From the NCBI GenBank assembly GCA_001596155.1, contig CP014769.1, positions 124,001 through 188,000 of the forward strand: a stretch of 64,000 nucleotides of DNA. The letters run 5' to 3'. Shown here in pieces: positions 1-64,000 of the stretch. A model generated the notes under the pieces. The model was not told the origin of the DNA and did no database searches. It saw only the letters and a program-made list of their open reading frames with translations. The DNA is from Hymenobacter psoromatis (GTDB taxonomy: Bacteria; Bacteroidota; Bacteroidia; Cytophagales; Hymenobacteraceae). Made by a program: the position numbers and the translations under genes. Position 1 is the stretch's first letter, and each line of letters begins with the position of its first letter.

Positions 1-278
1 TAGCCCCGGCCCAAGAGGTGCTGGGCGATGCCGCCTACGACAGCGATACCTTGCGCGCGCTAATTGCCGAAGCCAGGGCCAATGCGGTTATCAAACCGAA
101 CCCGCGCCGGAACAACCCGCCGCATTTCGACCCCTTGGCGTATCGGAAACGCCATCACATTGAACAGACCTTCAGTAAGTTCAAGCAATTCCGACGCATT
201 GCCACACGCTATGATAAACTAGACCGAACATTCGATTCATTTATCTGCTTACGTGTCATTACACTGTACCTTAATTGA
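1..278 (+). CDS. IS5-family transposase, C-terminal part (cut by window edge)
   Basis: The frame is open from the first bases of the window, so the N-terminal half lies outside. The visible part begins around GDAAYDSDTLRALI, the DxAYDS block typical of IS5-type DDE transposases. It continues with the basic YRKRHHIEQTFSKFKQFRR segment, which carries the third catalytic acidic residue (the E of IEQTF). The protein stops at 278, and its last codons overlap the 3' end of the oppositely oriented IS5-type element at 271-991, so two IS copies meet tail to tail. Family assignment is from motifs; the exact IS name cannot be given. Confidence 0.8.
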   Translation, partial: APAQEVLGDAAYDSDTLRALIAEARANAVIKPNPRRNNPPHFDPLAYRKRHHIEQTFSKFKQFRRIATRYDKLDRTFDSFICLRVITLYLN

Positions 279-741
279 GAACAGTTCCTAGTCTGCGGTT
301 ATTGGTTAGCCAGCTGATGCTTCGTTCAACTAGCCAGCGCGTCGCGTGAATACAGAATTTGCCCACTTGGCGAACTACTTTTTGGGGCACGAGGACTTCA
401 ATCCCATATAATTTGGCCATTTGCTCGACAAACTCCCCGCGAAATCCGCCATCAATGAAGATTCTTTTGACCTGCTTCAGCAGGGGATGGTGGGCCAGTT
501 TCGCCCACCAGGCCAGGGCACTTTGCCCGTCGTGGGCGTTCGCCGGCAGCACGAGCGTGGCCAGGGTGGCCCCCGTGGTGTCGATAAGGACAAACCGCTT
601 GCGGCCTTTGATTAATTTGCCGCCATCGAAGCCGACGGCTTCCGTGCCAGTGGCCGAGTTTTTGACGCTTTGCGAGTCGAGGATGAGGGTGGTGGGTTCA
701 GCTTTTTTTTTCAGCGGCGGGGTATTTTTCGCGGTAATCAA
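271..741 (-). CDS. IS5-family transposase, catalytic frame (orfB)
   Basis: 156 residues carrying the DDE catalytic core. LILDSQSVK (about residues 19-27) holds the first Asp. GGKLIKGRKRFVLIDTTG follows. IFIDGGFRGE (about 94-103) holds the second Asp. RWLVERSISWL (about 134-144) holds the Glu. The frame overlaps the upstream orfA frame across the A9 tract, so it probably has no independent start and is expressed as a frameshift fusion. The C-terminal codons overlap the end of the plus-strand IS5 gene. Confidence 0.75.
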   Translation of the reverse strand: MITAKNTPPLKKKAEPTTLILDSQSVKNSATGTEAVGFDGGKLIKGRKRFVLIDTTGATLATLVLPANAHDGQSALAWWAKLAHHPLLKQVKRIFIDGGFRGEFVEQMAKLYGIEVLVPQKVVRQVGKFCIHATRWLVERSISWLTNNRRLGTVLN

Positions 742-991
742 CTACTAAGCAAAGATTTATGTTTTCCCACGTGCCGTCCTTGCCCCACTTGGCGAAGTAG
801 TAGTGGACCGTATTCCAGCAGGGGAACTCGCCGGGCAAATCGCGCCAGCCACACCCATTTTTGAGCACGTATAAAATGCCATTTAGTACTTCTTGCAAGG
901 GCCATTTGCTGCGCCGCCGCACCGTAATTAACGGCTCGATGCGTTGCCAATCAGCCAGGTCCAGGTCGGAGGTATATTTTTTTATTCTCAT
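698..991 (-). CDS. IS5-family transposase, N-terminal frame (orfA)
   Basis: 97 residues with the DUF4096-type DNA-binding start of IS4/IS5 transposases: LADWQRIEPLI near residue 12, then NGILYVLKNGCGWRDLP around 37-53 and the aromatic W-GTW block near 68-75. The frame runs into stop just past a nine-A run, where ribosomes would have to slip to continue into the downstream frame. This is the usual arrangement in the IS427 subgroup, where a fused transposase is made by frameshifting. Whether this copy is still active is unknown. Confidence 0.75.
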   Translation of the reverse strand: MRIKKYTSDLDLADWQRIEPLITVRRRSKWPLQEVLNGILYVLKNGCGWRDLPGEFPCWNTVHYYFAKWGKDGTWENINLCLVVDYREKYPAAEKKS

Positions 992-1245
992 TAGTGATTG
1001 TCACGATTAAATCAGCCACAAAGTTAACTTAAACAGCTTCTAAGCAATCATACGAGTAACTGGACAAAGAAATACGGTAAGGGGGGTGTTGTTAAACAAG
1101 TAGGGTAAAACCTCCGACTCAGCCGCGCAACTAGCTAATCTCCATGTTTAGCGCGCTGGTTGATAGGGCATTACTTGGTAAGAGGGCGAAATGATAGTCT
1201 TAACGTTCGTTTTTGCTACCCGTTCTAGATTGCGTTAAGGAGCGT

Positions 1246-1357
1246 GAGAGCATCAAAAAGTGTGGGGCAGACGGCCTAAGCACGTATCAATAGTGGTTCT
1301 ATTGGCAGTGGCCAAGAGCAGGGTGATTTTGCCTGCCCCACACTTTTTGATGCTCTC
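1246..1357. repeat. Perfect 25-bp inverted repeat around IS3 remnant
   Basis: The 25-bp arms at 1246-1270 and 1333-1357 are exact reverse complements (GAGAGCATCAAAAAGTG plus TGGGGCAG), separated by 62 bp. The right arm belongs to the orfA remnant of an IS3-type element, so the left arm looks like an inverted duplication left by a rearrangement rather than a natural IS end. The region 1000-1245 before it shows no gene. Confidence 0.7.
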
Positions 1358-1804
1358 CAAAACCGTTATCCGCGTCGCCGAGCAGGAACTCGGGGTGAGC
1401 CTCGAAAAAAAGTCCGTTACCAAGTAGTCCAACTCCTGCGAGTAAGCCATCCGCGGTTTTGCCTGCGGCGGATGAGCGGGCTATTTAGGTTCAGCCGGCA
1501 GGCGTACTACCAACACGAGAATCAGCAATTCACCAGCGAAGAGCGCGACCAGCGCGTGTTGGAGCTGGTGGCCCAGGTGCGGGAAGACCACCCCCGCATG
1601 GGTGGCAAGAAGCTGTACTATCTGCTGAAGGAGCCATTGGTCAGTCAAGGCATTAAGCTGGGCCGCGATGCCTTATTTAATCTACTGGCGGCCAATAACT
1701 TGCTCATTCGGCAGCGCAAGCGCAAGACGATTACCACCTTCTCCCGGCACCAGTTCCGCAAGTATCCGAACCTGATTAAACTACTACCGGCTGTAAGCCG
1801 ATAG
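1347..1804 (+). pseudogene. IS3-family transposase remnant (orfA tail plus truncated orfB)
   Basis: 1347-1427 encodes LMLSKTVIRVAEQELGV and then a lysine-rich stretch before a stop. It matches the C-terminus of IS3 orfA (HTH_Tnp_1), including the usual LEKKS ending. 1472-1804 encodes the N-terminal HTH_21 portion of orfB: FRFSRQAYYQHENQQF, then REDHPRMGGKKLYYLL and a basic RQRKRKT segment. orfB breaks off right after KYPNLIK, where the integrase (rve) DDE domain should begin, and runs into repeat sequence. The element is dead. Confidence 0.75.
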
Positions 1805-1810
1805 AATTAG

Positions 1811-1921
1811 ATTCGGCTGAAGCCGACTAAAGTTGGGCAGTAGTAGCAAACGCTTCGGCTCACTCAACATCGTTCTCCTGCTAAGTTGAGCTAAAGCCTT
1901 CGCCTAAAGGCGAGGGCTTTA
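1811..1921. repeat. Possible IS200/IS605-type end or MITE with hairpin
   Basis: The stretch starts with TTCGGCTGAAGCCGACTAAAG and ends in a strong hairpin, AAAGCCTTCGCC-TAAA-GGCGAGGGCTTT (about 1893-1920). A related arrangement occurs at about 10293-10490. Subterminal hairpins of this shape are typical of IS200/IS605 elements, and this one sits exactly where the IS3 orfB is truncated. No TnpA or TnpB gene is present, so it would be a non-autonomous remnant. The assignment is inference. Confidence 0.4.
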
Positions 1922-1940
1922 CCCCCAGAATCTGACATTA

Positions 1941-1978
1941 AAAAATAAAAGCCCCGCTTTATAAACAAGGCTTTTGAT
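1941..1978 (-). terminator. Rho-independent terminator of higBA
   Basis: Read on the minus strand, an AAAAGCC / GGCTTTT stem is followed by an ATTTTTT tract, about 20 bp past the higA stop codon. This is the expected position for the terminator of the higB-higA transcript. Confidence 0.55.
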
Positions 1979-1995
1979 TGTCTAACAAGATATTG

Positions 1996-2346
1996 CTAGG
2001 CGTGCATCAGCACAAATTCAGCAGGAATTTGAAGCTTGGCGTGTAAGCGCCGGCCTAAGTCCATGTTCACGGCCCGCTTGCCATTGAGCACTTCACTTAG
2101 GCGGCTGTTCGTAATACCGAGTAACTGCGCCAGGTCCTGCTTTTTTAGGCGGTGCTCAAACATATAGCGCTCCATGCGAAAAATGAGCGAATCCGGCCGT
2201 ACTGGCGCGTGGCCGTGGCTATCTTCATACGCTTCGAGGGCATTGCCCAGCGCTTCCATTTCCGATAGGTTATCGGGGTTGTTACTATCGAGGGCTTCCA
2301 AGCGGCTCATACCCACTTGGTACGCTGCATCATTTTGGATAGTCAT
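1996..2346 (-). CDS. higA: HigA-type antitoxin, XRE-family HTH
   Basis: 116 residues. The N-terminal half is acidic (EALDSNNPDNLSEMEALG). The C-terminal half carries an XRE/Cro helix-turn-helix: LKKQDLAQLLGITNSRLSEV at about 67-86, followed by NGKRAVNMDLGRRLHAKL. It lies 48 bp downstream of a HigB-like toxin on the same strand, and toxin-first order is the hallmark of higBA modules. The antitoxin is expected to bind HigB and repress the promoter upstream of higB. The 48-bp gap contains the palindrome CTAAGAGATAATTTCTTAG (2374-2392), a possible operator or processing site. The module is AT-richer than its surroundings, as expected for a mobile TA pair. Confidence 0.85.
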   Translation of the reverse strand: MTIQNDAAYQVGMSRLEALDSNNPDNLSEMEALGNALEAYEDSHGHAPVRPDSLIFRMERYMFEHRLKKQDLAQLLGITNSRLSEVLNGKRAVNMDLGRRLHAKLQIPAEFVLMHA

Positions 2347-2394
2347 TTTTACAGTTTTTAAAATTTACAATTTACTAAGAGATAATTTCTTAGC

Positions 2395-2706
2395 TTACAA
2401 ATTCGCTATGTCAGTAATGCGGTCATACTCCGCGTGCGTGCCGATGAAGCGGATAAAAATCTGGCCGGTAAATGCGGGCAACTGTGAGTAATTAATCTTG
2501 ACAACCACGCGGTAGCGGTTGCGCAATAAATTAAAAACCCAACGGTTGTTCCCAACGTGGGTAGCGCTCGGGTCAAAAGCCTTTATTTCAGCGGCATTGG
2601 CCCAATTCGCGGCGCTCATATCGTCGTAGAGTTCCAGAATAGCATTCGCTACGTCTAGGTGTTCAATAGCATATCTTCTTACTTTTTCTTTGCTTAATAC
2701 ATTCAT
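2395..2706 (-). CDS. higB: HigB-type mRNA interferase toxin
   Basis: 103 residues resembling the HigB_toxin (RelE/HigB-like) family. NNRWVFNLLRNRYRVVVKIN (about 53-72) and the GQIFIRFIGTHAEYDRI ending (about 81-97) are the characteristic core and C-terminal strand/helix of these ribosome-dependent mRNA interferases. It is first in the operon, followed by the XRE antitoxin. Upstream is AT-rich with TAACTTTG on the minus strand (2769-2776), a perfect Bacteroidota -7 element, so a transcript would start near 2760. Function is by family; no catalytic test is possible here. Confidence 0.85.
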   Translation of the reverse strand: MNVLSKEKVRRYAIEHLDVANAILELYDDMSAANWANAAEIKAFDPSATHVGNNRWVFNLLRNRYRVVVKINYSQLPAFTGQIFIRFIGTHAEYDRITDIANL

Positions 2707-2756
2707 AATCTGTTTATTAATTTATTTTATTTCCTATCTCATAGTTGGCTTTTTAG

Positions 2757-2830
2757 TGGCTAACACGACAAAGTTACAATAAATTTACCATAATCGAAAA
2801 TAATTTACAATTAACAAAAATGCTGCGCTT
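2757..2830 (-). promoter_or_regulatory. higBA promoter and possible HigA operator
   Basis: The minus strand carries TAACTTTG (2776-2769), matching TAnnTTTG. Immediately upstream lie repeated TTGTAA / TTTACAAT words, including a spaced inverted pair. Such AT-rich repeats next to a TA promoter are good candidates for HigA binding. From 2831 to 3067 nothing else was recognised. Confidence 0.45.
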
Positions 2831-3067
2831 ACTCTCGCGGTGGATTTGGTCTTCTTGTGGCAGCGGGGGCTAAAATTATACTAAACCCATTTGGACCATT
2901 GTGTTAGCACATTGCCGCTTGCAAATGCTTGCGGTAGCGTTTGACGCGAGAGAAACTGGTGCTGGTTAGGCCCTACCGTTTCAGTTACGGACAGGCCTTT
3001 GTCCGGCGCTTTTCTCACCTTGGTCAGGTTCTGGGCTTTCGTTGGTCTCTAACCGCCCCGCCCGGCG

Positions 3068-3889
3068 CTACGCGGCGGGCAGCACCAGCACGGGTATTGG
3101 GCTATGCAGCAGCACGTGCACCGTTACGCTGCGGTGAAACAACTCGCCCAGGAAGCTGCGGGGGCGCGCCACCAGTACTACCCAATCGAACCCGCCGCCG
3201 GCCACGGCCTGCAAGATGCCGCCCGCCGGCGTAGCGTGCACCAGGCTTTGGGTGCGCAGGCCGGTAGTCAGGTCCAGGGCGAGGCCCGTGCGCTCCAGCG
3301 CCTCGCGGGCGGCGGCCGTGCCGGCCGCCGCGCTCGCCTCATCGGAGCCGACGTGCAGCACGGTCAGCTCCGCAGGCAGCGCATCGAGCAGGTGCCGGAC
3401 GAGGCTCGCGTGCGTGCCCAGGCTAACCACTTCAGCATCGAGGGCCCATAGCACGCGGTGCGGGATGATGGGGCGGGTGGGGGCGGGCACCACCAGCATG
3501 GGCTGCGGGGCGTTGCGTAAGATGTCCAGTGCGGCGCTCGACACCAGCGCGTCGGGCGTGGCGTCGGTGTTGCGGTGGCCGAGGACGACCAGCGCGGGCT
3601 GGTGGCGGCGCAAGGCATCGGCCACTGCTTCGGCTACCCGGCCGTGCGCCGCTTCGGCCACTACGGGCGCGGTAAGCTCTCGCGTCAGGCTTTCGAGCGC
3701 CAGGTCGATGGCCGCCTGGCTGAGCTTATCTACCCGGCCGGTGAGGTGCTCAGGGTCTAGGAGCGAGTCGCGGCGCACGTGCAGCAGCACCAGTTGCGCG
3801 CCGATGGCCCCGGCCAGCGCGTCGGCGTAGGCCAGGGCGTGGTCGGCGGGTTGGAAAAAATCGGTGAGTACCAGCAGCGAGAGCGTCAT
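3068..3889 (-). CDS. Universal stress protein, tandem UspA domains
   Basis: 273 residues forming two UspA folds: one from LLVLTDFFQPADHALAYADA (about 4-23) to about 140, the other from there to PIPVLVLPAA at the C-terminus. The first domain has the VVLGHRN and ALDILRNAPQPMLVVP blocks. The classical GxxG-9x-G(S/T) ATP signature is not evident, so ATP binding is doubtful. Residues near 240-260 (RPRSFLGELFHRSVT) recur almost unchanged in the USPs at 16802 and 37872. The gene is divergent from oleate hydratase and shares with it the tandem-box promoter at 3916-4012. USPs of this kind are linked to starvation and oxygen limitation; the exact role is unknown. Confidence 0.85.
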   Translation of the reverse strand: MTLSLLVLTDFFQPADHALAYADALAGAIGAQLVLLHVRRDSLLDPEHLTGRVDKLSQAAIDLALESLTRELTAPVVAEAAHGRVAEAVADALRRHQPALVVLGHRNTDATPDALVSSAALDILRNAPQPMLVVPAPTRPIIPHRVLWALDAEVVSLGTHASLVRHLLDALPAELTVLHVGSDEASAAAGTAAAREALERTGLALDLTTGLRTQSLVHATPAGGILQAVAGGGFDWVVLVARPRSFLGELFHRSVTVHVLLHSPIPVLVLPAA

Positions 3890-3915
3890 TTTGTAAGGGG
3901 GTAGGGAAACGCTGG

Positions 3916-4012
3916 CAAAGAACCGGGCGTAGCTGGCCCCTTGCTATGTTTAGTATCAGCCCTACTGCCTGATTTTAATCATGGGCTGGGCCGGGTGGCT
4001 AATGGAACCTTG
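3916..4012. promoter_or_regulatory. Divergent promoter with tandem CRP/FNR-type boxes
   Basis: TGTTTAGTATCA (3947-3958) and TGATTTTAATCA (3970-3981) lie 23 bp apart. Rightward, CTTG at 4009-4012 sits 39 bp from the start of the near box, the same distance as in the other copies, and would serve oleate hydratase. Leftward, TTCTTTG (3922-3916, minus strand) would serve the USP gene. Confidence 0.65.
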
Positions 4013-4087
4013 CAGCCTCTCAGGCCCACCGCCTTACGCTTGACTATCAAAGCGCTAGGGAGGGAAGCTTTTTCACCCACCAAGTTT

Positions 4088-5680
4088 ATGACCCAGTCTA
4101 TTTCGCCCGCCGCCCGCCACGCCTACCTGGTGGGCGGCGGCATTGCCTCGCTGGCCGCAGCGGCTTTTCTCCTTCGTGACGGGCAGCTACCGGGGGCGAA
4201 TATTCATATTTTTGAAGAAGCCGAGCTGGTCGGCGGCAGCCTCGACGCGGCCGGGCAGGCCGACCAGGGCTACGTGATGCGCGGGGGCCGAATGCTGAAC
4301 TTCAGCTACCGCTGCACCTACGAGTTGCTGGCCTCCATCCCGTCGCTGGCGCACGCGGGCCAGTCGGTGCGCGACGATATTATGGCCTTCAACGAGCAGC
4401 TCAAAACCCACGCCCTGGCGCGGGTGGTGGACCGCGCCGGCCACATCGTGGACGTGACCTCGATGGGTTTCACCGAGCCCGACCGGCTCGCCATTGTGGA
4501 GCTGCTGGCCATGCCCGAGCACCTGCTCGGTACCAAGCGCGTGGATGAGTGGTTTAAGCCCGGCTTTTTTGAGACGAATTTCTGGTTTATGTGGGCCACC
4601 ATGTTTGCCTTCCAGCCCTGGCACAGTCTGGTGGAATTCAAGCGGTATTTGCTGCGCTTCTTGCAGGAGTTTCCGCGCATCGACACGCTGGCGGGCGTTG
4701 ACCGCACGCCGTATAACCAGTTCGATTCCATCGTGTTGCCCATCCTGACGTGGCTGCAAGAGCAGGGGGTAGACTTCCGGCTGGGCAGCCAGGTAACGGA
4801 CCTGGATTTTGCGCCCCACGCCGATACCAAAACCGTAGTGCGCGTGCACTACACCCGCGACCAATCGTCGCAAACCCAGGACGTGCAGCCCCACGATTTG
4901 GTGCTGGTCACCAACGGCTCGATGACGGCCAACTCGACGCTGGGCACCATGAGCACCGCGCCCGTGCTCAACGCCGCGCCCGGCGACGGGGCCTGGGCCC
5001 TGTGGGAAACCCTGGCCCAGAAATACTCCGACTTCGGCCGGCCCTACGTCTTCGACCAGCGGCTGGATGAGTCGATTTGGGAATCGTTTACGGTGACCAG
5101 CCACGGCACGCTGTTTTTCGATTTGATGGAAAAATTCTCGGGTAACCAGGCTGGCACCGGGGCGCTGGTCACGCTCAAAGATTCCAGCTGGCTGCTGTCG
5201 GTGGTGCTGGCCTACCAGCCGCACTTTATCAACCAGCCGGCCGGCGTAACGGTGTTTTGGGGCTACGGGCTGTTTCCGGATAGGGTAGGGAACTACGTGC
5301 CCAAGAAGATGAGCGACTGCTCGGGCGAGGAGATTCTGACCGAATTGCTTAATCACCTGCATTTTACGGCGCAGCTGCCGGCCATTATCGCCGAGGCCAA
5401 CTGCATTCCGGCGCTGCTGCCCTACATCACCAGCCAGTTTTTGACCCGCGCCCCCGGCGACCGGCCGCCGGTGGTGCCCGCGGGCTCGACCAACTTCGCC
5501 TTTCTGGGCCAGTTCACCGAAATGCCTGATGATGTGGTGTTTACCGTGGAGTATTCCGTGCGCTCGGCCCAGCTGGCAGTGTATGAGCTGTTGCAGCTCG
5601 ACAAGCAGCCCCCAGCGATTTATAAAGGGCAGCACAGCCCGAAAGTGCTCTACGATGCCCTGCAAACCATGCACCGCTAA
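4088..5680 (+). CDS. ohyA: Oleate hydratase (FAD-dependent fatty acid hydratase)
   Basis: 530 residues from ATG 4088; longer upstream starts would have to lie in the promoter leader. The N-terminus HAYLVGGGIASLAAAAFLL is the FAD-binding Rossmann motif, and the MCRA/oleate hydratase family is followed end to end (GFFETNFWFMWATMFAFQPW, EYSVRSAQLAVYELL). The enzyme adds water across the 9-double bond of oleate and related acids to give 10-hydroxystearate. The usual catalytic Glu of the RGGRE motif is replaced: this protein reads MRGGRMLNFSY, as in the shorter, monomeric hydratases such as the Rhodococcus one. The role may be detoxification or membrane lipid adjustment under stress. It is divergent from a USP gene and followed 53 bp later by ldhA. 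Confidence 0.9.
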   Translation: MTQSISPAARHAYLVGGGIASLAAAAFLLRDGQLPGANIHIFEEAELVGGSLDAAGQADQGYVMRGGRMLNFSYRCTYELLASIPSLAHAGQSVRDDIMAFNEQLKTHALARVVDRAGHIVDVTSMGFTEPDRLAIVELLAMPEHLLGTKRVDEWFKPGFFETNFWFMWATMFAFQPWHSLVEFKRYLLRFLQEFPRIDTLAGVDRTPYNQFDSIVLPILTWLQEQGVDFRLGSQVTDLDFAPHADTKTVVRVHYTRDQSSQTQDVQPHDLVLVTNGSMTANSTLGTMSTAPVLNAAPGDGAWALWETLAQKYSDFGRPYVFDQRLDESIWESFTVTSHGTLFFDLMEKFSGNQAGTGALVTLKDSSWLLSVVLAYQPHFINQPAGVTVFWGYGLFPDRVGNYVPKKMSDCSGEEILTELLNHLHFTAQLPAIIAEANCIPALLPYITSQFLTRAPGDRPPVVPAGSTNFAFLGQFTEMPDDVVFTVEYSVRSAQLAVYELLQLDKQPPAIYKGQHSPKVLYDALQTMHR

Positions 5681-5733
5681 GCGATAGCATAAGATGTTGT
5701 TTAACTGTTTGTTAACCCTCTTTTATTTTGACC

Positions 5734-6720
5734 ATGAACGTCACCGTTTTTAGCACTATGTCCTTTGAGCGCTCCTTTTTGGAGCAAGCCAACGCGGGCC
5801 GGCACCAGCTGCATTTTTATGAGGCGGATGTGGCGGACCAGACCGTGCCGCTGGCCCAGGGGTCGCTGGCGGTCAGCGTGGCGGCCAACGATAACCTGGC
5901 GGCCCCCACCCTGGAGCGGCTGGCGGCGCACGGCGTGCGCTACGTGCTGGTGCGCGCCACCGGCACCGACCAGGTAGACCTGCCGGCCGCCCACCGGCTG
6001 GGCCTACGCGTGGCCCACGTGCCCGATTACTCGCCCCACGCCATTGCCGAGCACGCCGTGGCCCTGATGCTGGCCCTGGCCCGCCACCTGCGCCAGGCCG
6101 ACCAGCAGCTGCGCGCCAACGACTTTTGCCTCGATAAACTCATTGGCTTTGAGCTATATGGCAAAACGGTGGGCATCGTGGGGGTAGGGCACATCGGGGC
6201 CGTGCTGGCGGGCATCCTGCACGGCTTCGGCTGCCGGCTGCTGGGCGAAGACGTGCAGCCCAACGACGAGCTGTGCCGACGCTACGACCTAGAGTACGTG
6301 GCCCTGCCCGAGCTGTGCGCCCAGGCCGACATTATCAGCCTGCACACGCCCCTGACGGCCCAGACCCGGCACCTGTTCAACGACCAGGTATTGGGCCAAC
6401 TGAAGCCCGGCGCGATGCTCATCAACACCGGCCGGGGCGGCGTGCTCGACACGGCCGCCGCCCTGCGGGCCCTCGACAGCGGCCGGCTCGGCTACCTGGG
6501 CCTGGACGTGTACGAGGGGGAGCAAGGGCTCTTTTTTGCTGACCACACGAAGGACCAGCTACGCGACAAAGTGTTTGCGAAGCTGCTCACCTACCCCAAC
6601 GTGCGCGTGACCGCGCACCAGGGCTACCTCACCCGCGAGGCCCTGACCAGCCTCGCCACGGCCGTCGTGGCCGGCCTCGATGCCTGGGCCGCGGGCCAGC
6701 CCGCGCCGCACGAGCTGTAG
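5734..6720 (+). CDS. ldhA: D-lactate dehydrogenase / D-isomer 2-hydroxyacid dehydrogenase
   Basis: 328 residues from ATG 5734; a TTG two codons upstream is less likely. The NAD-binding site is VGIVGVGHIGAVLAG. The catalytic Arg is in LINTGRGGVLD and the catalytic His in VTAHQGYLT. The YEGEQGLFFADH stretch near residue 257 is typical of LdhA-type D-lactate dehydrogenases, as opposed to phosphoglycerate or glyoxylate relatives. It reduces pyruvate to D-lactate and recycles NADH when respiration is limited. It follows oleate hydratase on the same strand and is probably co-transcribed. It fits the fermentative theme of the region. Confidence 0.88.
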   Translation: MNVTVFSTMSFERSFLEQANAGRHQLHFYEADVADQTVPLAQGSLAVSVAANDNLAAPTLERLAAHGVRYVLVRATGTDQVDLPAAHRLGLRVAHVPDYSPHAIAEHAVALMLALARHLRQADQQLRANDFCLDKLIGFELYGKTVGIVGVGHIGAVLAGILHGFGCRLLGEDVQPNDELCRRYDLEYVALPELCAQADIISLHTPLTAQTRHLFNDQVLGQLKPGAMLINTGRGGVLDTAAALRALDSGRLGYLGLDVYEGEQGLFFADHTKDQLRDKVFAKLLTYPNVRVTAHQGYLTREALTSLATAVVAGLDAWAAGQPAPHEL

Positions 6721-6899
6721 GGCCAACGCGAGGCACCGGCTGACCGCCGCGGGCTGGTCCACCGGCCCTACCCCCGTTCTCAACTGCTAGCGCTGCTAAC
6801 AGGCTTTAGGGCCCCGCGGCCTAGCGAAACGAATGTAAGCGCATCCGGGGGATAGCCAGACCACCTGCTACAGAGCGCCGCGCCGGGGCCGCCCGGCCA

Positions 6900-6964
6900 T
6901 GACGATAATCAGCTACCGGCTTGCTAATCGTCATGGCCGGGCGGCCGGGTAGCTGGCACCTTTG
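6900..6964 (+). promoter_or_regulatory. Tandem CRP/FNR-type box promoter
   Basis: TGACGATAATCA (6900-6911) and TGCTAATCGTCA (6922-6933) are 22 bp apart; ACCTTTG ends at 6964, with TTTG starting 61 bp from the first box. The two boxes also form a long inverted repeat (CCCGGCCATGACGAT and its complement). It would serve the SHOCT protein. 6721-6890 shows no gene. Confidence 0.65.
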
Positions 6965-7101
6965 TAGGGCAAGAAGCTTAGCCGGTGAACCTGGCCGCGT
7001 GAGCGGCCCGGCGGCTAAACCGGCGCGGCGCTGACGTTAGCCGCCGCGCTTCGCTAACCCAATCACTTTTCCCATTTCCCTCACTCTCAACCACAAAAGT
7101 C

Positions 7102-7329
7102 ATGATGTACGGTAATTATTTCTGGGGTATGAACTTCGTTTGGTGGTTCATGTGGATTATGCTACTGGTCTGGATTTTTGCTACTCCCTTCCGCATCCCC
7201 GGCCAGCGCCACCGGCCCGGCACCCCGCTCGACGTGCTGCGGATGCGCCTCGCGTCGGGGCAAATCACTCCCGAGCAGTACCAGGAGCACATGCAGCTGC
7301 TGGACACGGGCGAGCTGCGGCGCGGCTGA
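7102..7329 (+). CDS. Small SHOCT-domain membrane protein
   Basis: 75 residues. The first 30 are very aromatic and hydrophobic (NFVWWFMWIMLLVWIFATPF), one membrane segment. The C-terminal part, LDVLRMRLASGQITPEQYQE, is a SHOCT (short C-terminal) domain, the R-x-ASGQIT-EEY helical pair often fused to a membrane helix. SHOCT proteins have no firmly known function and are thought to mediate oligomerisation. The gene stands alone, with a tandem-box promoter about 140 bp upstream, so it probably belongs to the same stress regulon as its neighbours. Confidence 0.8.
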   Translation: MMYGNYFWGMNFVWWFMWIMLLVWIFATPFRIPGQRHRPGTPLDVLRMRLASGQITPEQYQEHMQLLDTGELRRG

Positions 7330-7387
7330 TACGGCCCCGCCGCCGGCCGCACTAAGCCGCGTCTGACCGTTCAGCCAGTCTGTAACG

Positions 7388-7471
7388 GGACTTACGCCCG
7401 GCGTGCCAGCCCATATTTTTCCCCAGCGAAACCTGGCGAGAAATATGGGCTGGCACGCCGGGCGTAAGTCC
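7388..7471. repeat. Perfect 31-bp inverted repeat
   Basis: The arms at 7388-7418 and 7441-7471 are exact complements (GGACTTACGCCCGGC...), with a 22-bp spacer. It lies between the convergent SHOCT and PPK2 genes. It could terminate both transcripts, or be a small MITE-like insertion whose ends resemble GGGACTTACGC IS termini. No U-tract follows either arm. Confidence 0.6.
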
Positions 7472-7507
7472 TGTTAAACAGCTTAGGTACGTAGTCCCAC
7501 GTACTCC

Positions 7508-8347
7508 TTACTTAATCACCTGCGCCGCTACGTCGAAGGTGGCGGCGGGGGGTTGGGGGTTCATGGCGGCCAGGGCGGCCACTACGATTTCGGCCACGGC
7601 CAGGTCGCGGGCGCGTTTGCTGTTAGCGGGAATGACGTACCAGGGGCTGTCGAGGGTCGAGGTGGCGGCCAGGGCTTCCTGGTAGGCCACCTGGTAGCTG
7701 TCCCAAAGGGCGCGCTCTTTCAAGTCTTCGGGCTCAAATTTCCAGCGCTTTTTAGGTTTGTCGAGGCGGGATTGCAGGCGCTTGGCCTGTTCCTCCTTCG
7801 AGATGTAGAGGAAGAATTTGATGACGTGGGTGCCGCTGCGGGTTAGTAATTGCTCAAAGTTGATGATGTCCTGGTAGTGCTGCTGCCAGGTCAGGGGCTG
7901 GATGAGGCCGTGCACTCGCGTCACGAGCACATCCTCGTAGTGCGAGCGGTTGAAGACCCCGATGCGGCCTTTGCCCGGCGTGTGCTGATGAACGCGCCAC
8001 AGAAAATCGTGGGCCAGCGCTTCGGCGCTGGGCTGCTTGAAAGCCGCCACCTCGATACCAACCGGGTTTACGCCCGTGAGCAGTACCCGGATGGTGCCGT
8101 CCTTGCCGCCGGTATCCATTGCCTGAAACACGAGCAGCAGGCTGCGGCGGTCCTCCGCATAGAGGTTTACCTGGTAGTCGCTGAGTTGCTTGCGCAATTC
8201 GTGCTGGCGGTGGCGCAGCTTTTTTTGGTGGTGGGAAAACGGCTCGGTATTGCTCGGGTCAATGTCGGCGAGGCGGAACGGGACGCCGGGCTGCACCCAC
8301 ACGGCGGGCGTGGCGGGGTCAGTGTCCAAATGAGCGGTGGTATTCAT
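7508..8347 (-). CDS. ppk2: Polyphosphate kinase 2 family protein
   Basis: 279 residues from ATG at 8347. An in-frame start 12 codons further upstream adds an unlikely leader. It has the PPK2 Walker A block AMDTGGKDGTIR and Walker B block VFNRSHYEDVLV, plus the lid segment RLDKPKKRWKFEPEDLKERA. Enzymes of this family transfer phosphate between polyphosphate and nucleoside mono- or diphosphates. The single-domain length (270-300) fits the classes that regenerate ADP/ATP or GTP from polyphosphate. Substrate preference cannot be told by eye. In this setting it could supply NTPs when respiration stops. No tandem-box promoter was found upstream (8348-8502). Confidence 0.88.
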   Translation of the reverse strand: MNTTAHLDTDPATPAVWVQPGVPFRLADIDPSNTEPFSHHQKKLRHRQHELRKQLSDYQVNLYAEDRRSLLLVFQAMDTGGKDGTIRVLLTGVNPVGIEVAAFKQPSAEALAHDFLWRVHQHTPGKGRIGVFNRSHYEDVLVTRVHGLIQPLTWQQHYQDIINFEQLLTRSGTHVIKFFLYISKEEQAKRLQSRLDKPKKRWKFEPEDLKERALWDSYQVAYQEALAATSTLDSPWYVIPANSKRARDLAVAEIVVAALAAMNPQPPAATFDVAAQVIK

Positions 8348-8502
8348 GGATAAAGGAAAAAGGGTGGGGTAGGGGGCAGCCATTATTGACCACCCAATCG
8401 GTAACTAAAAAAGGTCGGCCGTAACGTTGTCTTTTGAGTGGGGAGTGCCTTAAAGCTGGGCTTAAAAAAAGCCCCACCAACGTTAAATTGGTATCCCGAG
8501 CG

Positions 8503-9933
8503 CTAGTAAGCCAGGTTAATCACTAGGTCGTTGTCCACGTCCCAGGCACCGGCCGCGTGGGCAGCGCGGCCGGCCAGGTCGCGGTCGTGCCAGGTATCGA
8601 CGGTGCCCGTGAGGGTAGCCCGGCCTTGCTCCACCCCTACCTCGATAGCCTGGCTGTGCAGGCTCGGCGACCAGAACAGCCGGCTGCGGATGCGCTCGGC
8701 CAGGGCGAAGTCGGCGTTGGGGCGGGCCAAGCCGGGCTTCCAGGACGTCTGGTAGGCGTCGAAGTGGCCGTTGCCGGGCACAGTTATCCAGTTAGCTATT
8801 TCGGCGACCCCCTTGACCCCGGCGGCGACCCGGCCGGCCTGGTCCTGCTCGAAGTAGTTGCTGACCTGCCCGTAGAGCTGGGCCTTGCCGTTGCGCACGT
8901 GCACGCTGAATTCGTCCAGGCCCACGTAGGGGTCGCGGGCCAGCGCCTCGCGGATGGTGTGCCCGATGTAGAGGTCGGGAATGAACCAGGGCGTGCGCAC
9001 TTTCAGCAGATTGAGCACGTCCGTGACGCCCACCACGTGGCGGGCATCGCGCTCGGCGTGCTGCTTGGCGAGCAGGTTGCTCACCGGGCCGCTCAGCGTG
9101 ACGACGCCGTTACGCACCAGTATCAGCGGCTGGTAGGCCCGCACGCGGGGGTCGAAGCGAAAGGCCGCCCGCACGGCCTCGGCAATGTCCTCGTCGGAGC
9201 GCGGCGCGTACTTGTCGCCCCGCAGGTCGCGGTGGGCGGCCCAGTGCAGTATGTTCAGGGCGCGGATGTCCACGTGGGTCGCGCCGGCCTGGTAGGCGGT
9301 GGCTTCCGCCTGGGCCAGTTCGGCGGGGGTGCCCACGGTACCCGACAGATAGACCGCCCGGTCATGGGTGCGCACGTCCACCAGGGCGGCATTCACGCGA
9401 ACATCCCAATCCAGTGCCTCCCGCACTTGGACCGTGATTTCATGGTCGGAGTTTTGTAGGCGGTCCCAGCTAATGGTCAGCTCATCGGCCACTAGGCGGC
9501 GCACGCCGCGCACGCCGCGTCCCACGTGCAGCACCAGCGCCTTTTCGGCCCAGCTCTGTACGGTGCCGGTCAGCGTAACTACCCCGTCGCTGGCGGCGAC
9601 GAGGACATTATAGAAGCTCGTGGCGGGGTCAGTAGCCAGGGCGCTGGCTACCGAGGCTTGCAGCTCGGCATCGGGTACGGTGGGCGTGCTGATGAGCACG
9701 TCGTTGACGACCCCGCGTACCCCGCGCAGGGCCAGGGCGATATCCTCGGCCCGCTCCCTGGAGAGCAGGTTGTCGGTAATGCCGGTTAGCTTAACAATAC
9801 CCTCATGGGTTTCGACGTCAAGTAGATGCGCGCTCACCCCTTTTTGGGTAAGGTACAGCAACTCCAGGGCGGTGGTAATGTCACCATCGGCCAGGTGGTC
9901 AGTGGGCGGTGCTACAATTTCGAGAGTTTGCAC
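8503..9933 (-). CDS. Multi-BON-domain protein (about six repeats), paralogue 1
   Basis: 476 residues built from repeated BON domains (bacterial OsmY and nodulation), recognised by recurring strands such as GIVKLTGITDN, GVVTLTGTVQSW, RAVYLSGTVGT, GVVTLSGPVSN, GKAQLYGQVSN and RATLTGTVDTW, spaced about 75 residues apart. There is no signal peptide or membrane helix, so it is probably cytoplasmic, unlike OsmY. BON domains bind phospholipid or other ligands; arrays of six have no assigned function that I know. Two close paralogues lie at 15086 and 32686. Transcribed from the tandem-box promoter at 10008-10073. Confidence 0.85.
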   Translation of the reverse strand: MQTLEIVAPPTDHLADGDITTALELLYLTQKGVSAHLLDVETHEGIVKLTGITDNLLSRERAEDIALALRGVRGVVNDVLISTPTVPDAELQASVASALATDPATSFYNVLVAASDGVVTLTGTVQSWAEKALVLHVGRGVRGVRRLVADELTISWDRLQNSDHEITVQVREALDWDVRVNAALVDVRTHDRAVYLSGTVGTPAELAQAEATAYQAGATHVDIRALNILHWAAHRDLRGDKYAPRSDEDIAEAVRAAFRFDPRVRAYQPLILVRNGVVTLSGPVSNLLAKQHAERDARHVVGVTDVLNLLKVRTPWFIPDLYIGHTIREALARDPYVGLDEFSVHVRNGKAQLYGQVSNYFEQDQAGRVAAGVKGVAEIANWITVPGNGHFDAYQTSWKPGLARPNADFALAERIRSRLFWSPSLHSQAIEVGVEQGRATLTGTVDTWHDRDLAGRAAHAAGAWDVDNDLVINLAY

Positions 9934-10007
9934 GAGGGGGGTAAGGGAAAAATGGGAATAGGATGAGTGGGGAGACTATCTCCGGGGCCGCCCGACGGGG
10001 GCAGGCC

Positions 10008-10073
10008 CAAAGGTTCGCCCGCCGCCCGCCGCGGCCCAATGACTAGCAGCCGGCGATTACCTGACATTGGTCA
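10008..10073 (-). promoter_or_regulatory. Tandem CRP/FNR-type box promoter (minus strand)
   Basis: Read leftward: TGACCAATGTCA (10073-10062), GGCTGCTAGTCA (10051-10040, near box, TCA half conserved) and CCTTTG (10013-10008). Box spacing is 22 bp. It sits 75 bp before the BON gene at 9933. Confidence 0.65.
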
Positions 10074-10292
10074 GGACTGGGGAGTAGCTGGCGTTTTCGG
10101 CCCGTGGGATTGTCACCTTACGCTGTCGCGGCTGGTGATTTCCCGCCCGTGCCGCAGGTTGGGGCCCCGACATTTCCGCGAAAAGCCAGGGCCGTGAAGG
10201 TGGCCCGATAACCTGCGCGTGAACTTGACAATAATCACTAAACGACTATGGACTGTAAGTCCATAGGTTTGAAAGCGAATGGAATTCGGCGG

Positions 10293-10490
10293 TTTCGGCT
10301 AAAGCCGACTGAAAGAAGCCACTGAAAGTGGGTCGCTTTAGAATAAAATTCTGCTGGCTAAACGCTGGCGTCGGTCATTGAGCAAATAGCAATAACTAAC
10401 TGACAATCAAAAATTAAACAGCCTTGCCTGAACAAGACCGGCAAAAGTGAGTAGCAACTAAAGTCTTGCCCTAAAGGGCATAGCTTTAAC
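10293..10490. repeat. Degenerate repeat related to 1811-1921
   Basis: It begins with TTTCGGCTAAAGCCGACTGAAAG and ends with the hairpin AAAGTCTTGCCC-TAA-AGGGCATAGCTTT. This is the same two-part layout as at 1811-1921, possibly an IS200/IS605-type or MITE remnant. The rest of 10074-10653 holds no gene. One isolated TGACAATAATCA (10226-10237) lacks a partner box. Confidence 0.35.
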
Positions 10491-10653
10491 TAGCGTACTT
10501 GAAAAGTAAATCAGCTGATTTTGCTCATGCTCGCTAGTTCGACCAAGCCCCAATTTTGCTCCCTAAGCCGGGAGTCCCAGTTGGCTAGCGGCGGCGACGC
10601 GCCCGGCTATCGTTCGCGCCGGCTGGCTGGCCCGCCCATTTTTCTGCTACCCC

Positions 10654-11484
10654 GTGAAAGCCCCCGTCCTGCTCGTACACACCGATTTTTCTCCGGCCGC
10701 CGACCACGCCCTAGCCTACGCCACCAGACTGGCCAAGCCGCTGGGGAGCCGTCTCGTGCTGCTGCACGTGCGCCGCGACTCCCCGCTGAACCCCGATGCC
10801 CTGCCGGGCGATGACGGGTTTGCCCACCTGAGCACGGCCGATACGGGGGTAGCTCTGGGCAGCTTCGCCCACGGCCGGCCCGTGCCGGTGGTGGCCGAGG
10901 TGGGCCACGGCCGGCTGCTGCCCACCATTACCGAGGCCGCCGCACGCCATCAGCCCCTGCTCATTGTGCTGGGCCGCCCCAACCACGACGACTTGCCCGA
11001 TGCCCTGAATGACTCCACGGCCCTGGAAATCCTGCGCCACGCCCCCTACCCCCTGCTGGTGGTGCCGCCCGCCCTGGCGCGCCCGGCCCCGCCGCGCCGC
11101 CTGCTGCTGGCCGCCGACGGCGAGCCCTTTGCGCTGGGCAGCTACGCCGACCCGGTCCGCCACCTGCTCGGGGCCTTGCACGCCGAGCTGACCGTGCTGC
11201 ACTGCGCCCCCGACGCGGCGTTGGCCGCCGCTACCGCCGCCACGGCCCTGGCCTCGGTGGAGCAAGCCGGCCTGGCCCTGGGGCTGCCGCCGGCCCGCGC
11301 CCGCCAAGTGGAGGCCGCCGACCCGGCCGCGGGCATCCTAGCCGCCGCCCTCCCCGCCGACTACGATGCCGTGGTGCTGCTGGCCCGCCGCCGCAGCGTG
11401 CTGGGCCGGCTTTTTCACCGCGGCGTAACGACCAAGGTGCTGCTACACTGCCCATTGCCGCTGCTGGTACTGCCGGTGGAGTAA
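10654..11484 (+). CDS. Universal stress protein, tandem UspA domains
   Basis: 276 residues from a GTG start (10654). Two UspA domains: LLVHTDFSPAADHALAYATR opens the first, and RRLLLAADGEPFALGSYADP opens the second near residue 150. The C-terminus PLPLLVLPVE is typical. The RRRSVLGRLFHRGVTTKVLL block matches the other USPs in the window. It is followed 28 bp later by a BLUF protein on the same strand. No tandem-box promoter was found directly upstream; transcription may start in the AT-richer 10490-10640 stretch. Role by family: stress survival, ligand unknown. Confidence 0.85.
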   Translation: MKAPVLLVHTDFSPAADHALAYATRLAKPLGSRLVLLHVRRDSPLNPDALPGDDGFAHLSTADTGVALGSFAHGRPVPVVAEVGHGRLLPTITEAAARHQPLLIVLGRPNHDDLPDALNDSTALEILRHAPYPLLVVPPALARPAPPRRLLLAADGEPFALGSYADPVRHLLGALHAELTVLHCAPDAALAAATAATALASVEQAGLALGLPPARARQVEAADPAAGILAAALPADYDAVVLLARRRSVLGRLFHRGVTTKVLLHCPLPLLVLPVE

Positions 11485-11512
11485 CGCTTTTTTCATCCTT
11501 CATTTCTTACCT

Positions 11513-11989
11513 GTGGAACTCTACCACCTCCTTTACGAGAGCCAGACGCTGGGCGAATTCGGCGAGGCCGAGCTGGCCGCGCTGTTGCGGCGGGGCCGGG
11601 CGCACAACCAGGCCGCTAACATCTCGGGCGTGTTGCTGCACACGGCCGATGGCCAGTTTTTGCAGGTGCTGGAAGGCCCCATAACGGCCGTGCGGCACCT
11701 CTACTACCACGTTATCCTGTCCGACACCCGCCATTTTCACTGCCAGGTGATAAGCGAGGGGCCGTGCGCGCAGCGCAGCTTTGCCGGCTGGGCGATGGGC
11801 TGCCGCCTGGCCCGGCCCGACGACCTGCGCACGCTGCTGGGCGAAGCACCGGCCAACGACCTGGGGCTCACCCACCGGCCCTACCCCCGCCCGCAGCTGC
11901 TGGCGCTGTTGGAAAGCTTCGTGGCGCAAGGCTCCGTCGAAACGGGGCCGGCGCATGCGCTGGATAGCCAGTCCACCCGCCACCGCTAA
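11513..11989 (+). CDS. BLUF-domain blue-light photoreceptor
   Basis: 158 residues with a BLUF domain over about residues 1-95 and a short tail. The flavin-signalling residues are all in place: Tyr8 (YHLLYES), Asn32 (RAHNQAANISG) and Gln51 (FLQVLEGP), plus the DTRHF block and FAGWAMG with the variable Trp. BLUF proteins bind FAD non-covalently and switch hydrogen bonding on blue light. There is no attached output domain (EAL, GGDEF), so it is a short BLUF that must act through a partner. The start is GTG 11513, the only one that gives the complete first strand. The following gene overlaps or abuts it. Confidence 0.88.
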   Translation: MELYHLLYESQTLGEFGEAELAALLRRGRAHNQAANISGVLLHTADGQFLQVLEGPITAVRHLYYHVILSDTRHFHCQVISEGPCAQRSFAGWAMGCRLARPDDLRTLLGEAPANDLGLTHRPYPRPQLLALLESFVAQGSVETGPAHALDSQSTRHR

Positions 11990-13487
11990 CCCCGTTTCGC
12001 CCGTGGCGCTACTCGCTAATATTCGTCTGTTAGGCTGCTGCACCGGCTTGTTGCTGGCCGCGCAGTGCGGCTCTGCGCCCGTGCAGTCGGGGCCGCCAGC
12101 CACCCGGCCCGTGGCTGCGAAAGTGCCAACCGATGAGCCAGTAGCCGCTAGCATCCGGGCGCTGCTGGATACGGCCACGGCAGGTAGCGCCGGCCGCGCC
12201 GATGAGCGCCTGGGCTTGCAAGCCGGCGTAGCGGTGCGGGCTTTTTACGGAACGACCGGCGCGCCTGCCTGGGTGGCTGGCGATAGCCCCAGCCCCGATG
12301 CGACGGCGGCCCTGACCCTGTTGGCCCAGGCCCCCGCGCACGGCCTGCGCCCGGCGGACTACGACAGCGAGCGCCTGTTGCTGCTGCGCGATTCGCTGGC
12401 CCGGCCCGGCGAACCGGAAGGTCGCGCCCGCCAGCAAGTGCGCTTCGACGTCTATCTCAGCAATGCGGTGCTGGGCTTCATGCGCGACATCGACCGCGGC
12501 CGGCTGCACCGCTACACGGCTTCGCTAAGGGAAAAAGCCGCCGGACCCAGTGGCCAGCCGGTGGCCCGATTGCGGGCGGCGCTGGCCAGCCACGCAGTGC
12601 CCGCCGCCCTGCTGGCCGGCCAGCCCGCCAACCGCGAGTACCGCCAGCTGCAGCAGGCCCTGGCGCAGTGGCTGGCGCTGCCCAGCGCCCCGGATTCGGT
12701 GGCGCAGCACCAGGCCCGCTACGAGCAGGCGGCCGCCAACCTGGAACGCTGGCGCTGGGACGCGCTGCCGGCCGCCGATTCTGACTACGTGCTGATTAAC
12801 ATCGCGGCCTGCGAGCTGCTGGTGGTGGCCCGCGACTCGGTGCTGCGCCGCCACCGGGTGGTGGTGGGCAAGCCCGCTACGCCTACCCCCACCCTCAGCA
12901 GCAGCATCGACCACTTCACGCTGGCCCCCGACTGGCACGTGCCCCGCTCCATTGCCACCCGCGAAATGCTACCCCACCTAAAGCGCGATGCTGGCTACCT
13001 GGCCCTGGGCAACTACGCCCTCTACGATGCGCGGGGCCGGCTGCTTGACCCGCGTGGCGTCAACTGGGCGCGGGTCACGGCGCGGAATTTTCCCTATACC
13101 ATTCGCCAGTCGGCCGGCTGTGATAATGCGCTGGGTAATATCGTGTTCCGCTTCGCTAATCCGTATTCGGTGTACGTGCACGACACGCCGGAGCGCCAGG
13201 TATTTGCCCGGCCCTACCGCGCCCTGAGCCACGGCTGCATTCGCCTGGAAAACCCCTTCGCGCTGGCCGCCTACCTGCTGCGGCGCGGCGGCCAGCCGGT
13301 GCAGCTGCCCAGCGCGGCCGAGTGCGCCCGCCAGCCCCGCCCTCGTAACGTGCCGCTGCGCCGCCCCATGCCGCTGTTCGTGCGCTACGCCACCTGCACG
13401 GCCGAGGGCGGCCACCTGCGCTTTCTGCCCGATTTCTGCCACCGCGACGAGACGATACGCCGGGGGTTATTTGGCCCGAAATCTTAG
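11955..13487 (+). CDS. L,D-transpeptidase (YkuD, YcbB-like), exported
   Basis: 510 residues from ATG 11955, overlapping the BLUF gene by 35 bp; GTG 12003 just after the BLUF stop is an alternative start. A hydrophobic leader (LLGCCTGLLLAAQC) gives a signal peptide, possibly a lipoprotein. The middle is the scaffold domain seen in large L,D-transpeptidases, and the YkuD domain carries the catalytic SHGCIRLEN motif (Cys nucleophile) near residue 426. It makes 3-3 cross-links in peptidoglycan or attaches proteins to it. Linkage to a photoreceptor and a USP suggests cell-wall remodelling under light or stress, but that is inference. Confidence 0.87.
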   Translation: MRWIASPPATANPVSPVALLANIRLLGCCTGLLLAAQCGSAPVQSGPPATRPVAAKVPTDEPVAASIRALLDTATAGSAGRADERLGLQAGVAVRAFYGTTGAPAWVAGDSPSPDATAALTLLAQAPAHGLRPADYDSERLLLLRDSLARPGEPEGRARQQVRFDVYLSNAVLGFMRDIDRGRLHRYTASLREKAAGPSGQPVARLRAALASHAVPAALLAGQPANREYRQLQQALAQWLALPSAPDSVAQHQARYEQAAANLERWRWDALPAADSDYVLINIAACELLVVARDSVLRRHRVVVGKPATPTPTLSSSIDHFTLAPDWHVPRSIATREMLPHLKRDAGYLALGNYALYDARGRLLDPRGVNWARVTARNFPYTIRQSAGCDNALGNIVFRFANPYSVYVHDTPERQVFARPYRALSHGCIRLENPFALAAYLLRRGGQPVQLPSAAECARQPRPRNVPLRRPMPLFVRYATCTAEGGHLRFLPDFCHRDETIRRGLFGPKS

Positions 13488-13542
13488 CTGCTAGTTAGCT
13501 GGATACACCGCTCACCGACTTGGCCCCGCAGCCTTAATCCTT

Positions 13543-14205
13543 ATGGCAACGCTCTACCCTCCAAAGGCTTCTGGCAGCCCCCGCGCTATCGTCGTCATCG
13601 GGGCTTCGGCGGGGGGCGTTGCCGCGTTGCTGGCCCTGGCCAAAACCCTACCGGCTGATTTTCCAGCCCCTATTTTCATCGTGCTGCACCTGGGGGCCGA
13701 TTTGCCCTGCATTCTGCCGCAGCTGCTCAGCGCCGTGGCGAAGCTGCCGGCCCGGCACCCGCAAAACGGGGAGCTTATTGCGCCAGGAATACTATACGTG
13801 GCCCCGCCCGCCCACCAGATGCTGCTGGAAGGCGACCGGGTGCTAGTGACGCAGGACCCGCCGGAAAACCGGTTTCGGCCCTCCATTGATGCGCTGTTTC
13901 GCTCGGCGGCCCGCACGCATGGCCGGCGCGTGATTGGCGTGGTACTCACGGGTTACCTGAACGACGGGGCGCTGGGGCTGGGGTCGGTGCAGCGGCACGG
14001 CGGCCTGACCATCGTGCAGGAACCGCACGACGCTGAGCAGCCCGACATGCCCACCAACGCCCTGGCGCTGGTAACGCCCGACTATATCGTACCGCTAGCC
14101 CAACTGGGCCCCCTGCTCGTGCGCCTGACCACGGAAATTACCCCGGCCAACCGGCCCCGGCCTGCGCCCGAGCTGGGCGTTGGGCGAGGGGGTAGGGCTA
14201 CCTGA
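13543..14205 (+). CDS. CheB-type protein-glutamate methylesterase domain, stand-alone
   Basis: 220 residues consisting only of the CheB methylesterase domain, without the receiver domain of true CheB. The catalytic triad residues are visible: Ser22 in GASAGG, His49 in IVLHLG and Asp in TGYLNDGALGL. The RPSIDALFRSAA motif is also characteristic. Free-standing CheB domains are common in Bacteroidota outside chemotaxis operons, often near signalling genes; their substrate is usually unknown. The TGA stop codon (14203-14205) is also the first half of the distal regulatory box for the next gene. Confidence 0.85.
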   Translation: MATLYPPKASGSPRAIVVIGASAGGVAALLALAKTLPADFPAPIFIVLHLGADLPCILPQLLSAVAKLPARHPQNGELIAPGILYVAPPAHQMLLEGDRVLVTQDPPENRFRPSIDALFRSAARTHGRRVIGVVLTGYLNDGALGLGSVQRHGGLTIVQEPHDAEQPDMPTNALALVTPDYIVPLAQLGPLLVRLTTEITPANRPRPAPELGVGRGGRAT

Positions 14206-14269
14206 CAAAAGTCATCCCTTACGGATGCGTTTTGTCATAAAAAGGGGGGGGTAGGCGCGCCTACTTTTG
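14203..14269 (+). promoter_or_regulatory. Tandem CRP/FNR-type box promoter with consensus -7
   Basis: TGACAAAAGTCA (14203-14214) and TGCGTTTTGTCA (14226-14237) lie 23 bp apart. TACTTTTG (14262-14269) is a perfect TAnnTTTG -7 element. It would serve the PepSY-like protein at 14399. Confidence 0.65.
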
Positions 14270-14398
14270 GATGGCCCGCTTTCCACCTCTAACGATGTTT
14301 TCTACCCTTAAAATAGTCGCCGCTACGCTGGCTGCTGGGCGGCGGCGGGCCGCCGCTACCCCATTTTCGCAGGCAACACCCGCGCGAATAGCCCGGCC

Positions 14399-14935
14399 GT
14401 GGTAGCGCGGCCGCAAGTGGGGCCGCCGCGCCAGCCGGAAGCCCGTAGCGTCCCCAAAAGCCATGCTGGCACCGCCCTGAAAATCCTCTGGTTGCTCTGG
14501 GTGGCCCTGGTGTCGGGCCCCGTTGTGCACGCGCAGGCGATGGCCACGGCCGACGTACCGCCGCTGGCCTATGGGGCGATGTTTGAGCACTATCCGCTGG
14601 CCCGGCAGATAACCTGGCGCCGGTTTCAGGACTGCTACCAGGCCAGCTACCTCCAGGGTCAGACCTACCGGCTGGTCCGGTTCAATGGCAACGGCGATAT
14701 CGAGGCCACGGGCCAGGACATGGCGCTCAGTGCGCTCTCGCTCCCCATCCAGCACACCCTGACCACCTACTACCCCACCCGCACCTTCTGCCGCGCTATT
14801 GAGGTGACCAACGCCCGGACCAGGGGCCTCACCTACGAGATGGCCACCTGCGAAACCGCCATCAGCCGCACCGTCACGCTGACGGCCGACGGCCGGAAAA
14901 TACCCCGTTCCCAGTACCTGGGGTCGCTCCCCTAG
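14399..14935 (+). CDS. Secreted PepSY-like (beta-lactamase-inhibitor-like) protein
   Basis: 178 residues from a GTG. The start is uncertain because no ATG precedes the hydrophobic export segment (ALKILWLLWVALVSGPVVHA, about residues 27-46). The mature part has FEHYPLARQITWRRF, then YQASYLQGQTYRLVRFNGNG. This is the pattern of PepSY-like/DUF2874 domains, where a short helix with a PxAxxVxW-like motif precedes antiparallel strands. Such small periplasmic proteins are frequent in Bacteroidota and of unknown role. It is preceded by a tandem-box promoter and followed by another for the BON gene. Confidence 0.6.
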   Translation: MVARPQVGPPRQPEARSVPKSHAGTALKILWLLWVALVSGPVVHAQAMATADVPPLAYGAMFEHYPLARQITWRRFQDCYQASYLQGQTYRLVRFNGNGDIEATGQDMALSALSLPIQHTLTTYYPTRTFCRAIEVTNARTRGLTYEMATCETAISRTVTLTADGRKIPRSQYLGSLP

Positions 14936-14963
14936 CAGCCTTGCCAACTGGCCGGAGGCTCCC

Positions 14964-15028
14964 TGATAAAAATCAGGTAGGGAGGTAATAATCGTCAGGG
15001 TATTGCCAGGCGGCGGGGCGGAATTTTG
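14964..15028 (+). promoter_or_regulatory. Tandem CRP/FNR-type box promoter
   Basis: TGATAAAAATCA (14964-14975), TAATAATCGTCA (14986-14997), TTG (15003-15005) and GAATTTTG (15021-15028). Box spacing is 22 bp and TTTG starts 61 bp from the first base. It would serve the BON gene at 15086 and probably the genes behind it. Confidence 0.7.
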
Positions 15029-15085
15029 TAGCCTGCTTACTTCCCCACCCCGGCCGGGCCGCCACCCGCTCTTATTCCTTTTCCC

Positions 15086-16534
15086 ATGCAAACCCTGGAA
15101 ACCTTCGCGCCGCCCGCCCCGGCCGACCACCTATCAGATGCCGACATTACGGCCGCCATCGAGCTGTTTTTTACGACCAAAAAAGGCGTGCCTGCGCACC
15201 TGATTGACGTGGCTGCGCACGAGGGCATCGTGCGGCTGACGGGCATCACCGACAACCTGCTGGCCAGCGAGCGGGCCGAGGAAATCGCCCTGGCCGTGCG
15301 CGGCGTGCGGGGGGTAGTCAATGAGTTAATTATCAGCACGCCCGACCGGCCCAATGACGAGCTGTACCACGCCGTGACTCAGGCCCTGCGCGCCGACCCC
15401 GCCACCACCGACTATAACGTGGCCTGCACCGTGGCCGACGGCGTGGTAACGCCCACCGGCATAGTGCAGAGCTGGGCCGAGCAGCAACTGGTGCTGCGCG
15501 TGCTGCGGGGCGTGCGCGGGGTGCGCCGCCTGGTGGCCGATGAGCTGACCATCCGCTGGGGTGAAATCCAGAATTCGGACGAGGAAATCAGCGCCCAAAT
15601 CCGCGAGCTGCTGGCCTGGGACATCCGCGTGCTCAGCGACCAGGTAGGGGTGCGCACCACCGACCGGGTGGTGCACCTGAGCGGCACGGTGGGCACCGCC
15701 GCCGAGCGGGCCCAGGTGGTGGCCGTGGCCTACCAGGCCGGCGCGCGCCGCGTCGATGCCCGCGACCTGTTCGTGGCCTACTGGGCTCAGAGCCCCGAGC
15801 TGCGGCGCGAAAAATTTGTCCAGCGCAGCGACGCTGACCTTGCCCAGGCCGTGCTCGCTACCTTCCGCTACGACCCGCGCGTGCTGGATTACCAGCCCAC
15901 GGTGGTGGTGCACGATGGCCTGGTGACGCTGACCGGCCAAGTGAGTAGCCTGCGCGCCAAGCAAAGCGCCGAGCAGGATGCCCGCCACGTGGTGGGCGTG
16001 TGGAACGTGCACAACCTGCTGAAGGTGCGCACCCGCTGGTTCACGCCCGATGCGGAGGTGCGCCAGGCCATCCTCGACGCGCTGGCGCGGGACCCCTACG
16101 TGAGCATTTTCGAGTTTCAGGTGCGGGTGACCAATGGCCGCGCCCACCTCGACGGGCTGGTTAACAGCCACTTCGAGCAGGCCCAGGCCGCCGAGGTGGC
16201 CAGCGGCGTAAATGGCGTGGCCGAAGTGGAGAACGGCGTGCGCGTGCTGCCCAGCGCCGGCCAGGCCGGCTGTTATCCCTACCCCGGTGCCCTGCGCCCG
16301 GCCGCCTACCCCAACGCTGACTTCGCCCTGGCCGAGCGCATCCGCGGGCTGTACTTCTGGTCGGCCAGCCTGCACAACCAGGACGTGGAGGTGCTGGTGG
16401 AAAACGGCCGCGCTACCCTCACGGGCACCGTTGCTACCTGGCTCGACCGCGAGCAGGCCGCCTTCGATGCTTACGAGGCCGGCGCGCAACGGGTGGATAA
16501 CGACTTGCTGCTGTCTACTGCCAACGGGTTATAG
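15086..16534 (+). CDS. Multi-BON-domain protein (about six repeats), paralogue 2
   Basis: 482 residues, the same architecture as the proteins at 8503 and 32686: about six BON repeats marked by GIVRLTGITDN, GVVTPTGIVQSW, RVVHLSGTVGT, GLVTLTGQVSS, GRAHLDGLVNS and RATLTGTVATW. The linker ELTIRWGEIQNSDEEI resembles paralogue 1. There is no signal peptide. It is the first gene of a probable operon with a small protein (16544), a USP (16802), a peroxiredoxin (17682) and a His-rich protein (18439), ending at the terminator at 18671. Function is unknown; the context points to stress or dormancy. Confidence 0.85.
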   Translation: MQTLETFAPPAPADHLSDADITAAIELFFTTKKGVPAHLIDVAAHEGIVRLTGITDNLLASERAEEIALAVRGVRGVVNELIISTPDRPNDELYHAVTQALRADPATTDYNVACTVADGVVTPTGIVQSWAEQQLVLRVLRGVRGVRRLVADELTIRWGEIQNSDEEISAQIRELLAWDIRVLSDQVGVRTTDRVVHLSGTVGTAAERAQVVAVAYQAGARRVDARDLFVAYWAQSPELRREKFVQRSDADLAQAVLATFRYDPRVLDYQPTVVVHDGLVTLTGQVSSLRAKQSAEQDARHVVGVWNVHNLLKVRTRWFTPDAEVRQAILDALARDPYVSIFEFQVRVTNGRAHLDGLVNSHFEQAQAAEVASGVNGVAEVENGVRVLPSAGQAGCYPYPGALRPAAYPNADFALAERIRGLYFWSASLHNQDVEVLVENGRATLTGTVATWLDREQAAFDAYEAGAQRVDNDLLLSTANGL

Positions 16535-16543
16535 GTCAGTATC

Positions 16544-16765
16544 ATGCGTTCTTTATCCCGCACCCGCGCTACTGGCTCGCCGCGGGCGGCCAGCCACCAC
16601 GATGCCGGCCGCGTGAGCCCGGCCGCCCTGCGCATTGCCCAGGAAGCCGATGCCACCATGTCGCCCGATGGCTGGGAGGCCGACTACTCCGCGCCGGCGC
16701 TTATAGCCGAAACGCCCGCCGCCAGCCCCGTTTTCTCCCTGGCCGGGGCGTTGCCCACCGCCTAG
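16544..16765 (+). CDS. Small hypothetical protein, 73 residues
   Basis: It starts 10 bp after the BON stop and ends 36 bp before the USP start, so it fits the operon spacing. The sequence is rich in Ala, Ser and Arg (VSPAALRIAQEADATMSPDG) and low in recognisable structure; no domain is seen. The reading frame could be a chance product of high GC, but the position between two co-directional genes favours a real gene. Confidence 0.45.
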   Translation: MRSLSRTRATGSPRAASHHDAGRVSPAALRIAQEADATMSPDGWEADYSAPALIAETPAASPVFSLAGALPTA

Positions 16766-16801
16766 GCCCAGCTCATCCAACTCCCTATCCTTTTCTGAGT
16801 T

Positions 16802-17632
16802 ATGAGTCCTTCCCTGCTCGTGCTGGCCAATTTACCGGAGGCCGCCGCCCCCACGGCGCGCTACGCCGCCGCCCTGAGTCAGCCGCTGGGCCTGCGCCTG
16901 GCGCTGCTGCATTGCTACCTCCACCCCGCCTTGCTGACGCCCGCGCTGGCGCAAGAGGAAATAGCGCAGACCGACTACAACGAGGCCGAAACCATGACCG
17001 CGCTGCACGCCCTGGCCCGCCGCCTACCCGTACCTACCGAGGTACTAGAAGCGGGCGAGGTGCTGAAGGATGACGTAGCTGCCGCCATCAGGCGCTACCA
17101 GCCGTTGCTGCTGGCCCTGGGCCTGGGCCCCGACCAAAGCCTGCTCGATGCACTGCTGCACACCCACGTGCTGCCCGTGTTGCGGGCCACCGGGCGGCCG
17201 GTGCTGCTGGTGCCCGCCGCCGCTACGGCCGCCGCCCCGCGCCGGGTGCTGGTGGCCGTGGATAGCGAGCCCTTCGGCCTGACGGCAGCTTCCCGCAACC
17301 TGGGCTGGTTACTAGGCTCTTGGGCAGCTACTTATACCGTGGCCCACATCGACTTATCCGGCGAGCTGCCGGGCACTGAGGGACAGCGCGCCCTGGCCGA
17401 TGTGCGGGCCAGCAAGCTCCTACCCCCCGCCACGCCTGTGGAGCTATACGAGGTGGCCGACGTGGCCCCGGCCGCCGGCATCCTGCAAGCCCTGGCCGAT
17501 ACGCAGGCCGATATGCTGGTGCTCATTGCCCGGCCGCGCAGCTTTTTTGGGGCGCTGTTTCACCGTAGCGTCACGGCGGCCGTGCTGCGCCACACCTGGG
17601 TGCCGGTGCTGCTGCTGCCGACGGCGGGGTAG
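16802..17632 (+). CDS. Universal stress protein, tandem UspA domains
   Basis: 276 residues. The first domain opens with LLVLANLPEAAAPTARYAAA and has a LALGLGPDQSLLDALLHTHV segment in place of the classical ATP loop. The second opens with RRVLVAVDSEPFGLTAASRN. The closing RPRSFFGALFHRSVTAAVLR is shared with the USP at 3068. It lies inside the operon that begins with BON paralogue 2 and precedes a peroxiredoxin by 49 bp. It is probably cytoplasmic; the ligand is unknown. Confidence 0.85.
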   Translation: MSPSLLVLANLPEAAAPTARYAAALSQPLGLRLALLHCYLHPALLTPALAQEEIAQTDYNEAETMTALHALARRLPVPTEVLEAGEVLKDDVAAAIRRYQPLLLALGLGPDQSLLDALLHTHVLPVLRATGRPVLLVPAAATAAAPRRVLVAVDSEPFGLTAASRNLGWLLGSWAATYTVAHIDLSGELPGTEGQRALADVRASKLLPPATPVELYEVADVAPAAGILQALADTQADMLVLIARPRSFFGALFHRSVTAAVLRHTWVPVLLLPTAG

Positions 17633-17681
17633 GGGGATAGGGCCTCCGCCAGTTTCTTCTTTTCAGCTTTTTCTCCTAAAA

Positions 17682-18335
17682 ATGGATACTACCCAACCTG
17701 CTCATTGCCCGCCCGGCATTGGCGCGCAAGCCCCCGATTTTGAGGCTATCACGACTACTGGCCCCATCCGGTTTGCCGATTTTGCGCCCGGTAAGTGGGT
17801 ACTGTTCTTCTCGCACCCGGCCGATTTTACGCCCGTTTGCACCACCGAACTGACCGGCTTTGCCAAGCGCGAGGACGAGTTTACGGCCCTCAACACGGCG
17901 CTGCTGGGCCTGAGTATCGACAGCATTCACTCGCACATTGCCTGGGTCAACAACGTGCGCGAAAAGAGCGGCGTGTACTTCCGCTTCCCCATCATTGCCG
18001 ACATTGATATGCAGGTGGCGCGCCTCTACGGCATGCTCCAGCCCGCGGAGAGCGACACCGCCGCCGTGCGGGCCGTGTTCTTCATCGACCCCAGCCACAA
18101 AGTCCGCCTCGTGCTCTACTACCCCATGAGCGTGGGCCGCAACCTCGACGAGCTGCTGCGCGCCCTCCAGGCCCTGCAATTCGTGGACGAGCACCACGTG
18201 TCGCTGCCCCTGAACTGGCAGCCGGGCCAGAAAGTGCTGCTGCCGGCCCCCGTCACCCTCGCCCAGCTCGACGCGCGCCTGGCCGACGACTCGGTGGAGC
18301 AAGTGGATTTTTACCTGGCCGAAACCTACGTGTAA
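17682..18335 (+). CDS. Peroxiredoxin, 1-Cys (Prx6-like) type
   Basis: 217 residues with an AhpC/TSA domain. The peroxidatic Cys53 sits in the HPADFTPVCTTE motif. The long C-terminal domain (FVDEHHVSLPLNWQPGQKVL) is typical of Prx6/archaeal-type peroxiredoxins. The only other cysteine is Cys9 near the N-terminus, and no resolving Cys stands at the usual 2-Cys position, so a 1-Cys mechanism is likely. It reduces H2O2 and organic hydroperoxides. ATG 17682 follows a U/A-rich leader. It is co-transcribed with BON and USP genes, consistent with oxidative defence on return to oxygen. Confidence 0.88.
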   Translation: MDTTQPAHCPPGIGAQAPDFEAITTTGPIRFADFAPGKWVLFFSHPADFTPVCTTELTGFAKREDEFTALNTALLGLSIDSIHSHIAWVNNVREKSGVYFRFPIIADIDMQVARLYGMLQPAESDTAAVRAVFFIDPSHKVRLVLYYPMSVGRNLDELLRALQALQFVDEHHVSLPLNWQPGQKVLLPAPVTLAQLDARLADDSVEQVDFYLAETYV

Positions 18336-18438
18336 AACCTTGCGCCAAGCAAGGGCTTGCTGCCAGAACGCCTTACTTACTACCCCCTTGACCCGCTCTA
18401 ACGCATCAACTCCGGTGCGCTATTTCCCCCCCAATCCC

Positions 18439-18651
18439 ATGTCGAAGAAAGCAGTTGACAGCCACAAAAAGGCCGCCACCCACCACACGGAGGCCGCCAA
18501 GCACCACACCGAGGCCGCCAAGCACCACGAGGCCGGCAGCCACGAAAAAGCGGCGCACCACGCCCACACGGCCGCCGCTCATACCGACCACGCCGCCGAG
18601 CACGCCACCCATGCGCGCAAGAGCCACGCTGAAGAGCACGGCACCAAGTAG
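18439..18651 (+). CDS. His/Ala/Lys-rich repeat protein
   Basis: 70 residues from ATG 18439. It is made of short repeats of the type HHTEAAKHH and ending in HARKSHAEEHG; about a quarter of residues are His. The regular spacing predicts one long amphipathic helix. It could bind divalent metal (Ni, Zn, Cu) or nucleic acid, or buffer pH. No known domain is recognised. It is the last gene of the BON-USP-peroxiredoxin operon, followed by a strong terminator. Confidence 0.7.
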   Translation: MSKKAVDSHKKAATHHTEAAKHHTEAAKHHEAGSHEKAAHHAHTAAAHTDHAAEHATHARKSHAEEHGTK

Positions 18652-18670
18652 GTAGCCCCAGCTAGCGGCT

Positions 18671-18708
18671 AAAACCCCGGTTTCCCGACAGCGGAAGCCG
18701 GGGTTTTT
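18671..18708 (+). terminator. Rho-independent terminator
   Basis: The stem AAAACCCCGG..TTCC / GGAAGCCGGGGTTTT followed by TT, directly after the His-rich gene, closes the 15086-18651 operon. Confidence 0.75.
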
Positions 18709-18833
18709 AGCTGGGTGAGCCAGCGAAATCTACTATGTAATCTAATAGTAATCAGTCAATTATTATCATAATTTGCAGACTAGGCAAATGCCAGCCTCAG
18801 CCTGTCGCTCCTCGCCCAAGCCGTCCCGGTACA

Positions 18834-18898
18834 TAACGAAAATCAGGCAGAAGGCTGACGTTTTACGGCGCATTGCGGACGGGCCGCCCGGTCATTTG
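18834..18898 (+). promoter_or_regulatory. Degenerate tandem CRP/FNR-type box promoter
   Basis: TAACGAAAATCA (18834-18845) and TGACGTTTTACG (18856-18867) each keep one half-site and are 22 bp apart. TCATTTG ends at 18898, with TTTG exactly 61 bp from the first base. It precedes the H+-ATPase gene by about 170 bp. Confidence 0.45.
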
Positions 18899-19067
18899 TT
18901 AGCGGTTTTCTGCTCGGCAGCCTGGTCTACGGGGCCGGTTTCGCGGGGGCCGCCTCGCTGCTGCGCCGTTTTGCCGGGTAGCACCCGGCCGCGGGCTTAC
19001 CGCTGGCATCCCTCGCCGCTGCCCGGAAGCCACCGGGGATGGGTTAACAAAATCAACAAATTCCGCT

Positions 19068-21518
19068 ATGAGCCCCAAAACCCCGGCCGCTCCGGCCATC
19101 CTTACCCCGGCCGCTCCGCCGGCCGCACCACCACCCGCATCGCCGCCGGCTAAGGGCCTGGTTCAGGCTGACTTAGCGAGCTTGCGGGCGCAGTTCGGTT
19201 ACAATGAGGTGCTGGGGAAAAAGCCCAATCCGGTGCTGTTGTTTGCCAAAAAGTTCTGGGGCCTCACGGCGTGGCTGCTGGAGGCGATAATCGGGTTTTC
19301 CTGGTTTTTGCACAAGCTTGCCGACGTTTACATCGTGCTGGGGCTGCTGATTTTCAACGCGGTCATTGGCTTTATTCAGGAGCACAACGCCGCCAAGGCC
19401 GTGGCAGCGCTGAAAAAAAAGCTGCAAATCAACGTCAAGCTCCTGCGGGATGGGCAATGGAACACCCTGGCCGCCCGCGAGTTACTACCCGGCGACGTTA
19501 TCCGCGTGCGCATCGGCGACTTCGTGCCGGCCGACGTGCAACTCACGCAGGGCGCGGTTCGTCTCGACCAGGCGGCGCTGACCGGCGAATCGGGCGATGT
19601 CGCCAAAAAGGTGGGCGACACCCTGTACTCCGGCTCCGTCATCACCAAAGGCGAGGCGACGGGCACCGTCACCCTGACTGGTACAAGCACTTACTACGGC
19701 AAGACCATCGCGCTGGTCAACACCGCCCAGCCAAAGTCGCACATCGAAGCGGTCGTTGGCGGCGTAACCCGGTGGCTGCTGGCCATTGTGGGCACGTTGC
19801 TGGCCGTGGCGCTCGTGGCTATAATTACCAAGGGCCTCCACGTGCTCCAACTAATGCCCCTGCTGCTGGTGCTGCTGCTCGGGGCCGTGCCGGTGGCCTT
19901 GGGGGCCCTGTTCACGGTGAGTATGGCGCTGGCTTCCCGGCAGTTGGTGGCCAAGGGAGTGCTGGTTACCCGGCTCAGCGCGCCCGACGACGCGGCCAGC
20001 ATGGACGTGCTGTGCGTGGACAAAACGGGCACCCTGACCCTGAACAAGCTCACCGTGGGTACCCTGCACCCGGCCGACGGTTTCAGCGCCGACGACGTGC
20101 TGCGCACGGGGGCCCTGGCCTCGCAGGAAGCCAACCACGATGCCATCGACCTGGCTTTTATCGATGCGGCCCGCCAGAAAAACCTGCTGGATGCCACGTT
20201 CGTGCAAAAGACGTTCGTGCCCTTCGACCCCCAGACCCGCCGCACCGAAGCCCAGATTCAGCACGGCCCGGCCACGTTTTTGGTGCTGAAAGGCGCGTTC
20301 GATAGCCTGGCGGGGGCGTGCGGGCTCGACGCGGCGGCCACGGCCGCGTGGGCCGCCAAGGTCGCCGCCGCGGCCCGGCAAGGCTACCGCACGCTGGCCG
20401 TGGCCACGGCCACGGGGGTCGGCCAGCCCCGCCTGGTGGGCCTGGCTACCCTGCACGACGCGCCCCGGCCCGACTCGCGGCAGCTCGTGCAAGAGTTGAA
20501 AAGCCTGGGCGTGGCCGTCAAGATGCTCACCGGCGATGCCCGGCCCATTGCCGTTCAGATTGCCACGGCCGTGGGCGTGGGTGGGGCTATAATCCAGGCT
20601 GCTGACCTCAAAAAAGCGGACCCGGTCCAGGTCGCGGCCCTGTTGGAAAAAAACGACGGGGTAGCCGGCGTTTACCCGGAGGACAAGTACGCCATCGTCA
20701 AGGCTTTGCAGGCGGGCGGCCACATCGTGGGCATGACCGGCGACGGCGTGAACGACGCCCCCGCCCTAAAGCAGGCCGAAGTGGGCATTGCCGTGCGCAG
20801 CGCCACCGACGTGGCCAAGGGGGCGGCCAGCATCGTGCTCACCCAGGACGGGCTGGTCAACATCCTGGAGCCCATCAAAGTGGGCCGGATGATGTTCGAG
20901 CGCATCAACGTATGGATACTCAACAAGCTGGCCCTCACCATTCTCAAAACCTGCTTCGTGGTCGGGGCCTTCCTGGTCCTGGGCAAATTCGTGATTTCCG
21001 CCGCGGCCATCCTGCTGATGATTTTTATGACCGACTTCGTGAAAATCTCCCTGGCTACCGACCACGTGCAGTGGGCCCCGCAGCCGGCCCGCTGGAACAT
21101 CCGCGGCCTGGCCAAAACGGGCATCGTCATGGGCCTGGCGATGACGCTGGAAGCCTTCGGGCTGCTTTACCTGGGCCTGCGCTACTTCCGGCTGGGCACC
21201 AACAATGCGGCGCTCAGTACTTTTTGCTTCGAGCTGCTGCTCTTTTTCGCGCTGTTTTCCATCTTCGTGGTCCGCGAGAAAAGCCATTTCTGGCACTCGG
21301 CCCCGAGCCGCACCCTGCTGCTGCTCCTGCTGGCCGATATGGGGCTGGGAATTGCTTTGGCTACTTTCGGGCTGCTGGGATTCCAGGCTATCCCCTTCAC
21401 GCAGTCCGCGGCGGTAATTGCCTACGCCGCCGTCTGTTCCTTTATAATCAATGACTTACTGAAAGTGGCAGTTTCCCGGCTCGCCCCGGCGGCCAGCCAG
21501 CCCCCGCCAGCAGGGTAG
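19068..21518 (+). CDS. P-type H+-ATPase (P3A, plasma-membrane type)
   Basis: 816 residues, the short P3A length. Order: a Pro/Ala-rich N-tail, cation-ATPase N-domain (QFGYNEVLGKKPN), M1-M2, actuator domain with LTGES, M3-M4, the phosphorylation site DKTGTLT with Asp318, nucleotide domain, hinge [13 protein letters not shown], and M5-M10. M4 reads LGAVPVALGALFTVSMALAS, lacking the PEGLP of Ca2+ pumps and matching proton pumps. It would extrude H+ at the expense of ATP, helping pH control or membrane potential when respiration is off. It has its own degenerate tandem-box promoter and a terminator at 21534. Confidence 0.88.
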   Translation: MSPKTPAAPAILTPAAPPAAPPPASPPAKGLVQADLASLRAQFGYNEVLGKKPNPVLLFAKKFWGLTAWLLEAIIGFSWFLHKLADVYIVLGLLIFNAVIGFIQEHNAAKAVAALKKKLQINVKLLRDGQWNTLAARELLPGDVIRVRIGDFVPADVQLTQGAVRLDQAALTGESGDVAKKVGDTLYSGSVITKGEATGTVTLTGTSTYYGKTIALVNTAQPKSHIEAVVGGVTRWLLAIVGTLLAVALVAIITKGLHVLQLMPLLLVLLLGAVPVALGALFTVSMALASRQLVAKGVLVTRLSAPDDAASMDVLCVDKTGTLTLNKLTVGTLHPADGFSADDVLRTGALASQEANHDAIDLAFIDAARQKNLLDATFVQKTFVPFDPQTRRTEAQIQHGPATFLVLKGAFDSLAGACGLDAAATAAWAAKVAAAARQGYRTLAVATATGVGQPRLVGLATLHDAPRPDSRQLVQELKSLGVAVKMLTGDARPIAVQIATAVGVGGAIIQAADLKKADPVQVAALLEKNDGVAGVYPEDKYAIVKALQAGGHIVGMTGDGVNDAPALKQAEVGIAVRSATDVAKGAASIVLTQDGLVNILEPIKVGRMMFERINVWILNKLALTILKTCFVVGAFLVLGKFVISAAAILLMIFMTDFVKISLATDHVQWAPQPARWNIRGLAKTGIVMGLAMTLEAFGLLYLGLRYFRLGTNNAALSTFCFELLLFFALFSIFVVREKSHFWHSAPSRTLLLLLLADMGLGIALATFGLLGFQAIPFTQSAAVIAYAAVCSFIINDLLKVAVSRLAPAASQPPPAG

Positions 21519-21533
21519 CCGGCAACCGGGCCG

Positions 21534-21573
21534 CTGGCTGGGAAAACCAGGGCCGGAGGCAGCCAGGTTTTTT
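21534..21573 (+). terminator. Rho-independent terminator after the H+-ATPase gene
   Basis: The stem CTGGCTG (21534-21540) / CAGCCAG (21560-21566) is followed by GTTTTTT. Confidence 0.65.
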
Positions 21574-21685
21574 GCGGGATTAGCCAGTCCCGCACGGTGC
21601 CTGCTTTGCCAGGTAGAGCGGCCGGCTACTGCGCGCCATTTTGGTGGACTGGGCTCCCCGGTGCCGGACAGCGCTTGCCCTGACC

Positions 21686-21750
21686 TGACAAAAATCAGCT
21701 AATAAGCTAATTATTGTCAGAGTCTTGCTAAGCCCTACCCCAGACCTTTA
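21686..21750 (+). promoter_or_regulatory. Tandem CRP/FNR-type box promoter
   Basis: TGACAAAAATCA (21686-21697), TAATTATTGTCA (21708-21719), TTG (21725-21727) and GACCTTTA (21743-21750). Box spacing is 22 bp and TTTA starts 61 bp from the first base. It drives the SDR-HAD-ackA-xfp operon. Confidence 0.7.
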
Positions 21751-21816
21751 TACCCAGCTTACTACCTGCCCCTAACTGGGCCAGGGGCAGCTTTCGCAGC
21801 TTAAAATAACTACATT

Positions 21817-22569
21817 ATGGACAAGGATTTGCAAGGAAAAACGGCCCTGGTTACCGGAGGTGCTTCAGGCATCGGCCGGGCGGTGGCGCTGCTCTACGGG
21901 CAGCACGGTGCTCAGGTTATGGTGTCGGACATCGACGAAAAACAGGGCCAGCAAGTAGTGGCCGAGCTGCAAGTGGCCGGGGCCAACGCTCAGTTTTATA
22001 AAGCCGACGTGGGCGACGCGGCCCAGTGCCACCAGCTGGTGCAGGCCACCGTAGCCGCCTTCGGCACCCTCGACGTGGCCTGCAACAACGCCGGCATCAT
22101 CGGCGAGTTGAGCCTGACCGCCGACTACTCAGTCGAAGGCTGGCAACACATTATCAATGTGAATCTTAACAGCGTGTTCTACTGCCTCAAATACGAGCTG
22201 GAAGTGATGCTGAAGCAGGGCCACGGCGCGGTGGTCAACATGTCATCCATCCTGGGGCAGGTGGGCACGCCCAAGCTGGCGGGCTACGTCGCGGGCAAGC
22301 ACGGCATCGTGGGCCTCACCCAAACGGCCGCCATCGAATACGCCGCCCAGGGCATCCGTATCAACGCCGTGGGTCCCGGCTACATCGACACGCCCTTGCT
22401 CAGTGACTTTTCGGCCGAAACTAAGGAGGCGTTGGTGGCGCTACACCCCATCGGCCGCCTGGGCCGCTCCGAGGAGGTGGCCGAGCTGGTCATCTGGCTC
22501 AGCACCGACAAAGCCTCGTTCGTCACTGGTGCTTACTACCCCGTCGATGGCGGCTACCTGGCTAAATAA
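21817..22569 (+). CDS. Short-chain dehydrogenase/reductase (SDR)
   Basis: 250 residues of classical SDR. The cofactor motif is TGGASGIGR at about 14-22; Asp in VSDID suggests NAD preference. NNAG is near 90, the catalytic Ser is in NMSSILG, and Tyr-Lys is in YVAGK. The C-terminus VTGAYYPVDGGYLAK is standard. The substrate is unknown; the family reduces ketones, 3-oxoacyl groups or sugars. It is the first gene of an operon leading into acetate kinase and phosphoketolase, so a role in disposing of reducing equivalents during fermentation is plausible. Confidence 0.87.
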   Translation: MDKDLQGKTALVTGGASGIGRAVALLYGQHGAQVMVSDIDEKQGQQVVAELQVAGANAQFYKADVGDAAQCHQLVQATVAAFGTLDVACNNAGIIGELSLTADYSVEGWQHIINVNLNSVFYCLKYELEVMLKQGHGAVVNMSSILGQVGTPKLAGYVAGKHGIVGLTQTAAIEYAAQGIRINAVGPGYIDTPLLSDFSAETKEALVALHPIGRLGRSEEVAELVIWLSTDKASFVTGAYYPVDGGYLAK

Positions 22570-22610
22570 GCACACCCTACCCCCTCCTTCTTTTCCAACC
22601 TCCTTCTCCA

Positions 22611-22901
22611 ATGAAAAAATCCGAAGCCCACCTGCGGACCATCCTGATTGAAAATCTCCAGGCCAACCTACTGGGCCTGAACGAGCAGCACAGGAAAAAG
22701 CTGCATAAAACCGTGGCCCGCGCCGCCAAAAAAATAGCCAAGACGTTTACCAAGCTCCTGGCCAAACAGCCCAAGGCCGATAAAGTGACCACCCCCAGCA
22801 CCGTTCCGCCAGGGCTCCGCAAGGCCCCCGCCCGCGGCGTGGGCAAGCACGCCCCCAAGCCCGCCACCCGCCCGATAGCCCGTGCCACCGCCAGCAGCTA
22901 G
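22611..22901 (+). CDS. Small Lys/Ala/Pro-rich basic protein
   Basis: 96 residues, strongly basic: a helical first half (KKLHKTVARAAKKIAKTFTK) and a Pro/Ala/Lys-rich tail (PPGLRKAPARGVGKHAPKP). The composition resembles histone-H1-like tails or nucleoid-associated proteins, but no domain is recognised. It lies 41 bp after the SDR gene and 15 bp before the HAD gene, so it is operonic. Role unknown. Confidence 0.65.
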   Translation: MKKSEAHLRTILIENLQANLLGLNEQHRKKLHKTVARAAKKIAKTFTKLLAKQPKADKVTTPSTVPPGLRKAPARGVGKHAPKPATRPIARATASS

Positions 22902-22916
22902 TCCGCGCCCCTCTCT

Positions 22917-23558
22917 ATGGCTGATTCTTCACCTCCCCCAGCTCGCGCGCTGCCCATCACCACGCTCTTCGTGGACGTTGGCGACGTGCTGCTCAGCCCC
23001 GGCTGGGGCCATGTCTCGCGGCAACTGGCCGCCAAAACCTTCGGGCTGGATGCGGCCGAAATGGAGCAGCGCCACCACTTGATGTTCAGCACCTACGAGC
23101 TGGGCCGGCTCAGCCTAGCCGACTACCTCCGGCAGGTGGTTTTCGACCGGCCCCGGTCGTTTAGCGAGGCTGATTTTCGGGAATTCATGTTCGCCCAGTC
23201 GCAGCCCTTCCCCGAGATGCTGGCGCTGATACCGCGGCTCAAAGCCCGCTACCACCTCAAAATCGCCGTGGTCAGCAACGAGGGCCGCGAGCTGAACGCC
23301 CACCGGATTGACACGTTCGGGCTGGCCGGATTCGTGGATTTTTTCGTGTCCTCGTCCTTCGTGGGCATCGGTAAGCCCGACCTCAACATCTTCCGCCTGG
23401 CGCTCGACCTGGCGCAGGTGCCGGCCCAACAAGTGCTGTACCTGGATGACCAGCCCATTTTTATCGGCGTGGCCGCCAGCCTGGGCATTCAGGGCATTTG
23501 CCACGTCGATTATCCTTCTACCTGCACCAAGCTGGCCGCTTTTGGCCTGACACTTTAA
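22917..23558 (+). CDS. HAD-superfamily hydrolase (class IA)
   Basis: 213 residues. Motif I is TLFVDVGDVLLSPG; the first Asp is the nucleophile and Gly occupies the +2 position as in YihX-like HADs. Motif II is VVSNEGREL, motif III Lys is in GIGKPDLNIF, and motif IV is YLDDQPIFIGVA. The cap is alpha-helical (C1). The YihX-like group dephosphorylates sugar phosphates such as glucose-1-phosphate. Placed just before acetate kinase and phosphoketolase, it may act on a sugar phosphate of that route, but the substrate cannot be read from sequence. Confidence 0.83.
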   Translation: MADSSPPPARALPITTLFVDVGDVLLSPGWGHVSRQLAAKTFGLDAAEMEQRHHLMFSTYELGRLSLADYLRQVVFDRPRSFSEADFREFMFAQSQPFPEMLALIPRLKARYHLKIAVVSNEGRELNAHRIDTFGLAGFVDFFVSSSFVGIGKPDLNIFRLALDLAQVPAQQVLYLDDQPIFIGVAASLGIQGICHVDYPSTCTKLAAFGLTL

Positions 23559-23575
23559 CTAACACCCCCTCCCGC

Positions 23576-24781
23576 ATGGCTACCGCCGCTGACCTTATTC
23601 TAGTGCTCAACGGCGGCTCGTCCAGCATCAAGTTTGCCGTGTACGAGCCGGGCGAAGTGCCGCAGCGCCGGCTGCACGGCTACCTCGACCGCATCGGCCT
23701 GCCCGGCACTCAACTCACGTTTAGCGAAGGGCCGGCGGCCCCCACCACCAGCCCGGCCCACGCGCCCGACCCGGCCGCCGCCGCCGGCTTCCTGCTCGAT
23801 TGGCTGGACCACCACGGAGTTTTTGCCACCCTGGCGGCCTTGGGGCACCGGGTCGTGTACGGCGGCCCGGCGCACCTAAACCCCGAACTCATCACGCCCG
23901 CCCTGCTGGCCGACCTGCGCCAGCTGACGGCCGATGACCCCGACCACCTGCCCGGCGAAATCGCCCTGATGGAAGCGGTACAAGCGCGCCAGCCGCAGCT
24001 GCGGCAAGTGGCGTGCTTCGACACGGCTTTTCACCAGCACATGCCCCGCGTGGCGCAGCTGCTGCCCATCCCGCGCCGCTTTATGGCGCAGGGGCTGCGG
24101 CGCTACGGGTTTCACGGTATTTCCTACGCCTATTTGCTGGAGGAGCTGGGTCGGCAGGCGGGGCCGGCGGCGGCACGGGGCCGGGTTATTCTGGCGCATT
24201 TGGGTAGCGGGGCCAGCCTGGCCGCCGTACTCAATGGCCAGAGCCAGGATACGAGCATGGGCTTTACGCCCGCTGCCGGCCTGGTAATGGGCACCCGCCC
24301 CGGCGACCTCGACCCCGGCGTGGCCGCCTACCTCTTCCGGGCCGAACACCTCACGGCTGAGCAGTTCAACCACCTCATCAATCACGAAAGCGGCCTGCTG
24401 GGCGTGTCGGAAACCAGCTCCGACATGCAGGATTTACTGGCCGCCCAGGCCACCGACGCGCGGGCCGCCGATGCGGTGGCGCTGTTTTGCTACCAGGCCC
24501 GCAAGTGGGTCGGGGCCTACGCGGCCGTGCTCGGCGGGCTGGATACGCTGGTGTTTGCTGGTGGCATCGGCGAGCACGCGGCCGAGGTGCGCGCCCGCAT
24601 CTGCGCGGGGCTGGGGTTTCTGGGACTCGAACTCGACGCGGCCCACAACGCTACCCACGCGGCTGTGATTTCCAGTGCCGCCAGCCGCGTCACCGTCCGC
24701 ATTATTCCTACCAATGAGGAGCGCCAGATTGCGCAACTCGTCCAGCAGCTGTTGCTGACTGGTAAAGACAAAACCATTTAA
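23576..24781 (+). CDS. ackA: Acetate kinase
   Basis: 401 residues from ATG 23576. The first ATP/acetate-kinase signature is [17 protein letters not shown], the catalytic Asp lies in [14 protein letters not shown], and [19 protein letters not shown] and [20 protein letters not shown] follow. [14 protein letters not shown] is near the C-terminus. It converts acetyl phosphate and ADP to acetate and ATP. The adjacent phosphoketolase (13 bp downstream) makes acetyl phosphate, so the pair forms a substrate-level phosphorylation route that needs no respiration. Confidence 0.93.
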
Positions 24782-24794
24782 ACCCCAACCCCTT

Positions 24795-27197
24795 ATGGAA
24801 ACTGACACCCTCGCCCCGCCGGCCGTGCGCCCGGCGGCCGCGCCGCTGACGGCGGACGAAGCCACCCTCATCAATGCCTACTGGCGGGCGGCTAACTACC
24901 TCTCGGTGGGCCAGATATACCTCTACGACAACCCGCTGCTGAAGGAACCCCTGAAGCTGGCGCACGTGAAGCCGCTGGTGGTGGGCCACTGGGGCACCAC
25001 GCCGGGCCAGAACTTCATTTACGCCCACCTGAACCGGGTTATCAAGGCGCACGACCTGAACATGTTCTACGTGGCCGGGCCGGGGCACGGCGGCGCGGCC
25101 ATCGTGGGCAACGTATATATGGAGGGCACTTGGACCGAGGTATATCCCGAAATAACCCAGGACGAGGCCGGGCTGAAGAAGTTCTTCACTCAGTTTTCGT
25201 GGCCGGGGGGTATTTCCAGCCACGTGGCCCCCACCACGCCGGGCTCCATTCACGAGGGCGGCGAACTAGGCTACTCGCTCAGCCACGCCTTCGGGGCGGT
25301 GTTTGATAATCCGGGGCTGATTGTGGCCTGCGTCATTGGCGACGGGGAGGCCGAAACCGGCCCGCTGGCTACGTCCTGGCAGTCCAACAAGTTTCTCAAT
25401 GCCCGCACCGATGGCACGGTGCTGCCCATTCTGCACCTCAACGGCTACAAAATTTCCAACCCCACGGTGCTGGCCCGCATCGAGCCCGATGAGCTGGACC
25501 AGTTTTTACGGGGCTGCGGCTGGGAGCCCTACTTCGTGGAGGGCGACGACCCGGCCACCATGCACCAGCTCATGGCCGCCACGATGGATAAGGTAGTGGC
25601 CGACATCCAGCGCATCCGCGAAGAGGCCCAGCTGCACGACGATGCCCCCCGCCCGCGCTGGCCGATGATTGTGCTGAAATCGCCCAAGGGCTGGACGGGC
25701 CCTAAAGTAGTGGACGGCCTGCGCGTGGAGGGCACTTTCCGCTCGCACCAGGTGCCAATGCTCGTCGATGCCCAGCACCCGGACCACGTGGCGCAGCTCG
25801 AAGCCTGGATGAAAAGCTACCGCCCCGAGGAGCTGTTTGACGAAGCCGGCCGCCTGCGGCCCGAGCTGGCCGCGCTGGCCCCCACGGGCCTCCACCGCAT
25901 GGGAGCCAACCCCCACGCCAACGGCGGCCTGTTTTTGCGCGACCTCCTACTACCCGATTTCTGCGACTACGCCGTGCAGGTGTCCAAGCCGGGGGCCGTG
26001 GAGGCCCACGACACGGAGGTGCTCGGGCCCTTCCTGCGCGACGTTATCCGGCTTAACCAGGAGCGGCCCAACTTCCGGGTTTTCGGCCCCGATGAAACCA
26101 TTTCCAACCTGCTGGGGGCGGTGTTCGACGTGACTAATCGGCAGTGGGATGCCCGCACGGTGCCCGGCGACGAGTTCCTGGCCCCCATCGGCAACGTGTT
26201 CGACGGGATGCTCAGCGAGCACCAGTGCGAGGGCTGGCTCGAAGGCTACCTGCTTACGGGCCGGCACGGGGTGTTCAACTGCTACGAAGCCTTCGTGCGC
26301 ATTATTGACTCCATGTTCAGCCAGCACGCCAAGTGGCTGAAAGTCACGCGCGAACTGCCCTGGCGGCGGCCCATTGCCTCGCTCAACTACATCCTGGCCT
26401 CGCACGTGTGGCAGCAGGACCACAACGGCTTCACGCACCAGGACCCCGGCTTTCTGAACCACGTCATCAACAAAAAAGCCGACATCATACGGGTGTACCT
26501 GCCGCCCGATGCCAACTGCCTGCTCTCGGTGATGGACCACTGCCTGCGCACCCGCAACCTCGTGAACGTGGTGGTGGCCGGCAAGCACCCCCTACCCCAG
26601 TGGCTGACCATGAACGAGGCCGTGGTGCATTGCACGACCGGCATCGGCATCTGGCAGTGGGCCAGCAACGACCAGGACGTGGCGGAGCCCGACGTGGTGA
26701 TGGCTGGCAGCGGCGACACGCCCATGCTGGAAGTGCTGGCCGCCACCAGCATCCTGCGCGAGCACCTGCCCGAGCTGAAAATCCGGGTCATCAACGTGGT
26801 CGATTTGATGAAGCTCCAGTCGGCCAGCGAGCACCCGCACGGGCTGGACGAAGCCGAGTACGACTCGCTTTTCACGAAAAACAGCCCCATTATTTTCGGC
26901 TTCCACGGCTACCCCACGCTGGTGCATCAGCTCACCTACCGCCGCACCAATCGCCACCTGCACGTGCGCGGCTACATCGAAGAAGGCACCATCACCACGC
27001 CCTTCGACATGCGGGTGCAGAATAGAATAGACCGCTACCACCTGGTGCAGAGCGCGATAGAACGCCTGCCCAACACCGGCAGCAAGGGGGCCTACCTCCA
27101 GCAGCTGATGCGGGACAAACTCATCGAGCACAAGGGCTACATCGACATTCACGGTCAGGATATGCCCGAAATCCGCGAGTGGAAGTGGAAATCGTAA
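24795..27197 (+). CDS. xfp: Xylulose-5-phosphate/fructose-6-phosphate phosphoketolase
   Basis: 800 residues, the family length. Visible motifs: [18 protein letters not shown], the GPGHGG site of the thiamine-diphosphate domain, [21 protein letters not shown] and [16 protein letters not shown] (Mg/ThDP loop). The transketolase-like middle and C-terminal domains ([15 protein letters not shown]) follow. It cleaves xylulose-5-P or fructose-6-P with phosphate to acetyl-P plus G3P or E4P, without CO2 loss or net redox change. It is the core of the operon with ackA. The aldolase downstream would feed or drain the triose/hexose-phosphate pool. Confidence 0.94.
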
Positions 27198-27240
27198 GCG
27201 GCTATTTATTAGCAAATTAATGCTTTTAGGAAATATTTAG

Positions 27241-27273
27241 AACGTCATGCTGAGCCTGTCGAAGCATGACGTT
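27241..27273. repeat. REP-like palindrome, AACGTCATGC family
   Basis: AACGTCATGC (27241-27250) and GCATGACGTT (27264-27273) flank TGAGCCTGTCGAA. Related palindromes occur at 29385, 41843 and 53772. It lies between xfp and the aldolase gene. Confidence 0.65.
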
Positions 27274-27292
27274 CTTCATGAATATCAAAGCC

Positions 27293-28315
27293 ATGAACCT
27301 AAACACCTTAACCACCACCGCTCAGGCGCTGATGGCCCCTGGCAAGGGCCTGCTGGCGATGGACGAAAGCACCGGCACCTGCAACGCCCGCTTCGCCGCG
27401 GCGGGCATCCCGCAAACCATAGAATTCCGCCGCGCCTACCGCGAGCTATTGGTGACCACGCCGGGGCTAGGCGAGGCGGGCATCAGCGGGGCCATTCTGT
27501 TCGATGAAACCATCCGGCAACACACCACGGCGGGCGTTTCCTTCGTGCAAATCTTGCAGCAGGCGGGCATCATCCCCGGCATCAAAGTAGATTTGGGGGC
27601 GCACGAGCTGGCCGGTTTCCCCGGCGAGCAGGTGACCGAAGGGCTCGACGGCCTGCGCTCGCGCCTGACCGAATACGTGCAATTGGGGGCCCGCTTTGCC
27701 AAGTGGCGGGCGGTGCTCACTATTGGCCCCGACCGGCCCAGCCGGGCCGCCATCTCGGCCAATGCCCACGCGCTGGCCCGCTACGCCGCCCTGTGCCAGG
27801 AAGCCGGCCTGGTGCCCATCGTGGAGCCCGAAGTGCTGCTGACCGGCCCCCACTCCCTGGCCCGGTGCGCCGACGTGACCGAAGACGTGCTGCACGAAGT
27901 ATTCAACCAGCTGCGCACCCAAGGCGTGGCTTTGGAAGGGATGATTTTGAAGCCCAGCATGGCGCTGGCCGGGGCCGACTCCCCCCAGCAGGCCACCACC
28001 GCGCAGGTCGCCGACGCTACCGTGACTTGCCTGCTGCGCACGGTGCCGGCGGCGGTGCCGGGCGTGGCGTTTTTGTCGGGTGGGCAGTCGCCCGAGGAGG
28101 CCACGCGCCACTTGGCCGCCATGCACGAGCGGTTTGCCGGGCGGCTGCCGTGGGCGCTCACCTTTTCGTTTGGCCGGGCACTGCAAAAGCCAGCTCTGGA
28201 AATCTGGGCTGGGCAGGCGGCCAACGTGGCCGCCGCCCAGCAGGCGCTGCTGGAGCGGGCGCGTTGTAACCATGTGGCGGTTGGGGCAGGTAGGGTAGTG
28301 GCTGGCGCGGCATAG
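27293..28315 (+). CDS. fbaB: Fructose-bisphosphate aldolase, class I
   Basis: 340 residues from ATG 27293, chosen because the MNLNTLTTTAQALMAPGKG start matches the family and earlier ATGs fall in or next to the palindromic repeat. The class I (Schiff-base) type is shown by GLLAMDESTGTCNARF, AKWRAVLTIG, IVEPEVLLTGPHSLA and MILKPSMALAG; Lys in ILKPSM is the Schiff-base residue. It cleaves fructose-1,6-bisphosphate to DHAP and G3P, or the reverse. It follows xfp by about 95 bp with a REP-like palindrome between, so it may be co-transcribed or differentially expressed. Confidence 0.92.
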   Translation: MNLNTLTTTAQALMAPGKGLLAMDESTGTCNARFAAAGIPQTIEFRRAYRELLVTTPGLGEAGISGAILFDETIRQHTTAGVSFVQILQQAGIIPGIKVDLGAHELAGFPGEQVTEGLDGLRSRLTEYVQLGARFAKWRAVLTIGPDRPSRAAISANAHALARYAALCQEAGLVPIVEPEVLLTGPHSLARCADVTEDVLHEVFNQLRTQGVALEGMILKPSMALAGADSPQQATTAQVADATVTCLLRTVPAAVPGVAFLSGGQSPEEATRHLAAMHERFAGRLPWALTFSFGRALQKPALEIWAGQAANVAAAQQALLERARCNHVAVGAGRVVAGAA

Positions 28316-28379
28316 GATGCGCTCACAAATTATTGCTAGTCAGCATATTATTCACAATTTTTTAACCTCTCTTCTCCCT

Positions 28380-28685
28380 ATGGAAATTACCAAAAAGGAT
28401 ACCCAAACCGGTCACGTATTGCTCGCTGTGTTGGCGGGATTAGGGGCAGGCGTGCTTGGCGGGGTGCTGCTGGCCCCCACTGCTGGGGCGGCTATGCGCC
28501 AAAACCTGAGAGGCTTGGCGCATAAATACGTTGGCCTGGCCAGCGAGCAGCAGCAAGAGGTTAGCCATCACCTCGACGAACGGGCCACCAAGCTCAAATT
28601 TGCATCTAAAAACCTGATAAATAATTGCCTGGGTCATCTTCAGCAGTGGGGCCTGCTGCCGAAAGCCCCCCGCGGCCCGTATTAA
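28380..28685 (+). CDS. YtxH-like small membrane-anchored protein
   Basis: 101 residues from ATG 28380. A glycine-rich transmembrane segment (VLLAVLAGLGAGVLGGVLLA, about 14-33) is followed by a charged helical tail, the YtxH pattern. YtxH proteins are general-stress proteins of unknown mechanism. A strong terminator follows, and a second YtxH-type gene lies convergently at 28790-29119. Confidence 0.75.
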   Translation: MEITKKDTQTGHVLLAVLAGLGAGVLGGVLLAPTAGAAMRQNLRGLAHKYVGLASEQQQEVSHHLDERATKLKFASKNLINNCLGHLQQWGLLPKAPRGPY

Positions 28686-28700
28686 GAGCCCGCCACGCAA

Positions 28701-28766
28701 ACGCGCCCCCCGCCGGGCGGCAGCCGGACCAGGTTGGTCCGGTACTGCCGCCCGGTGGGGGGCGCG
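28701..28766. terminator. Strong bidirectional hairpin between convergent genes
   Basis: An almost perfect dyad of about 30-bp arms (CGCGCCCCCCGCCGGGCGGCA with complement near 28746-28766, closing around CCGGACCA/TGGTCCGG). It lies between the convergent YtxH genes and probably stops both transcripts, although there is no long T tract. Confidence 0.55.
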
Positions 28767-28789
28767 TAGTACGTTAGCTGGCGAGTGCC

Positions 28790-29119
28790 TTACAGCGCGT
28801 TCAACATCTTGACGATTTGGCGCTTGCGCTTGCCGAGCTTGGCTTGCAGGCGGCCCACCAGCTCGTGGCCTTTGCCTTCCACATAGGTCAGGTCTTCGTC
28901 CGTGAGATGGGGGTAGGTTTGTTGCAGCTTGCCTTTGAGCTGGTTCCAGTCGCCGCGCGGGCGCAGGCGGTGGTCCACGCGCAGGTTGCGGAATTTGCGG
29001 CGGCGCTCAATGCTTTTTTCGGAGTAGAGCAGGACGCCGGCGAGGGCACCTAAGCCGGCCCCGGCGAGGAGGGTAAGAAAAACTTTACCAGTCTTGTTTT
29101 TGGGCTTTTCGGCTATCAT
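28790..29119 (-). CDS. YtxH / CsbD-like stress protein
   Basis: 109 residues from ATG at 29119; a longer upstream frame would run through the promoter and is rejected. The N-terminus has a YtxH-type Gly/Ala transmembrane segment (VFLTLLAGAGLGALAGVLLY). The C-terminus is CsbD-like: DWNQLKGKLQQTYPHLTDED, then LTYVEGKGHELVGRLQAKLG. CsbD proteins are among the most abundant general-stress proteins in bacteria, with unknown biochemistry. The fusion of the two motifs in one short protein is notable. Driven leftward from the symmetrical tandem-box promoter at 29188-29284. Confidence 0.82.
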   Translation of the reverse strand: MIAEKPKNKTGKVFLTLLAGAGLGALAGVLLYSEKSIERRRKFRNLRVDHRLRPRGDWNQLKGKLQQTYPHLTDEDLTYVEGKGHELVGRLQAKLGKRKRQIVKMLNAL

Positions 29120-29187
29120 GGGGAGGAAGTTAAGAAGTGGGGGAGGAAGCCACCAGCCAGCAGTAGCGCTGGCCGGTGGCGATTTAG

Positions 29188-29284
29188 CAAAGGTGCCGCC
29201 GCCGCCCGCCACGCGGCCCTGACTATCGTCAGGCCAGCGCCTGATTTTTGTCATGGCCCGGCCGGGGTGCTTGCCGGAACCTTG
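29188..29284. promoter_or_regulatory. Symmetrical bidirectional promoter with two full CRP/FNR-type boxes
   Basis: TGACTATCGTCA (29220-29231) and TGATTTTTGTCA (29242-29253) are both complete and 22 bp apart. Rightward, AACCTTG ends at 29284 (CTTG 61 bp from the first base), toward the Ca2+-ATPase. Leftward, CCTTTG (29193-29188, minus) points at the YtxH/CsbD gene. Confidence 0.7.
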
Positions 29285-29384
29285 CGGCGTGACAACTTAT
29301 CAGGCTTGCGCTTAATCAAGAAAAGTCACGCTAACGAAGGAAACATCTCGCGTGGTGCAGTAAACTCAATCGGGCCTCCGGAGC

Positions 29385-29417
29385 GAGCGTCATGCTTCCT
29401 TCGGCAGCATGACGCTC
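29385..29417. repeat. REP-like palindrome in ATPase leader
   Basis: GAGCGTCATGCT (29385-29396) and AGCATGACGCTC (29406-29417) belong to the same CGTCATGC family as 27241 and 53772. It lies in the 5' leader of the Ca2+-ATPase mRNA and could fold there. Confidence 0.6.
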
Positions 29418-29481
29418 GTTTTCAGTGCAATTGCTTCGCCGCAGCCCGCTACCCATCCCCGGTAACCCGCAACCACTTTTG

Positions 29482-32124
29482 ATGGACTATTACCTAACCC
29501 CCGTGGCCGAAGTGGCCGCCGCGCTGCACACCAGCCCGGCCGGCCTCGACGACGCCGCGGCCCGGCAGCGGCTGGCCAAATACGGTCCTAATCAACTAGC
29601 TGATAACCAGAAGAAAACCTGGTGGCGGCTGCTGCTACACCAGTTTACGGACGTGATGATTCTGGTGCTGCTGGCGGCGGCCGGCATCTCGGTAGCGGTG
29701 GGCGAAACGCAGTCGGCCTACGTCATCCTGGCCATTATTGTGCTGAACGCGGCTCTGGGCTTTGGGCAGGAATACCGGGCCGATAAGGCAATGGCCGCCC
29801 TCCAGCAGCTGGCCCCCCAGCAGGTGCAGGTGCGGCGCGGCGGCCAGCCCCACACCGTGCCGGTGGCCGACCTGGTGCCCGGCGACGTGGTGCTGCTCGA
29901 AGCCGGCAACGTCATTCCGGCCGACGTGCGCTTGCTGGAAACCCACGCCCTGAAAGTCGATGAGTCGTCGCTGACCGGCGAATCGGCCAACGTGCAGAAG
30001 AACCCGGCCGCGCTGCCCGCCGGTGCCTACCCCCTCGGCGACCGCCTGAACCTGGGCTACAAGGGCACCAGCGTCACCAGCGGCCGGGCCACGGCCTACG
30101 TGGTGGCCACCGGCATGGGCACCGAACTGGGTAAAATCGCGGCCCTGCTGCAAGCTCCCGAAACCCCGACGCCGCTGCAACAGCGGCTGGGCACGTTTGG
30201 CAAGTGGCTGGCGGCGGGAGCAATAGGGATTTGCGCGGTGTTTTTTGCGGCGGGCTGGTGGAGGGGCGAGCCGCTGGGCAACCTGCTGCTGGTGTCCATC
30301 TCGCTGGCCGTGGCCGCCATCCCAGAGGCGCTGCCGGCGGTGGTCACCATCGCCCTGGCGCTGGGGGCCAAGCGGTTGGCCAAAGACCACGCGCTCATCC
30401 GCAAGCTGCCGGCGGTGGAGACGCTGGGCTCGGTCACCTACATCTGCACCGACAAAACGGGCACGCTGACGCTCAACCAGATGACGACCCAGGAAGTGTA
30501 CGCTAACCCGGCGTTTGCCCTGCCTGTTTTAGAAAAAAGCGACGCGCTGCTGACCGCGATGGCCCTCAATACCGATGCCAGCGAAGGGCCCGGTGGCCAG
30601 TGGCTGGGCGACTCGACCGAAGTGGCGCTGGCCCGCTACGCCGCCGACCACGCCTACCCCCGCCCCGCGCTCGAAGCCCGGTTTCCGCGCCTCGCCGAGC
30701 TGCCCTTCGACGCCGAGCGCAAGTGCATGAGCACCCTGCACCAGACCGAGCACGGGGTGCTGGTGCTCACCAAAGGCGCGCCCGGCGTGCTGTTCGCCCA
30801 GCTCGCCGCCGACCAGCAAAGCCAGCTGCCCGACCTGGAGCAGCGCGCCGATGCCCAGGCATCTCAGGGCTACCGCGTGCTAGCCTACGCCGCCAAGCTG
30901 CTGCCCGAAATGCCGAAGCAGCTCGACGCGGCTACCCTCGAAACCGGCCTAGCCTGCATCGGCTTTGCCAGCCTCATCGACCCCGCCCGCGAGGAGGCGC
31001 GCCAGGCCGTGGCCGACTGCCAAACCGCCGGTATCATTCCGGTGATGATTACCGGCGACCACAAGCTCACCGCGCAGGCCATTGCCCGCCAGCTCGGCAT
31101 CCTGGCCGGCCCCGACGAGCTGGTGCTCACCGGCCCCGAGCTCACGGCCCTCGCTGAGCCCGCCTTCGCCGCCATCGTGGAAAGAGTGCGGGTGTACGCC
31201 CGCGTGGACCCGGCTCAGAAGCTACGCATTATCAGCGCCTTGCAGGCTAAAGGCCAGTTCGTGGCCATGACCGGCGACGGCGTGAACGATGCGCCGGCCC
31301 TCAAGCACGCCGACATCGGCATTGCGATGGGCATCGGCGGCACGGAGGTAGCCAAGGAGGCCGCGCATATGATTTTGCTGGATGATAACTTCGCCACTAT
31401 TGTGCGGGCCGTGCAGCACGGGCGACGGATTTATGACAATATTCTCAAATTTATCCGCTATATTTTATCGAGCAACGTGGGCGAAATCTGGGCCATTTTC
31501 CTGGCCCCGTTTTTTGGGCTACCCATCCCGCTGCTGGCCATTCAAATTCTGTGGATTAACCTGCTCACCGACGGCCTGCCCGGCCTGGCCCTGGCCTACG
31601 AGCCCGCCGAGGCTAACGTCATGCAGCACCCGCCCCGCCCCCCGGACCAACCCATTCTGGACGCGGGCCTGGGCTGGTTTATCGGCTGGGTGGGGCTGCT
31701 GATTGGGGCCCTCACGCTGGGCACCCAGGCCTGGGCCATCCGCGACGGTGACGCGCACTGGCAAACGATGACGTTTACGGTGCTCTGTTTCACGCAGCTG
31801 GGCAGCGCCCTGGCCATTCGCTCCTCGCGCGAGTCGCTCTTCACGCTAGGTCTATTTTCCAACAAGCCGATGCTAGGCGCGGTAGGGCTGTCGGTGGCCC
31901 TGCAACTGCTGATTATTTACCTGCCTTTCCTTAATAAAATATTTGCTACCAAACCTTTGTCATGGGGTGAGCTGGCGCTGACGGTGGCCATTTCGAGCGT
32001 CGTATTTTGGGCCATCGAGCTGCAAAAGCTAGTTGGTCGGCGGCGGGCTAGGGCGGCGGCGGTGCCCACGATGGAAGGAGTTGCCAAGCCAGGGCGTAGG
32101 CCGGCGGCGCTAGCCCCGGCGTAG
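29482..32124 (+). CDS. P-type Ca2+-transporting ATPase (P2-type)
   Basis: 880 residues from ATG 29482. Cation-ATPase N-domain ([18 protein letters not shown]), actuator LTGES, phosphorylation site DKTGTLT with Asp324, hinge [18 protein letters not shown] and M5-M10. M4 has [16 protein letters not shown], the PEGLP-like motif of Ca2+/Mn2+ pumps, and the last helices keep the [16 protein letters not shown] signature of P2 pumps. It exports Ca2+ (or Mn2+) with ATP. ATPases of this class recur in hypoxia or dormancy regulons of other bacteria. It has the bidirectional tandem-box promoter about 200 bp upstream. Confidence 0.9.
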
Positions 32125-32296
32125 CCAATCTTTTGGGCTTACGCGCTGCCATTCTGGTCCTTTCACCGCGCGGCCTACCCTCGCTATTTTGTCTGTTTGA
32201 CAACATGGGTACAGCGCTACACACTGTTAGCAGCGGGCTGGCCGCTGGGGTAGGAATAGGGAGGTAGGGCGGAGCGCTCTTCATTTAAATTTCACT

Positions 32297-32361
32297 TGAC
32301 GGATGTCATGTGATATGGCGATTCTTGTCATAGGCATGGCCGCTGCCCTGCCGGACCTTTA
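32297..32361 (+). promoter_or_regulatory. Tandem CRP/FNR-type box promoter
   Basis: TGACGGATGTCA (32297-32308), CGATTCTTGTCA (32319-32330) and GACCTTTA (32354-32361). Box spacing is 22 bp and TTTA starts 61 bp from the first base. It precedes the broken copper-protein gene and BON paralogue 3. 32125-32296 shows no gene. Confidence 0.65.
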
Positions 32362-32393
32362 ATCAACCCGATTTTCAATTGATTTCCAGCGTT

Positions 32394-32629
32394 ATGCAAA
32401 CCCACAACCAAAGCCAACTCGATGCTCTGACTGCCGCTGTGGCGGCTTGCGAGCAGACTGCGCCGACGTGTGCGCCTTGACCCTGCGCCTCGTGGCCCGC
32501 GACTCGGAGTATGCCGCGCACCTGCTCCCGGCGTGCGCTGAAATCTGCGCCGCCTGCGCCGATGAGTGCGGCCAGCACGAGTACCTGTACTGCCAGCAGT
32601 GCGCCGAAGCCTGCCGTCGCTGCGCCTAG
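32394..32629 (+). pseudogene. Broken four-helix-bundle copper-binding protein (Csp-like)
   Basis: ATG 32394 begins MQTHNQSQLDALTAAVAACE, then stops at 32480. From about 32447 a second frame continues DCADVCALTLRLVARDSEYA, PACAEICAACADECGQHEY and QQCAEACRRCA. Together these are the start and end of a Cys-rich DUF326/Csp-type copper-storage bundle (CxxxC repeats). A frameshift is visible, and about 30 residues of the middle seem missing compared with the family. It is very likely non-functional. Copper binding itself is family knowledge. Confidence 0.65.
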
Positions 32630-32685
32630 CGGGGCACAGGAGGCTAAATTATTCTGCTTTTACCCTAATTCCTTTTCCACCCGCC

Positions 32686-34197
32686 ATGAATACCCCCTAT
32701 CTTCTAGTTGCCCCCGCCTCCGCCGAAATCATGGCCGATGCCGACATTACCACGGCTATCGAACGGCTCTTCACCACCCAAAGAGGGATGACCGAGCATT
32801 TGCTGGACGTGGCCACGGCCGAGGGCGTGGTGACGCTGACCGGCTTCACTGAAAATCTGCTGGCCCGGCGGCGGGCCGAGGAAATTGCCCTGGCGGTGCG
32901 CGGCGTGCGCGGCGTAACCAGCACGGTGGCCGTGCGCACCGTGGAACTGCCCGACGCCGACTTGCAGCGCGACGTGTGCGAGGCCCTGGCCGATGACCCC
33001 GCCACCACCGACTACCACGTGGCCTGCACCGTGGCCGGGGGGGTGGTTACGCTCACGGGCATGGTGCAGAGCTGGGCCGAGCAGCAACTGGTGCTGCGCG
33101 TGCTGCAAGGCGTGCGGGGCGTAACCACCTTCGTGGCGGAGCGCCTGACTATCCAAGAGGGAGAAATCGCGAATTCGGACGAGGAAATCACCATCCAAAT
33201 CCAGGAGCTGCTCGACTGGGATATTCGAGTGAACAGCGCTCTGGTGGAGGTGCACACCAATGAGCAGGTGGTGTACTTGGCAGGTACGGTGGGCTCGGCC
33301 ACGGAAAAGAACTATATCATCGACATCGCTTACCAGACTGGGGCCACCCGCGTGGATGCCCGTGACTTGTTCGTGGCCTACTGGGCGCTAGGCAGCGAGC
33401 TGCGGCGCAAGAAGTTCGCGCCCCGCACCGACGCCGACGTGGCCAGCGCCGTGCGCGGGGCCCTGCACCGTAACCCGCGCGTATGCGGCTCCGAAACGCT
33501 GGTGCAGGCCCTGGAAGGCACCGTGACGCTGGCCGGCACGGTGCGCAACCTGCGCGCCCGCCAGGAAGCCGAGCGCGATGCCCGTCTTGTAGTGGGCGTG
33601 TCCGATGTGCATAATATATTGAAAATAAGACCTAAGCGCCCGGTGTCCGATGCCGAAATTCGTCAGTCTATCCTGGCCGCGCTGGCCCGCGACCCCTACC
33701 TGGGGTACTTCTATTTTAGGGTGCGCGTAAGCCAGGGCCGGGCCTTCGTACATGGGCAGGTAGACAGTGCGTTTGAGCGCGAGCGGGCGGGAGAGGTGGC
33801 CACCGGGGCCAGCGGCGTGCTGTCCGTGGCCAACCTGGTGCAGCAGCCGGAGACGACCCGCCCTGACGAGTTTCCGGCCAGCCGACCGGGGGCCGCCGAG
33901 CCCCGGCCCACGGGTCCCGACCCCGACCAGGCGCTGGCCAGCCGCATCCGGCAGCGCCATTTCTGGTCGGCCGCCCTGCACGACCAGGGTATCGGGGTGC
34001 GGGTGAGCCACGGCCGCGCCACCCTCATCGGTACCGTGGATACCTGGCCTGAGCGCCACCAGGCTGCTCTCGACGCCTACGAGGCCGGGGCCCGCGACGT
34101 AAACAACCACCTGCGCGTGCTGGTCCCTGCGGAACCTGCCGCCCACGAGCCGCGGGCCGCTAAAACCTTGGAACTCCTCGCCGATGCGCACGGCTAG
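32686..34197 (+). CDS. Multi-BON-domain protein (about six repeats), paralogue 3
   Basis: 503 residues from ATG 32686 (MNTPYLLVAPASAEIMADAD). Repeats marked by GVVTLTGFTEN, GVVTLTGMVQSW, QVVYLAGTVGS, GTVTLAGTVRN, GRAFVHGQVDS and RATLIGTVDTW. It closely resembles the BON proteins at 8503 and 15086 but has a longer Pro-rich linker before the last repeat and a longer C-tail. There is no signal peptide. It lies behind the Csp-like pseudogene, with the tandem-box promoter of 32297 as the likely promoter. Three such paralogues in 26 kb imply repeated duplication and a dosage or partner-specific role. Confidence 0.85.
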   Translation: MNTPYLLVAPASAEIMADADITTAIERLFTTQRGMTEHLLDVATAEGVVTLTGFTENLLARRRAEEIALAVRGVRGVTSTVAVRTVELPDADLQRDVCEALADDPATTDYHVACTVAGGVVTLTGMVQSWAEQQLVLRVLQGVRGVTTFVAERLTIQEGEIANSDEEITIQIQELLDWDIRVNSALVEVHTNEQVVYLAGTVGSATEKNYIIDIAYQTGATRVDARDLFVAYWALGSELRRKKFAPRTDADVASAVRGALHRNPRVCGSETLVQALEGTVTLAGTVRNLRARQEAERDARLVVGVSDVHNILKIRPKRPVSDAEIRQSILAALARDPYLGYFYFRVRVSQGRAFVHGQVDSAFERERAGEVATGASGVLSVANLVQQPETTRPDEFPASRPGAAEPRPTGPDPDQALASRIRQRHFWSAALHDQGIGVRVSHGRATLIGTVDTWPERHQAALDAYEAGARDVNNHLRVLVPAEPAAHEPRAAKTLELLADAHG

Positions 34198-34458
34198 CGG
34201 CCTGGCCTGGCACGGCCGGTTTCGTAGCCGGGCGATGCCCTTCCTGCCCCTAGACCCCGCCAGCCGGCGAATGAAGTAGGACGCCGACGCGACTATGACG
34301 GTAGCGGAGAGCCACGAGTACACCGGGGTTAGTGCGGAGCCCGCCCACCAGGCATCCCACCGCGAGGCAGTGCGCTTACTACAGTAAATCAATAGATTAG
34401 CGCTTGATGAGCCGCCTACTGGTTTTTCCATTTGCCCACCCCCTTTTCCCCTACCACT
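34198..34458. other. Intergenic stretch without recognisable gene
   Basis: No convincing gene. The minus strand of 34260-34390 encodes a short hydrophobic segment (VYSWLSATVIVASASYFIRR) that could be the relic of a membrane protein, but it has no start context and overlaps the BON gene. No tandem-box promoter was found. Confidence 0.4.
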
Positions 34459-35016
34459 ATGCCTTCCCCCCTTTTCGTGCTGACCGATTTTTACACCGTC
34501 ACCAACCGGGCGCTATCCTACGTGGCCGGGCTGGCCCTGGCCGTGTGCGACCAGGCATTTACCCTTACACCCGAAGCCCTGGCCCTGCGCCCGCTCCTGG
34601 CAGCCCTGGATGCTACCGTGGTGCCTACCACCGTAGCCCGGCTCAATGAACCCACCGCCGGCCGACACGGCCTCGCGGCGGCTCAACAGTGCGGCCTGAC
34701 CCCAGCCCTGGCCGGCAGCAGCCTCTACCGGGTGGTGGCGCAGGAGACAGCAGCCGGCCTGCGGCAAGCTGTGGAGGAACTGTTTGAGCAGGCCACGGGC
34801 AACCAGCAGCAAACGGCCCGCAAGAAGAATAGCAAACGCCCCCACACGCCGGCGCAAGACTACCTGGTTCAGCACGTTAGAAAGTGTATTGAAACTACTT
34901 TCAGTCAACTGACCACTCGCTTCCCCAAACAAATTCACGCCGTGACCGCCGCCGGCTTCGCCTTGAAAATTGCTTTATTCGTTTTCGTTCATACTCTTGC
35001 CCAAGCTGGCTGTTAG
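34459..35016 (+). pseudogene. Universal stress protein gene fused to IS982 transposase tail
   Basis: From ATG 34459 the frame encodes a USP N-terminus (SPLFVLTDFYTVTNRALSYV), then jumps to second-domain sequence (LRPLLAALDATVVPTTVARL, GLAAAQQCGLTPALAGSSLY) resembling the USP at 36985, so about 110 residues are deleted. After AAGLRQAVEEL it continues in frame as the C-terminus of an IS982-family transposase (QQQTARKKNSKRP, HVRKCIETTFSQLT, PKQIHAVTAAGFALK). The open frame of 185 residues is thus a chimera of two broken genes. The IS right end (CCGCAACTTGGGT, 35022-35034) follows. Confidence 0.75.
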
Positions 35017-35040
35017 TTATTCCGCAACTTGGGTTAGGTA

Positions 35041-36003
35041 ACCCAAGTTGCGGGGTAGGGTGAGGTCATAAAAAAGTCTGTTCGGCGTGAACAGGCTAGG
35101 TTTGAGGTATTCGACCCCCTCAACTCCAACCGACCATGCGCGAACAGACCGTTGCAATGTACTGCGTACTTGATGATTTAATCCGCTTCTCTCGCCCCGC
35201 CGGCACGCCGCCCCCGGCTTCGGGCCGGCGCTTGACCGATGCCCAGGTGCTGACCACGGCTCTGGTAGCCGCCCGCTTTTTTGGGGGCAACCTGGTGGTC
35301 GCCAAGCATTATATGGAGCAGCATTGGGGACAGAACCGCCTGGACAAGAGCGGCTTTACCCGTCGCCTACACGCCCTCACCGATACGCTCTGCTCGCTGT
35401 TCGCCACCTTTGGCGACATCCTCAAACAGCTGCACACCGAGGCGCGCTACGTGCTGGACTCGTTTCCGGTAGCCGTGTGTCATAAAATGCGCTTCAAGCA
35501 TTTGGGACGCGCATCCCGCGCTGTAAGCTGCTGACAGGCAAGGCTTATCATGGCCGCTGCGCCAGTAAACGCAGCTGGTTCTATGGCCTCAAGGTGCAGG
35601 TGGTGGCCACCAGCAACGGCATCCCTGTCGAGTTCTATATTCATGCTGGAGCCGAGTCGGAGCAAACCGGCCAGCGCGGCTTGCCGCTGGACCTGCCCGC
35701 GGGCAGTGTCCTCTACACCGATGCCGGCTACACGGACTATGCAGCGGAAGACCTGTTCAACGAGGCCAGCGGTAGCCAGCAGCAGACAGCCCGTCGGAAA
35801 AACAGCAAGCGCCCGCATCATCCGGCGCAAACCTTTCTGCTACAGTATTTTCGCAAGGGCATCGAAACCTGCTTTAGGCAGCTCACCGCTCGCTTTCCTA
35901 AGCAGATTCATGCGGTCACGGCCGCCGGTTTTGCCTTAAAAATTACATTATTCATCTTTGCTCACGCCTTGCACCAGGCTGGCCTATAGGCCGCAACTTG
36001 GGT
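35041..36003 (+). mobile_element. IS982-family insertion sequence, full length
   Basis: Left end ACCCAAGTTGCGG (35041-35053) and right end CCGCAACTTGGGT (35991-36003) are perfect 13-bp inverted repeats; length is 963 bp. TAGGTA stands on both sides (35035-35040 and 36004-36009), a likely target duplication. It inserted directly beside the right end of an older IS982 relic (35022-35034) with the same terminus. Confidence 0.8.
35136..35989 (+). pseudogene. IS982-family transposase, frameshifted
   Basis: The first frame (35136-35534) has the N-terminal part (LTDAQVLTTALVAARFFGGN, LHTEARYVLDSFPVAVCHKM) with the first catalytic Asp in LDSFPV. Around 35505 the reading shifts to the frame that continues PRCKLLTGKAYHGRCASKR and then GLKVQVVATSNGIPVEFYIH, SVLYTDAGYTDY (second Asp) and RKGIETCFRQLTARFPKQIH (Glu). 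Because the break falls in the middle of the DDE core and no slippery run is evident, this is probably a disabling mutation. Confidence 0.75.
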
Positions 36004-36030
36004 TAGGTAAGTGAATTAGCAAGATAGTAG

Positions 36031-36570
36031 GTGTTCACCGTGACGGGACCGCTGTTGGCGGGCTGGCCCTGGGCGAACCTGTTCACGCCCGTGCACATCA
36101 TCTTGCTAGAGCTGGTAATGGGGCCGACCTGCTCCATTGCCTTCGAAAACGAGCCCGCCGAGGCCGGCCAGATACACCAGCCGCCCTACCCGCTCGCCAG
36201 CACCTTCCCGGCCGGGGCCGAGTTGGGTCGCAGCATGACGCAGGGCCTGGGCATCGCGGCGGCGGTGCTGGGCGTGTACTACGTGGCCATGCACGCGGGC
36301 CTACCCCTGCCGGTGGGCCGCACGCTGGTGTTTACCACGCTGGTGTTCAGCAATATGGGCCTCACCCTGGTCAACCGCTCGTTTACCCAATCGGTGTGGC
36401 GCACCCTACACGTGCCCAACCGCATCCTCTGGCTGATGCTGGGCCTTACGCTGGTGCTGCTACTGGTTACGCTGGTGGTACCGGCGGCGCAGCGGCTGTT
36501 CGGCTTCGCGCCGGTATCGGCGGGTGCGTTGGGTTGGTGCGCGCTGGCCGCGTTGATGGGAGTAGAGTAG
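36031..36570 (+). pseudogene. P-type cation ATPase, C-terminal membrane fragment
   Basis: About 179 residues matching only the end of P-type ATPases: GWPWANLFTPVHIILLELVM, then GPTCSIAFENEPAEA (the M6-loop region; compare [20 protein letters not shown] in the Ca2+ pump at 29482), followed by four hydrophobic helices. The actuator, phosphorylation and nucleotide domains are absent, and the IS982 copy sits immediately upstream. The gene was evidently cut by that insertion or an associated deletion. Confidence 0.75.
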
Positions 36571-36725
36571 GAAGAAGTGTATGAGGCCGTGCGTCGGAGC
36601 CGCGCTTGAAGTAGGGTCAGGCTGTGCCAGATGTTTCAAGCAGCGGGGGCCGTCCAATAGGTGCTTGGGGCATCAGCGCGAAAATTTCCCTGGGTATCGG
36701 CCACCGGGCGGGGGGTAGGGTAGCC

Positions 36726-36790
36726 TGACAAATGTCATCTGATAAGGAGATTATTATCAGGTAATTGCCAGGATGAGCGCCGCACTTTTA
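36726..36790 (+). promoter_or_regulatory. Tandem CRP/FNR-type box promoter
   Basis: TGACAAATGTCA (36726-36737), AGATTATTATCA (36748-36759), TTG (36765-36767) and CACTTTTA (36783-36790). Box spacing is 22 bp and TTTA starts 61 bp from the first base. It serves the USP pair at 36985 and 37872. Confidence 0.7.
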
Positions 36791-36984
36791 CGGAGCTCCT
36801 ATTTCTTCACTGGGCGGCTCGCTGTTCCTAACTCCTTTTTACGCCTGGTTACGCCCGTTTTTCTGTTTTCGGTAGTGCTGGCCGCGGCGCTGGCTCTAGT
36901 AGGTTGGCACTTGGGGGCTCACTCGTCGCGCGCTGCCTGAAGGTTTTAAGGTCTCAACGTTACTTCACCCGCCGCTTCTGAGTT

Positions 36985-37818
36985 ATGAAACCTTCCTTCG
37001 TTGTCCTCACCGATGCAGCCCCCACCGGTGAACCCTTGCTCGGCTACGCCGCCGCGCTGGCCGCCGCCGTGGGGGCCACCCTGCACCTGGTGCACGTGGC
37101 GTCGATGCCGCCCATTGCCACCATACAATATGGCCTGCCGCTACTCGGTACGAGCTACGTGCCGGCTGTGCGCGACGACCTGCGGCGGGCCGCCGCCCGC
37201 CTGCCCGTGCCCACCACCGTGGACGTGTTGGAAAGCGACTGGCATGACGCCCTGGCCCAGGTGCTGGCCGCTTATCAGCCGGCGCTGGTGCTGGCCGGCC
37301 TCACCGCCACCGATGGCCCGCTGGATGAGCTGCTGAGCAACCGCACCCTGCCGCTGCCGCACCAAACCGGCTACCCCCTGCTGCTGGTGCCTGAGCGCTT
37401 GCCCGCTGCCGCCCAGCGCCCACCGCGCCACCTGCTGCTGGCCGTGGAGGACCAGCCCTTCCAGCTCGCGCCGCCGGTGCGGGCGCTGGCCCCGCTGCTC
37501 GATGCCCTGGCCTGCACCATTACGCCCGTGACCGTGCTACCCCTGCCCCATCCCCTGGCCGCTGGCGGGGTCGGGCTGCTCGCCGCTCAAACCTGCGGCC
37601 TGGCCGCCGCGCTGCCGGGCACCAAGCTGCACCGGGTGGTGGGCGTGCGCCCCGCCACGGGTATCTGGCGGGCGGCCGAGGAGCTAGGGGCCGACCTGAT
37701 AGGACTGCTCGACCAGGGCCACGGCTGGGTGCATAAACTCTTCAGCGGCAGCATCATCGCCGATGTGCTGCGCTACTCCCAGGTGCCCGTGCTCCTGCTG
37801 CCCGTGGCGATGAACTAG
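36985..37818 (+). CDS. Universal stress protein, tandem UspA domains
   Basis: 277 residues. Domain 1 opens with FVVLTDAAPTGEPLLGYAAA and includes LVLAGLTATDGPLDELLSNR in place of an ATP loop. Domain 2 opens with RHLLLAVEDQPFQLAPPVRA and ends SQVPVLLLPVAMN. It is the intact relative of the broken USP at 34459. It is preceded by the tandem-box promoter and a leader of about 190 bp and followed 53 bp later by another USP, probably one transcript. Role by family: stress or dormancy; ligand unknown. Confidence 0.85.
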   Translation: MKPSFVVLTDAAPTGEPLLGYAAALAAAVGATLHLVHVASMPPIATIQYGLPLLGTSYVPAVRDDLRRAAARLPVPTTVDVLESDWHDALAQVLAAYQPALVLAGLTATDGPLDELLSNRTLPLPHQTGYPLLLVPERLPAAAQRPPRHLLLAVEDQPFQLAPPVRALAPLLDALACTITPVTVLPLPHPLAAGGVGLLAAQTCGLAAALPGTKLHRVVGVRPATGIWRAAEELGADLIGLLDQGHGWVHKLFSGSIIADVLRYSQVPVLLLPVAMN

Positions 37819-37871
37819 CGCTTGCTGGCGTCAGGGGCTGGTCAGCTACTTCACATTTTCTCCTCCTTACC

Positions 37872-38792
37872 ATGCCCCTGACGCTCGTTGTTTTTGCCGG
37901 TTTTTACGAGGCGGCCCGCCACGCGGAGCACTACGTCGATACCCTGGGCCAGGCCCTGCCCGGCAGCAAGCTGGTGCTGCTGCACGTCAACCGCGCTTCG
38001 CTCTTCGACCCCTACCTCATAGTGGGCGAGCGCTACCGCCAAGCCGACCTGGCCGTCGAAACCGACACCACGGCCGCCCTGCACCGGCAGGCGGCGGCGT
38101 TGCGCACGCCGGCTACCGTGGTCGTCACCACCGACCTGCTGCCCACCATCGCCCATGACTTGGCCACCCGCTACCAGCCGGCCCTGTTCGTGCTCAGTCA
38201 GCCCGACCCCGACCAACCCGCCGCCAGCGTCGTGGCCGACTGCGCCGAGCTGTTGCGGGCCGGGCAGCACGCGCTGCTGGCAGTGCCCCTCACCGCCTCG
38301 GCCGACCACGCCCCCCGCCGCATCCTGCTGGCCGCCGACCGCGAGGCTTTTGCCCTGGCCCCGGCGGCGCTGGCCCTCCGCGAGCTGCTCGCGCTGCCCG
38401 GCACCGAGCTATTCGTGGCCCACGTTTCGGGCGGGGTCGAGGACGATGCCGGCTGCGCCGCCGCCCTGCGCGCCGTGCAGGATAGCGGCCTGGTAGCGGG
38501 CCTGCCCATTCCAAAGCTAAGAGGTTATAATCAAGATGATTACGCAGAAGGCGTGCTGGATGCCGTGCGCGACACGCAGGCCGACCTGGTGGTGGTATTC
38601 GCCCGCCAGCGCAGCTACCTGGGCGAGCTGTTTCACCACAGCGTGACGGCCCGGCTGCTAGCCGATTGCCCTGTGCCGATACTGGTACTTCCCACTACGG
38701 TGGCCGCCGTACCCACCACTTTGCCGGAGGCTTCGGCTACTGTGGTCCAATCGGCCACTAGGGTGCTTCAGGGCATGAGCCCGGCCTACTAA
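37872..38792 (+). CDS. Universal stress protein, tandem UspA domains, extended C-terminus
   Basis: 306 residues, longer than the other USPs because of a Thr/Ala/Pro-rich tail (AAVPTTLPEASATVVQSATR). Domain 1 opens LTLVVFAGFYEAARHAEHYV; domain 2 opens RRILLAADREAFALAPAALA. The RQRSYLGELFHHSVTARLLA block matches the USP at 3068. It shares the promoter of the upstream USP. It ends in an AT-rich convergent region (38793-38889) with no clear hairpin, where its transcript meets the PAP2 gene. Confidence 0.84.
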   Translation: MPLTLVVFAGFYEAARHAEHYVDTLGQALPGSKLVLLHVNRASLFDPYLIVGERYRQADLAVETDTTAALHRQAAALRTPATVVVTTDLLPTIAHDLATRYQPALFVLSQPDPDQPAASVVADCAELLRAGQHALLAVPLTASADHAPRRILLAADREAFALAPAALALRELLALPGTELFVAHVSGGVEDDAGCAAALRAVQDSGLVAGLPIPKLRGYNQDDYAEGVLDAVRDTQADLVVVFARQRSYLGELFHHSVTARLLADCPVPILVLPTTVAAVPTTLPEASATVVQSATRVLQGMSPAY

Positions 38793-38889
38793 GAGTTAAT
38801 TTAAATAATAAAAATTATACTCTAAATTATTAATTTTCTACTATTTATTAGCGTTTATTAAGCCGTCTTATCGGTTAGCGCCGGGCGGC

Positions 38890-39858
38890 CTACAACGGCC
38901 GGGTTAGGCGCACGCCGCCGTAGGCGTAGCCGTTCATGTTCAGGCCCTGAATGGGGGTCAGGTATAAGTCTTTGCCGTGCAGCTTTTTGTAGAAGTGCAG
39001 CACGGCTACCCCCGCCGTGGCCCCTACCGCGCAGCCGATGAGCGAGTCGGTGAAGTGCTGGGGGGGTAGGGCTGCGCCGTCATACCCGGCGGCCGTGCGG
39101 TGCAGCCGGGGCACCAGCACACCCACCGAGGCCCCCACAACGTAGCCCACCAGGTTATCGGTGAGGAAGTGTTTGCCGGCCTTGATGCGGAAGTAGGCCA
39201 CCACCACCGGCACGGCCGCCGCCGCGCCCCACACGTAGGGTTGCGCCCGAGAGCCGGGGTTGAAGTCGTGAAAAACCTGGGCCGCAAAAAACGTGGCCGT
39301 CGCCGTGTGGGCCACGTGCCCGCCAAAAAACGAGTCGGCCGCCACGGCCCCGCCGCGTTTACTACCCCCCTCAGCCCCGTAGAGGTAGGGCCGGTAGCGG
39401 TACACGGTGCCCACGGTGAGTGTGAAAATGGCGGCCGTGGTGGCCATCGTTTCCAGGTAGAGGCCCGCTACCTGGCCGTAGCGGCCGTGCACCGGCGCGT
39501 CGAAGGCCAGCAGGGCGGGCACCAGCGCCAGCGTGCCGTAACAGAGCGCGTCGCTGGTTGCCTGAGCGCGCGCGCTGTACGTGCCAGCTGAAAACCGGTC
39601 GAGAGCTGGCACATGGGCGCGGTCCAGCGCCGCTAGCTCGGCGGCCGTTGCCACGCGCTTGTGCTGCACCAGGTAGAGGCCCGTGGCGCTCAAGCCCGCC
39701 AGCCCCAGGGTAATTGGCGCGTCCACGGCAAACCGGGTCTGGTAGGGCGATGGTGCCGGCTGAGCCAGGGCCGCCTGTCCGCCACCCAGCCCCAGCACTC
39801 CGACCAGACCGAGCGCTGCCGAATGTTTCCGCAGGAAAGAGGTAATCCAGAAACTCAT
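38890..39858 (-). CDS. PAP2-family phosphatase, exported
   Basis: 322 residues from ATG at 39858, which gives a good signal peptide (LGLVGVLGLGGGQAALAQP); longer upstream starts run into the region shared with the opposite promoter. PAP2 motifs: YRYRPYL (motif 1 Arg-Pro), SFFGGHVAHT (motif 2, usually PSGH, here GGH) and RIKAGKHFLTDNLVGY (motif 3 with catalytic His). The family removes phosphate from lipids such as undecaprenyl pyrophosphate or phosphatidic acid. The specific substrate is unknown. No operon partners. Confidence 0.82.
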   Translation of the reverse strand: MSFWITSFLRKHSAALGLVGVLGLGGGQAALAQPAPSPYQTRFAVDAPITLGLAGLSATGLYLVQHKRVATAAELAALDRAHVPALDRFSAGTYSARAQATSDALCYGTLALVPALLAFDAPVHGRYGQVAGLYLETMATTAAIFTLTVGTVYRYRPYLYGAEGGSKRGGAVAADSFFGGHVAHTATATFFAAQVFHDFNPGSRAQPYVWGAAAAVPVVVAYFRIKAGKHFLTDNLVGYVVGASVGVLVPRLHRTAAGYDGAALPPQHFTDSLIGCAVGATAGVAVLHFYKKLHGKDLYLTPIQGLNMNGYAYGGVRLTRPL

Positions 39859-39926
39859 CTGGGCGCAGGGCCTAATGGGCCGCCTGAAAAGGCCAGCAAG
39901 TACCGCCGTGAAGCTAATGCCTGCCC

Positions 39927-39991
39927 TGCTAAAAATTCTGTTTTTCACTGATTTACGTCAGGCTTCCGGCGGGGCCGCGCCGCTAGCTTTG
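39927..39991 (+). promoter_or_regulatory. CRP/FNR-type box promoter (near box strong, far box degenerate)
   Basis: TGCTAAAAATTC (39927-39938, degenerate) and TGATTTACGTCA (39949-39960) are 22 bp apart. TAGCTTTG (39984-39991) is a perfect TAnnTTTG; TTTG starts 39 bp from the near box as at other sites. It would serve 40048 and the aldehyde dehydrogenase. Confidence 0.55.
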
Positions 39992-40047
39992 AGTTGGTCA
40001 GCAGCGAGAAAATATTCTTCCCACTACCCTGCCCATCCTACTTTGCT

Positions 40048-40362
40048 ATGGAAGCGATAACCACCCTTGCGGCGCTACTGGCCCAACTCAAAAAAGAGGG
40101 CTACACCGAAGATTTCAACCTGCAAGACCGCTACCTGGCTGGCCGGCGCTCGGCCATCTGGTTGTCGCCGCACGAGTTTGCGGTGGACAAGCATTACCGC
40201 TTCGAGGGAACTTCCGACCCCGACGAGGAGGCCGTGTTGTACGCCATCTCATCGCCCACCTTCAACCTGAAAGGCACCCTGGTCAACGGCTACGGCAGCT
40301 ACAGCGCCGCCGCTTCGGACGAGCTGGTGCAGGCTCTGAGGGAAAAAACAGCTGCTTACTAA
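40048..40362 (+). CDS. Small Bacteroidota-specific protein (often mislabelled PRPP synthetase)
   Basis: 104 residues with the conserved pattern of a small family widespread in Bacteroidota: LLAQLKKEGYTEDFNL, then LSPHEFAVDKHYRFEG, SDPDEEAVLYAISS and KGTLVNGYGSYS. Database entries often call it phosphoribosylpyrophosphate synthetase, but the protein is far too short for that enzyme and no PRPP loop is visible. Real function unknown. It lies 43 bp before an aldehyde dehydrogenase, with a CRP/FNR-type box in front. Confidence 0.75.
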   Translation: MEAITTLAALLAQLKKEGYTEDFNLQDRYLAGRRSAIWLSPHEFAVDKHYRFEGTSDPDEEAVLYAISSPTFNLKGTLVNGYGSYSAAASDELVQALREKTAAY

Positions 40363-40404
40363 TCATTCAAGCACCTCATTCTTAGCACTTATCCTACCCC
40401 CCTC

Positions 40405-41787
40405 ATGGCCATCCAAACCATTAATCCCGCCACTAACGAGGTCGTCCAATCGTTCGAGGAAATGACCGACCCGGCTATCGAGGCGGCGGTTGCCCAGGCG
40501 GCCACGGCTTTCGCGGCCTGGAAAACGACCGCCTACCCCCACCGGGCCCGGCTGCTGCGCCAAGTGGCCGCGCGGCTGCGAGCCCAAAAATCGGTCCTAG
40601 CTCGGCTCATTACCCTGGAAATGGGCAAGCTGTTGGCCCAGGCCGAGGGCGAAATTGAGCTGAGCGCCAACATCTTTGATTACTACGCCGAGCACGGAGC
40701 CGCGTTTCTGGCCGACCAGCCCCTGCACCCCGACCACGGCACGGCCCTGGTGCGCCACAGCCCCGTGGGGGTGCTGCTGGGGGTCGAGCCCTGGAATTTC
40801 CCCTTCTACCAGGTGGCCCGCTTTGCCGCGCCCAACCTCATGATTGGCAACGTGGTGCTGGTGAAACACGCCTCCAGCGTGCCGCAGTGCGGCCTGGCTA
40901 TCGAGCGCCTGCTGCGCGAGGCCGGGGCCCCGGCCGGGCTCTATACTAACCTGCTGATTTCGGGCCACCGGGCCGATACGCTGGTGACCGACCTGCGCAT
41001 CAAGGGGGTGTCGCTGACGGGCAGCGAAGCGGCCGGGGCCAGCGTGGCCGCCGCCGCCGGCCAGAGCCTGAAAAAGTCGGTACTGGAGCTGGGCGGCAGC
41101 GATGCCTTTCTTATTCTGGAAGATGCCGACATTGACCGGACCGTGGACTGGGCCGTGGTGGGGCGGATAAACAATAACGGCGAGTGCTGCGTGGCCGCCA
41201 AGCGCTTCATCGCGGTGGAGACGGTGGCCGACGAATTTCTAGCGAAATTCACGGCGAAAATGGCCGCTCTGCGCGTGGGCGACCCCCTGGACCCGGCCAC
41301 CGAGCTGGGCCCCCTCAGCAGCGAGGCCGCCGCGGCCGGGCTGGTGGAGCAAGTGCAGCGGGCCGTGCACGGCGGGGCCACGGTGGTGCTAGGCGGCCAG
41401 CGGGTGGCCCGGCCGGGCGCATTTATGGAGCCGACCATTCTCACGGACCTCACCCCGACCAATCCGGTTTTTTATGAAGAACTGTTTGGGCCGGTGGCGG
41501 CTTTTTTTCGCGTGCCCGATGAGGCCGCCGCCATTGCCCTGGCCAACGACTCGCCATTTGGCCTCGGCGGCTCGGTCTTCACGCGGGATGTGGCGCGTGG
41601 CCAGCGCGTGGCCGACCAGCTCGACACGGGCATGGTCTTCATCAACCACCCCACCTGGACGCAGGCCGACCTGCCCTTCGGCGGCACCAAGCGCTCGGGC
41701 TACGGCCGCGAACTGGCCGGGCTGGGCATCGAGGAGTTCGTCAATAAAAAGCTCATCCGCGTGAGCGCTCTTATCGACCCGTTTTAG
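40405..41787 (+). CDS. NAD(P)-dependent aldehyde dehydrogenase, succinate-semialdehyde type
   Basis: 460 residues. MAIQTINPATNEVVQSFEEM and the short length match the Sad/GabD-like NAD-dependent group. The catalytic Glu is in LELGGSD, and the catalytic Cys in NNNGECCVAAKRF, where the usual GQxC is GECC. VGVLLGVEPWNFPFYQ and FGGTKRSGYGREL are also standard. It probably oxidises succinic semialdehyde or similar aldehydes to acids. It is co-directional with the small protein at 40048 and may share its promoter. Confidence 0.87.
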   Translation: MAIQTINPATNEVVQSFEEMTDPAIEAAVAQAATAFAAWKTTAYPHRARLLRQVAARLRAQKSVLARLITLEMGKLLAQAEGEIELSANIFDYYAEHGAAFLADQPLHPDHGTALVRHSPVGVLLGVEPWNFPFYQVARFAAPNLMIGNVVLVKHASSVPQCGLAIERLLREAGAPAGLYTNLLISGHRADTLVTDLRIKGVSLTGSEAAGASVAAAAGQSLKKSVLELGGSDAFLILEDADIDRTVDWAVVGRINNNGECCVAAKRFIAVETVADEFLAKFTAKMAALRVGDPLDPATELGPLSSEAAAAGLVEQVQRAVHGGATVVLGGQRVARPGAFMEPTILTDLTPTNPVFYEELFGPVAAFFRVPDEAAAIALANDSPFGLGGSVFTRDVARGQRVADQLDTGMVFINHPTWTQADLPFGGTKRSGYGRELAGLGIEEFVNKKLIRVSALIDPF

Positions 41788-41842
41788 CGCTTTTTGGTGG
41801 GGTAGAAGGGTGTTTCGTTGAAGCTTTTTGAAAATTAATACA

Positions 41843-41887
41843 GAACGTCATGCTTCGACAAGCGGACGCTAGATGAGCATGATGTTC
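41843..41887. repeat. REP-like palindrome, shortened copy
   Basis: GAACGTCATGCT (41843-41854) and AGCATGATGTTC (41876-41887), with TCGACAAGCGGACGCTAGATG between. It is the right half of the long palindrome at 53772 with the centre deleted. Confidence 0.65.
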
Positions 41888-41929
41888 AACCGAAGCTTTA
41901 CCAATTTCCAAACAGTTGCGTTTTTTCGT

Positions 41930-42328
41930 ATGCGGCACCGCCTCTTATCTGAATCTCCTACCCTCGTGCTCGACTACGACGCCGTGGACGAGCTGCTGCA
42001 CGCCCGCTGGGGCCCCGAGCAAACGCTGGCCTCGACCCAGGCCGGCTACGAGCAGATACTGGCCGTGCTGCCGGCCCAGCACTGCCACCGCCTGCTTGAC
42101 GACCGCCGCGCCTCGCGCCTGATGTGGGATGAGCTGGCCACCTGGATGGCCACCAACTGGTACCCGCGCGCCCACGCGGCGGGCCTGCTGCACCACGCCG
42201 TGGTATTCGCCGAGGACTTTTTCGGGCACCTCGCCACCGCGCTGGTACTGGCGCGGGTAGATGGCGACGGCCAGCTCGTGGGCTTCAGTTCGGAAGCCGC
42301 GGCCCGCCAGCTGCTGCTAGCTTCGTAG
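41930..42328 (+). CDS. STAS/SEC14-like small protein
   Basis: 132 residues from ATG 41930; an earlier ATG lies in the palindromic repeat and is rejected. The layout LVLDYDAVDELLHARW, then LASTQAGYEQILAVLPAQHC and LLDDRRASRLMWDELATWMA followed by WYPRAHAAGL, matches a small STAS-like family common in Hymenobacter-type genomes. Function unknown, perhaps partner binding in signalling. It lies 23 bp before a bestrophin gene. Confidence 0.65.
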   Translation: MRHRLLSESPTLVLDYDAVDELLHARWGPEQTLASTQAGYEQILAVLPAQHCHRLLDDRRASRLMWDELATWMATNWYPRAHAAGLLHHAVVFAEDFFGHLATALVLARVDGDGQLVGFSSEAAARQLLLAS

Positions 42329-42351
42329 GTCCGCCCTTTCCCGTACCCACT

Positions 42352-43257
42352 ATGCTGCTCAATACCAGGCTCCCGGCCGCCTACCTCTTCCGGGGCATCC
42401 GCCCCGACCTGGTGCGGGTGCTGCTAATTTCTACCTTCTTCCACCTGCTCAAGCTCTCACTTGGGCCCTTCCTGCCGCCCGTGCCGCTGCAATTACCCAC
42501 CATTCTGGGGAGCCTGATTTCGCTGCTGCTGGCCTTCAAAACCAACCAATCCTACGAGCGCTGGTGGGAGGCCCGCAAGGTGTGGGGGGCCATCGTTAAC
42601 GACTCGCGCACGCTGGTGCTGCAAGCCGGCGGCTTCGTGCCCGATGCCGTGCTAGCCGCCGCGCCGTGGCCGCTGCGCGCGCTGGCCCACCGCCAGATAG
42701 CCTGGTGCTACTGCCTGGGCGAAACTCTGCGCGGCCTCGACTCCACTGCCACCCTCACCAAGTTCCTACCCCCCGACGAGCTGGCGTACACGCATAATCA
42801 GGATAATAAGCCCCTGGCGCTGCTGGCCCTGCACACGGCGCAGCTCAAAACCCTCTACCAGGAAGGCGCGCTCAACGCCTTCCAGCAGGTGCAGCTGGAT
42901 GCCACGCTGGTGCGCCTCTGCGACGCGCTAGGCCAGGCCGAGCGCCTCAAGAACACGGTGTTTCCGGCCAGCTACCGGCGGCTGGTGCATTTTTTCATCT
43001 ACCTGTTTCTATTTACGCTCTCGCTGGGGCTGGTGCAGGCCATTGGGCTGTGGGAAATTCCGGTGCTGCTGACCACCGGCTCCACCTTTTTCCTTCTGGA
43101 GCGCACCGCCCGCTACCTACAAGACCCCTTCGGCAACCAGCCCACCGACACGCCGGTCACGGCCCTGGCCCGCACCGTAGAAATCAACCTGCGGCAGTTG
43201 CTGCACGAGAGCGCCGTGCCCGCGCCGCTCGCGCCCGAAGGCTTTTATTTGCTGTGA
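42352..43257 (+). CDS. Bestrophin-family ion channel
   Basis: 301 residues with the bestrophin (RFP-TM, YneE) layout: an N-terminal membrane region, then the signature LLAFKTNQSYERWWEARKVW, a helical cytoplasmic part, and a second membrane pair near FFIYLFLFTLSLGLVQAIGL. The C-terminal block DPFGNQPTDTPVTAL matches the family's conserved DPFG motif. Bacterial bestrophins form pentameric channels, some cation- and some anion-selective. Selectivity cannot be read here. It follows the STAS-like gene on the same strand. The downstream 43258-43467 is AT-rich, convergent with the next gene and contains no gene. Confidence 0.87.
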   Translation: MLLNTRLPAAYLFRGIRPDLVRVLLISTFFHLLKLSLGPFLPPVPLQLPTILGSLISLLLAFKTNQSYERWWEARKVWGAIVNDSRTLVLQAGGFVPDAVLAAAPWPLRALAHRQIAWCYCLGETLRGLDSTATLTKFLPPDELAYTHNQDNKPLALLALHTAQLKTLYQEGALNAFQQVQLDATLVRLCDALGQAERLKNTVFPASYRRLVHFFIYLFLFTLSLGLVQAIGLWEIPVLLTTGSTFFLLERTARYLQDPFGNQPTDTPVTALARTVEINLRQLLHESAVPAPLAPEGFYLL

Positions 43258-43467
43258 GGCGGAGGGCTTTTGATAGCTTGCCCACACCCTGTTTCCCCTA
43301 CCCCCCGCCGATAGCCAGAGTCCCCGACTAACCTTCTTGTTATGTTTTTTACGATTAAGATTCTGGCTTTAAGAAATTTAAATCCATATTACACTAACAA
43401 AGTGTAGTGCTACAGTAGTAGGGGGGGGGTAGCTTTTGAGGCTGTGGTTTTACGTGTTGCAAAGGAC

Positions 43468-44520
43468 CTACAATTCTCGCCCACCTTTTCGCGCCTTCTT
43501 CAGCCACTTGAGCGCCGCTGTCACTTTAGCGTCCTGGCTCAAGTCGGTGAAGTTGTCGCCACCCGGGATGAGTACATCGGGGAGGAGGCTAGTTTTGTAA
43601 GCGGTGCCGGTACGGTCGGCATCCTGCGAGCCCGCAATGGTGAGGTAGGACCCACCACTGATGGGGTAGCTTTGGTTGGCGGTGGTGGCCCCATAGGTAG
43701 GCTCTCCGAAGAAGCGGGTGGCAGGGCGGCCCTTGAGGCTGATGGCGACAATTTCGCCGGAGCTGGCCGTCATCCCGCTGAGCAATACGGCAATGGGCAA
43801 ATCGGAGCGGCGAGCGGGACAACGGTTGGTCAGCATAGTCACCTGCATGGTATCCATGTAGAAGTTACCCTGGCGCAGGTACGACTGCTGTTCAGGCTGG
43901 CCGTTGCTATCCACGAAGCCGCCCAGATGCCCGTCGCCGAGCAGCGGGGCAATGCCGGCCAGCATGGGCACCATAGCCCCGCCATCGTTGAGACGTAGGT
44001 CGAGAATCCAGGCCCGGGCCTGGTTAGGAGGGAGGCGGCAGAGCGAATCCTGCACCACTCGGGCCGCCACGCGCATGGCCGCCAGGCTGCCCCCGGCGTT
44101 GATGCCCGGCAGTTGGATGTAGCCCACCCGGCCCGGCAGCATCTTCACCAGTACGCCAGGCTTTTTCTTCAGCGCCGCCTTCACTACCTCATTCGCATAA
44201 GCAGGGCGGGCGGGATTATACCATTTGTAAATTTTGCCTTGGTAGGTGAGCCAGCCGTGGTCGTCTCTCAGTTGCTCGAACAGGAAAGGATAAATGGGCA
44301 GCAGGTCCCGGACGGTAGTAGCTCCCTGGGCCTTTTGGTGTACCACTTGGCGTAGTTGGGGCCAGTTGACAGTGTTGCGTTCCAGCGAGTAGGTCTGCAA
44401 TAGGGTAAGGCTCTTATCGAGAAAGCTTGCTACGGAGTCGGGCAAGGCCGCCGGAGCGGTCTGGCAGTGGGCTGATGCACTTATACCAGTCAGCAAAAGA
44501 AGTATTCCCAGTTTTTTCAT
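43468..44520 (-). CDS. S41-family (tail-specific type) serine peptidase, exported
   Basis: 350 residues with a signal peptide (MKKLGILLLLTGISASAHC). The S41 catalytic region is present: WILDLRLNDGGAMVPML (substrate-carrying strand), then SGMTASSGEIVAISLKG with the nucleophilic Ser in TASSGE, and FGEPTYGATTANQ after it. A short PDZ-like stretch may precede (VKMLPGRVGYIQLPG). S41 peptidases cleave unstructured C-termini of periplasmic or outer-membrane proteins. It lies alone; 44521-44852 upstream is AT-richer and shows no gene. Confidence 0.85.
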   Translation of the reverse strand: MKKLGILLLLTGISASAHCQTAPAALPDSVASFLDKSLTLLQTYSLERNTVNWPQLRQVVHQKAQGATTVRDLLPIYPFLFEQLRDDHGWLTYQGKIYKWYNPARPAYANEVVKAALKKKPGVLVKMLPGRVGYIQLPGINAGGSLAAMRVAARVVQDSLCRLPPNQARAWILDLRLNDGGAMVPMLAGIAPLLGDGHLGGFVDSNGQPEQQSYLRQGNFYMDTMQVTMLTNRCPARRSDLPIAVLLSGMTASSGEIVAISLKGRPATRFFGEPTYGATTANQSYPISGGSYLTIAGSQDADRTGTAYKTSLLPDVLIPGGDNFTDLSQDAKVTAALKWLKKARKGGREL

Positions 44521-44852
44521 GCCCCGAAGATGCTAGTTTTGAATGAAGGGTTGGCTGGGGGGAGGCAAGTGTAGTAATTCCGCGCAAGACGCTGACGAAC
44601 AGTAAAAAAGAATAGTTACTGTGCTTCGATAGGGGAATTTCCAGCCCCTGGTTCGCTTTGTAAAACAAGGCCAAGGCTTGTAACAGTAGCCTGAATTTAG
44701 TAGTCTGTATTGGAAAAGTACCACACCGGCCATTCTTAGGAAAGGAGCCGAAAAATGGCCTATTTTCAAGATTTGTCCGAGAAACCTTGTTGTGTTGAGG
44801 GAGAATTCCGCGAAACGAGTCTAACACTGTTCGCCGCTCTGCTACCCCCGCC

Positions 44853-45065
44853 TCAGTGCTGCCAGCGAATGTGCTGGTCCTCCAGCGGCACGGCGATGCC
44901 CTCGTAGGCGGGCAGGATGCGGGCCGTGAAATCACTGGCGGGGCGGGTGGTGGCGACCTGGGCCTGATAGGGGTAGTAGCCGTCGGCAGTGGGGGCTGCG
45001 GCTGGTTGCAGCAGGATGCGCAGGGGCATTTCGTCGGGCAGGCCCGTGTGGCGGCGGGCAGGTAA
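44853..45065 (-). pseudogene. Orphan C-terminal fragment of alpha-glucan phosphorylase
   Basis: About 70 codons nearly identical to the last residues of the phosphorylase at 61007 (TARILPAYEGIAVPL, then QHIRWQH, and the YYPYQ/HYPYQ block). The catalytic domains are missing. It is preceded by a minus-strand pair of CRP/FNR-type boxes (45093-45126), so a former phosphorylase gene with that promoter seems to have lost nearly all of its coding region by deletion. Confidence 0.75.
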
Positions 45066-45092
45066 TAGCTCTGCCTCTTCAAAGCGATTCCC

Positions 45093-45126
45093 TGACAATA
45101 ACGGTCTTATTACCTGACGTTTGTCA
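45093..45126 (-). promoter_or_regulatory. Tandem CRP/FNR-type boxes in front of phosphorylase relic
   Basis: Read leftward: TGACAAACGTCA (45126-45115) and CCGTTATTGTCA (45104-45093), 22 bp apart. The expected -7 position (about 45065) has no TTTG, consistent with the deletion starting there. Confidence 0.5.
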
Positions 45127-45203
45127 CGCCGCCGCGCTGGCCCAACGGCTGGTCTGCCTGGGCAGCAACGAAACCAGGTAGCGGTAGCAACTGCCCAAAA
45201 ACC

Positions 45204-45268
45204 TGATAAAAATCATGTAGCCCGGCGTTATTCATCAGGGTGTTGGCAGGGGGTAGGGCCGAATTTTG
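45204..45268 (+). promoter_or_regulatory. Tandem CRP/FNR-type box promoter of the hydrogenase operon
   Basis: TGATAAAAATCA (45204-45215), CGTTATTCATCA (45226-45237), TTG (45243-45245) and GAATTTTG (45261-45268). Box spacing is 22 bp and TTTG starts 61 bp from the first base. Its distal box and -7 element are identical to those of the BON promoter at 14964. The leader to the small-subunit ATG is about 130 bp. Confidence 0.7.
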
Positions 45269-45404
45269 AGCGGTGCAGAAACAGGTAGGCAGGGGCCGAA
45301 CAAGTTCCTCAGTTGCCTAAAGAATACGGCGGCTTTTCAACGCGCTGTCCGGCTGCTTCGGCCGGGTACTAATCGCTCTTTTCATCTTTTTCCCCACCCA
45401 TCTC

Positions 45405-46385
45405 ATGGCAAACGTTTTGTGGCTTCAGGGGGGCGCGTGCAGTGGCAACACCATGTCGTTCCTCAATGCCGAAGAACCCACCGTCGTCGAACTCGTGACG
45501 GACTTTGGTATTAATATCCTCTGGCATCCGTCGCTGGGCGTGGAGTTGGGGCATCAGGTGACGGACCTGCTGCATGATATTATTGGGGGAAAGGTGGTGC
45601 TGGATATTTTCGTGTTTGAGGGCACCGTGGTGCAGGGGCCGAACGGCACCGGTATGATGAACATCTTCGGCGAGCGGGCCATGAAGGACTGGGTGAAGGA
45701 GCTGGCCGCCGCCGCCAACTACGTGGTAGCTATTGGCGATTGCGCGACCTGGGGCGGCATTCCGGCCGTGGAGCCCAACCCGAGCGACTCAGTGGGGATG
45801 CAGTTTTTCAAGAAGCACAGGGGCGGCTACCTGGGGGCCGATTTCGTGTCGAAGGGCGGGCTGCCAGTTATCAATATTCCGGGTTGCCCGGCGCACCCCG
45901 ATTGGATAACGCAGATACTGGTGGCCATTTCGACGGGCCGCATCGGCGACGTGCTGATTGACGAGTACCAGCGGCCACGCACCTTTTTCACCGACTTTAC
46001 GCAAACGGGCTGCACCAACGTGGTCAACTTCCTGCACAAGGTGGACGGCGGCTTTGGCAAGCGCGGCAACGGCTGCCTGTTTTACGAAGTGGGCTGCCGG
46101 GGGCCGATGACGCGCTCCAGCTGCAACCGCATTCTGTGGAACCGGCATTCCAGCAAAACGCGCGTCAACCACCCCTGCCTGGGCTGCACCGAGCCGGGTT
46201 TCCCGCACCACGACCTTAAGAAAGGCAGCATTTTCAAGACCATGACCTACCTGGGAATGCCCCTTGAAACGCCGACCGGGGATTCTAAAATCGGCTACTA
46301 TCTGCGGGCCGGCTTCGAGAAAACGCTAGTGGCCGCCGAGAAGGTGGCCGGCGTGGAAGAAGCTTACCACGAAGGCTCCAAGTAG
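45405..46385 (+). CDS. hucS: [NiFe]-hydrogenase small subunit, group 2a-like
   Basis: 326 residues without a Tat signal peptide, so the enzyme faces the cytoplasm. VLWLQGGACSGNTMSFLNAE at the N-terminus and the order of cysteines (Cys12, 113, 161, 203, 224, 231, 240, 258, 261) match the Fe-S relay of group 2 uptake hydrogenases. By memory of the family it is closest to the high-affinity group 2a (Huc) type of actinobacteria and cyanobacterial HupS. It carries electrons from the NiFe site to a carrier. It is first in an operon with the large subunit 27 bp downstream. Subgroup needs a phylogeny. Confidence 0.9.
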   Translation: MANVLWLQGGACSGNTMSFLNAEEPTVVELVTDFGINILWHPSLGVELGHQVTDLLHDIIGGKVVLDIFVFEGTVVQGPNGTGMMNIFGERAMKDWVKELAAAANYVVAIGDCATWGGIPAVEPNPSDSVGMQFFKKHRGGYLGADFVSKGGLPVINIPGCPAHPDWITQILVAISTGRIGDVLIDEYQRPRTFFTDFTQTGCTNVVNFLHKVDGGFGKRGNGCLFYEVGCRGPMTRSSCNRILWNRHSSKTRVNHPCLGCTEPGFPHHDLKKGSIFKTMTYLGMPLETPTGDSKIGYYLRAGFEKTLVAAEKVAGVEEAYHEGSK

Positions 46386-46412
46386 CTCACCCTCATCCTA
46401 TTCCTACCCAAC

Positions 46413-48008
46413 ATGGCACTTGTTAAAGAATTGAATATCTCGCCCGTGGGCCGCGTGGAAGGCGACCTCGACGTGCGCGTGTACATCGAGAACGGCGTGG
46501 TGACCCGCGCCTACACGCAGGCGGCCATGTTTCGCGGCTTCGAGCGCATTATGGCCGGTAAGGACCCGCAGGCGGGCCTTATCGTGACGCCGCGCATCTG
46601 CGGCATTTGCGGCGGCTCGCATTTATACTGCGCCTCGTCGGCGCTCGATACGGTCTGGAAAACGACCCTACCCCCCAATGCGCTGCTGCTGCGCGGTATC
46701 GGGCAGGCGGCCGAAACCTTGCAGAGTATTCCGCGCTGGTTCTACGCCATTTTCGCGCCCGATATGGTGAATAAGAAATTCGCCAATTTCCCACTGTACC
46801 CGGAAGTGGTGAAGCGGTTTTCGTCCTACGTGGGCACTTCGTTTCAGAAGGGCGTCACGGCTTCGGGGCGGCCGGTGGAAATCTACGCGCTCTTTGGTGG
46901 GCAATGGCCGCACAGCAGCTACATGGTGCCCGGCGGCGTGATGTGCGCCCCGACCCTCAAGGACGTGACCCGCGCCACGGCCATCCAGAACCAGTTTAAG
47001 AACGACTGGCTCGAAACCGTGTGGCTGGGCTGCTCGGTGGCCCGCTACCGCGAGGTAAAAACCTGGGACCAGCTGCTGGCCTGGGTGGACGAAAACGAGT
47101 CGCAGAAAAACAGCGACTTAGGGCTGTTTATTCGGGCCGGGATGCAGTTTGGGCTGCACAAGTTCGGGCAGGGGGTAGGGCGGTTTATCACCACCGGCAG
47201 CTACTTGCAGAAGGACCTATATAACCACCCCACCATCGAGGGGCGCACCAAGGCGCTCATCAGCCGGGCGGGCTTTTACGACGGAAAAAACTACTCCGTG
47301 TTCGACCAGGCGCTGGTGAAGGAGCACGTGGAGCACGCCTGGTACGAAACCGTGCCCGCCCTGCACCCCTGGGACGAGCCGCTGCCTACCCCGGTGCAGT
47401 CGCAGAGCCTGCAAAAATCCGATGTCAACGGCAAATACTCATGGTCCAAGGCTCCGCGCTACCTGGATATGGCCGCCGAGGCCGGGCCGCTGGCCCGCGT
47501 CGTCATCGCCGCCGACCCCAACCACCGGGAGCCGCACCAGATTTACGACCCGCTTTTCGGCGACATCATGCAGCAAATCGGGCCGAGCGTGTTTACGCGG
47601 GTGCTGGCCCGGATGCACGAAGCATCGACTCTCTACCACTACATGACGGAGTGGCTGAGCCAGTTGGACCTCAACGGCGAGTTCTACATCAAGCCCGAGG
47701 AGCGCGACGGCAAGGGTTTCGGGGCCACCGAGGCCGCCCGTGGTGCGCTGGCCCACTGGATTGAAATCGAGAACGGCGTTATCAAAAACTACCAGGTAGT
47801 GGCCCCCACCACCTGGAACGTGGGTCCGCAAGACGACCGGGGCCAGGCCGGCCCCATCGAAGCGGCCCTGCAAGGCATTGAGGTAGAAGACGAAAGCGAC
47901 CCGGTGGAAGTGGCAATGGTGGCCCGCTCGTTCGATTCGTGCCTGGTGTGTACGGTCCACGCGCACGATGCCAGGAGCGGGGTGCAGTTGGCGAAATTCA
48001 AGCTGTAG
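46413..48008 (+). CDS. hucL: [NiFe]-hydrogenase large subunit, group 2a-like
   Basis: 531 residues. The N-terminal L1 motif RICGICGGSH gives the Ni ligands Cys63 and Cys66, and PVGRVEGDLDV is the standard start. The C-terminal L2 motif is SFDSCLVCTVH (Cys510, Cys513, His516), with Ser where many families have Pro. A 15-residue tail after His516 (AHDARSGVQLAKFKL) would be removed by the protease encoded next, after Ni insertion. It catalyses H2 to 2 H+ + 2 e-. It pairs with the small subunit; no quinone-reducing cytochrome b gene follows, so the electron acceptor must be elsewhere. Confidence 0.92.
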   Translation: MALVKELNISPVGRVEGDLDVRVYIENGVVTRAYTQAAMFRGFERIMAGKDPQAGLIVTPRICGICGGSHLYCASSALDTVWKTTLPPNALLLRGIGQAAETLQSIPRWFYAIFAPDMVNKKFANFPLYPEVVKRFSSYVGTSFQKGVTASGRPVEIYALFGGQWPHSSYMVPGGVMCAPTLKDVTRATAIQNQFKNDWLETVWLGCSVARYREVKTWDQLLAWVDENESQKNSDLGLFIRAGMQFGLHKFGQGVGRFITTGSYLQKDLYNHPTIEGRTKALISRAGFYDGKNYSVFDQALVKEHVEHAWYETVPALHPWDEPLPTPVQSQSLQKSDVNGKYSWSKAPRYLDMAAEAGPLARVVIAADPNHREPHQIYDPLFGDIMQQIGPSVFTRVLARMHEASTLYHYMTEWLSQLDLNGEFYIKPEERDGKGFGATEAARGALAHWIEIENGVIKNYQVVAPTTWNVGPQDDRGQAGPIEAALQGIEVEDESDPVEVAMVARSFDSCLVCTVHAHDARSGVQLAKFKL

Positions 48009-48049
48009 GGCAAATAGATTCCGTTGGCACCATCCCTCTATCCCCTGCC

Positions 48050-48553
48050 ATGAACCCAAAAACCGCCATTCTCGGCTTCGGCAACCCCGTGCGTAGCGAC
48101 GACGGCGTGGGGTGCTACGTCATCGAGCAGCTCCAGCAGCGGGCCGATTTGCCGGCGCACATCCACCTGTTCGACATGGGCACGTCGGCGTTTGAGGTGC
48201 TTTTTAAGCTGGCGGGGCACGAGCGGTTCATCATCGTGGATGCCGTGGTGAACAGCGGGGAGCCGGCGGGCACCCTGTTTCGGCTGCCCGCCGAGGCCGT
48301 GGAAGCCGCCGTGCAGGACGACCCGCTGGTGTTTTTGCACGGCCTGAAGTGGGACCAGGCGCTGGCCTACGCCCGCAGGATTTTGCGCGACGAGTACCCC
48401 GACGACATTACCGTGTATCTGGTGGCCGTGGACGATACCCGCCTCGAAATCGGCCTGTCGGAGGCCGTGCGGGCCGGCGGCCACCAGGTATTAGAACTTA
48501 TTAGCAATGAATGCTTTACTGCTTCGGAACGGCCATCTTCAGTTCACGGCTGA
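48050..48553 (+). CDS. hupD: Hydrogenase maturation protease
   Basis: 167 residues, the HyaD/HupD (M52) family. ILGFGNPVRSDDGVGCYVIE carries the first Ni-binding acidic residue, FDMGTSAFEVLF aligns with the second conserved block (usually Asp), and the His of FLHGLKWDQAL is the third ligand. It trims the C-terminal tail of the large subunit once nickel is in place. It starts 42 bp after hucL, and its last 47 bp overlap the next gene, so translation is probably coupled. Confidence 0.87.
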   Translation: MNPKTAILGFGNPVRSDDGVGCYVIEQLQQRADLPAHIHLFDMGTSAFEVLFKLAGHERFIIVDAVVNSGEPAGTLFRLPAEAVEAAVQDDPLVFLHGLKWDQALAYARRILRDEYPDDITVYLVAVDDTRLEIGLSEAVRAGGHQVLELISNECFTASERPSSVHG

Positions 48554-48818
48554 GCTGGTGCAGCGGGCCTTTGCCGGCGAGCAGCAGCTACGGCGCGTGT
48601 ACTACCCCGAGCGCCGCGCCCTGCTGCTGGCTCCTAAGTCGGACATCTTCTTCGAGAAAATGCACAAGACCACCTGGTTCGTGCCCAAAGACCGTAACCT
48701 ACTGGGCGACAAGGCCATCGACGTGCGCGATATTCTGCTCGATAACGACCTCGACGAGGCCGACCGCGAAGTAACCTACGAATTAGAACCCACCGGCGTG
48801 CTATGCGTGATTTTGTGA
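48507..48818 (+). CDS. Small conserved hydrogenase-locus protein, unknown function
   Basis: 103 residues starting inside the 3' end of the protease gene and ending inside the start of the TPR gene, so it is tightly embedded. LRRVYYPERRALLLAPKSDI, then FEKMHKTTWFVPKDRNLLGD and an acidic ending. No known domain. The overlaps on both sides argue that it is a real part of the hydrogenase system, possibly an assembly factor or a functional counterpart of the small membrane-tethering subunit of Huc, but I see no membrane segment and that is speculation. Confidence 0.7.
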   Translation: MNALLLRNGHLQFTAELVQRAFAGEQQLRRVYYPERRALLLAPKSDIFFEKMHKTTWFVPKDRNLLGDKAIDVRDILLDNDLDEADREVTYELEPTGVLCVIL

Positions 48819-50350
48819 ACGACCCTGCGAACAACTCTGTGAACGACGCTGCCCTGCTCACCATCGTAGCGCCGCCCGCGCGGCACCCGGCCGTGGCCGC
48901 TGCCATCGGCCGCGAGCCGCGCCTGCACGAGCTGGTAAGCGTAGTGGCCGAAGCCCCGGAAAACGCGGACGACTTGCTGGTTGTGCGCGAAGACGGCCTG
49001 AATACAGCCGCCGACTGGTCGGAAGCCCGGCCGCCGGTGGTGTTAGCGCAGCCGCTGCCGTTTTCGCCCGAAAACCTGTTGGCGCTCGTCTTCGTGCGGC
49101 TGGATAACTGGGAGAAAGCCTGGCAATACGCCGCCCAAAACCCGTCGCTGGCGGCCGACCTCGCGCTGCTACGCGGCTTGCAGGAAGGGGCCCCGCTGGA
49201 CGTGCCGGCCGCGCCCATAAACGACGTGGGCAGCTTCGGGCACTACCGCCGCTGGCACAACCGCGCCGTGGCCCTCCACTACGGGCAGCTGGCCCGGCGG
49301 CCCGCCGCGGCCGACGTGCAGTACGCTTACCAGCAGGCCATTGCCCACGCGCCGGGGGCCGATTGGCAGGCGTTTTCGACCAAGCACTACGCCACCTTTC
49401 TGCTCGATAACGGCCAACTGGCCGAGGCCCGGCAGCAACTGGCCGCTACCTGCGACCTGCCCCTGAGCGCCACCGCGCGGCACGAGTTGCTGGCGGTAGA
49501 GGCGGCCGTGCTGCTGCAACAGTTCACCGTGCCCTACGATGCCGGGCTCCTGGCCGAGCTAAAAGACAAGCTCTGGCAAACGCTGGGCTACTACGAGCGG
49601 CGCGGGCGCGGCCTCAGCGCCGCGCTTACCCTGCTCGATGCCGCGCAGGTGGCCAATTTCTCAAACAGCTTTGCCGAGGCGCTGGGCTACCTCAACCGCG
49701 CCGTGGCCCTGCTGAGCGAGGCCGATGCGCCCGAGCTGCTGGCCAACGCGCAGTACCGCAAGGGCGTGCTGCTCTTCACCTGGGCGCAGAACGGCAACCC
49801 GCAGTTTTATCGGGGGGCTATGAAAGCCTATCAGCAAGCCCTACAAGTGTTTACGCGCAACGAGGCGTACCCGGTGTTTGCCGAAATTCAGCACCATCTG
49901 GGGGTTATCTACTCGGAAATTCCCGATGAGGTGAAGAAAAAATCGGTGTGGGCGGCCATTTCGGTCAGTTCCTTCAACCAGGCGCTGGAGTTTTTTACCC
50001 GTGACACGCACCCCTACGAGTACGCCACTATTTGCAACCACTACGCCAACGCTTTCACCAAGTACCCGGCCGCTTTCAAGACCGATAACTTCGCCAAAGC
50101 CCTGACCTACTACCGCCAGGCCCTGGCCGTGCGCACCGCCGCCGCCTACCCCTACGAGCGCACCCTAACGCTGCTCAATTTCCTGGCCGCCGCCTGGCAG
50201 GTCAACCTGGCGCTCAACCCCGACCCCGCCGTCCTGCTGGCCGAAATGCGCGGCTATGCGCTGGAAGCCAGTGAACTGGTACCCGACCCGGCGCTGGTGC
50301 GCGAGGCGCAGGAACACCTAGAGCGGCTGGTGGGGGTAGAAGTAGAGTAA
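48803..50350 (+). CDS. TPR-repeat protein of the hydrogenase locus
   Basis: 515 residues. After an N-terminal part of about 100 residues, helical repeats of TPR type follow (DNWEKAWQYAAQNPSLAADL, ALGYLNRAVALLSEADAPEL, ALTYYRQALAVRTAAAYPYE). There is no signal peptide. Proteins of this kind accompany group 2a hydrogenase genes in other phyla and are thought to be structural or assembly partners. It overlaps the preceding small gene by 16 bp and is followed by hypA after 35 bp. Confidence 0.75.
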   Translation: MRDFVNDPANNSVNDAALLTIVAPPARHPAVAAAIGREPRLHELVSVVAEAPENADDLLVVREDGLNTAADWSEARPPVVLAQPLPFSPENLLALVFVRLDNWEKAWQYAAQNPSLAADLALLRGLQEGAPLDVPAAPINDVGSFGHYRRWHNRAVALHYGQLARRPAAADVQYAYQQAIAHAPGADWQAFSTKHYATFLLDNGQLAEARQQLAATCDLPLSATARHELLAVEAAVLLQQFTVPYDAGLLAELKDKLWQTLGYYERRGRGLSAALTLLDAAQVANFSNSFAEALGYLNRAVALLSEADAPELLANAQYRKGVLLFTWAQNGNPQFYRGAMKAYQQALQVFTRNEAYPVFAEIQHHLGVIYSEIPDEVKKKSVWAAISVSSFNQALEFFTRDTHPYEYATICNHYANAFTKYPAAFKTDNFAKALTYYRQALAVRTAAAYPYERTLTLLNFLAAAWQVNLALNPDPAVLLAEMRGYALEASELVPDPALVREAQEHLERLVGVEVE

Positions 50351-50385
50351 CGTTCAAAAGAAGACTCATAACTATCTGTAAAGCA

Positions 50386-50763
50386 ATGCACGAAGTATCC
50401 CTCGTTCGCAGCATCATTCGCACCCTCGAAGACGAGTTCGGGGCGGCGGGCGTGGCGCGGGTGCGCGACGTGTATTTGCGCGTGGGGCTGCTCTCGAACG
50501 TGGAGCCGGCCCTGATGCAGAACGCCTTTTGGGCGGTGCAGGCGGCCGAGGGGCGCTACGACCACCTCACGCTGCACGTGGAGGTGCTGCCCATCCTGGT
50601 GGTGTGCGAGCTGTGCGGGCACCAGTCCACGATTACCAACTACCGGTTTGCCTGCGCCGCGTGCGGGCGGCCGACCAAGAACATCACTCAGGGCACCGAA
50701 TTACTCATTCACCAGGTGTCGTTTGAAGAAGAATCCCAACCCGTTAGCCCGTCCCGCCCATGA
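50386..50763 (+). CDS. hypA: Hydrogenase nickel-incorporation protein HypA
   Basis: 125 residues. It begins with the Ni-binding MHEVSLVRSI (His2) and has the zinc site CELCGHQ ... CAACGRP. With HypB it delivers Ni2+ to the large-subunit precursor. Its stop overlaps the hypB start by 4 bp (ATGA), so the two are translationally coupled. Confidence 0.93.
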   Translation: MHEVSLVRSIIRTLEDEFGAAGVARVRDVYLRVGLLSNVEPALMQNAFWAVQAAEGRYDHLTLHVEVLPILVVCELCGHQSTITNYRFACAACGRPTKNITQGTELLIHQVSFEEESQPVSPSRP

Positions 50764-51485
50764 ATATGCCCAAATCGAACCAGGCCCCGCTGGGCAAGGT
50801 GCAAATCGAGGAAACCTCGCTGCACCTGCTGAAGATGAACGACTTCATCGCCAAGGCCATCCGCGACCGGCTGACGGCCAATAACACGCTGGTTATCAAC
50901 ATCTGCTCGGGGCCGGGTAGCGGCAAAACCAGTCTGCTCCAGGAAACCGCCCGCCGCCTGAAGGACCAGCTGAAGCTATCCGTGCTGGTGGGCGACCTGG
51001 AAACCGAGCGCGATGCCGACCGCATCCGCGAGGCCGGCATCGACAGCCTGCAAATAGTAACCGGCGGCACCTGCCACCTGGAGGCGCAAATGGTGTTTCA
51101 GGCCCTCGACCACATCGACCTGCAAGGGGTTGATATTCTGTTTATTGAGAACGTGGGCAACCTGGTTTGCCCGGCCTCCTTCGACCTTGGCGAGGACTAC
51201 CGGGTAGTGCTGCTGGCCACCACCGAGGGCGACGATAAGCCCAAGAAATACCCGCGGATGTTCGTCACGAGCGAGTTGCTGGTCATCTCCAAGTCCGATT
51301 TGCTGCCCTACCTGCCGTTTTCGGTGGAAGCCGCCACCCAGGATGCCCGCGACTGCAACCCCACCATCGAGGTGCTGACGCTTTCCAGCTACAAGGGCGC
51401 GGGCATGGAAGCCTGGTGCGAGTGGCTGCTGGCCAGACTCGCCGAGAAAAAAGCCGCCGCTCATTCTGAACCCCAACTCGCGTGA
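50760..51485 (+). CDS. hypB: Hydrogenase nickel GTPase HypB
   Basis: 241 residues. P-loop GPGSGKTSLLQE near residue 57, GDLETERDADRIR, the metal site GGTCHLEAQM, and the base-recognition ISKSD. The His-rich nickel-storage stretch found in some HypB proteins is absent, so nickel buffering may rely on another protein. GTP hydrolysis drives Ni transfer with HypA. Its stop overlaps the hypF start. Confidence 0.93.
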   Translation: MNMPKSNQAPLGKVQIEETSLHLLKMNDFIAKAIRDRLTANNTLVINICSGPGSGKTSLLQETARRLKDQLKLSVLVGDLETERDADRIREAGIDSLQIVTGGTCHLEAQMVFQALDHIDLQGVDILFIENVGNLVCPASFDLGEDYRVVLLATTEGDDKPKKYPRMFVTSELLVISKSDLLPYLPFSVEAATQDARDCNPTIEVLTLSSYKGAGMEAWCEWLLARLAEKKAAAHSEPQLA

Positions 51486-53884
51486 AAACCCACCACGTCC
51501 ATTTGCGGGGCCGGGTGCAGGGCGTGGGGTTTCGGCCCTTCGTGTTCCGCTTGGCGCGGGCGTTGGGCCTGTGCGGCACCGTGAGCAACGGCGCGGATGG
51601 CGTGCATATTCACCTGCAAGCCGCCGACGACGTGGCCGCCGATTTCCTGGCTCGCGTGCGGGCCGAGGCCCCGCCGCTGGCCCGCGTAACGGCCGCCACG
51701 GTGGCCGTGTGCGACCAGCCGCCGTTCGCCGGTTTCACCATCATCGAAAGCACCGCCGATGCCCGCGCCGCCCTCTGGCTCACGCCCGATTTGGCAATGT
51801 GCGCCGCCTGCCGCGCCGAGCTGCACGACCCGGAAAATCGCCGTTTCGGCTACGCCTTCATCACCTGCACCGACTGCGGCCCGCGCTACTCCATCGCCCG
51901 CCAGTTGCCCTTCGACCGGGCCGTGACCAGCATGGCCGATTTCCCGCCCTGCGCCGCCTGCCAGGCTGAATACCACGACCCCGCCAACCGCCGCTTCTAC
52001 GCCCAAACCATTTCCTGCCCCGCCTGCGGCCCCGCGCTGCACGGCTGGGAGGGCGAAAACCCCCTGCCGCCCGGCCAGGAGCTGGCCCGCGTGCAAGCCT
52101 TATTAGAAGCCGGCCAAACCGTGGCCGTGAAGGGCATCGGCGGCTACCTGCTGCTCTGCGATGCCACCAATGCCGCCGCCGTGCAGCGCCTGCGCCTGCG
52201 CAAGCACCGCCCCGGTAAGCCCTTCGCCCTGCTCTACCCCGATGCGGAAACCCTGCGCACCGACTGCCACCTGCACCCCGACGAGCTGGCCGAGCTAACC
52301 AGTCCGGCCGCGCCTATCGTGCTGCTAGCCGTGCGCGAAAACCCCGCCTCGGGCGTGGCGCTGGCCGCCGTGGCCCCGCGCCTGCGCCAGCTGGGAGCCA
52401 TGCTGCCCAACGCCCCGCTGCTGGACCTGCTGGCCCGCCGATTTGGCCGCCCGCTGGTGGCCACAAGCGGCAACCTCAGCGGCAGCCCCATTGCCTACGA
52501 CGATGCCACCGCCCGCGCCACGCTGGCCCCGGTAGCCGATGCGTTCCTGGGGCACGACTGCGCCATTGTGGTGCCGCAGGATGATTCGGTGGTGCGGTTC
52601 ACGGCCCGGCACCGCCAGCGGATTCTGCTGCGGCGGGGTAGGGGCCTGGCTCCCTCAGTGCCTATGATAGAAAATTCTGAAAATCAGAAATTTAACCCAC
52701 CAACCACGCTGGCTTTTGGGGCTTCGCTGAAAAGCACGTTTGCCCTCTCGGTGCCGGGCTACGTGTACTTGAGCCAGTACGTGGGCGACCTGGAGAGCTT
52801 CGACACGCAGGAGAGTTTCCGGCACGGGCTGGCTCATTTCCAGCGTCTGTTTCGTCAGCCCCCCGCGCAGCTACGCGCCGATGCCCACGCCGGCTACTTC
52901 TCCACGCAGCTCGCCACAGAATTGGCCGCCGACTGGCAGGCCCCCGTGCAGCTTATCCAGCACCACGCCGCCCACCTGGCCGCCGTGCTGGCCGAGCACG
53001 CGCCGAATGCCGAGCCCACGCTAGGCATCATCTGGGACGGCACCGGCTACGGCACCGACGGTCACATCTGGGGCGGCGAGTTTCTGCGGAGCCCGGCGGG
53101 CCAAGGCCCGCCGCGCGTGGCGCATTTTACCTATTTCGACGCGCTGCTGGGCGACAAGATGCCCCGCGAGCCGCGCTTATCTGCCTTCTCCCTGGCCCGC
53201 CACCTGCGCGGCGGCGACGCAGTGCTACGCCCCAAATTCAGCGCCCGCGAATACGATTTATACACTAGGCTGCTGGCCCAGAACAAGGTCAAAACCAGCA
53301 GCGTCGGCCGCCTCTTCGATGCCGTGGCGGCCGTGCTGGGCTTGGCCGACGCAGTGAGCTACGAGGGGGAGGCCGCGTTGCTACTCGAAACCCTGGCCGC
53401 TGATTATGCGGCGCGGCATGGCTACGCCTGGGAGCAACCGTACCTGGCAGAATGGGAGGGCGTCGGCAACGTGCCCACGCCCATTCTCATGCAGGAAATT
53501 CTGGATGACGTGGCCGCCGCAAAACCGGTCGGCTGGGTTGCCGCCCGCTTCCACCATTCGCTGGTCAGCATCGTGCGCAAAACCGCCGAAGCGCAGCAGC
53601 TCAAGCGACTGGCATTCAGCGGCGGCGTATTCCAGAATGCGTTGCTGGTGGACTTGCTGATTGATAGATTATCAAGTGGTTTTGAGCTGTTATTTCACTG
53701 GGAGCTGGCCCCCAATGACGAGTGCATTGCCTTCGGGCAGCTGTTTGCGGAGCCGTGTCATTCACCCGAACAAAAAACAGAACGTCATGCTCATCTGGCG
53801 TCCGCTTGTCGAAGCATCTTTACCGCTTCGTTGAATGAACCTGACGAAGCGGTAGAGATGCTTCGACAAGCGGACGCCAGATGA
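51482..53884 (+). CDS. hypF: Carbamoyltransferase HypF with repeat-derived C-terminal tail
   Basis: 800 residues from GTG 51482 (overlapping the hypB stop). Domains: acylphosphatase (VHLRGRVQGVGFRPFVFRLA), two zinc fingers (MCAACRAELHD ... CTDCGP and CAACQAEYHD ... CPACGP), YrdC-like domain (VAVKGIGGYLLLCDATN) and Kae1-like domain (VQLIQHHAAHLAAVLAEH, WDGTGYGTDGHIWGGEF). It makes thiocarbamate on HypE from carbamoyl phosphate and ATP, the source of the CN ligands. The normal protein ends near FGQLFAEP (about residue 758); the last 38 codons or so read through a REP-like palindrome and are unlike HypF. Confidence 0.92.
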   Translation: MKTHHVHLRGRVQGVGFRPFVFRLARALGLCGTVSNGADGVHIHLQAADDVAADFLARVRAEAPPLARVTAATVAVCDQPPFAGFTIIESTADARAALWLTPDLAMCAACRAELHDPENRRFGYAFITCTDCGPRYSIARQLPFDRAVTSMADFPPCAACQAEYHDPANRRFYAQTISCPACGPALHGWEGENPLPPGQELARVQALLEAGQTVAVKGIGGYLLLCDATNAAAVQRLRLRKHRPGKPFALLYPDAETLRTDCHLHPDELAELTSPAAPIVLLAVRENPASGVALAAVAPRLRQLGAMLPNAPLLDLLARRFGRPLVATSGNLSGSPIAYDDATARATLAPVADAFLGHDCAIVVPQDDSVVRFTARHRQRILLRRGRGLAPSVPMIENSENQKFNPPTTLAFGASLKSTFALSVPGYVYLSQYVGDLESFDTQESFRHGLAHFQRLFRQPPAQLRADAHAGYFSTQLATELAADWQAPVQLIQHHAAHLAAVLAEHAPNAEPTLGIIWDGTGYGTDGHIWGGEFLRSPAGQGPPRVAHFTYFDALLGDKMPREPRLSAFSLARHLRGGDAVLRPKFSAREYDLYTRLLAQNKVKTSSVGRLFDAVAAVLGLADAVSYEGEAALLLETLAADYAARHGYAWEQPYLAEWEGVGNVPTPILMQEILDDVAAAKPVGWVAARFHHSLVSIVRKTAEAQQLKRLAFSGGVFQNALLVDLLIDRLSSGFELLFHWELAPNDECIAFGQLFAEPCHSPEQKTERHAHLASACRSIFTASLNEPDEAVEMLRQADAR

Positions 53885-53903
53885 GCATGACGTTCTGTTT
53901 TTT
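53772..53903. repeat. Long REP-like palindrome overlapping the end of hypF
   Basis: Near-perfect 48-bp arms (AAAAAACAGAACGTCATGCT... and its complement) with an inner TACCGCTTCG/CGAAGCGGTA pair; total 132 bp. It is the full-length form of the CGTCATGC palindromes at 27241, 29385 and 41843. The arms end in A6/T6, so it could also act as a terminator or mRNA-stabilising stem between hypF and hypC. Confidence 0.8.
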
Positions 53904-53938
53904 GCCTTATTTTCCACTGCCTAAAACCACTATCCACC

Positions 53939-54211
53939 ATGTGTTTAGCAATTCCCGGTAAGATAAAATCCATCGAGCTGCAATACGGCGGGCTGGTCCG
54001 CATGGCGAAGGTGGAGTTCGGCGGTATCGTCAAAGAAGCCAGCCTGGACATGGTGCCGCACGCCAAAATCGGCGACTACGTGCTGGTACACGTGGGCGTG
54101 GCCATCACCATCGTGGACGAGGAGGAAGCCGCCAAATCCTTCGCCTACCTGCGCGAAATCGGGGAGCTGGATGAGCTGGTGGCCGGCAGCCAAATCGATA
54201 GACCCTACTAG
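53939..54211 (+). CDS. hypC: Hydrogenase maturation chaperone HypC
   Basis: 90 residues starting with the invariant MCLAIPGKI; Cys2 carries the Fe(CN)2CO unit after Met removal. It binds HypD during assembly and hands the iron group to the large subunit. It is separated from hypF by the palindrome and ends 2 bp before hypD. Confidence 0.94.
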
Positions 54212-54213
54212 CC

Positions 54214-55317
54214 ATGAAATACCTATCCGAATACCGCGCCCCCGAGCTGGTCGAGCAGTACCTCGCCGAGCTGCACCGCACCGCCACCCGCCCCTGGACC
54301 ATCATGGAAGTGTGCGGCGGCCAGACGCATAGCCTGGTTAAAAACGGCATTATCAGCCTGTTGCCCGAGAACGTGCGCATGGTGCATGGCCCCGGCTGCC
54401 CGGTGTGCGTCACGCCGCTGCACCTCATCGACAAGGCCGTGTACCTGGCCGAGATGTGCGGGGTCATCCTGTGCTCCTACGGCGACATGGTGCGCGTGCC
54501 CGGCTCCAAACGCAGCTTGCTCGAAGCCAAGGCCAACGGGGCCGACGTGCGCATCCTGTACTCACCGCTGGAGGCCGTGCAGATTGCACAGCAAAACCCT
54601 GACCAGCAGGTTGTTTTCTTCGCCGTGGGCTTTGAAACCACCGCCCCCGCCAATGCCCTTTCGGTGGTCCACGCGCGGCGGCTGGGGCTCACCAATTATG
54701 CCATTCTGGCCTCGCACGTGCTGGTGCCCCCGGCGATGGAAGCCGTGCTGGACGACCCCGAAACCAACATTCAGGGCTTTCTGGCGGCCGGCCACGTCTG
54801 CACCATCATGGGCGTGTACGACTACGTGCCGCTGGTGCAGAAGTACCAGGTACCCATCGTGGTAACCGGCTTCGAGCCCGTCGATTTGCTCCAGGGAATC
54901 CTGATGACCGTGCGCCAATTGGAGCGCGGCGAGGCCCGGCTCGAAAACCAGTACACCCGCGTGGTGAGCGACGACGGCAACCCCGATGCCCGCCGCGTCA
55001 TCGAAGAAGTATTCGAGGTGACGGACCGCGAGTGGCGCGGCATCGGCAACATCCCCCGCAGCGGCTGGGAAGTGCGCCCCGAGCTGGCTCAATTTGATGC
55101 CAACCGCAAGTTTGACGTGGCTATCGCCAAGGCCCCTGAATGCGCCGATTGCATCGCCGGGCAAGTCCTCAAGGGCATCAAAAAACCCAATGAGTGCAGC
55201 CAGTTCGGCAAGCGCTGCACGCCGCTCAATCCACTGGGCGCGCCGATGGTGTCGTCGGAGGGCGCGTGCGCGGCTTATTATCATTTTTCGCAGGCGGCGG
55301 TGCCGGTTTCTGCTTGA
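54214..55317 (+). CDS. hypD: Hydrogenase maturation protein HypD
   Basis: 367 residues. Conserved blocks: [34 protein letters not shown] (redox cysteines), [26 protein letters not shown], and a C-terminal 4Fe-4S region ([39 protein letters not shown]). It is the scaffold where Fe(CN)2CO is built with HypC and HypE. A palindromic repeat (55325-55486) separates it from hypE. Confidence 0.94.
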
Positions 55318-55324
55318 TTGTACT

Positions 55325-55486
55325 GCGCAAACGGAGCGCCTCACCCCCCTACCCCCTCTCCGAAAAGGAGAGGGGGAGCCTGACGATTTCCCAATAAAAG
55401 CGTCCGTTTGCCGACGGTCAGCTCCCCTCTCCTTTTCGGAGAGGGGGCCGGCCCCAAAGGGGTCTCGTGAGGCGCTCCGTTCGCGC
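55325..55486. repeat. Composite palindromic repeat between hypD and hypE
   Basis: Outer arms GCGCAAACGGAGCGCCTCAC (55325-55344) and its complement with one mismatch (55467-55486). Inside are two self-complementary CCCCTCTCCG-AAAAGGAGAGGGG hairpins in opposite orientation. A related CCCTCTCC/GGAGAGGG element lies at 63576-63732. It probably gives a strongly folded mRNA segment in the middle of the operon. Confidence 0.7.
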
Positions 55487-55533
55487 AATTAAACCGATTC
55501 TCTACCCTAACCGCCCATTACTACCCCCTCTCC

Positions 55534-56571
55534 ATGAACCTTTCCTGCCCCATGCCCGTGCTGGATTTTGACGTGATAACGCTGGGCCACGGCGGCGGGG
55601 GCATCCTCACGCACCGGCTACTGGAATCCGGTGTATTCAGCCTCTTCAAAAACGACCTGCTGGACGAGCGCCACGACGGGGCCATTTTCGAGCTGACCGG
55701 CCGCGTGGCTTTTTCCACCGATAGCTACGTGGTATCGCCCATTTTCTTCCCCGGCGGCAACATCGGCGAGCTGGCCGTGAACGGCACCGTGAACGACCTA
55801 GCCATGTGCGGGGCCATTCCTAAATACCTCTCGCTCAGCTTTATTCTCGAAGAAGGCTTGCCGATGACCGAGTTCTGGGACATCCTGGTGAGCATCCGCG
55901 ACGCGGCCCGACGGGCGGGTGTGCAGATTGTAACCGGCGACACCAAAGTGGTGGAAAAGGGCAAGGGCGATGGCATTTTTATCAATACGTCCGGCATCGG
56001 CCACGTCCACCCGCAGGCCCGGATTGCCAGCCGCCACGTGCGGGCCGGCGACAAAATCGTAGTGTCGGGTTACGTGGCTACCCACGGCATCGCCATTATG
56101 AGCGTGCGCACCGGCCTCACCTTTGAAACCGATTTGGTGAGCGACACCGCCAACCTCAACCACACCGTGGCCGCCCTGCTCGATGAGTTCGGCGAGCAAA
56201 TTCACCTGCTGCGCGACCCCACCCGCGGCGGCGTGGCCACCGTGCTCAACGAAATTGCCCAGGATTGTAGCCTCGGCGTAACGTTGGCCCAGGATGCCAT
56301 TCCCGTGCTCGACGACGTGCAAAGTGCCTGCGAACTCCTCGGCCTCGACCCGCTCTACGTGGCTAACGAGGGCGTTTTCCTGACCGTAGTGGCCGCCGAA
56401 GCCGCCGATGCCCTGGTGGCGAAGCTGCGCGAGCTGCCGCACGGCGCGGATGCCGCCATCATCGGCGAAGTGGTGGCGGAGCACCCGCGCCAGGTGGTGC
56501 TGCACAGCCGCATCGGCGGGCGGCGCGTGGTGAGTATGCTGGTGGGCGAGCAGTTGCCGCGCATTTGTTAA
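55534..56571 (+). CDS. hypE: Hydrogenase maturation protein HypE
   Basis: 345 residues. AIR-synthase-like fold: VITLGHGGGGILTHRLLESG, TDSYVVSPIFFPGG, DPTRGGVATVLNEIA. The C-terminus ends in PRIC, with Cys as last residue, as required for thiocarbamate and then thiocyanate formation. It dehydrates the carbamoyl group received from HypF. ATG 55534 is used; ATG 55552 is possible. It is followed 12 bp later by the NHL gene. Confidence 0.94.
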   Translation: MNLSCPMPVLDFDVITLGHGGGGILTHRLLESGVFSLFKNDLLDERHDGAIFELTGRVAFSTDSYVVSPIFFPGGNIGELAVNGTVNDLAMCGAIPKYLSLSFILEEGLPMTEFWDILVSIRDAARRAGVQIVTGDTKVVEKGKGDGIFINTSGIGHVHPQARIASRHVRAGDKIVVSGYVATHGIAIMSVRTGLTFETDLVSDTANLNHTVAALLDEFGEQIHLLRDPTRGGVATVLNEIAQDCSLGVTLAQDAIPVLDDVQSACELLGLDPLYVANEGVFLTVVAAEAADALVAKLRELPHGADAAIIGEVVAEHPRQVVLHSRIGGRRVVSMLVGEQLPRIC

Positions 56572-56583
56572 GCCCTCGCCCCA

Positions 56584-57756
56584 ATGGAAACCCTCAACGT
56601 TTCGCTCTCCAATAACCCGAACGCGGCCGCGGTGGCCGGCGCGGGCGCGTCGAGCCCCGTGGCGTCGCTGCCGGGCCGGCCGCCGCTGGTAATGGGTGCG
56701 CAGGTGTTTCGGGGCGACGCGGGCAACCCGTTGCTGGCCCCGCGCGGCGTGTGGCTGACGGGCCAGCGCCTGCTGGTGGCCGATACGGGCCAGAACCGCG
56801 TGTTTATCTGGAACCAACTGCCAACCAGCGAGTTTGCCGCGCCCGACGTGGTGCTGGGCCAATTGGAGCTGCTCGCTACCGGCCGCAATTCCGGCCACCA
56901 GGCGGCGGCGGGCACGCTGCATTATCCGTCGGGTCTGTGGTCGGATGGCACGCGCCTGCTCATCGCCGATGCCTGGAACCACCGCGTGCTCATCTGGCAC
57001 ACGTTTCCGACGCGGCACGGCCAGCCGGCCGATGTGGTGGTGGGCCAGGCCGATTTTCACGGCAGCCAGCCCAATGAAAAAGGTATTGGCAGCCTACCCA
57101 CCGCCACCAGTCTCAACTGGCCCTACGGCGTATTTTCCGACGGTCAGCGCCTCTGGATTGCCGATACTGGCAACCGCCGCGTGCTCTGCTACCACCAGAT
57201 TCCGACCCAAAACCACGCCGCCGCCGATGCCGTCATCGGTAAAGATTCCTTTACTGGGCGCGACTACGAAAGCGCCCAGCCCGTGTGGCCCTACGCCGTG
57301 CGCGTGAGCCCCGCCGGCCAGTTGCTCATCGCCGATACGCAGTACTACCGCGCCCTGCTCTGGCACGACTGGCGCACCGCCCCGCACCAGCCGGCCGACG
57401 TGCTCATCGGCCAGCCCGATTTTGAGGCCAACGGCCAGAACCAGTACCGCCTCTACCCCGAAGCCAACACGCTGAGCTGGGTGTACGATGCCTTTTTCCA
57501 CCAAAACCAACTCCTCATCGCCGACACCGGCAACAGCCGCCTGCTCTGGTTCGACCAGGTGCCCACCGCCAACAACGCCGCCGCCGATAACCTGCTCGGC
57601 CACGCCGATTTTGGCATTAGCAGCGAAAACGCTACCACCCGCTTCGGCACCGACCGGCAGCTGTACTGGCCCTTTTCGCTCTGCGCCGAGGACCGGAATC
57701 TGGCCGTGGCCGATACCGGCAACCACCGCATTATTCTGTACAAGCTGCCCGAATAA
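56584..57756 (+). CDS. NHL-repeat beta-propeller protein of the hydrogenase locus
   Basis: 390 residues with six NHL repeats, each closing with a (V/I)ADTGN(H/R)R-type strand: VADTGQNRVFIWN, IADAWNHRVLIWH, IADTGNRRVLCYH, IADTQYYRALLWH, IADTGNSRLLWFD and VADTGNHRIILYK. No signal peptide, so cytoplasmic. NHL propellers mediate protein or RNA contacts; genes of this kind are found next to group 2a hydrogenases elsewhere, which supports a dedicated role in assembly or electron transfer, though unproven. Same strand, 12 bp after hypE and 11 bp before the permease. Confidence 0.83.
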   Translation: METLNVSLSNNPNAAAVAGAGASSPVASLPGRPPLVMGAQVFRGDAGNPLLAPRGVWLTGQRLLVADTGQNRVFIWNQLPTSEFAAPDVVLGQLELLATGRNSGHQAAAGTLHYPSGLWSDGTRLLIADAWNHRVLIWHTFPTRHGQPADVVVGQADFHGSQPNEKGIGSLPTATSLNWPYGVFSDGQRLWIADTGNRRVLCYHQIPTQNHAAADAVIGKDSFTGRDYESAQPVWPYAVRVSPAGQLLIADTQYYRALLWHDWRTAPHQPADVLIGQPDFEANGQNQYRLYPEANTLSWVYDAFFHQNQLLIADTGNSRLLWFDQVPTANNAAADNLLGHADFGISSENATTRFGTDRQLYWPFSLCAEDRNLAVADTGNHRIILYKLPE

Positions 57757-57767
57757 ACGCACGTCTC

Positions 57768-58397
57768 ATGCACGAATTTATGAATGCTGCCTTTCCCGTT
57801 GTCGTGGCCGCCGTGGCCGGTTTCTCGCACGCCTTTGAGGCCGACCACCTGGTGGCGGTGAGCAACATCGTGACGCGCCGCACCACGTCGCTGGCCGCCA
57901 TCAAGGACGGCGTGTTGTGGGGCCTGGGACACACGTCCACCATTCTGTTGGTGGCGCTGGTGTTCCTGCTGGGGCGGCTGGTGCTGCACCTGGGGCCCTT
58001 CCGCTACCTCGAAGCCAGCGTGGGCCTGCTGCTAGTGGGGCTGGGCGGGGGGCGGCTCTGGCGCATTCTGCACGCCCAAAGTCCCGGCCACGCGCACCCG
58101 GAACCGGCTTTTTCGCTGGCCTACGGCGTGGGCATGGTGCATGGCCTGGCGGGCAGCGGGGCGCTGCTGCTTTCGGTGCTGACGCAAATAAAAAGCGGCT
58201 GGGACAGCATCGGCTACCTGCTCATTTTCGGCGCGGGTTCGGTGGTGGGCATGATGGTGGCGGCCGGCGTGTTCAGCCTGCCCTTCTCGGTGGCGCTGTT
58301 GCAAAGCAGCAGGCTGCGCACGGGCCTCACGGTGTTGTCGTCGGTGGTGTGCGTGGGCCTGGGCCTGAAAGTGTTGCACCAAAATCTGCTTCCCTAA
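57768..58397 (+). CDS. Nickel permease, NicO/UreH-like
   Basis: 209 residues, about six membrane helices. The metal signature GFSHAFEADHLVAVSNIVTR resembles the HxxxxDH motif of NiCoT/HupE-UreH transporters, with a second signature GLGHTSTILLVALV. It would import Ni2+ for the hydrogenase. It is co-transcribed with the hyp genes. A specificity for Co2+ cannot be excluded, but the context favours nickel. Confidence 0.8.
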   Translation: MHEFMNAAFPVVVAAVAGFSHAFEADHLVAVSNIVTRRTTSLAAIKDGVLWGLGHTSTILLVALVFLLGRLVLHLGPFRYLEASVGLLLVGLGGGRLWRILHAQSPGHAHPEPAFSLAYGVGMVHGLAGSGALLLSVLTQIKSGWDSIGYLLIFGAGSVVGMMVAAGVFSLPFSVALLQSSRLRTGLTVLSSVVCVGLGLKVLHQNLLP

Positions 58398-58398
58398 C

Positions 58399-58626
58399 GT
58401 GGAAAACGCCCCCCAAACCTACCCCGAGGCCGATTTCGTGGCATATGCCTTCACCCATATGGGCATTGCAATAGCGAAGCGCGACGGCCGTATTTTCGAG
58501 TTGGCCAACGGCTTCGTGGTCGAAGTCGAAAGCAAGGACCTCTACCGCCTCTCGCACGAGGGCTGGGTCATCTCGCCCTTCGACGACATCGAAAAGCTGT
58601 GCGCCTTCATCGAGCGCAACTCGTAG
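58399..58626 (+). CDS. Small hypothetical protein, end of hydrogenase operon
   Basis: 75 residues from a GTG one base after the permease stop. The sequence YPEADFVAYAFTHMGIAIAK, then NGFVVEVESKDLYRLSHEGW and IEKLCAFIERNS suggests a compact alpha/beta protein; no family recognised. The tight spacing supports co-expression with the permease. No terminator was evident in 58627-58730. Confidence 0.65.
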   Translation: MENAPQTYPEADFVAYAFTHMGIAIAKRDGRIFELANGFVVEVESKDLYRLSHEGWVISPFDDIEKLCAFIERNS

Positions 58627-58730
58627 CTGAGCGGGTGCGCGTGGGCCGCCACCCGTTGCTACGCACCGCCCGCTACGTGCTAAATCCCTTTCGCATCGCA
58701 GCCGGTTGAGGCCGTTGACAGCGGGCCGCT

Positions 58731-59453
58731 TCACGTGGATTGCTTGGGAATATAACCAAAAAATGCTATCCAATTACGTATCGTTTCTACCAGCTTATAA
58801 ACTTGAGTACTGGGATTTGTATTGAGCAACTCCTTACCTATATGTGCTAAAGCTAGTACTTTGGCGCGATAGATAGCATCCTGTTCACTACCAACTTGCA
58901 TCACGGCATCTACAATATCCTTCTTGCCGTGAATATACTGAAAGGTGCTGAAAGCATCGTGCTTTCGTACTTCCTGTTCCAATTGCGCGTAAATAGTGGC
59001 GCGTGGAATAGCTTCGTCGTGGCTTACATCGGCTAAGTGTAGAAGCAGCCATAATTCAAACACTTCGTTGCTGAAGGCAAGTTGAAATTTATTATCGGCG
59101 GCCAATTTTAATGCCGCATGGAATCTGGCTTTTTTGCCGGGTGATAAGTCTGCGTCGTCCTTGTCGAACACCACCCAAGTTTCGTCCACTGTTCGGTTGA
59201 ACTCCTCCGCCAGTTGGTCACGCTCGGTGCAGGCTCGCTCTACTACACCCTGCGGGTCGAGGCCGGCACCTACGGGACGCAGATACATAGTTTCAGGCGG
59301 AATATCCTGTTCAAATTTGCCAAAATAGTATGGCTCGGTTTGGCCATCCTCGCACACAATCAGGAACAGGTATTGATACCGCCGATGACGGATAGGGCGC
59401 TCAATTTCTGTCCGGGCACTTTTGCCTGCCCTTACGCTTCCTGCTTTGGCCAC
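58731..59453 (-). CDS. rloB: RloB-like protein (AbiLii-like, putative nuclease partner)
   Basis: 240 residues. The RloB pattern is clear: YLFLIVCEDGQTEPYYFGKF (the E-G-x-T-E motif) at about 29-48, WVVFDKDDAD with acidic residues, and FSNEVFELWLLLHL (about 130-143). The acidic motifs recall TOPRIM-type metal sites. RloB always pairs with the RloA ATPase; in Lactococcus the homologous AbiLi-AbiLii pair aborts phage infection. Its start overlaps the end of rloA by 22 bp. The gene is clearly AT-richer than the flanking operons, a sign of transfer. Confidence 0.82.
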   Translation of the reverse strand: MAKAGSVRAGKSARTEIERPIRHRRYQYLFLIVCEDGQTEPYYFGKFEQDIPPETMYLRPVGAGLDPQGVVERACTERDQLAEEFNRTVDETWVVFDKDDADLSPGKKARFHAALKLAADNKFQLAFSNEVFELWLLLHLADVSHDEAIPRATIYAQLEQEVRKHDAFSTFQYIHGKKDIVDAVMQVGSEQDAIYRAKVLALAHIGKELLNTNPSTQVYKLVETIRNWIAFFGYIPKQST

Positions 59454-60766
59454 TTTGCGTTGCGGATGAAATTAAGGAAAGGTTGGAACGCCGGTATCGC
59501 ACCATAACGACCCTCGAAGTACCGCTTCTCCTTATCAGCATCAGGCCGCTCCTTGCTGTTGATGCCATTCTTGGTCAGGTATTGGAAATCGGAAAGTGCA
59601 TAAAGCTCAGTACCTTCCCACTCGTTTTTCTCGGCAAAGGTGATTTGGTCACGGCGTAGTTTAGCGTGAGTCAATAGATTGGTATCGTGGGTGGCAAACA
59701 CCAGTTGCGCGCCGTTGGGGTTGCTGTCGCTATTCAGAAATGTATCAATGGTATTAAGCGTCATTAGCGGGTGCATATTGGCCTCAATTTCGTCTATGAT
59801 TAGCACACCGCCCTTCGCCAATGCCCACAGCACTGGCCCGCTCAAACGCAAGGCATTCTGCGTGCCAGACGACTCTTTTTCATCTAATTTCCAGGTGCGC
59901 GTTCTATCGGTTGGCTTACCGTTCCGGTCGTATATGCGGTGGGTAGTCTGCACAGAATAGGTATGCTTGCCGCGTAGTGAACCTACTATTTGACTACGCA
60001 TGGATTCAGGCATACTAGCTGGTAACTCCGATTCATCAAACTCTTTGGTTGTTACATTAATATCCAAAATATTGAGACTTAGTGCGGCCATATAACCCTT
60101 GATTTTATCGCGCATCTCTTCATCTTCCCACAGCGATACTGTCTGTATTTCCTGCGCTTGAGTATTGAGGCCATCCAGCATATTCAACCGGCCAAACCAC
60201 TGCATGATGCTTTTTGCCTCTTCCACGTTCAGGGTATCACACATGGAGAGAAACAAGGCATTTGGCCTGGTTGCTTCGATAGCCGCGTTCATGAGGCGTC
60301 GGGAACCTACGTAGCTTGGCCCAACCTCAATCGTATCTCCTTCGCGGGCAAATAGATTTACTTCTCTACTGTCCTTTTTACGAAATAACCACTCCTCTAT
60401 CACTTCGGTAGCCCCAAATGCTACACCATAGCGGTACCGGTTACCCTGTTGCACGAAAGTGATTTCAAACCTACTAGGCTTGTTTTCCCAACCTTCCCGT
60501 AACTCAAATGGGTCGTAGGGGAGCTTCGTAGTCGATGCCATTTGAGCCGAAAGATGCACTAGCCTGTCCAGCAAGCTTATAGCAAGCAGAACATTGCTTT
60601 TGCCACTGCTATTAGGTCCGTACACTGCTAACGCATTCAAGGCGCTGTACCGACCTTCTTCCCGAATGTTTTCGGGATAGTCGGTTTGACGAGTAGCTGG
60701 CACAAAGCTTAGTATCTGCTCTTCCGCAATTGACCGGTAATTCGACACCCTAAATTCAAGCAACAT
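59432..60766 (-). CDS. rloA: RloA-like AAA/ABC-type ATPase (AbiLi-like)
   Basis: 444 residues. Walker A YGPNSSGKSNVLLAI at about 49-63; the N-terminus MLLEFRVSNYRSIAEEQ is the classic SMC/OLD-like start. Walker B VLIIDEIEANMHPL is near 318-331 and FATHDTNLLTH has the switch His. It belongs to the AAA_21/AAA_15 ATPases that act with nuclease partners in OLD, PARIS, Gabija and AbiL systems. It lies upstream of and overlaps rloB. Base composition is low-GC relative to the window. Defence function is by analogy. Confidence 0.85.
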   Translation of the reverse strand: MLLEFRVSNYRSIAEEQILSFVPATRQTDYPENIREEGRYSALNALAVYGPNSSGKSNVLLAISLLDRLVHLSAQMASTTKLPYDPFELREGWENKPSRFEITFVQQGNRYRYGVAFGATEVIEEWLFRKKDSREVNLFAREGDTIEVGPSYVGSRRLMNAAIEATRPNALFLSMCDTLNVEEAKSIMQWFGRLNMLDGLNTQAQEIQTVSLWEDEEMRDKIKGYMAALSLNILDINVTTKEFDESELPASMPESMRSQIVGSLRGKHTYSVQTTHRIYDRNGKPTDRTRTWKLDEKESSGTQNALRLSGPVLWALAKGGVLIIDEIEANMHPLMTLNTIDTFLNSDSNPNGAQLVFATHDTNLLTHAKLRRDQITFAEKNEWEGTELYALSDFQYLTKNGINSKERPDADKEKRYFEGRYGAIPAFQPFLNFIRNAKWPKQEA

Positions 60767-61006
60767 GGCTTTCCGCGTGATTATTCCGCAATAATAACAG
60801 GTTCGAGGTCAAAATGTATTGCTTCCGTTTCGAAGGGTTGGTCGATTAGTGGGATGAGTCACCTAATTTGCTCAATGGCATCCGGTAGCTTAGCGCTAAT
60901 AGCAGCAGCAAGAAGAGGGGCTTGAAAAGCAGTAGCACCACATTTTTCTGACCGCCTGCCCGCTGGCCACCGTGATTAATTCTGGTAAACAAGCAGCTTG
61001 CCCGCA
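60767..61006. other. Intergenic stretch without recognisable gene
   Basis: The AT-richer stretch upstream of rloA probably contains its promoter, but no TAnnTTTG was fixed with confidence. No gene seen. It may include the transfer boundary of the rloAB island. Confidence 0.35.
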
Positions 61007-63550
61007 TCAGTGCTGCCAGCGAATGTGCTGGTCGTCCAGCGGCACGGCGATGCCTTCGTAAGCCGGCAGGATGCGGGCCGTGAAATCACCGGTGGGGCGG
61101 GTCGTGGTGACGAGCGCCTGGTAGGGGTAGTGGCCGTCGGCATCGGGGGCCGCGTCCGGCTTTAGCGGGATTCGCAGGGGCGCGGCCCCGTTGAGGCCCG
61201 TCGCGTACAGCTCTACCAGCACCTGGGCGGGGGTAAGCGCCCCCAGCCGGACTGGTATTTGAAACCGGTAGCCGCCAGCGACGGTATCCGTTTGCACCTG
61301 GCCGAATTCCAGCTTATCCCACTCACTAGCAATCTGCTGGCGTTGCTGCACGATGGCCGCCCCGGCCGCGCCTTGGTTGGTGGCGCGCTGGGCGTAGCGG
61401 GTGGCGGCGGGCAGGTAGTAGCTTTCCGTGTACTCGCGCACGGTGCGGTTGGCCGAGAACTGCGGCGTGAGGGTGGCCATGCTTTGGCGCATCCGCTCGA
61501 CCCAGCGCACGGGGATGCCGTGGGCGTCGCGGGCGTAGAACTCGGGCACCACCTGGGTTTCGAGTAGGGTGTAGAGCGCGTCGGCCTCGGCGGCGTCCCA
61601 GGCGGGGTCGTCGCCGTGCTCCTGGCCGTCGCCGATGGCCCAGCCCACTGCGGGGGTGTAGGCTTCGGCCCACCAGCCGTCCAGCTCCGAGAGGTTGAGG
61701 CCGCCATTCACGAGCACCTTCATGCCGCTGGTGCCGCTGGCTTCCCAGGGCCGGCGGGGCGTGTTCAGCCACACATCCACGCCCTGCACCAGGTGCTCGG
61801 CCATGAGCATATCATAATCACTCAGAAAAACCACGTGCTGATGCAGCTGGTGCTGGTCAACAAACTGTATCCACCGCTGAATCAGAATTTTACTACCCTC
61901 GTCGAAGGGCGGGGCCTTGCCGGCCAGCACCAGCTGCACGGGCTGCGCGCGGTTGGTGAGCAGGCGGACGAACCGCTCGGGGTCGTGCAGCAGCAGGTCG
62001 GGCCGCTTGTAGTCCACGAAGCGGCGGGCAAAGCCCAGCATCAACGTATTGTCGTCGAATACCTTACCAGCAATATCAACCAGCCCTGGCGGGTAGCCCG
62101 CCACAGTGAACTGCCGGGCCAGCCGCTCGCGGGTGTAGGCCACCAGCGCCTGGCGGCAGCTGGTCGCCAGCTGCCACAAGTCGGCGTCGGGCACCTGGCC
62201 GATGTGCTGGGCCAGCGCGGTCAGGTCGCCGCGCCACCGGTCTTTGCCGCAGGCGGTGGTCCAGATGGCATCGGCGGCCTCGGCATCCCAGCTGGGCATA
62301 TGCACGCCGTTGGTAACGTAGCCTATCGGCACCTCCTCGACGGGCCAGCGCGGAAACAGCCCGCTAAACAGCTGCCGGCTCACCTGCCCGTGCAGCTTGC
62401 TCACCCCATTGATGCCCCCGCAGCCCCGAATGGCCAGAAAAGCCATGTTGAAGCTCTCCGAGGAATCGGCGGGGCGCTGGCGGCCCAGCGCCAGCAGGGT
62501 ATCCAGGTCGATACCCAGCTCCTGCCGGGCGTAGTCGCCCAAAAACTGGTTCATCAGGGCCGGACTGAAGTGGTCGAAGCCCGCCGCCACGGCCGTGTGG
62601 GTGGTAAAGTGGTTGCCGGGGCGCGTCACGGCCAGCGCCGCCTCAAAGGCGAGGCCGGTTTCCCGCATCAAGGTCTTGGCCCGCTCCAGCACCACGAAGG
62701 CCGCGTGGCCTTCGTTGAGGTGGCACACGTCGGGCCGGATACCCAGGGCTTGCAGCACGCGCCAGCCCCCGATGCCGAGAATAATTTCCTGCTGAATGCG
62801 CTGCTCCATGCCCCCGCCGTACAGCTCGGTCGTGACGCCCCGGTGCTGCGGCAGGTTGGCCGGGTCGTTGCTATCAAGCAGATACAGCATCACGTCGCCC
62901 ACCTTCGCCTGCCAGATGCGCAGCCACACCGGAAAGCCCGACAGGGTAATCCGTAGCCGCAGCCACTCCCCATTGGGCAGCCGCAGCGGGGTAATGGGCA
63001 GCTGGCCGGGGTCGTTGTACGGAAACAGCGCCTGCTGCATCCCCTGGCGGTCAATTTCCTGCCGAAAGTAGCCCTGCTGGTACAGCAGCCCTACCCCCAC
63101 CACGGGCACGCCCAGGTCGCTGGCCGTTTTCAGCTGGTCGCCGGCCACGTTGCCCAGCCCGCCCACGTAAATGGGCAGCGCCTCGCTCAGCATATACTCC
63201 ATGCTGAAATAGGCCACGCAGGTCAGGGGCGAATTCGGGTGCTGCTCTTGAAACCACTTGGGGCGGTCGGTGGCCTGTTGCTTTTGCGTCGTCAGGGCCT
63301 TCATTTGGCCTTGGAAGGCCGGGTCGGCGAGGCGCTTCTCCAGCACCTCACGCGAGGCGGTTTGCAGCACTACCCAGGGGTTGTGGGTGCGGTCCCACAG
63401 CTCGGCATCGAGTTGCTGCCAGAGCGTATCGGCCGCGTGGTTCCACGACCATTGCAGGTCGAGGGCCAGCTCGGTCAGGGTATCGAGGCCGGGTAGCTCG
63501 GTGGGTAGGAAGCCGTGGCTTCGGCTGAAATTTGGGCTGTCTGTGGTCAT
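61007..63550 (-). CDS. glgP: Alpha-glucan (glycogen/maltodextrin) phosphorylase
   Basis: 847 residues from ATG at 63550; an upstream frame would begin inside a palindromic repeat. The N-terminal DUF3417-type domain (ELALDLQWSWNHAADTLWQQ) marks the bacterial/archaeal alpha-glucan phosphorylase group. The catalytic region has VYFS-type strands (CVAYFSMEYMLSEALPIYVG), HLNEGHAAFVVLERA and the PLP-lysine motif NTPRRPWEASGTSGMKVLVN. It releases glucose-1-phosphate from glycogen. The next gene on the same strand upstream is phosphoglucomutase, which takes the product to glucose-6-phosphate. A relic of a second copy lies at 44853. Confidence 0.92.
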   Translation of the reverse strand: MTTDSPNFSRSHGFLPTELPGLDTLTELALDLQWSWNHAADTLWQQLDAELWDRTHNPWVVLQTASREVLEKRLADPAFQGQMKALTTQKQQATDRPKWFQEQHPNSPLTCVAYFSMEYMLSEALPIYVGGLGNVAGDQLKTASDLGVPVVGVGLLYQQGYFRQEIDRQGMQQALFPYNDPGQLPITPLRLPNGEWLRLRITLSGFPVWLRIWQAKVGDVMLYLLDSNDPANLPQHRGVTTELYGGGMEQRIQQEIILGIGGWRVLQALGIRPDVCHLNEGHAAFVVLERAKTLMRETGLAFEAALAVTRPGNHFTTHTAVAAGFDHFSPALMNQFLGDYARQELGIDLDTLLALGRQRPADSSESFNMAFLAIRGCGGINGVSKLHGQVSRQLFSGLFPRWPVEEVPIGYVTNGVHMPSWDAEAADAIWTTACGKDRWRGDLTALAQHIGQVPDADLWQLATSCRQALVAYTRERLARQFTVAGYPPGLVDIAGKVFDDNTLMLGFARRFVDYKRPDLLLHDPERFVRLLTNRAQPVQLVLAGKAPPFDEGSKILIQRWIQFVDQHQLHQHVVFLSDYDMLMAEHLVQGVDVWLNTPRRPWEASGTSGMKVLVNGGLNLSELDGWWAEAYTPAVGWAIGDGQEHGDDPAWDAAEADALYTLLETQVVPEFYARDAHGIPVRWVERMRQSMATLTPQFSANRTVREYTESYYLPAATRYAQRATNQGAAGAAIVQQRQQIASEWDKLEFGQVQTDTVAGGYRFQIPVRLGALTPAQVLVELYATGLNGAAPLRIPLKPDAAPDADGHYPYQALVTTTRPTGDFTARILPAYEGIAVPLDDQHIRWQH

Positions 63551-63575
63551 AGGGTTTGGGGGTTGCATTTTAGCT

Positions 63576-63732
63576 CGCCCTCCGTGTGACCCCACCCCCT
63601 AGCCCCCTCCCCTTCGGGAGAGGGGGAACTAGCTCTAAATCTAAAGGACTAATTGCTAGTTTTTTAAAGCTAAGGCTAGTTCCCCCTCTCCCGAAGGGGA
63701 GGGGGCTAGGGGGTGGGGTCACGCGGAGGGCG
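63576..63732. repeat. Long palindromic repeat between pgm and glgP
   Basis: Arms of about 55 bp (CGCCCTCCG.., CCCCACCCCCTAGCCCCC, CTCTCCCGAAGGGGAGGG region) are complementary with few mismatches, around an AT-rich centre. It belongs to the same CCCTCTCC family as 55325-55486. It lies in the only gap between phosphoglucomutase and glgP and may terminate the former. Confidence 0.75.
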
Positions 63733-63746
63733 ACACTGTTACTAAA

Positions 63747-64000
63747 TCAGGATTTCGCCAGGGCGGTATCCACCATTTCCTGGGCTTGTGCCATAATCTT
63801 AGCGAGATGTTCCTGTCCCAGAAAACTTTCGCCATAAATCTTATAGATAGCCTCCGTGCCCGAAGGCCGGGCGGCAAACCACCCGTTCTCAGTCGTCACT
63901 TTCAGGCCCCCAATGGGCGCGTGGTTGCCGGGGGCCTGGGTCAGAATGGCGGTTATTTTCTCGCCGGCCAGCTCGGTACTGGTCACCTGGCTGGCGGTGA
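63747..64000 (-). CDS. pgm: Phosphoglucomutase, C-terminal part (cut by window edge)
   Basis: The last 83 codons or so; the frame stays open to the window end, so the protein begins beyond 64000. [20 protein letters not shown] followed by IYKIYGESF is the substrate phosphate-binding C-terminal domain of alpha-phosphohexomutases, with the RPSGTE loop; the [19 protein letters not shown] form matches the alpha-D-glucose-specific type. It interconverts glucose-1-P and glucose-6-P, a natural partner of the glycogen phosphorylase. Confidence 0.87.

Follow-up and report, generated by a model that had tools for sequence, protein, structure and literature searches.

Genes and paired boxes in the window

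The window, i.e. the entire 64,000-nucleotide stretch of Hymenobacter psoromatis DNA analyzed here, carries genes for USP and BON proteins, P-type ATPases, a phosphoketolase and a NiFe-hydrogenase, and pairs of TGAY-N4-RTCA boxes lie between them. The first-pass annotation had listed 13 such two-box sites at a fixed spacing. Our re-scoring of the sequence, in which each box counts 8 and each pair 16, recovers all 13 in their places, with a spacing of 22 bp in 11 sites and 23 bp in two (3947 and 14203). The 23-bp pair at 3947..3981 is flanked by a minus-strand USP gene (3068-3889) and a plus-strand oleate hydratase (MCRA) gene (4088-5680); CTTG stands 62 bp away on the forward reading, and TTTG (3919-3916) at the same distance on the reverse one. 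A plus-strand 22-bp pair at 6900..6933, with TTTG at +61 (6961-6964), stands behind a 2-hydroxyacid dehydrogenase gene and is followed only by a 59-aa frame at 7150. On the minus strand, the 22-bp pair 10040..10073 precedes a BON gene (8503-9933) and, next to it, a PPK2 gene; its TTTG is found at 62 bp. The second 23-bp pair (14203..14237, plus) abuts the 3' end of a CheB-like gene ahead of a frame at 14492-14935 and has TTTG only at 63 bp.

All remaining pairs have 22 bp. The plus-strand pair 14964..14997 lies upstream of a BON gene (15086-16534), has TTTG at +61 (15025-15028) and possesses a copy on the chromosomal contig C3; the weak plus-strand pair 18834..18867, also with TTTG at +61, lies upstream of a P-type ATPase gene (19182-21518). 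At 21686..21719 (plus, TTTA at +61), the pair precedes a run of SDR, HAD, AckA, phosphoketolase and class-I aldolase genes (21817-28315). Both boxes are perfect at 29220..29253, which has a P-type ATPase gene (29482-32124) and CTTG at +61 on one side, and a small minus-strand frame (28790-29119) and TTTG at 62 bp on the other. Two further plus-strand pairs with TTTA at +61 are located upstream of a BON gene (32297..32330; gene 32686-34197) and of two USP genes (36726..36759; genes 37036-38792). The plus-strand pair 39927..39960 combines a degenerate distal with a perfect proximal box and TTTG at +61 (39988-39991), followed by a frame at 40048-40362 and an aldehyde dehydrogenase gene (40405-41787). 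For the weak minus-strand pair 45093..45126, neither direction shows a -7-type element at 60-62 bp. The last pair (45204..45237, plus, TTTG at +61 at 45265-45268) lies upstream of the NiFe-hydrogenase and hyp genes, a putative target run on the plus strand (45453..58397) with hydrogenase small and large subunits, a maturation protease, HypA, HypB-like, HypF, HypD and HypE, and a nickel-transporter match, weak and below the cut-off, at its end (57768-58397). Hymenobacter has an atmospheric-H2 enzyme.

Ten of the 13 sites reach 14/16, 39927 and 45093-45126 score 13, and 18834 scores 12; the weakest sites are 45126 minus, 14203 and 18834. The window contains eight pairs of at least 14/16 at 22 bp and two at 23 bp, while the remaining 185 spacings between 13 and 199 bp have 0.23 such pairs on average and at most 2. 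None of 30 first-order Markov simulations yields a pair at 22 bp. The paired boxes are confirmed as real.

A putative promoter element behind the boxes

A TTTG, TTTA or CTTG at 61 bp from the distal box had been claimed for eight sites; we count it in 9/13 in the forward direction. Three pairs (3947, 10040 and 29220) have TTTG at 62 bp when read in reverse, and of these 3947 and 29220 sit between divergent genes. The offset recurs beyond the window. On its own replicon together with the C3 island, TTTG stands at +61 in 17/50 orientations (next-best offset: 4). In 20 stretches from relatives, 17 of which contain the 46 pairs at 22 bp, the count is 40/92 (next offset: 5), and in 80 named regulator loci 80/214 (next offset: 8). 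In each of the three logos, most sites have an A three bases 5' of TTTG; the logo sites were picked for TTT or CTT at +61, and the A lies outside that selection. The sequence supports the predicted layout of a tandem CRP/FNR-type operator, whose box centres would lie near -62 and -40.

Distribution in the genome and among Bacteroidota

Across the whole genome, the layout with at most one mismatch occurs 14 times, the reversed control 0 times. They are distributed over the 200-kb replicon that includes the window and a related island of the chromosome, with one site adjoining an FNR-like gene; all 14 are intergenic according to our own, unbenchmarked gene caller. With the same caller we counted how often the layout falls inside genes in C1, 260 kb of C3 and one 20-kb stretch, applying no filter on gene orientation: this is the case for 0/29 pairs of at least 14/16 at 22-23 bp, and, among pairs of at least 13/16, for 1/35 at 22 bp and 6/9 at 23 bp. 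In 80 related loci, 6/107 pairs fall inside an open frame of at least 600 nt, versus 81% of random positions. The earlier term "window-wide" is too narrow, as the set extends over the 200-kb replicon and the island C3:5.00-5.155 Mb.

The 80 Bacteroidota regulator loci contain 107 pairs at 22 bp, 26 at 23 bp and between 0 and 4 at any other spacing. Pairs at 22 bp are present in 57/80 loci, and 23/80 are without a 22-bp pair of 15/16. The first genes after 161 oriented sites, i.e. only those with a -7 element at 60-62 bp, encode most often the kinase (21), a CcoNO fusion (19) and a metal P-type ATPase (15), further USP (11 and 5) and Hsp20 (6). The families were defined as blast clusters; among the 15 with at least two members, 10 were checked against Pfam by one representative each, the kinase and a 107-aa family being left out of the check. 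Of the protein types in the window, BON and hydrogenase are found in none of the 80 loci, phosphoketolase in one, any USP in 21 and P-type ATPase in 19. Target gene sets differ between lineages, and we took them from the genes located after the boxes. Neither of the two COX1 genes of this genome lies inside the islands, so that here it is the bd oxidase genes after the pair at C1:9324 that provide the link to an oxidase. The proposal that one gene set of stress and energy functions stands behind the boxes is supported by the sequence, and the boxes mark stress-survival genes in soil and water bacteria.

A candidate regulator with receiver and CRP/FNR output

On the window's replicon, outside the window, the gene P0001 (G000:C1:3062-4114) encodes a single chain of 350 aa with a receiver, a cNMP fold and a Crp-type HTH (REC-cNMP-HTH). 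A second copy, 93% identical, is located at C3:5144490-5145542, also outside the window. PF00027 and PF13545 are matched above cut-off, and the receiver PF00072 is matched as well. In 9/9 aligned fused regulators, the receiver residues D9, D52, T82 and K104 are unchanged, and so are E315 and R319 of the HTH (E-x3-R). A recognition helix with E-x3-R reads TGA/TCA. The N-terminus of P0001 is the receiver and has no FNR-type cysteines; these are carried by the FNR-like paralogue P0002 (C3:2807515-2808222), which has a Cys-rich N-terminus. The boxes are most likely read by this little-known type of response regulator with CRP/FNR output. Among the papers listed in our literature search, which was poor in subscription journals, none dealt with a receiver-CRP/FNR fusion. 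The earlier interpretation is partly supported and is refined in one point: the best candidate is a response regulator fusion and no ordinary CRP/FNR paralogue.

The number of sites follows the presence of this gene. Within the genus, 48 genomes with the regulator have a mean of 5.94 sites and 18 genomes without it 1.0 (one-sided p = 9.7e-9, a value that ignores kinship and the joint inheritance of regulator and island); the reversed-pattern control gives 0.27 and 0.22, respectively. In the family f19, 10 genomes with a full-length regulator have a mean of 9.1 pairs and 31 genomes without it 4.5 (p = 0.002). One genome of this family, G272, contains 17 pairs, and a CRP gene that lacks a receiver lies 3-25 kb from seven of these.

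The kinase and the signal

A PAS histidine kinase gene lies directly ahead of the fused regulator gene in this genome, and in 67/69 loci (out of 80) in which the regulator frame was located, its direct neighbour is a kinase gene on the same strand. With a PAS profile built from three haem PAS domains, the axial His of FixL is found in 68/72 kinases (duplicates included) and in 84/94 distinct PAS pieces. As 32/33 further PAS hits (18 linked kinases missed by the filter and 15 unassigned) also carry the His, they provide no clean haem-His control. Of the signals suggested earlier, low oxygen is favoured, given which genes follow the boxes and given the FixL-like kinase PAS domains of relatives, but the haem His is absent from the two kinase copies here. 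We regard low oxygen as the signal with somewhat better than even confidence.

Proposed mechanism and alternative readings

Operator, geometry, intergenic placement and the cross-genome association with the regulator gene come directly from our computations; binding, phosphorylation and activation by the regulator are inferred. We consider it quite probable that a two-dimer operator is read by a phosphorylated receiver-CRP/FNR regulator, which would switch on a survival set. According to this model, the PAS kinase would phosphorylate the fused regulator, and two regulator dimers would then occupy both boxes, whose centres would lie near -62.5 and -40.5, separated by two helical turns. From there the dimers would bring RNA polymerase to promoters in which the -7 element resembles AnnTTTG. 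Where the flanking genes diverge, one pair could serve promoters on both sides. The presumed output comprises USP and BON proteins, phosphoketolase, acetate kinase, hydrogenase and cation ATPases, together with the bd oxidase in this genome and the cbb3 oxidase in relatives.

A second reader may have to be added to this model. That both paralogues use one operator, at which a phospho-signal and the direct sensing of redox state or oxygen would come together, is a serious possibility, somewhat short of an even chance, and overlaps with the model above. The spacing is identical beside fused-regulator and FNR-like genes, and the recognition helices of both paralogues can be aligned, with E-x3-R in each. 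In loci of 3-4 kb around the FNR-like gene, a pair of at least 15/16 occurs in 26/30, versus 7/30 regulator loci of equal size; because of these 26 loci, "one regulator" may be too simple a notion, and FNR may share the window's sites. Genomes with both genes have 6.5 pairs versus 4.8, a difference that is not significant (p = 0.25), and FNR-linked pairs are few within the genus.

That the FNR-like paralogue alone activates the islands, with the fused regulator merely co-travelling, appears unlikely. P0002 is similar to FNR, also in its N-terminal cysteines, its gene is followed at 18 bp by a perfect box pair, and 9/13 regulator-less genus genomes with any pair have one 0.15-0.9 kb from an FNR-type gene. 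However, the genus co-occurrence lowers the standing of FNR as sole reader: 17 genomes with the regulator and no FNR paralogue have a mean of 4.8 pairs, versus 1.0 in the 13 genomes with FNR and no fused regulator. Within the genus, the presence of the FNR paralogue makes no clear difference to the number of sites.

Control by a cAMP-bound CRP in response to carbon starvation is very improbable. The cAMP-binding cassette of E. coli CRP has Gly-Glu and an Arg. P0001 does possess the cNMP fold, but, by motif only, the Gly-Glu position is Gly-Tyr in 9/9 regulators and the Arg is missing in 5/9, this genome's among them; the genes behind the boxes of relatives are, moreover, oxidases, metal ATPases and USPs. 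In ten paralogous promoter pairs, similarity is higher in the boxes than over the preceding 60 bp, in some cases by a small margin; from the proximal box to the -7 element, conservation is about equal to that of the boxes (15-23/23 identical in 9/10 pairs), so that the boxes do not stand out in this comparison. The two islands share 33 kb of common blocks with 82-99% identity, as would fit a repeat element that multiplied by duplication, yet this origin of the pairs can practically be dismissed, given the varying spacers and flanks among sites of one genome, the unrelated genes downstream, the same spacing found again across Bacteroidota and the paralogous-promoter comparison.

Relation to known systems

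The fused receiver-CRP/FNR regulator, as the preferred reader, would work like a FixL-FixJ-FixK cascade in which the roles of FixJ and FixK are merged into a single protein. The FixLJ-FixK system of rhizobia and Burkholderia resembles this proposed arrangement in its PAS kinase, phospho-relay, CRP/FNR-type output and targets (fixNO-type oxidase and metal ATPase). It differs in that the receiver protein and FixK are separate, while here a single REC-cNMP-HTH chain is found, and in that the FixK target is one TTGAT-N4-ATCAA box and not a tandem pair. FixJ has a LuxR output. The core of FNR/Anr sites is TGA-N6-TCA, and P0002 is FNR-like; the fused regulator has a receiver where FNR has its N-terminal cysteines. 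The output of DosR is of the LuxR type, unlike the CRP/FNR output here. The DosR/DevR dormancy regulon also has a response regulator, which controls dormancy at hypoxia (PMC5069765). The literature describes hFixL-FxkR-FixK-fixNOQP and the anaerobox (PMC7888657) and, in B. dolosa, fixK under the control of FixLJ (PMC9104464, PMC6127331). The lxa locus of Burkholderia cenocepacia resembles the gene set here, a putative low-oxygen set, in its USP and BON proteins: the sections available report 50 genes with strong low-oxygen induction and six USPs (PMC9733578), an increase of its BON protein and of a heat shock protein in late infection isolates, and a suggested Anr-like CRP regulator (PMC6127331). 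It belongs to another phylum, and those sections do not mention a fused regulator or a tandem operator.

What these results offer for Bacteroidota is a concrete candidate regulator, together with an operator and a promoter rule, for genes of low-oxygen life or persistence, i.e. cbb3 oxidase, metal ATPase and USP in relatives and hydrogenase here. They also point to a natural example in which two kinds of sensor, one of the direct FNR type and one of the phospho-relay type, may act through the same operator. We lean slightly towards a broader hypothesis: a FixL-like kinase and a fused activator may replace the two-step FixJ-FixK across much of Bacteroidota, the 22-bp operator would predate the fusion and have receiver-less FNR-type users in some lineages, and the phospho-controlled paralogue would have taken over large, partly plasmid-borne survival islands in Hymenobacter and relatives. 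Compared with plasmid records, a stretch of the window has a best match of 15% coverage at 77%, and under the match to the regulator five plasmid records are annotated merely with "response regulator".

Tandem boxes in the window and across the genome

The window (C1:124001-188000) belongs to a 199,990-bp contig (C1) of a 5.45 Mb genome. Each box was scored at up to 8 against TGAY-N4-RTCA, giving a maximum of 16 per pair. All 13 two-box sites proposed for the window by the first-pass annotation are present; ten score at least 14/16, two score 13 and one scores 12. Their fixed spacing is borne out as well: eight pairs of at least 14/16 have starts 22 bp apart and two 23 bp, against a mean of 0.23 pairs over the 185 remaining spacings between 13 and 199. 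None of 30 Markov simulations of the window yielded such a 22-bp pair, and six control stretches from the same genome (120 kb) contain neither a 22-bp pair of at least 14/16 nor, for spacings between 12 and 59, any 15/16 pair.

In the whole genome, the layout occurs 14 times with at most one mismatch, versus 0 for the reversed pattern; with up to three mismatches the numbers are 106 versus 52, hence this loose threshold is half noise. Eight of the 14 sites lie on C1, five on contig C3 between 5.00 and 5.15 Mb, and one at C3:2807463, adjoining an FNR-like gene. Equal abundance of the layout inside genes had been named as evidence against the proposed regulon, and none of the 29 pairs of at least 14/16 at 22-23 bp falls within a gene. 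At 13/16 or better, 1/35 pairs at 22 bp and 6/9 at 23 bp do; these counts cover C1 together with 260 kb of C3 and a 20-kb piece containing C3:2807463, and were made with a simple gene caller of our own, which is unbenchmarked.

C1:1-199990 and C3:5100000-5155000 have 33 kb in common, in rearranged blocks of 82-99% identity. An overlap between the C1 ends was looked for and not found; because the block order continues across these ends, C1 is probably a circular plasmid. In nine of ten paralogous promoter pairs the boxes are identical at 20-23 of 24 positions; in the tenth (127947/5103145), which differs in spacings, at 12 of 24. In all ten the two sets of boxes resemble each other more than the upstream 60 bp do, narrowly in some, and the stretch from the proximal box to the -7 element is about as conserved as the boxes.

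TAnnTTTG is the -7 consensus of Bacteroidota. Of 50 orientations on C1 and the C3 island, 17 have TTTG starting 61 bp from the distal box, the next-best offset reaching 4. Given TAnnTTTG at -7, the boxes are centered near -62.5 and -40.5, in agreement with the positions originally claimed. Between some divergent genes, a -7 element lies at 61 or 62 bp both ways (e.g. C1:1358, C3:5007101, C3:5142718). Genes behind box pairs include those of a NiFe-hydrogenase with hypA, B, F, D and E (window 45453-58397) and, in C1:187747-197397, a phosphoglucomutase-like gene (pair C1:189502) and a group of ATP-synthase genes for gamma- and alpha/beta-type proteins (pair C1:197488).

A fused regulator associated with the sites

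Among 15 cNMP-domain matches in the genome is P0001, a 350-aa protein combining a receiver, a cNMP fold and a Crp-type HTH. Its gene (C1:3062-4114) stands directly behind a PAS kinase gene (C1:1474-3084), and box pair C1:1358 precedes both; a second copy, 93% identical, is found on C3. P0001 has a match at 1e-30 in 129 of 150 genomes of the family, and at 1e-50 in 144 of 291 genomes of the order. Of the 66 genus members, 48 possess an ortholog and 18 do not, G044 and G068, with weak matches near 1e-33, being counted among the latter. Sites with at most one mismatch average 5.94 per genome with the regulator versus 1.0 without (one-sided p = 9.7e-9); the reversed pattern gives 0.27 and 0.22. 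Because these genomes share ancestry and the regulator may have been inherited along with the island, this shows an association and not binding. In family f19, the means are 9.1 pairs in ten genomes with the regulator versus 4.5 in 31 without (p = 0.002), the latter still well over control counts. When nine genomes with sites but no regulator were searched again, the receiver half and the CRP half matched only separately. The regulator also occurs on plasmids of H. canadensis, H. swuensis and Runella rosea (regions inspected in H. canadensis and R. rosea), and two Spirosoma plasmids carry a match at about 40% identity.

The FNR-like paralog and the age of the operator

The FNR-like paralog P0002, with a Cys-rich N-terminus, does not account for the genus site counts: these average 6.5 with regulator and FNR (31 genomes), 4.8 with the regulator without FNR (17), 1.0 with FNR without the regulator (13) and 1.0 with neither (5). 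Of the 18 genus members lacking the regulator, 13 possess a pair; nine of these (G044, G050, G068, G102, G120, G138, G139, G143, G146) have one pair at a distance of 0.15-0.9 kb from a gene of FNR type. Among 3-4 kb loci, a pair of at least 15/16 occurs in 26/30 of P0002 type versus 7/30 of the regulator, and in 0/12 of this genome's other cNMP loci, although L012, among these 12, has a pair of 14/16. G272, without the fusion, has 17 pairs. Seven of them lie at C3:88366-110279, in the neighborhood of a CRP gene lacking a receiver (C3:113717), and the pair C22:120315 adjoins another such gene. Judging from such pairs, the operator is common to loci of both kinds of CRP/FNR protein and probably predates the fusion. 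Of the proposal that one regulator reads all sites, the association with a protein of CRP/FNR output stands, but the operator also lies beside the FNR-like gene.

The perfect pair C3:2807463-2807496 lies 18 bp behind the FNR-like gene and about 117 bp before a frame that by eye is PAS-LuxR-like; in the genus, pairs next to FNR-type genes recur. G236, which belongs to another family and lacks the fused regulator, has three perfect pairs within 200 bp (C275:8213-8407), two with a common box.

Distribution across Bacteroidota and genes behind the sites

Twenty stretches of relatives, 19 with the regulator gene, contain 46 pairs of at least 14/16 at 22 bp. These are spread over 17 stretches, and 40 of their 92 orientations show TTTG at +61. 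The survey was extended to at least 80 named loci (Hymenobacter, Spirosoma, Larkinella, Rudanella, Runella, Chitinophaga, Reichenbachiella and many MAGs). Among the 80 listed, 107 pairs of at least 15/16 at 22 bp occur in 57 loci and 26 at 23 bp, versus 0-4 at each other spacing from 12 to 49. Open frames of at least 600 nt hold 6/107 of the 22-bp pairs versus 81% of random positions, and 8/32 pairs at spacings 24-40.

For 161 oriented sites with a -7 element, the first genes (ten family representatives checked in Pfam) are kinase (21), CcoNO fusion (19), metal P-type ATPase (15), USP (11 and 5), a 129-aa family (9), DoxX-like (8), a 131-aa family (8), a 107-aa family (7), Hsp20 (6), HemN-like radical-SAM (3), ScdA-like (2), three further families of two, and 41 singletons. 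In Pfam, the 131-aa family has no match and the 129-aa family a weak one below cut-off; these uncharacterized families (L260, L243 and related loci) stand directly behind pairs 8 and 9 times.

Kinase PAS domain, signal and known systems

The best solved match of this genome's kinase PAS is FixL, followed by DosP; for a relative's (L301) it is the multi-sensor kinase 10jx, followed by FixL. In an alignment with FixL and DosP, His occupies the FixL axial-ligand column in 68 of 72 kinases linked to the regulator (some duplicates), and the FixL Arg is present in 46 of 74 rows. The axial His is present in 84 of 94 distinct PAS pieces, the profile being derived from haem PAS domains; 32 of 33 further PAS matches in the same loci (18 linked kinases missed by the filter, 15 unassigned) have it too, so this His may not be specific. 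Both of this genome's own kinase copies (C1:1474-3084, i.e. L033 1474-3084; C3:5145520-5147130) have VPDDADHYPEQ in place of the RHHEQ of near relatives, and therefore the axial His is missing in both. Because bd oxidase and BON genes stand behind pair C1:9324, and pairs in relatives precede genes for cbb3 oxidase, metal ATPases and USPs, our best guess, made with moderate confidence, is that low oxygen is the signal.

Among the papers listed by our literature search there is no description of a fused receiver-CRP/FNR system with a tandem operator. Excerpts of PMC7888657 describe fixNOQP of rhizobia as driven by FixL-type kinases, a receiver protein and FixK; excerpts of PMC9733578, PMC6127331 and PMC9104464 describe the low-oxygen-induced Burkholderia lxa locus, with six USPs and a proposed Anr/FixK-like regulator. 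The present system looks like both in logic and targets. It is neither FixJ nor FixK, because receiver and CRP/FNR output are here fused in a single protein, and the operator consists of two boxes in tandem.
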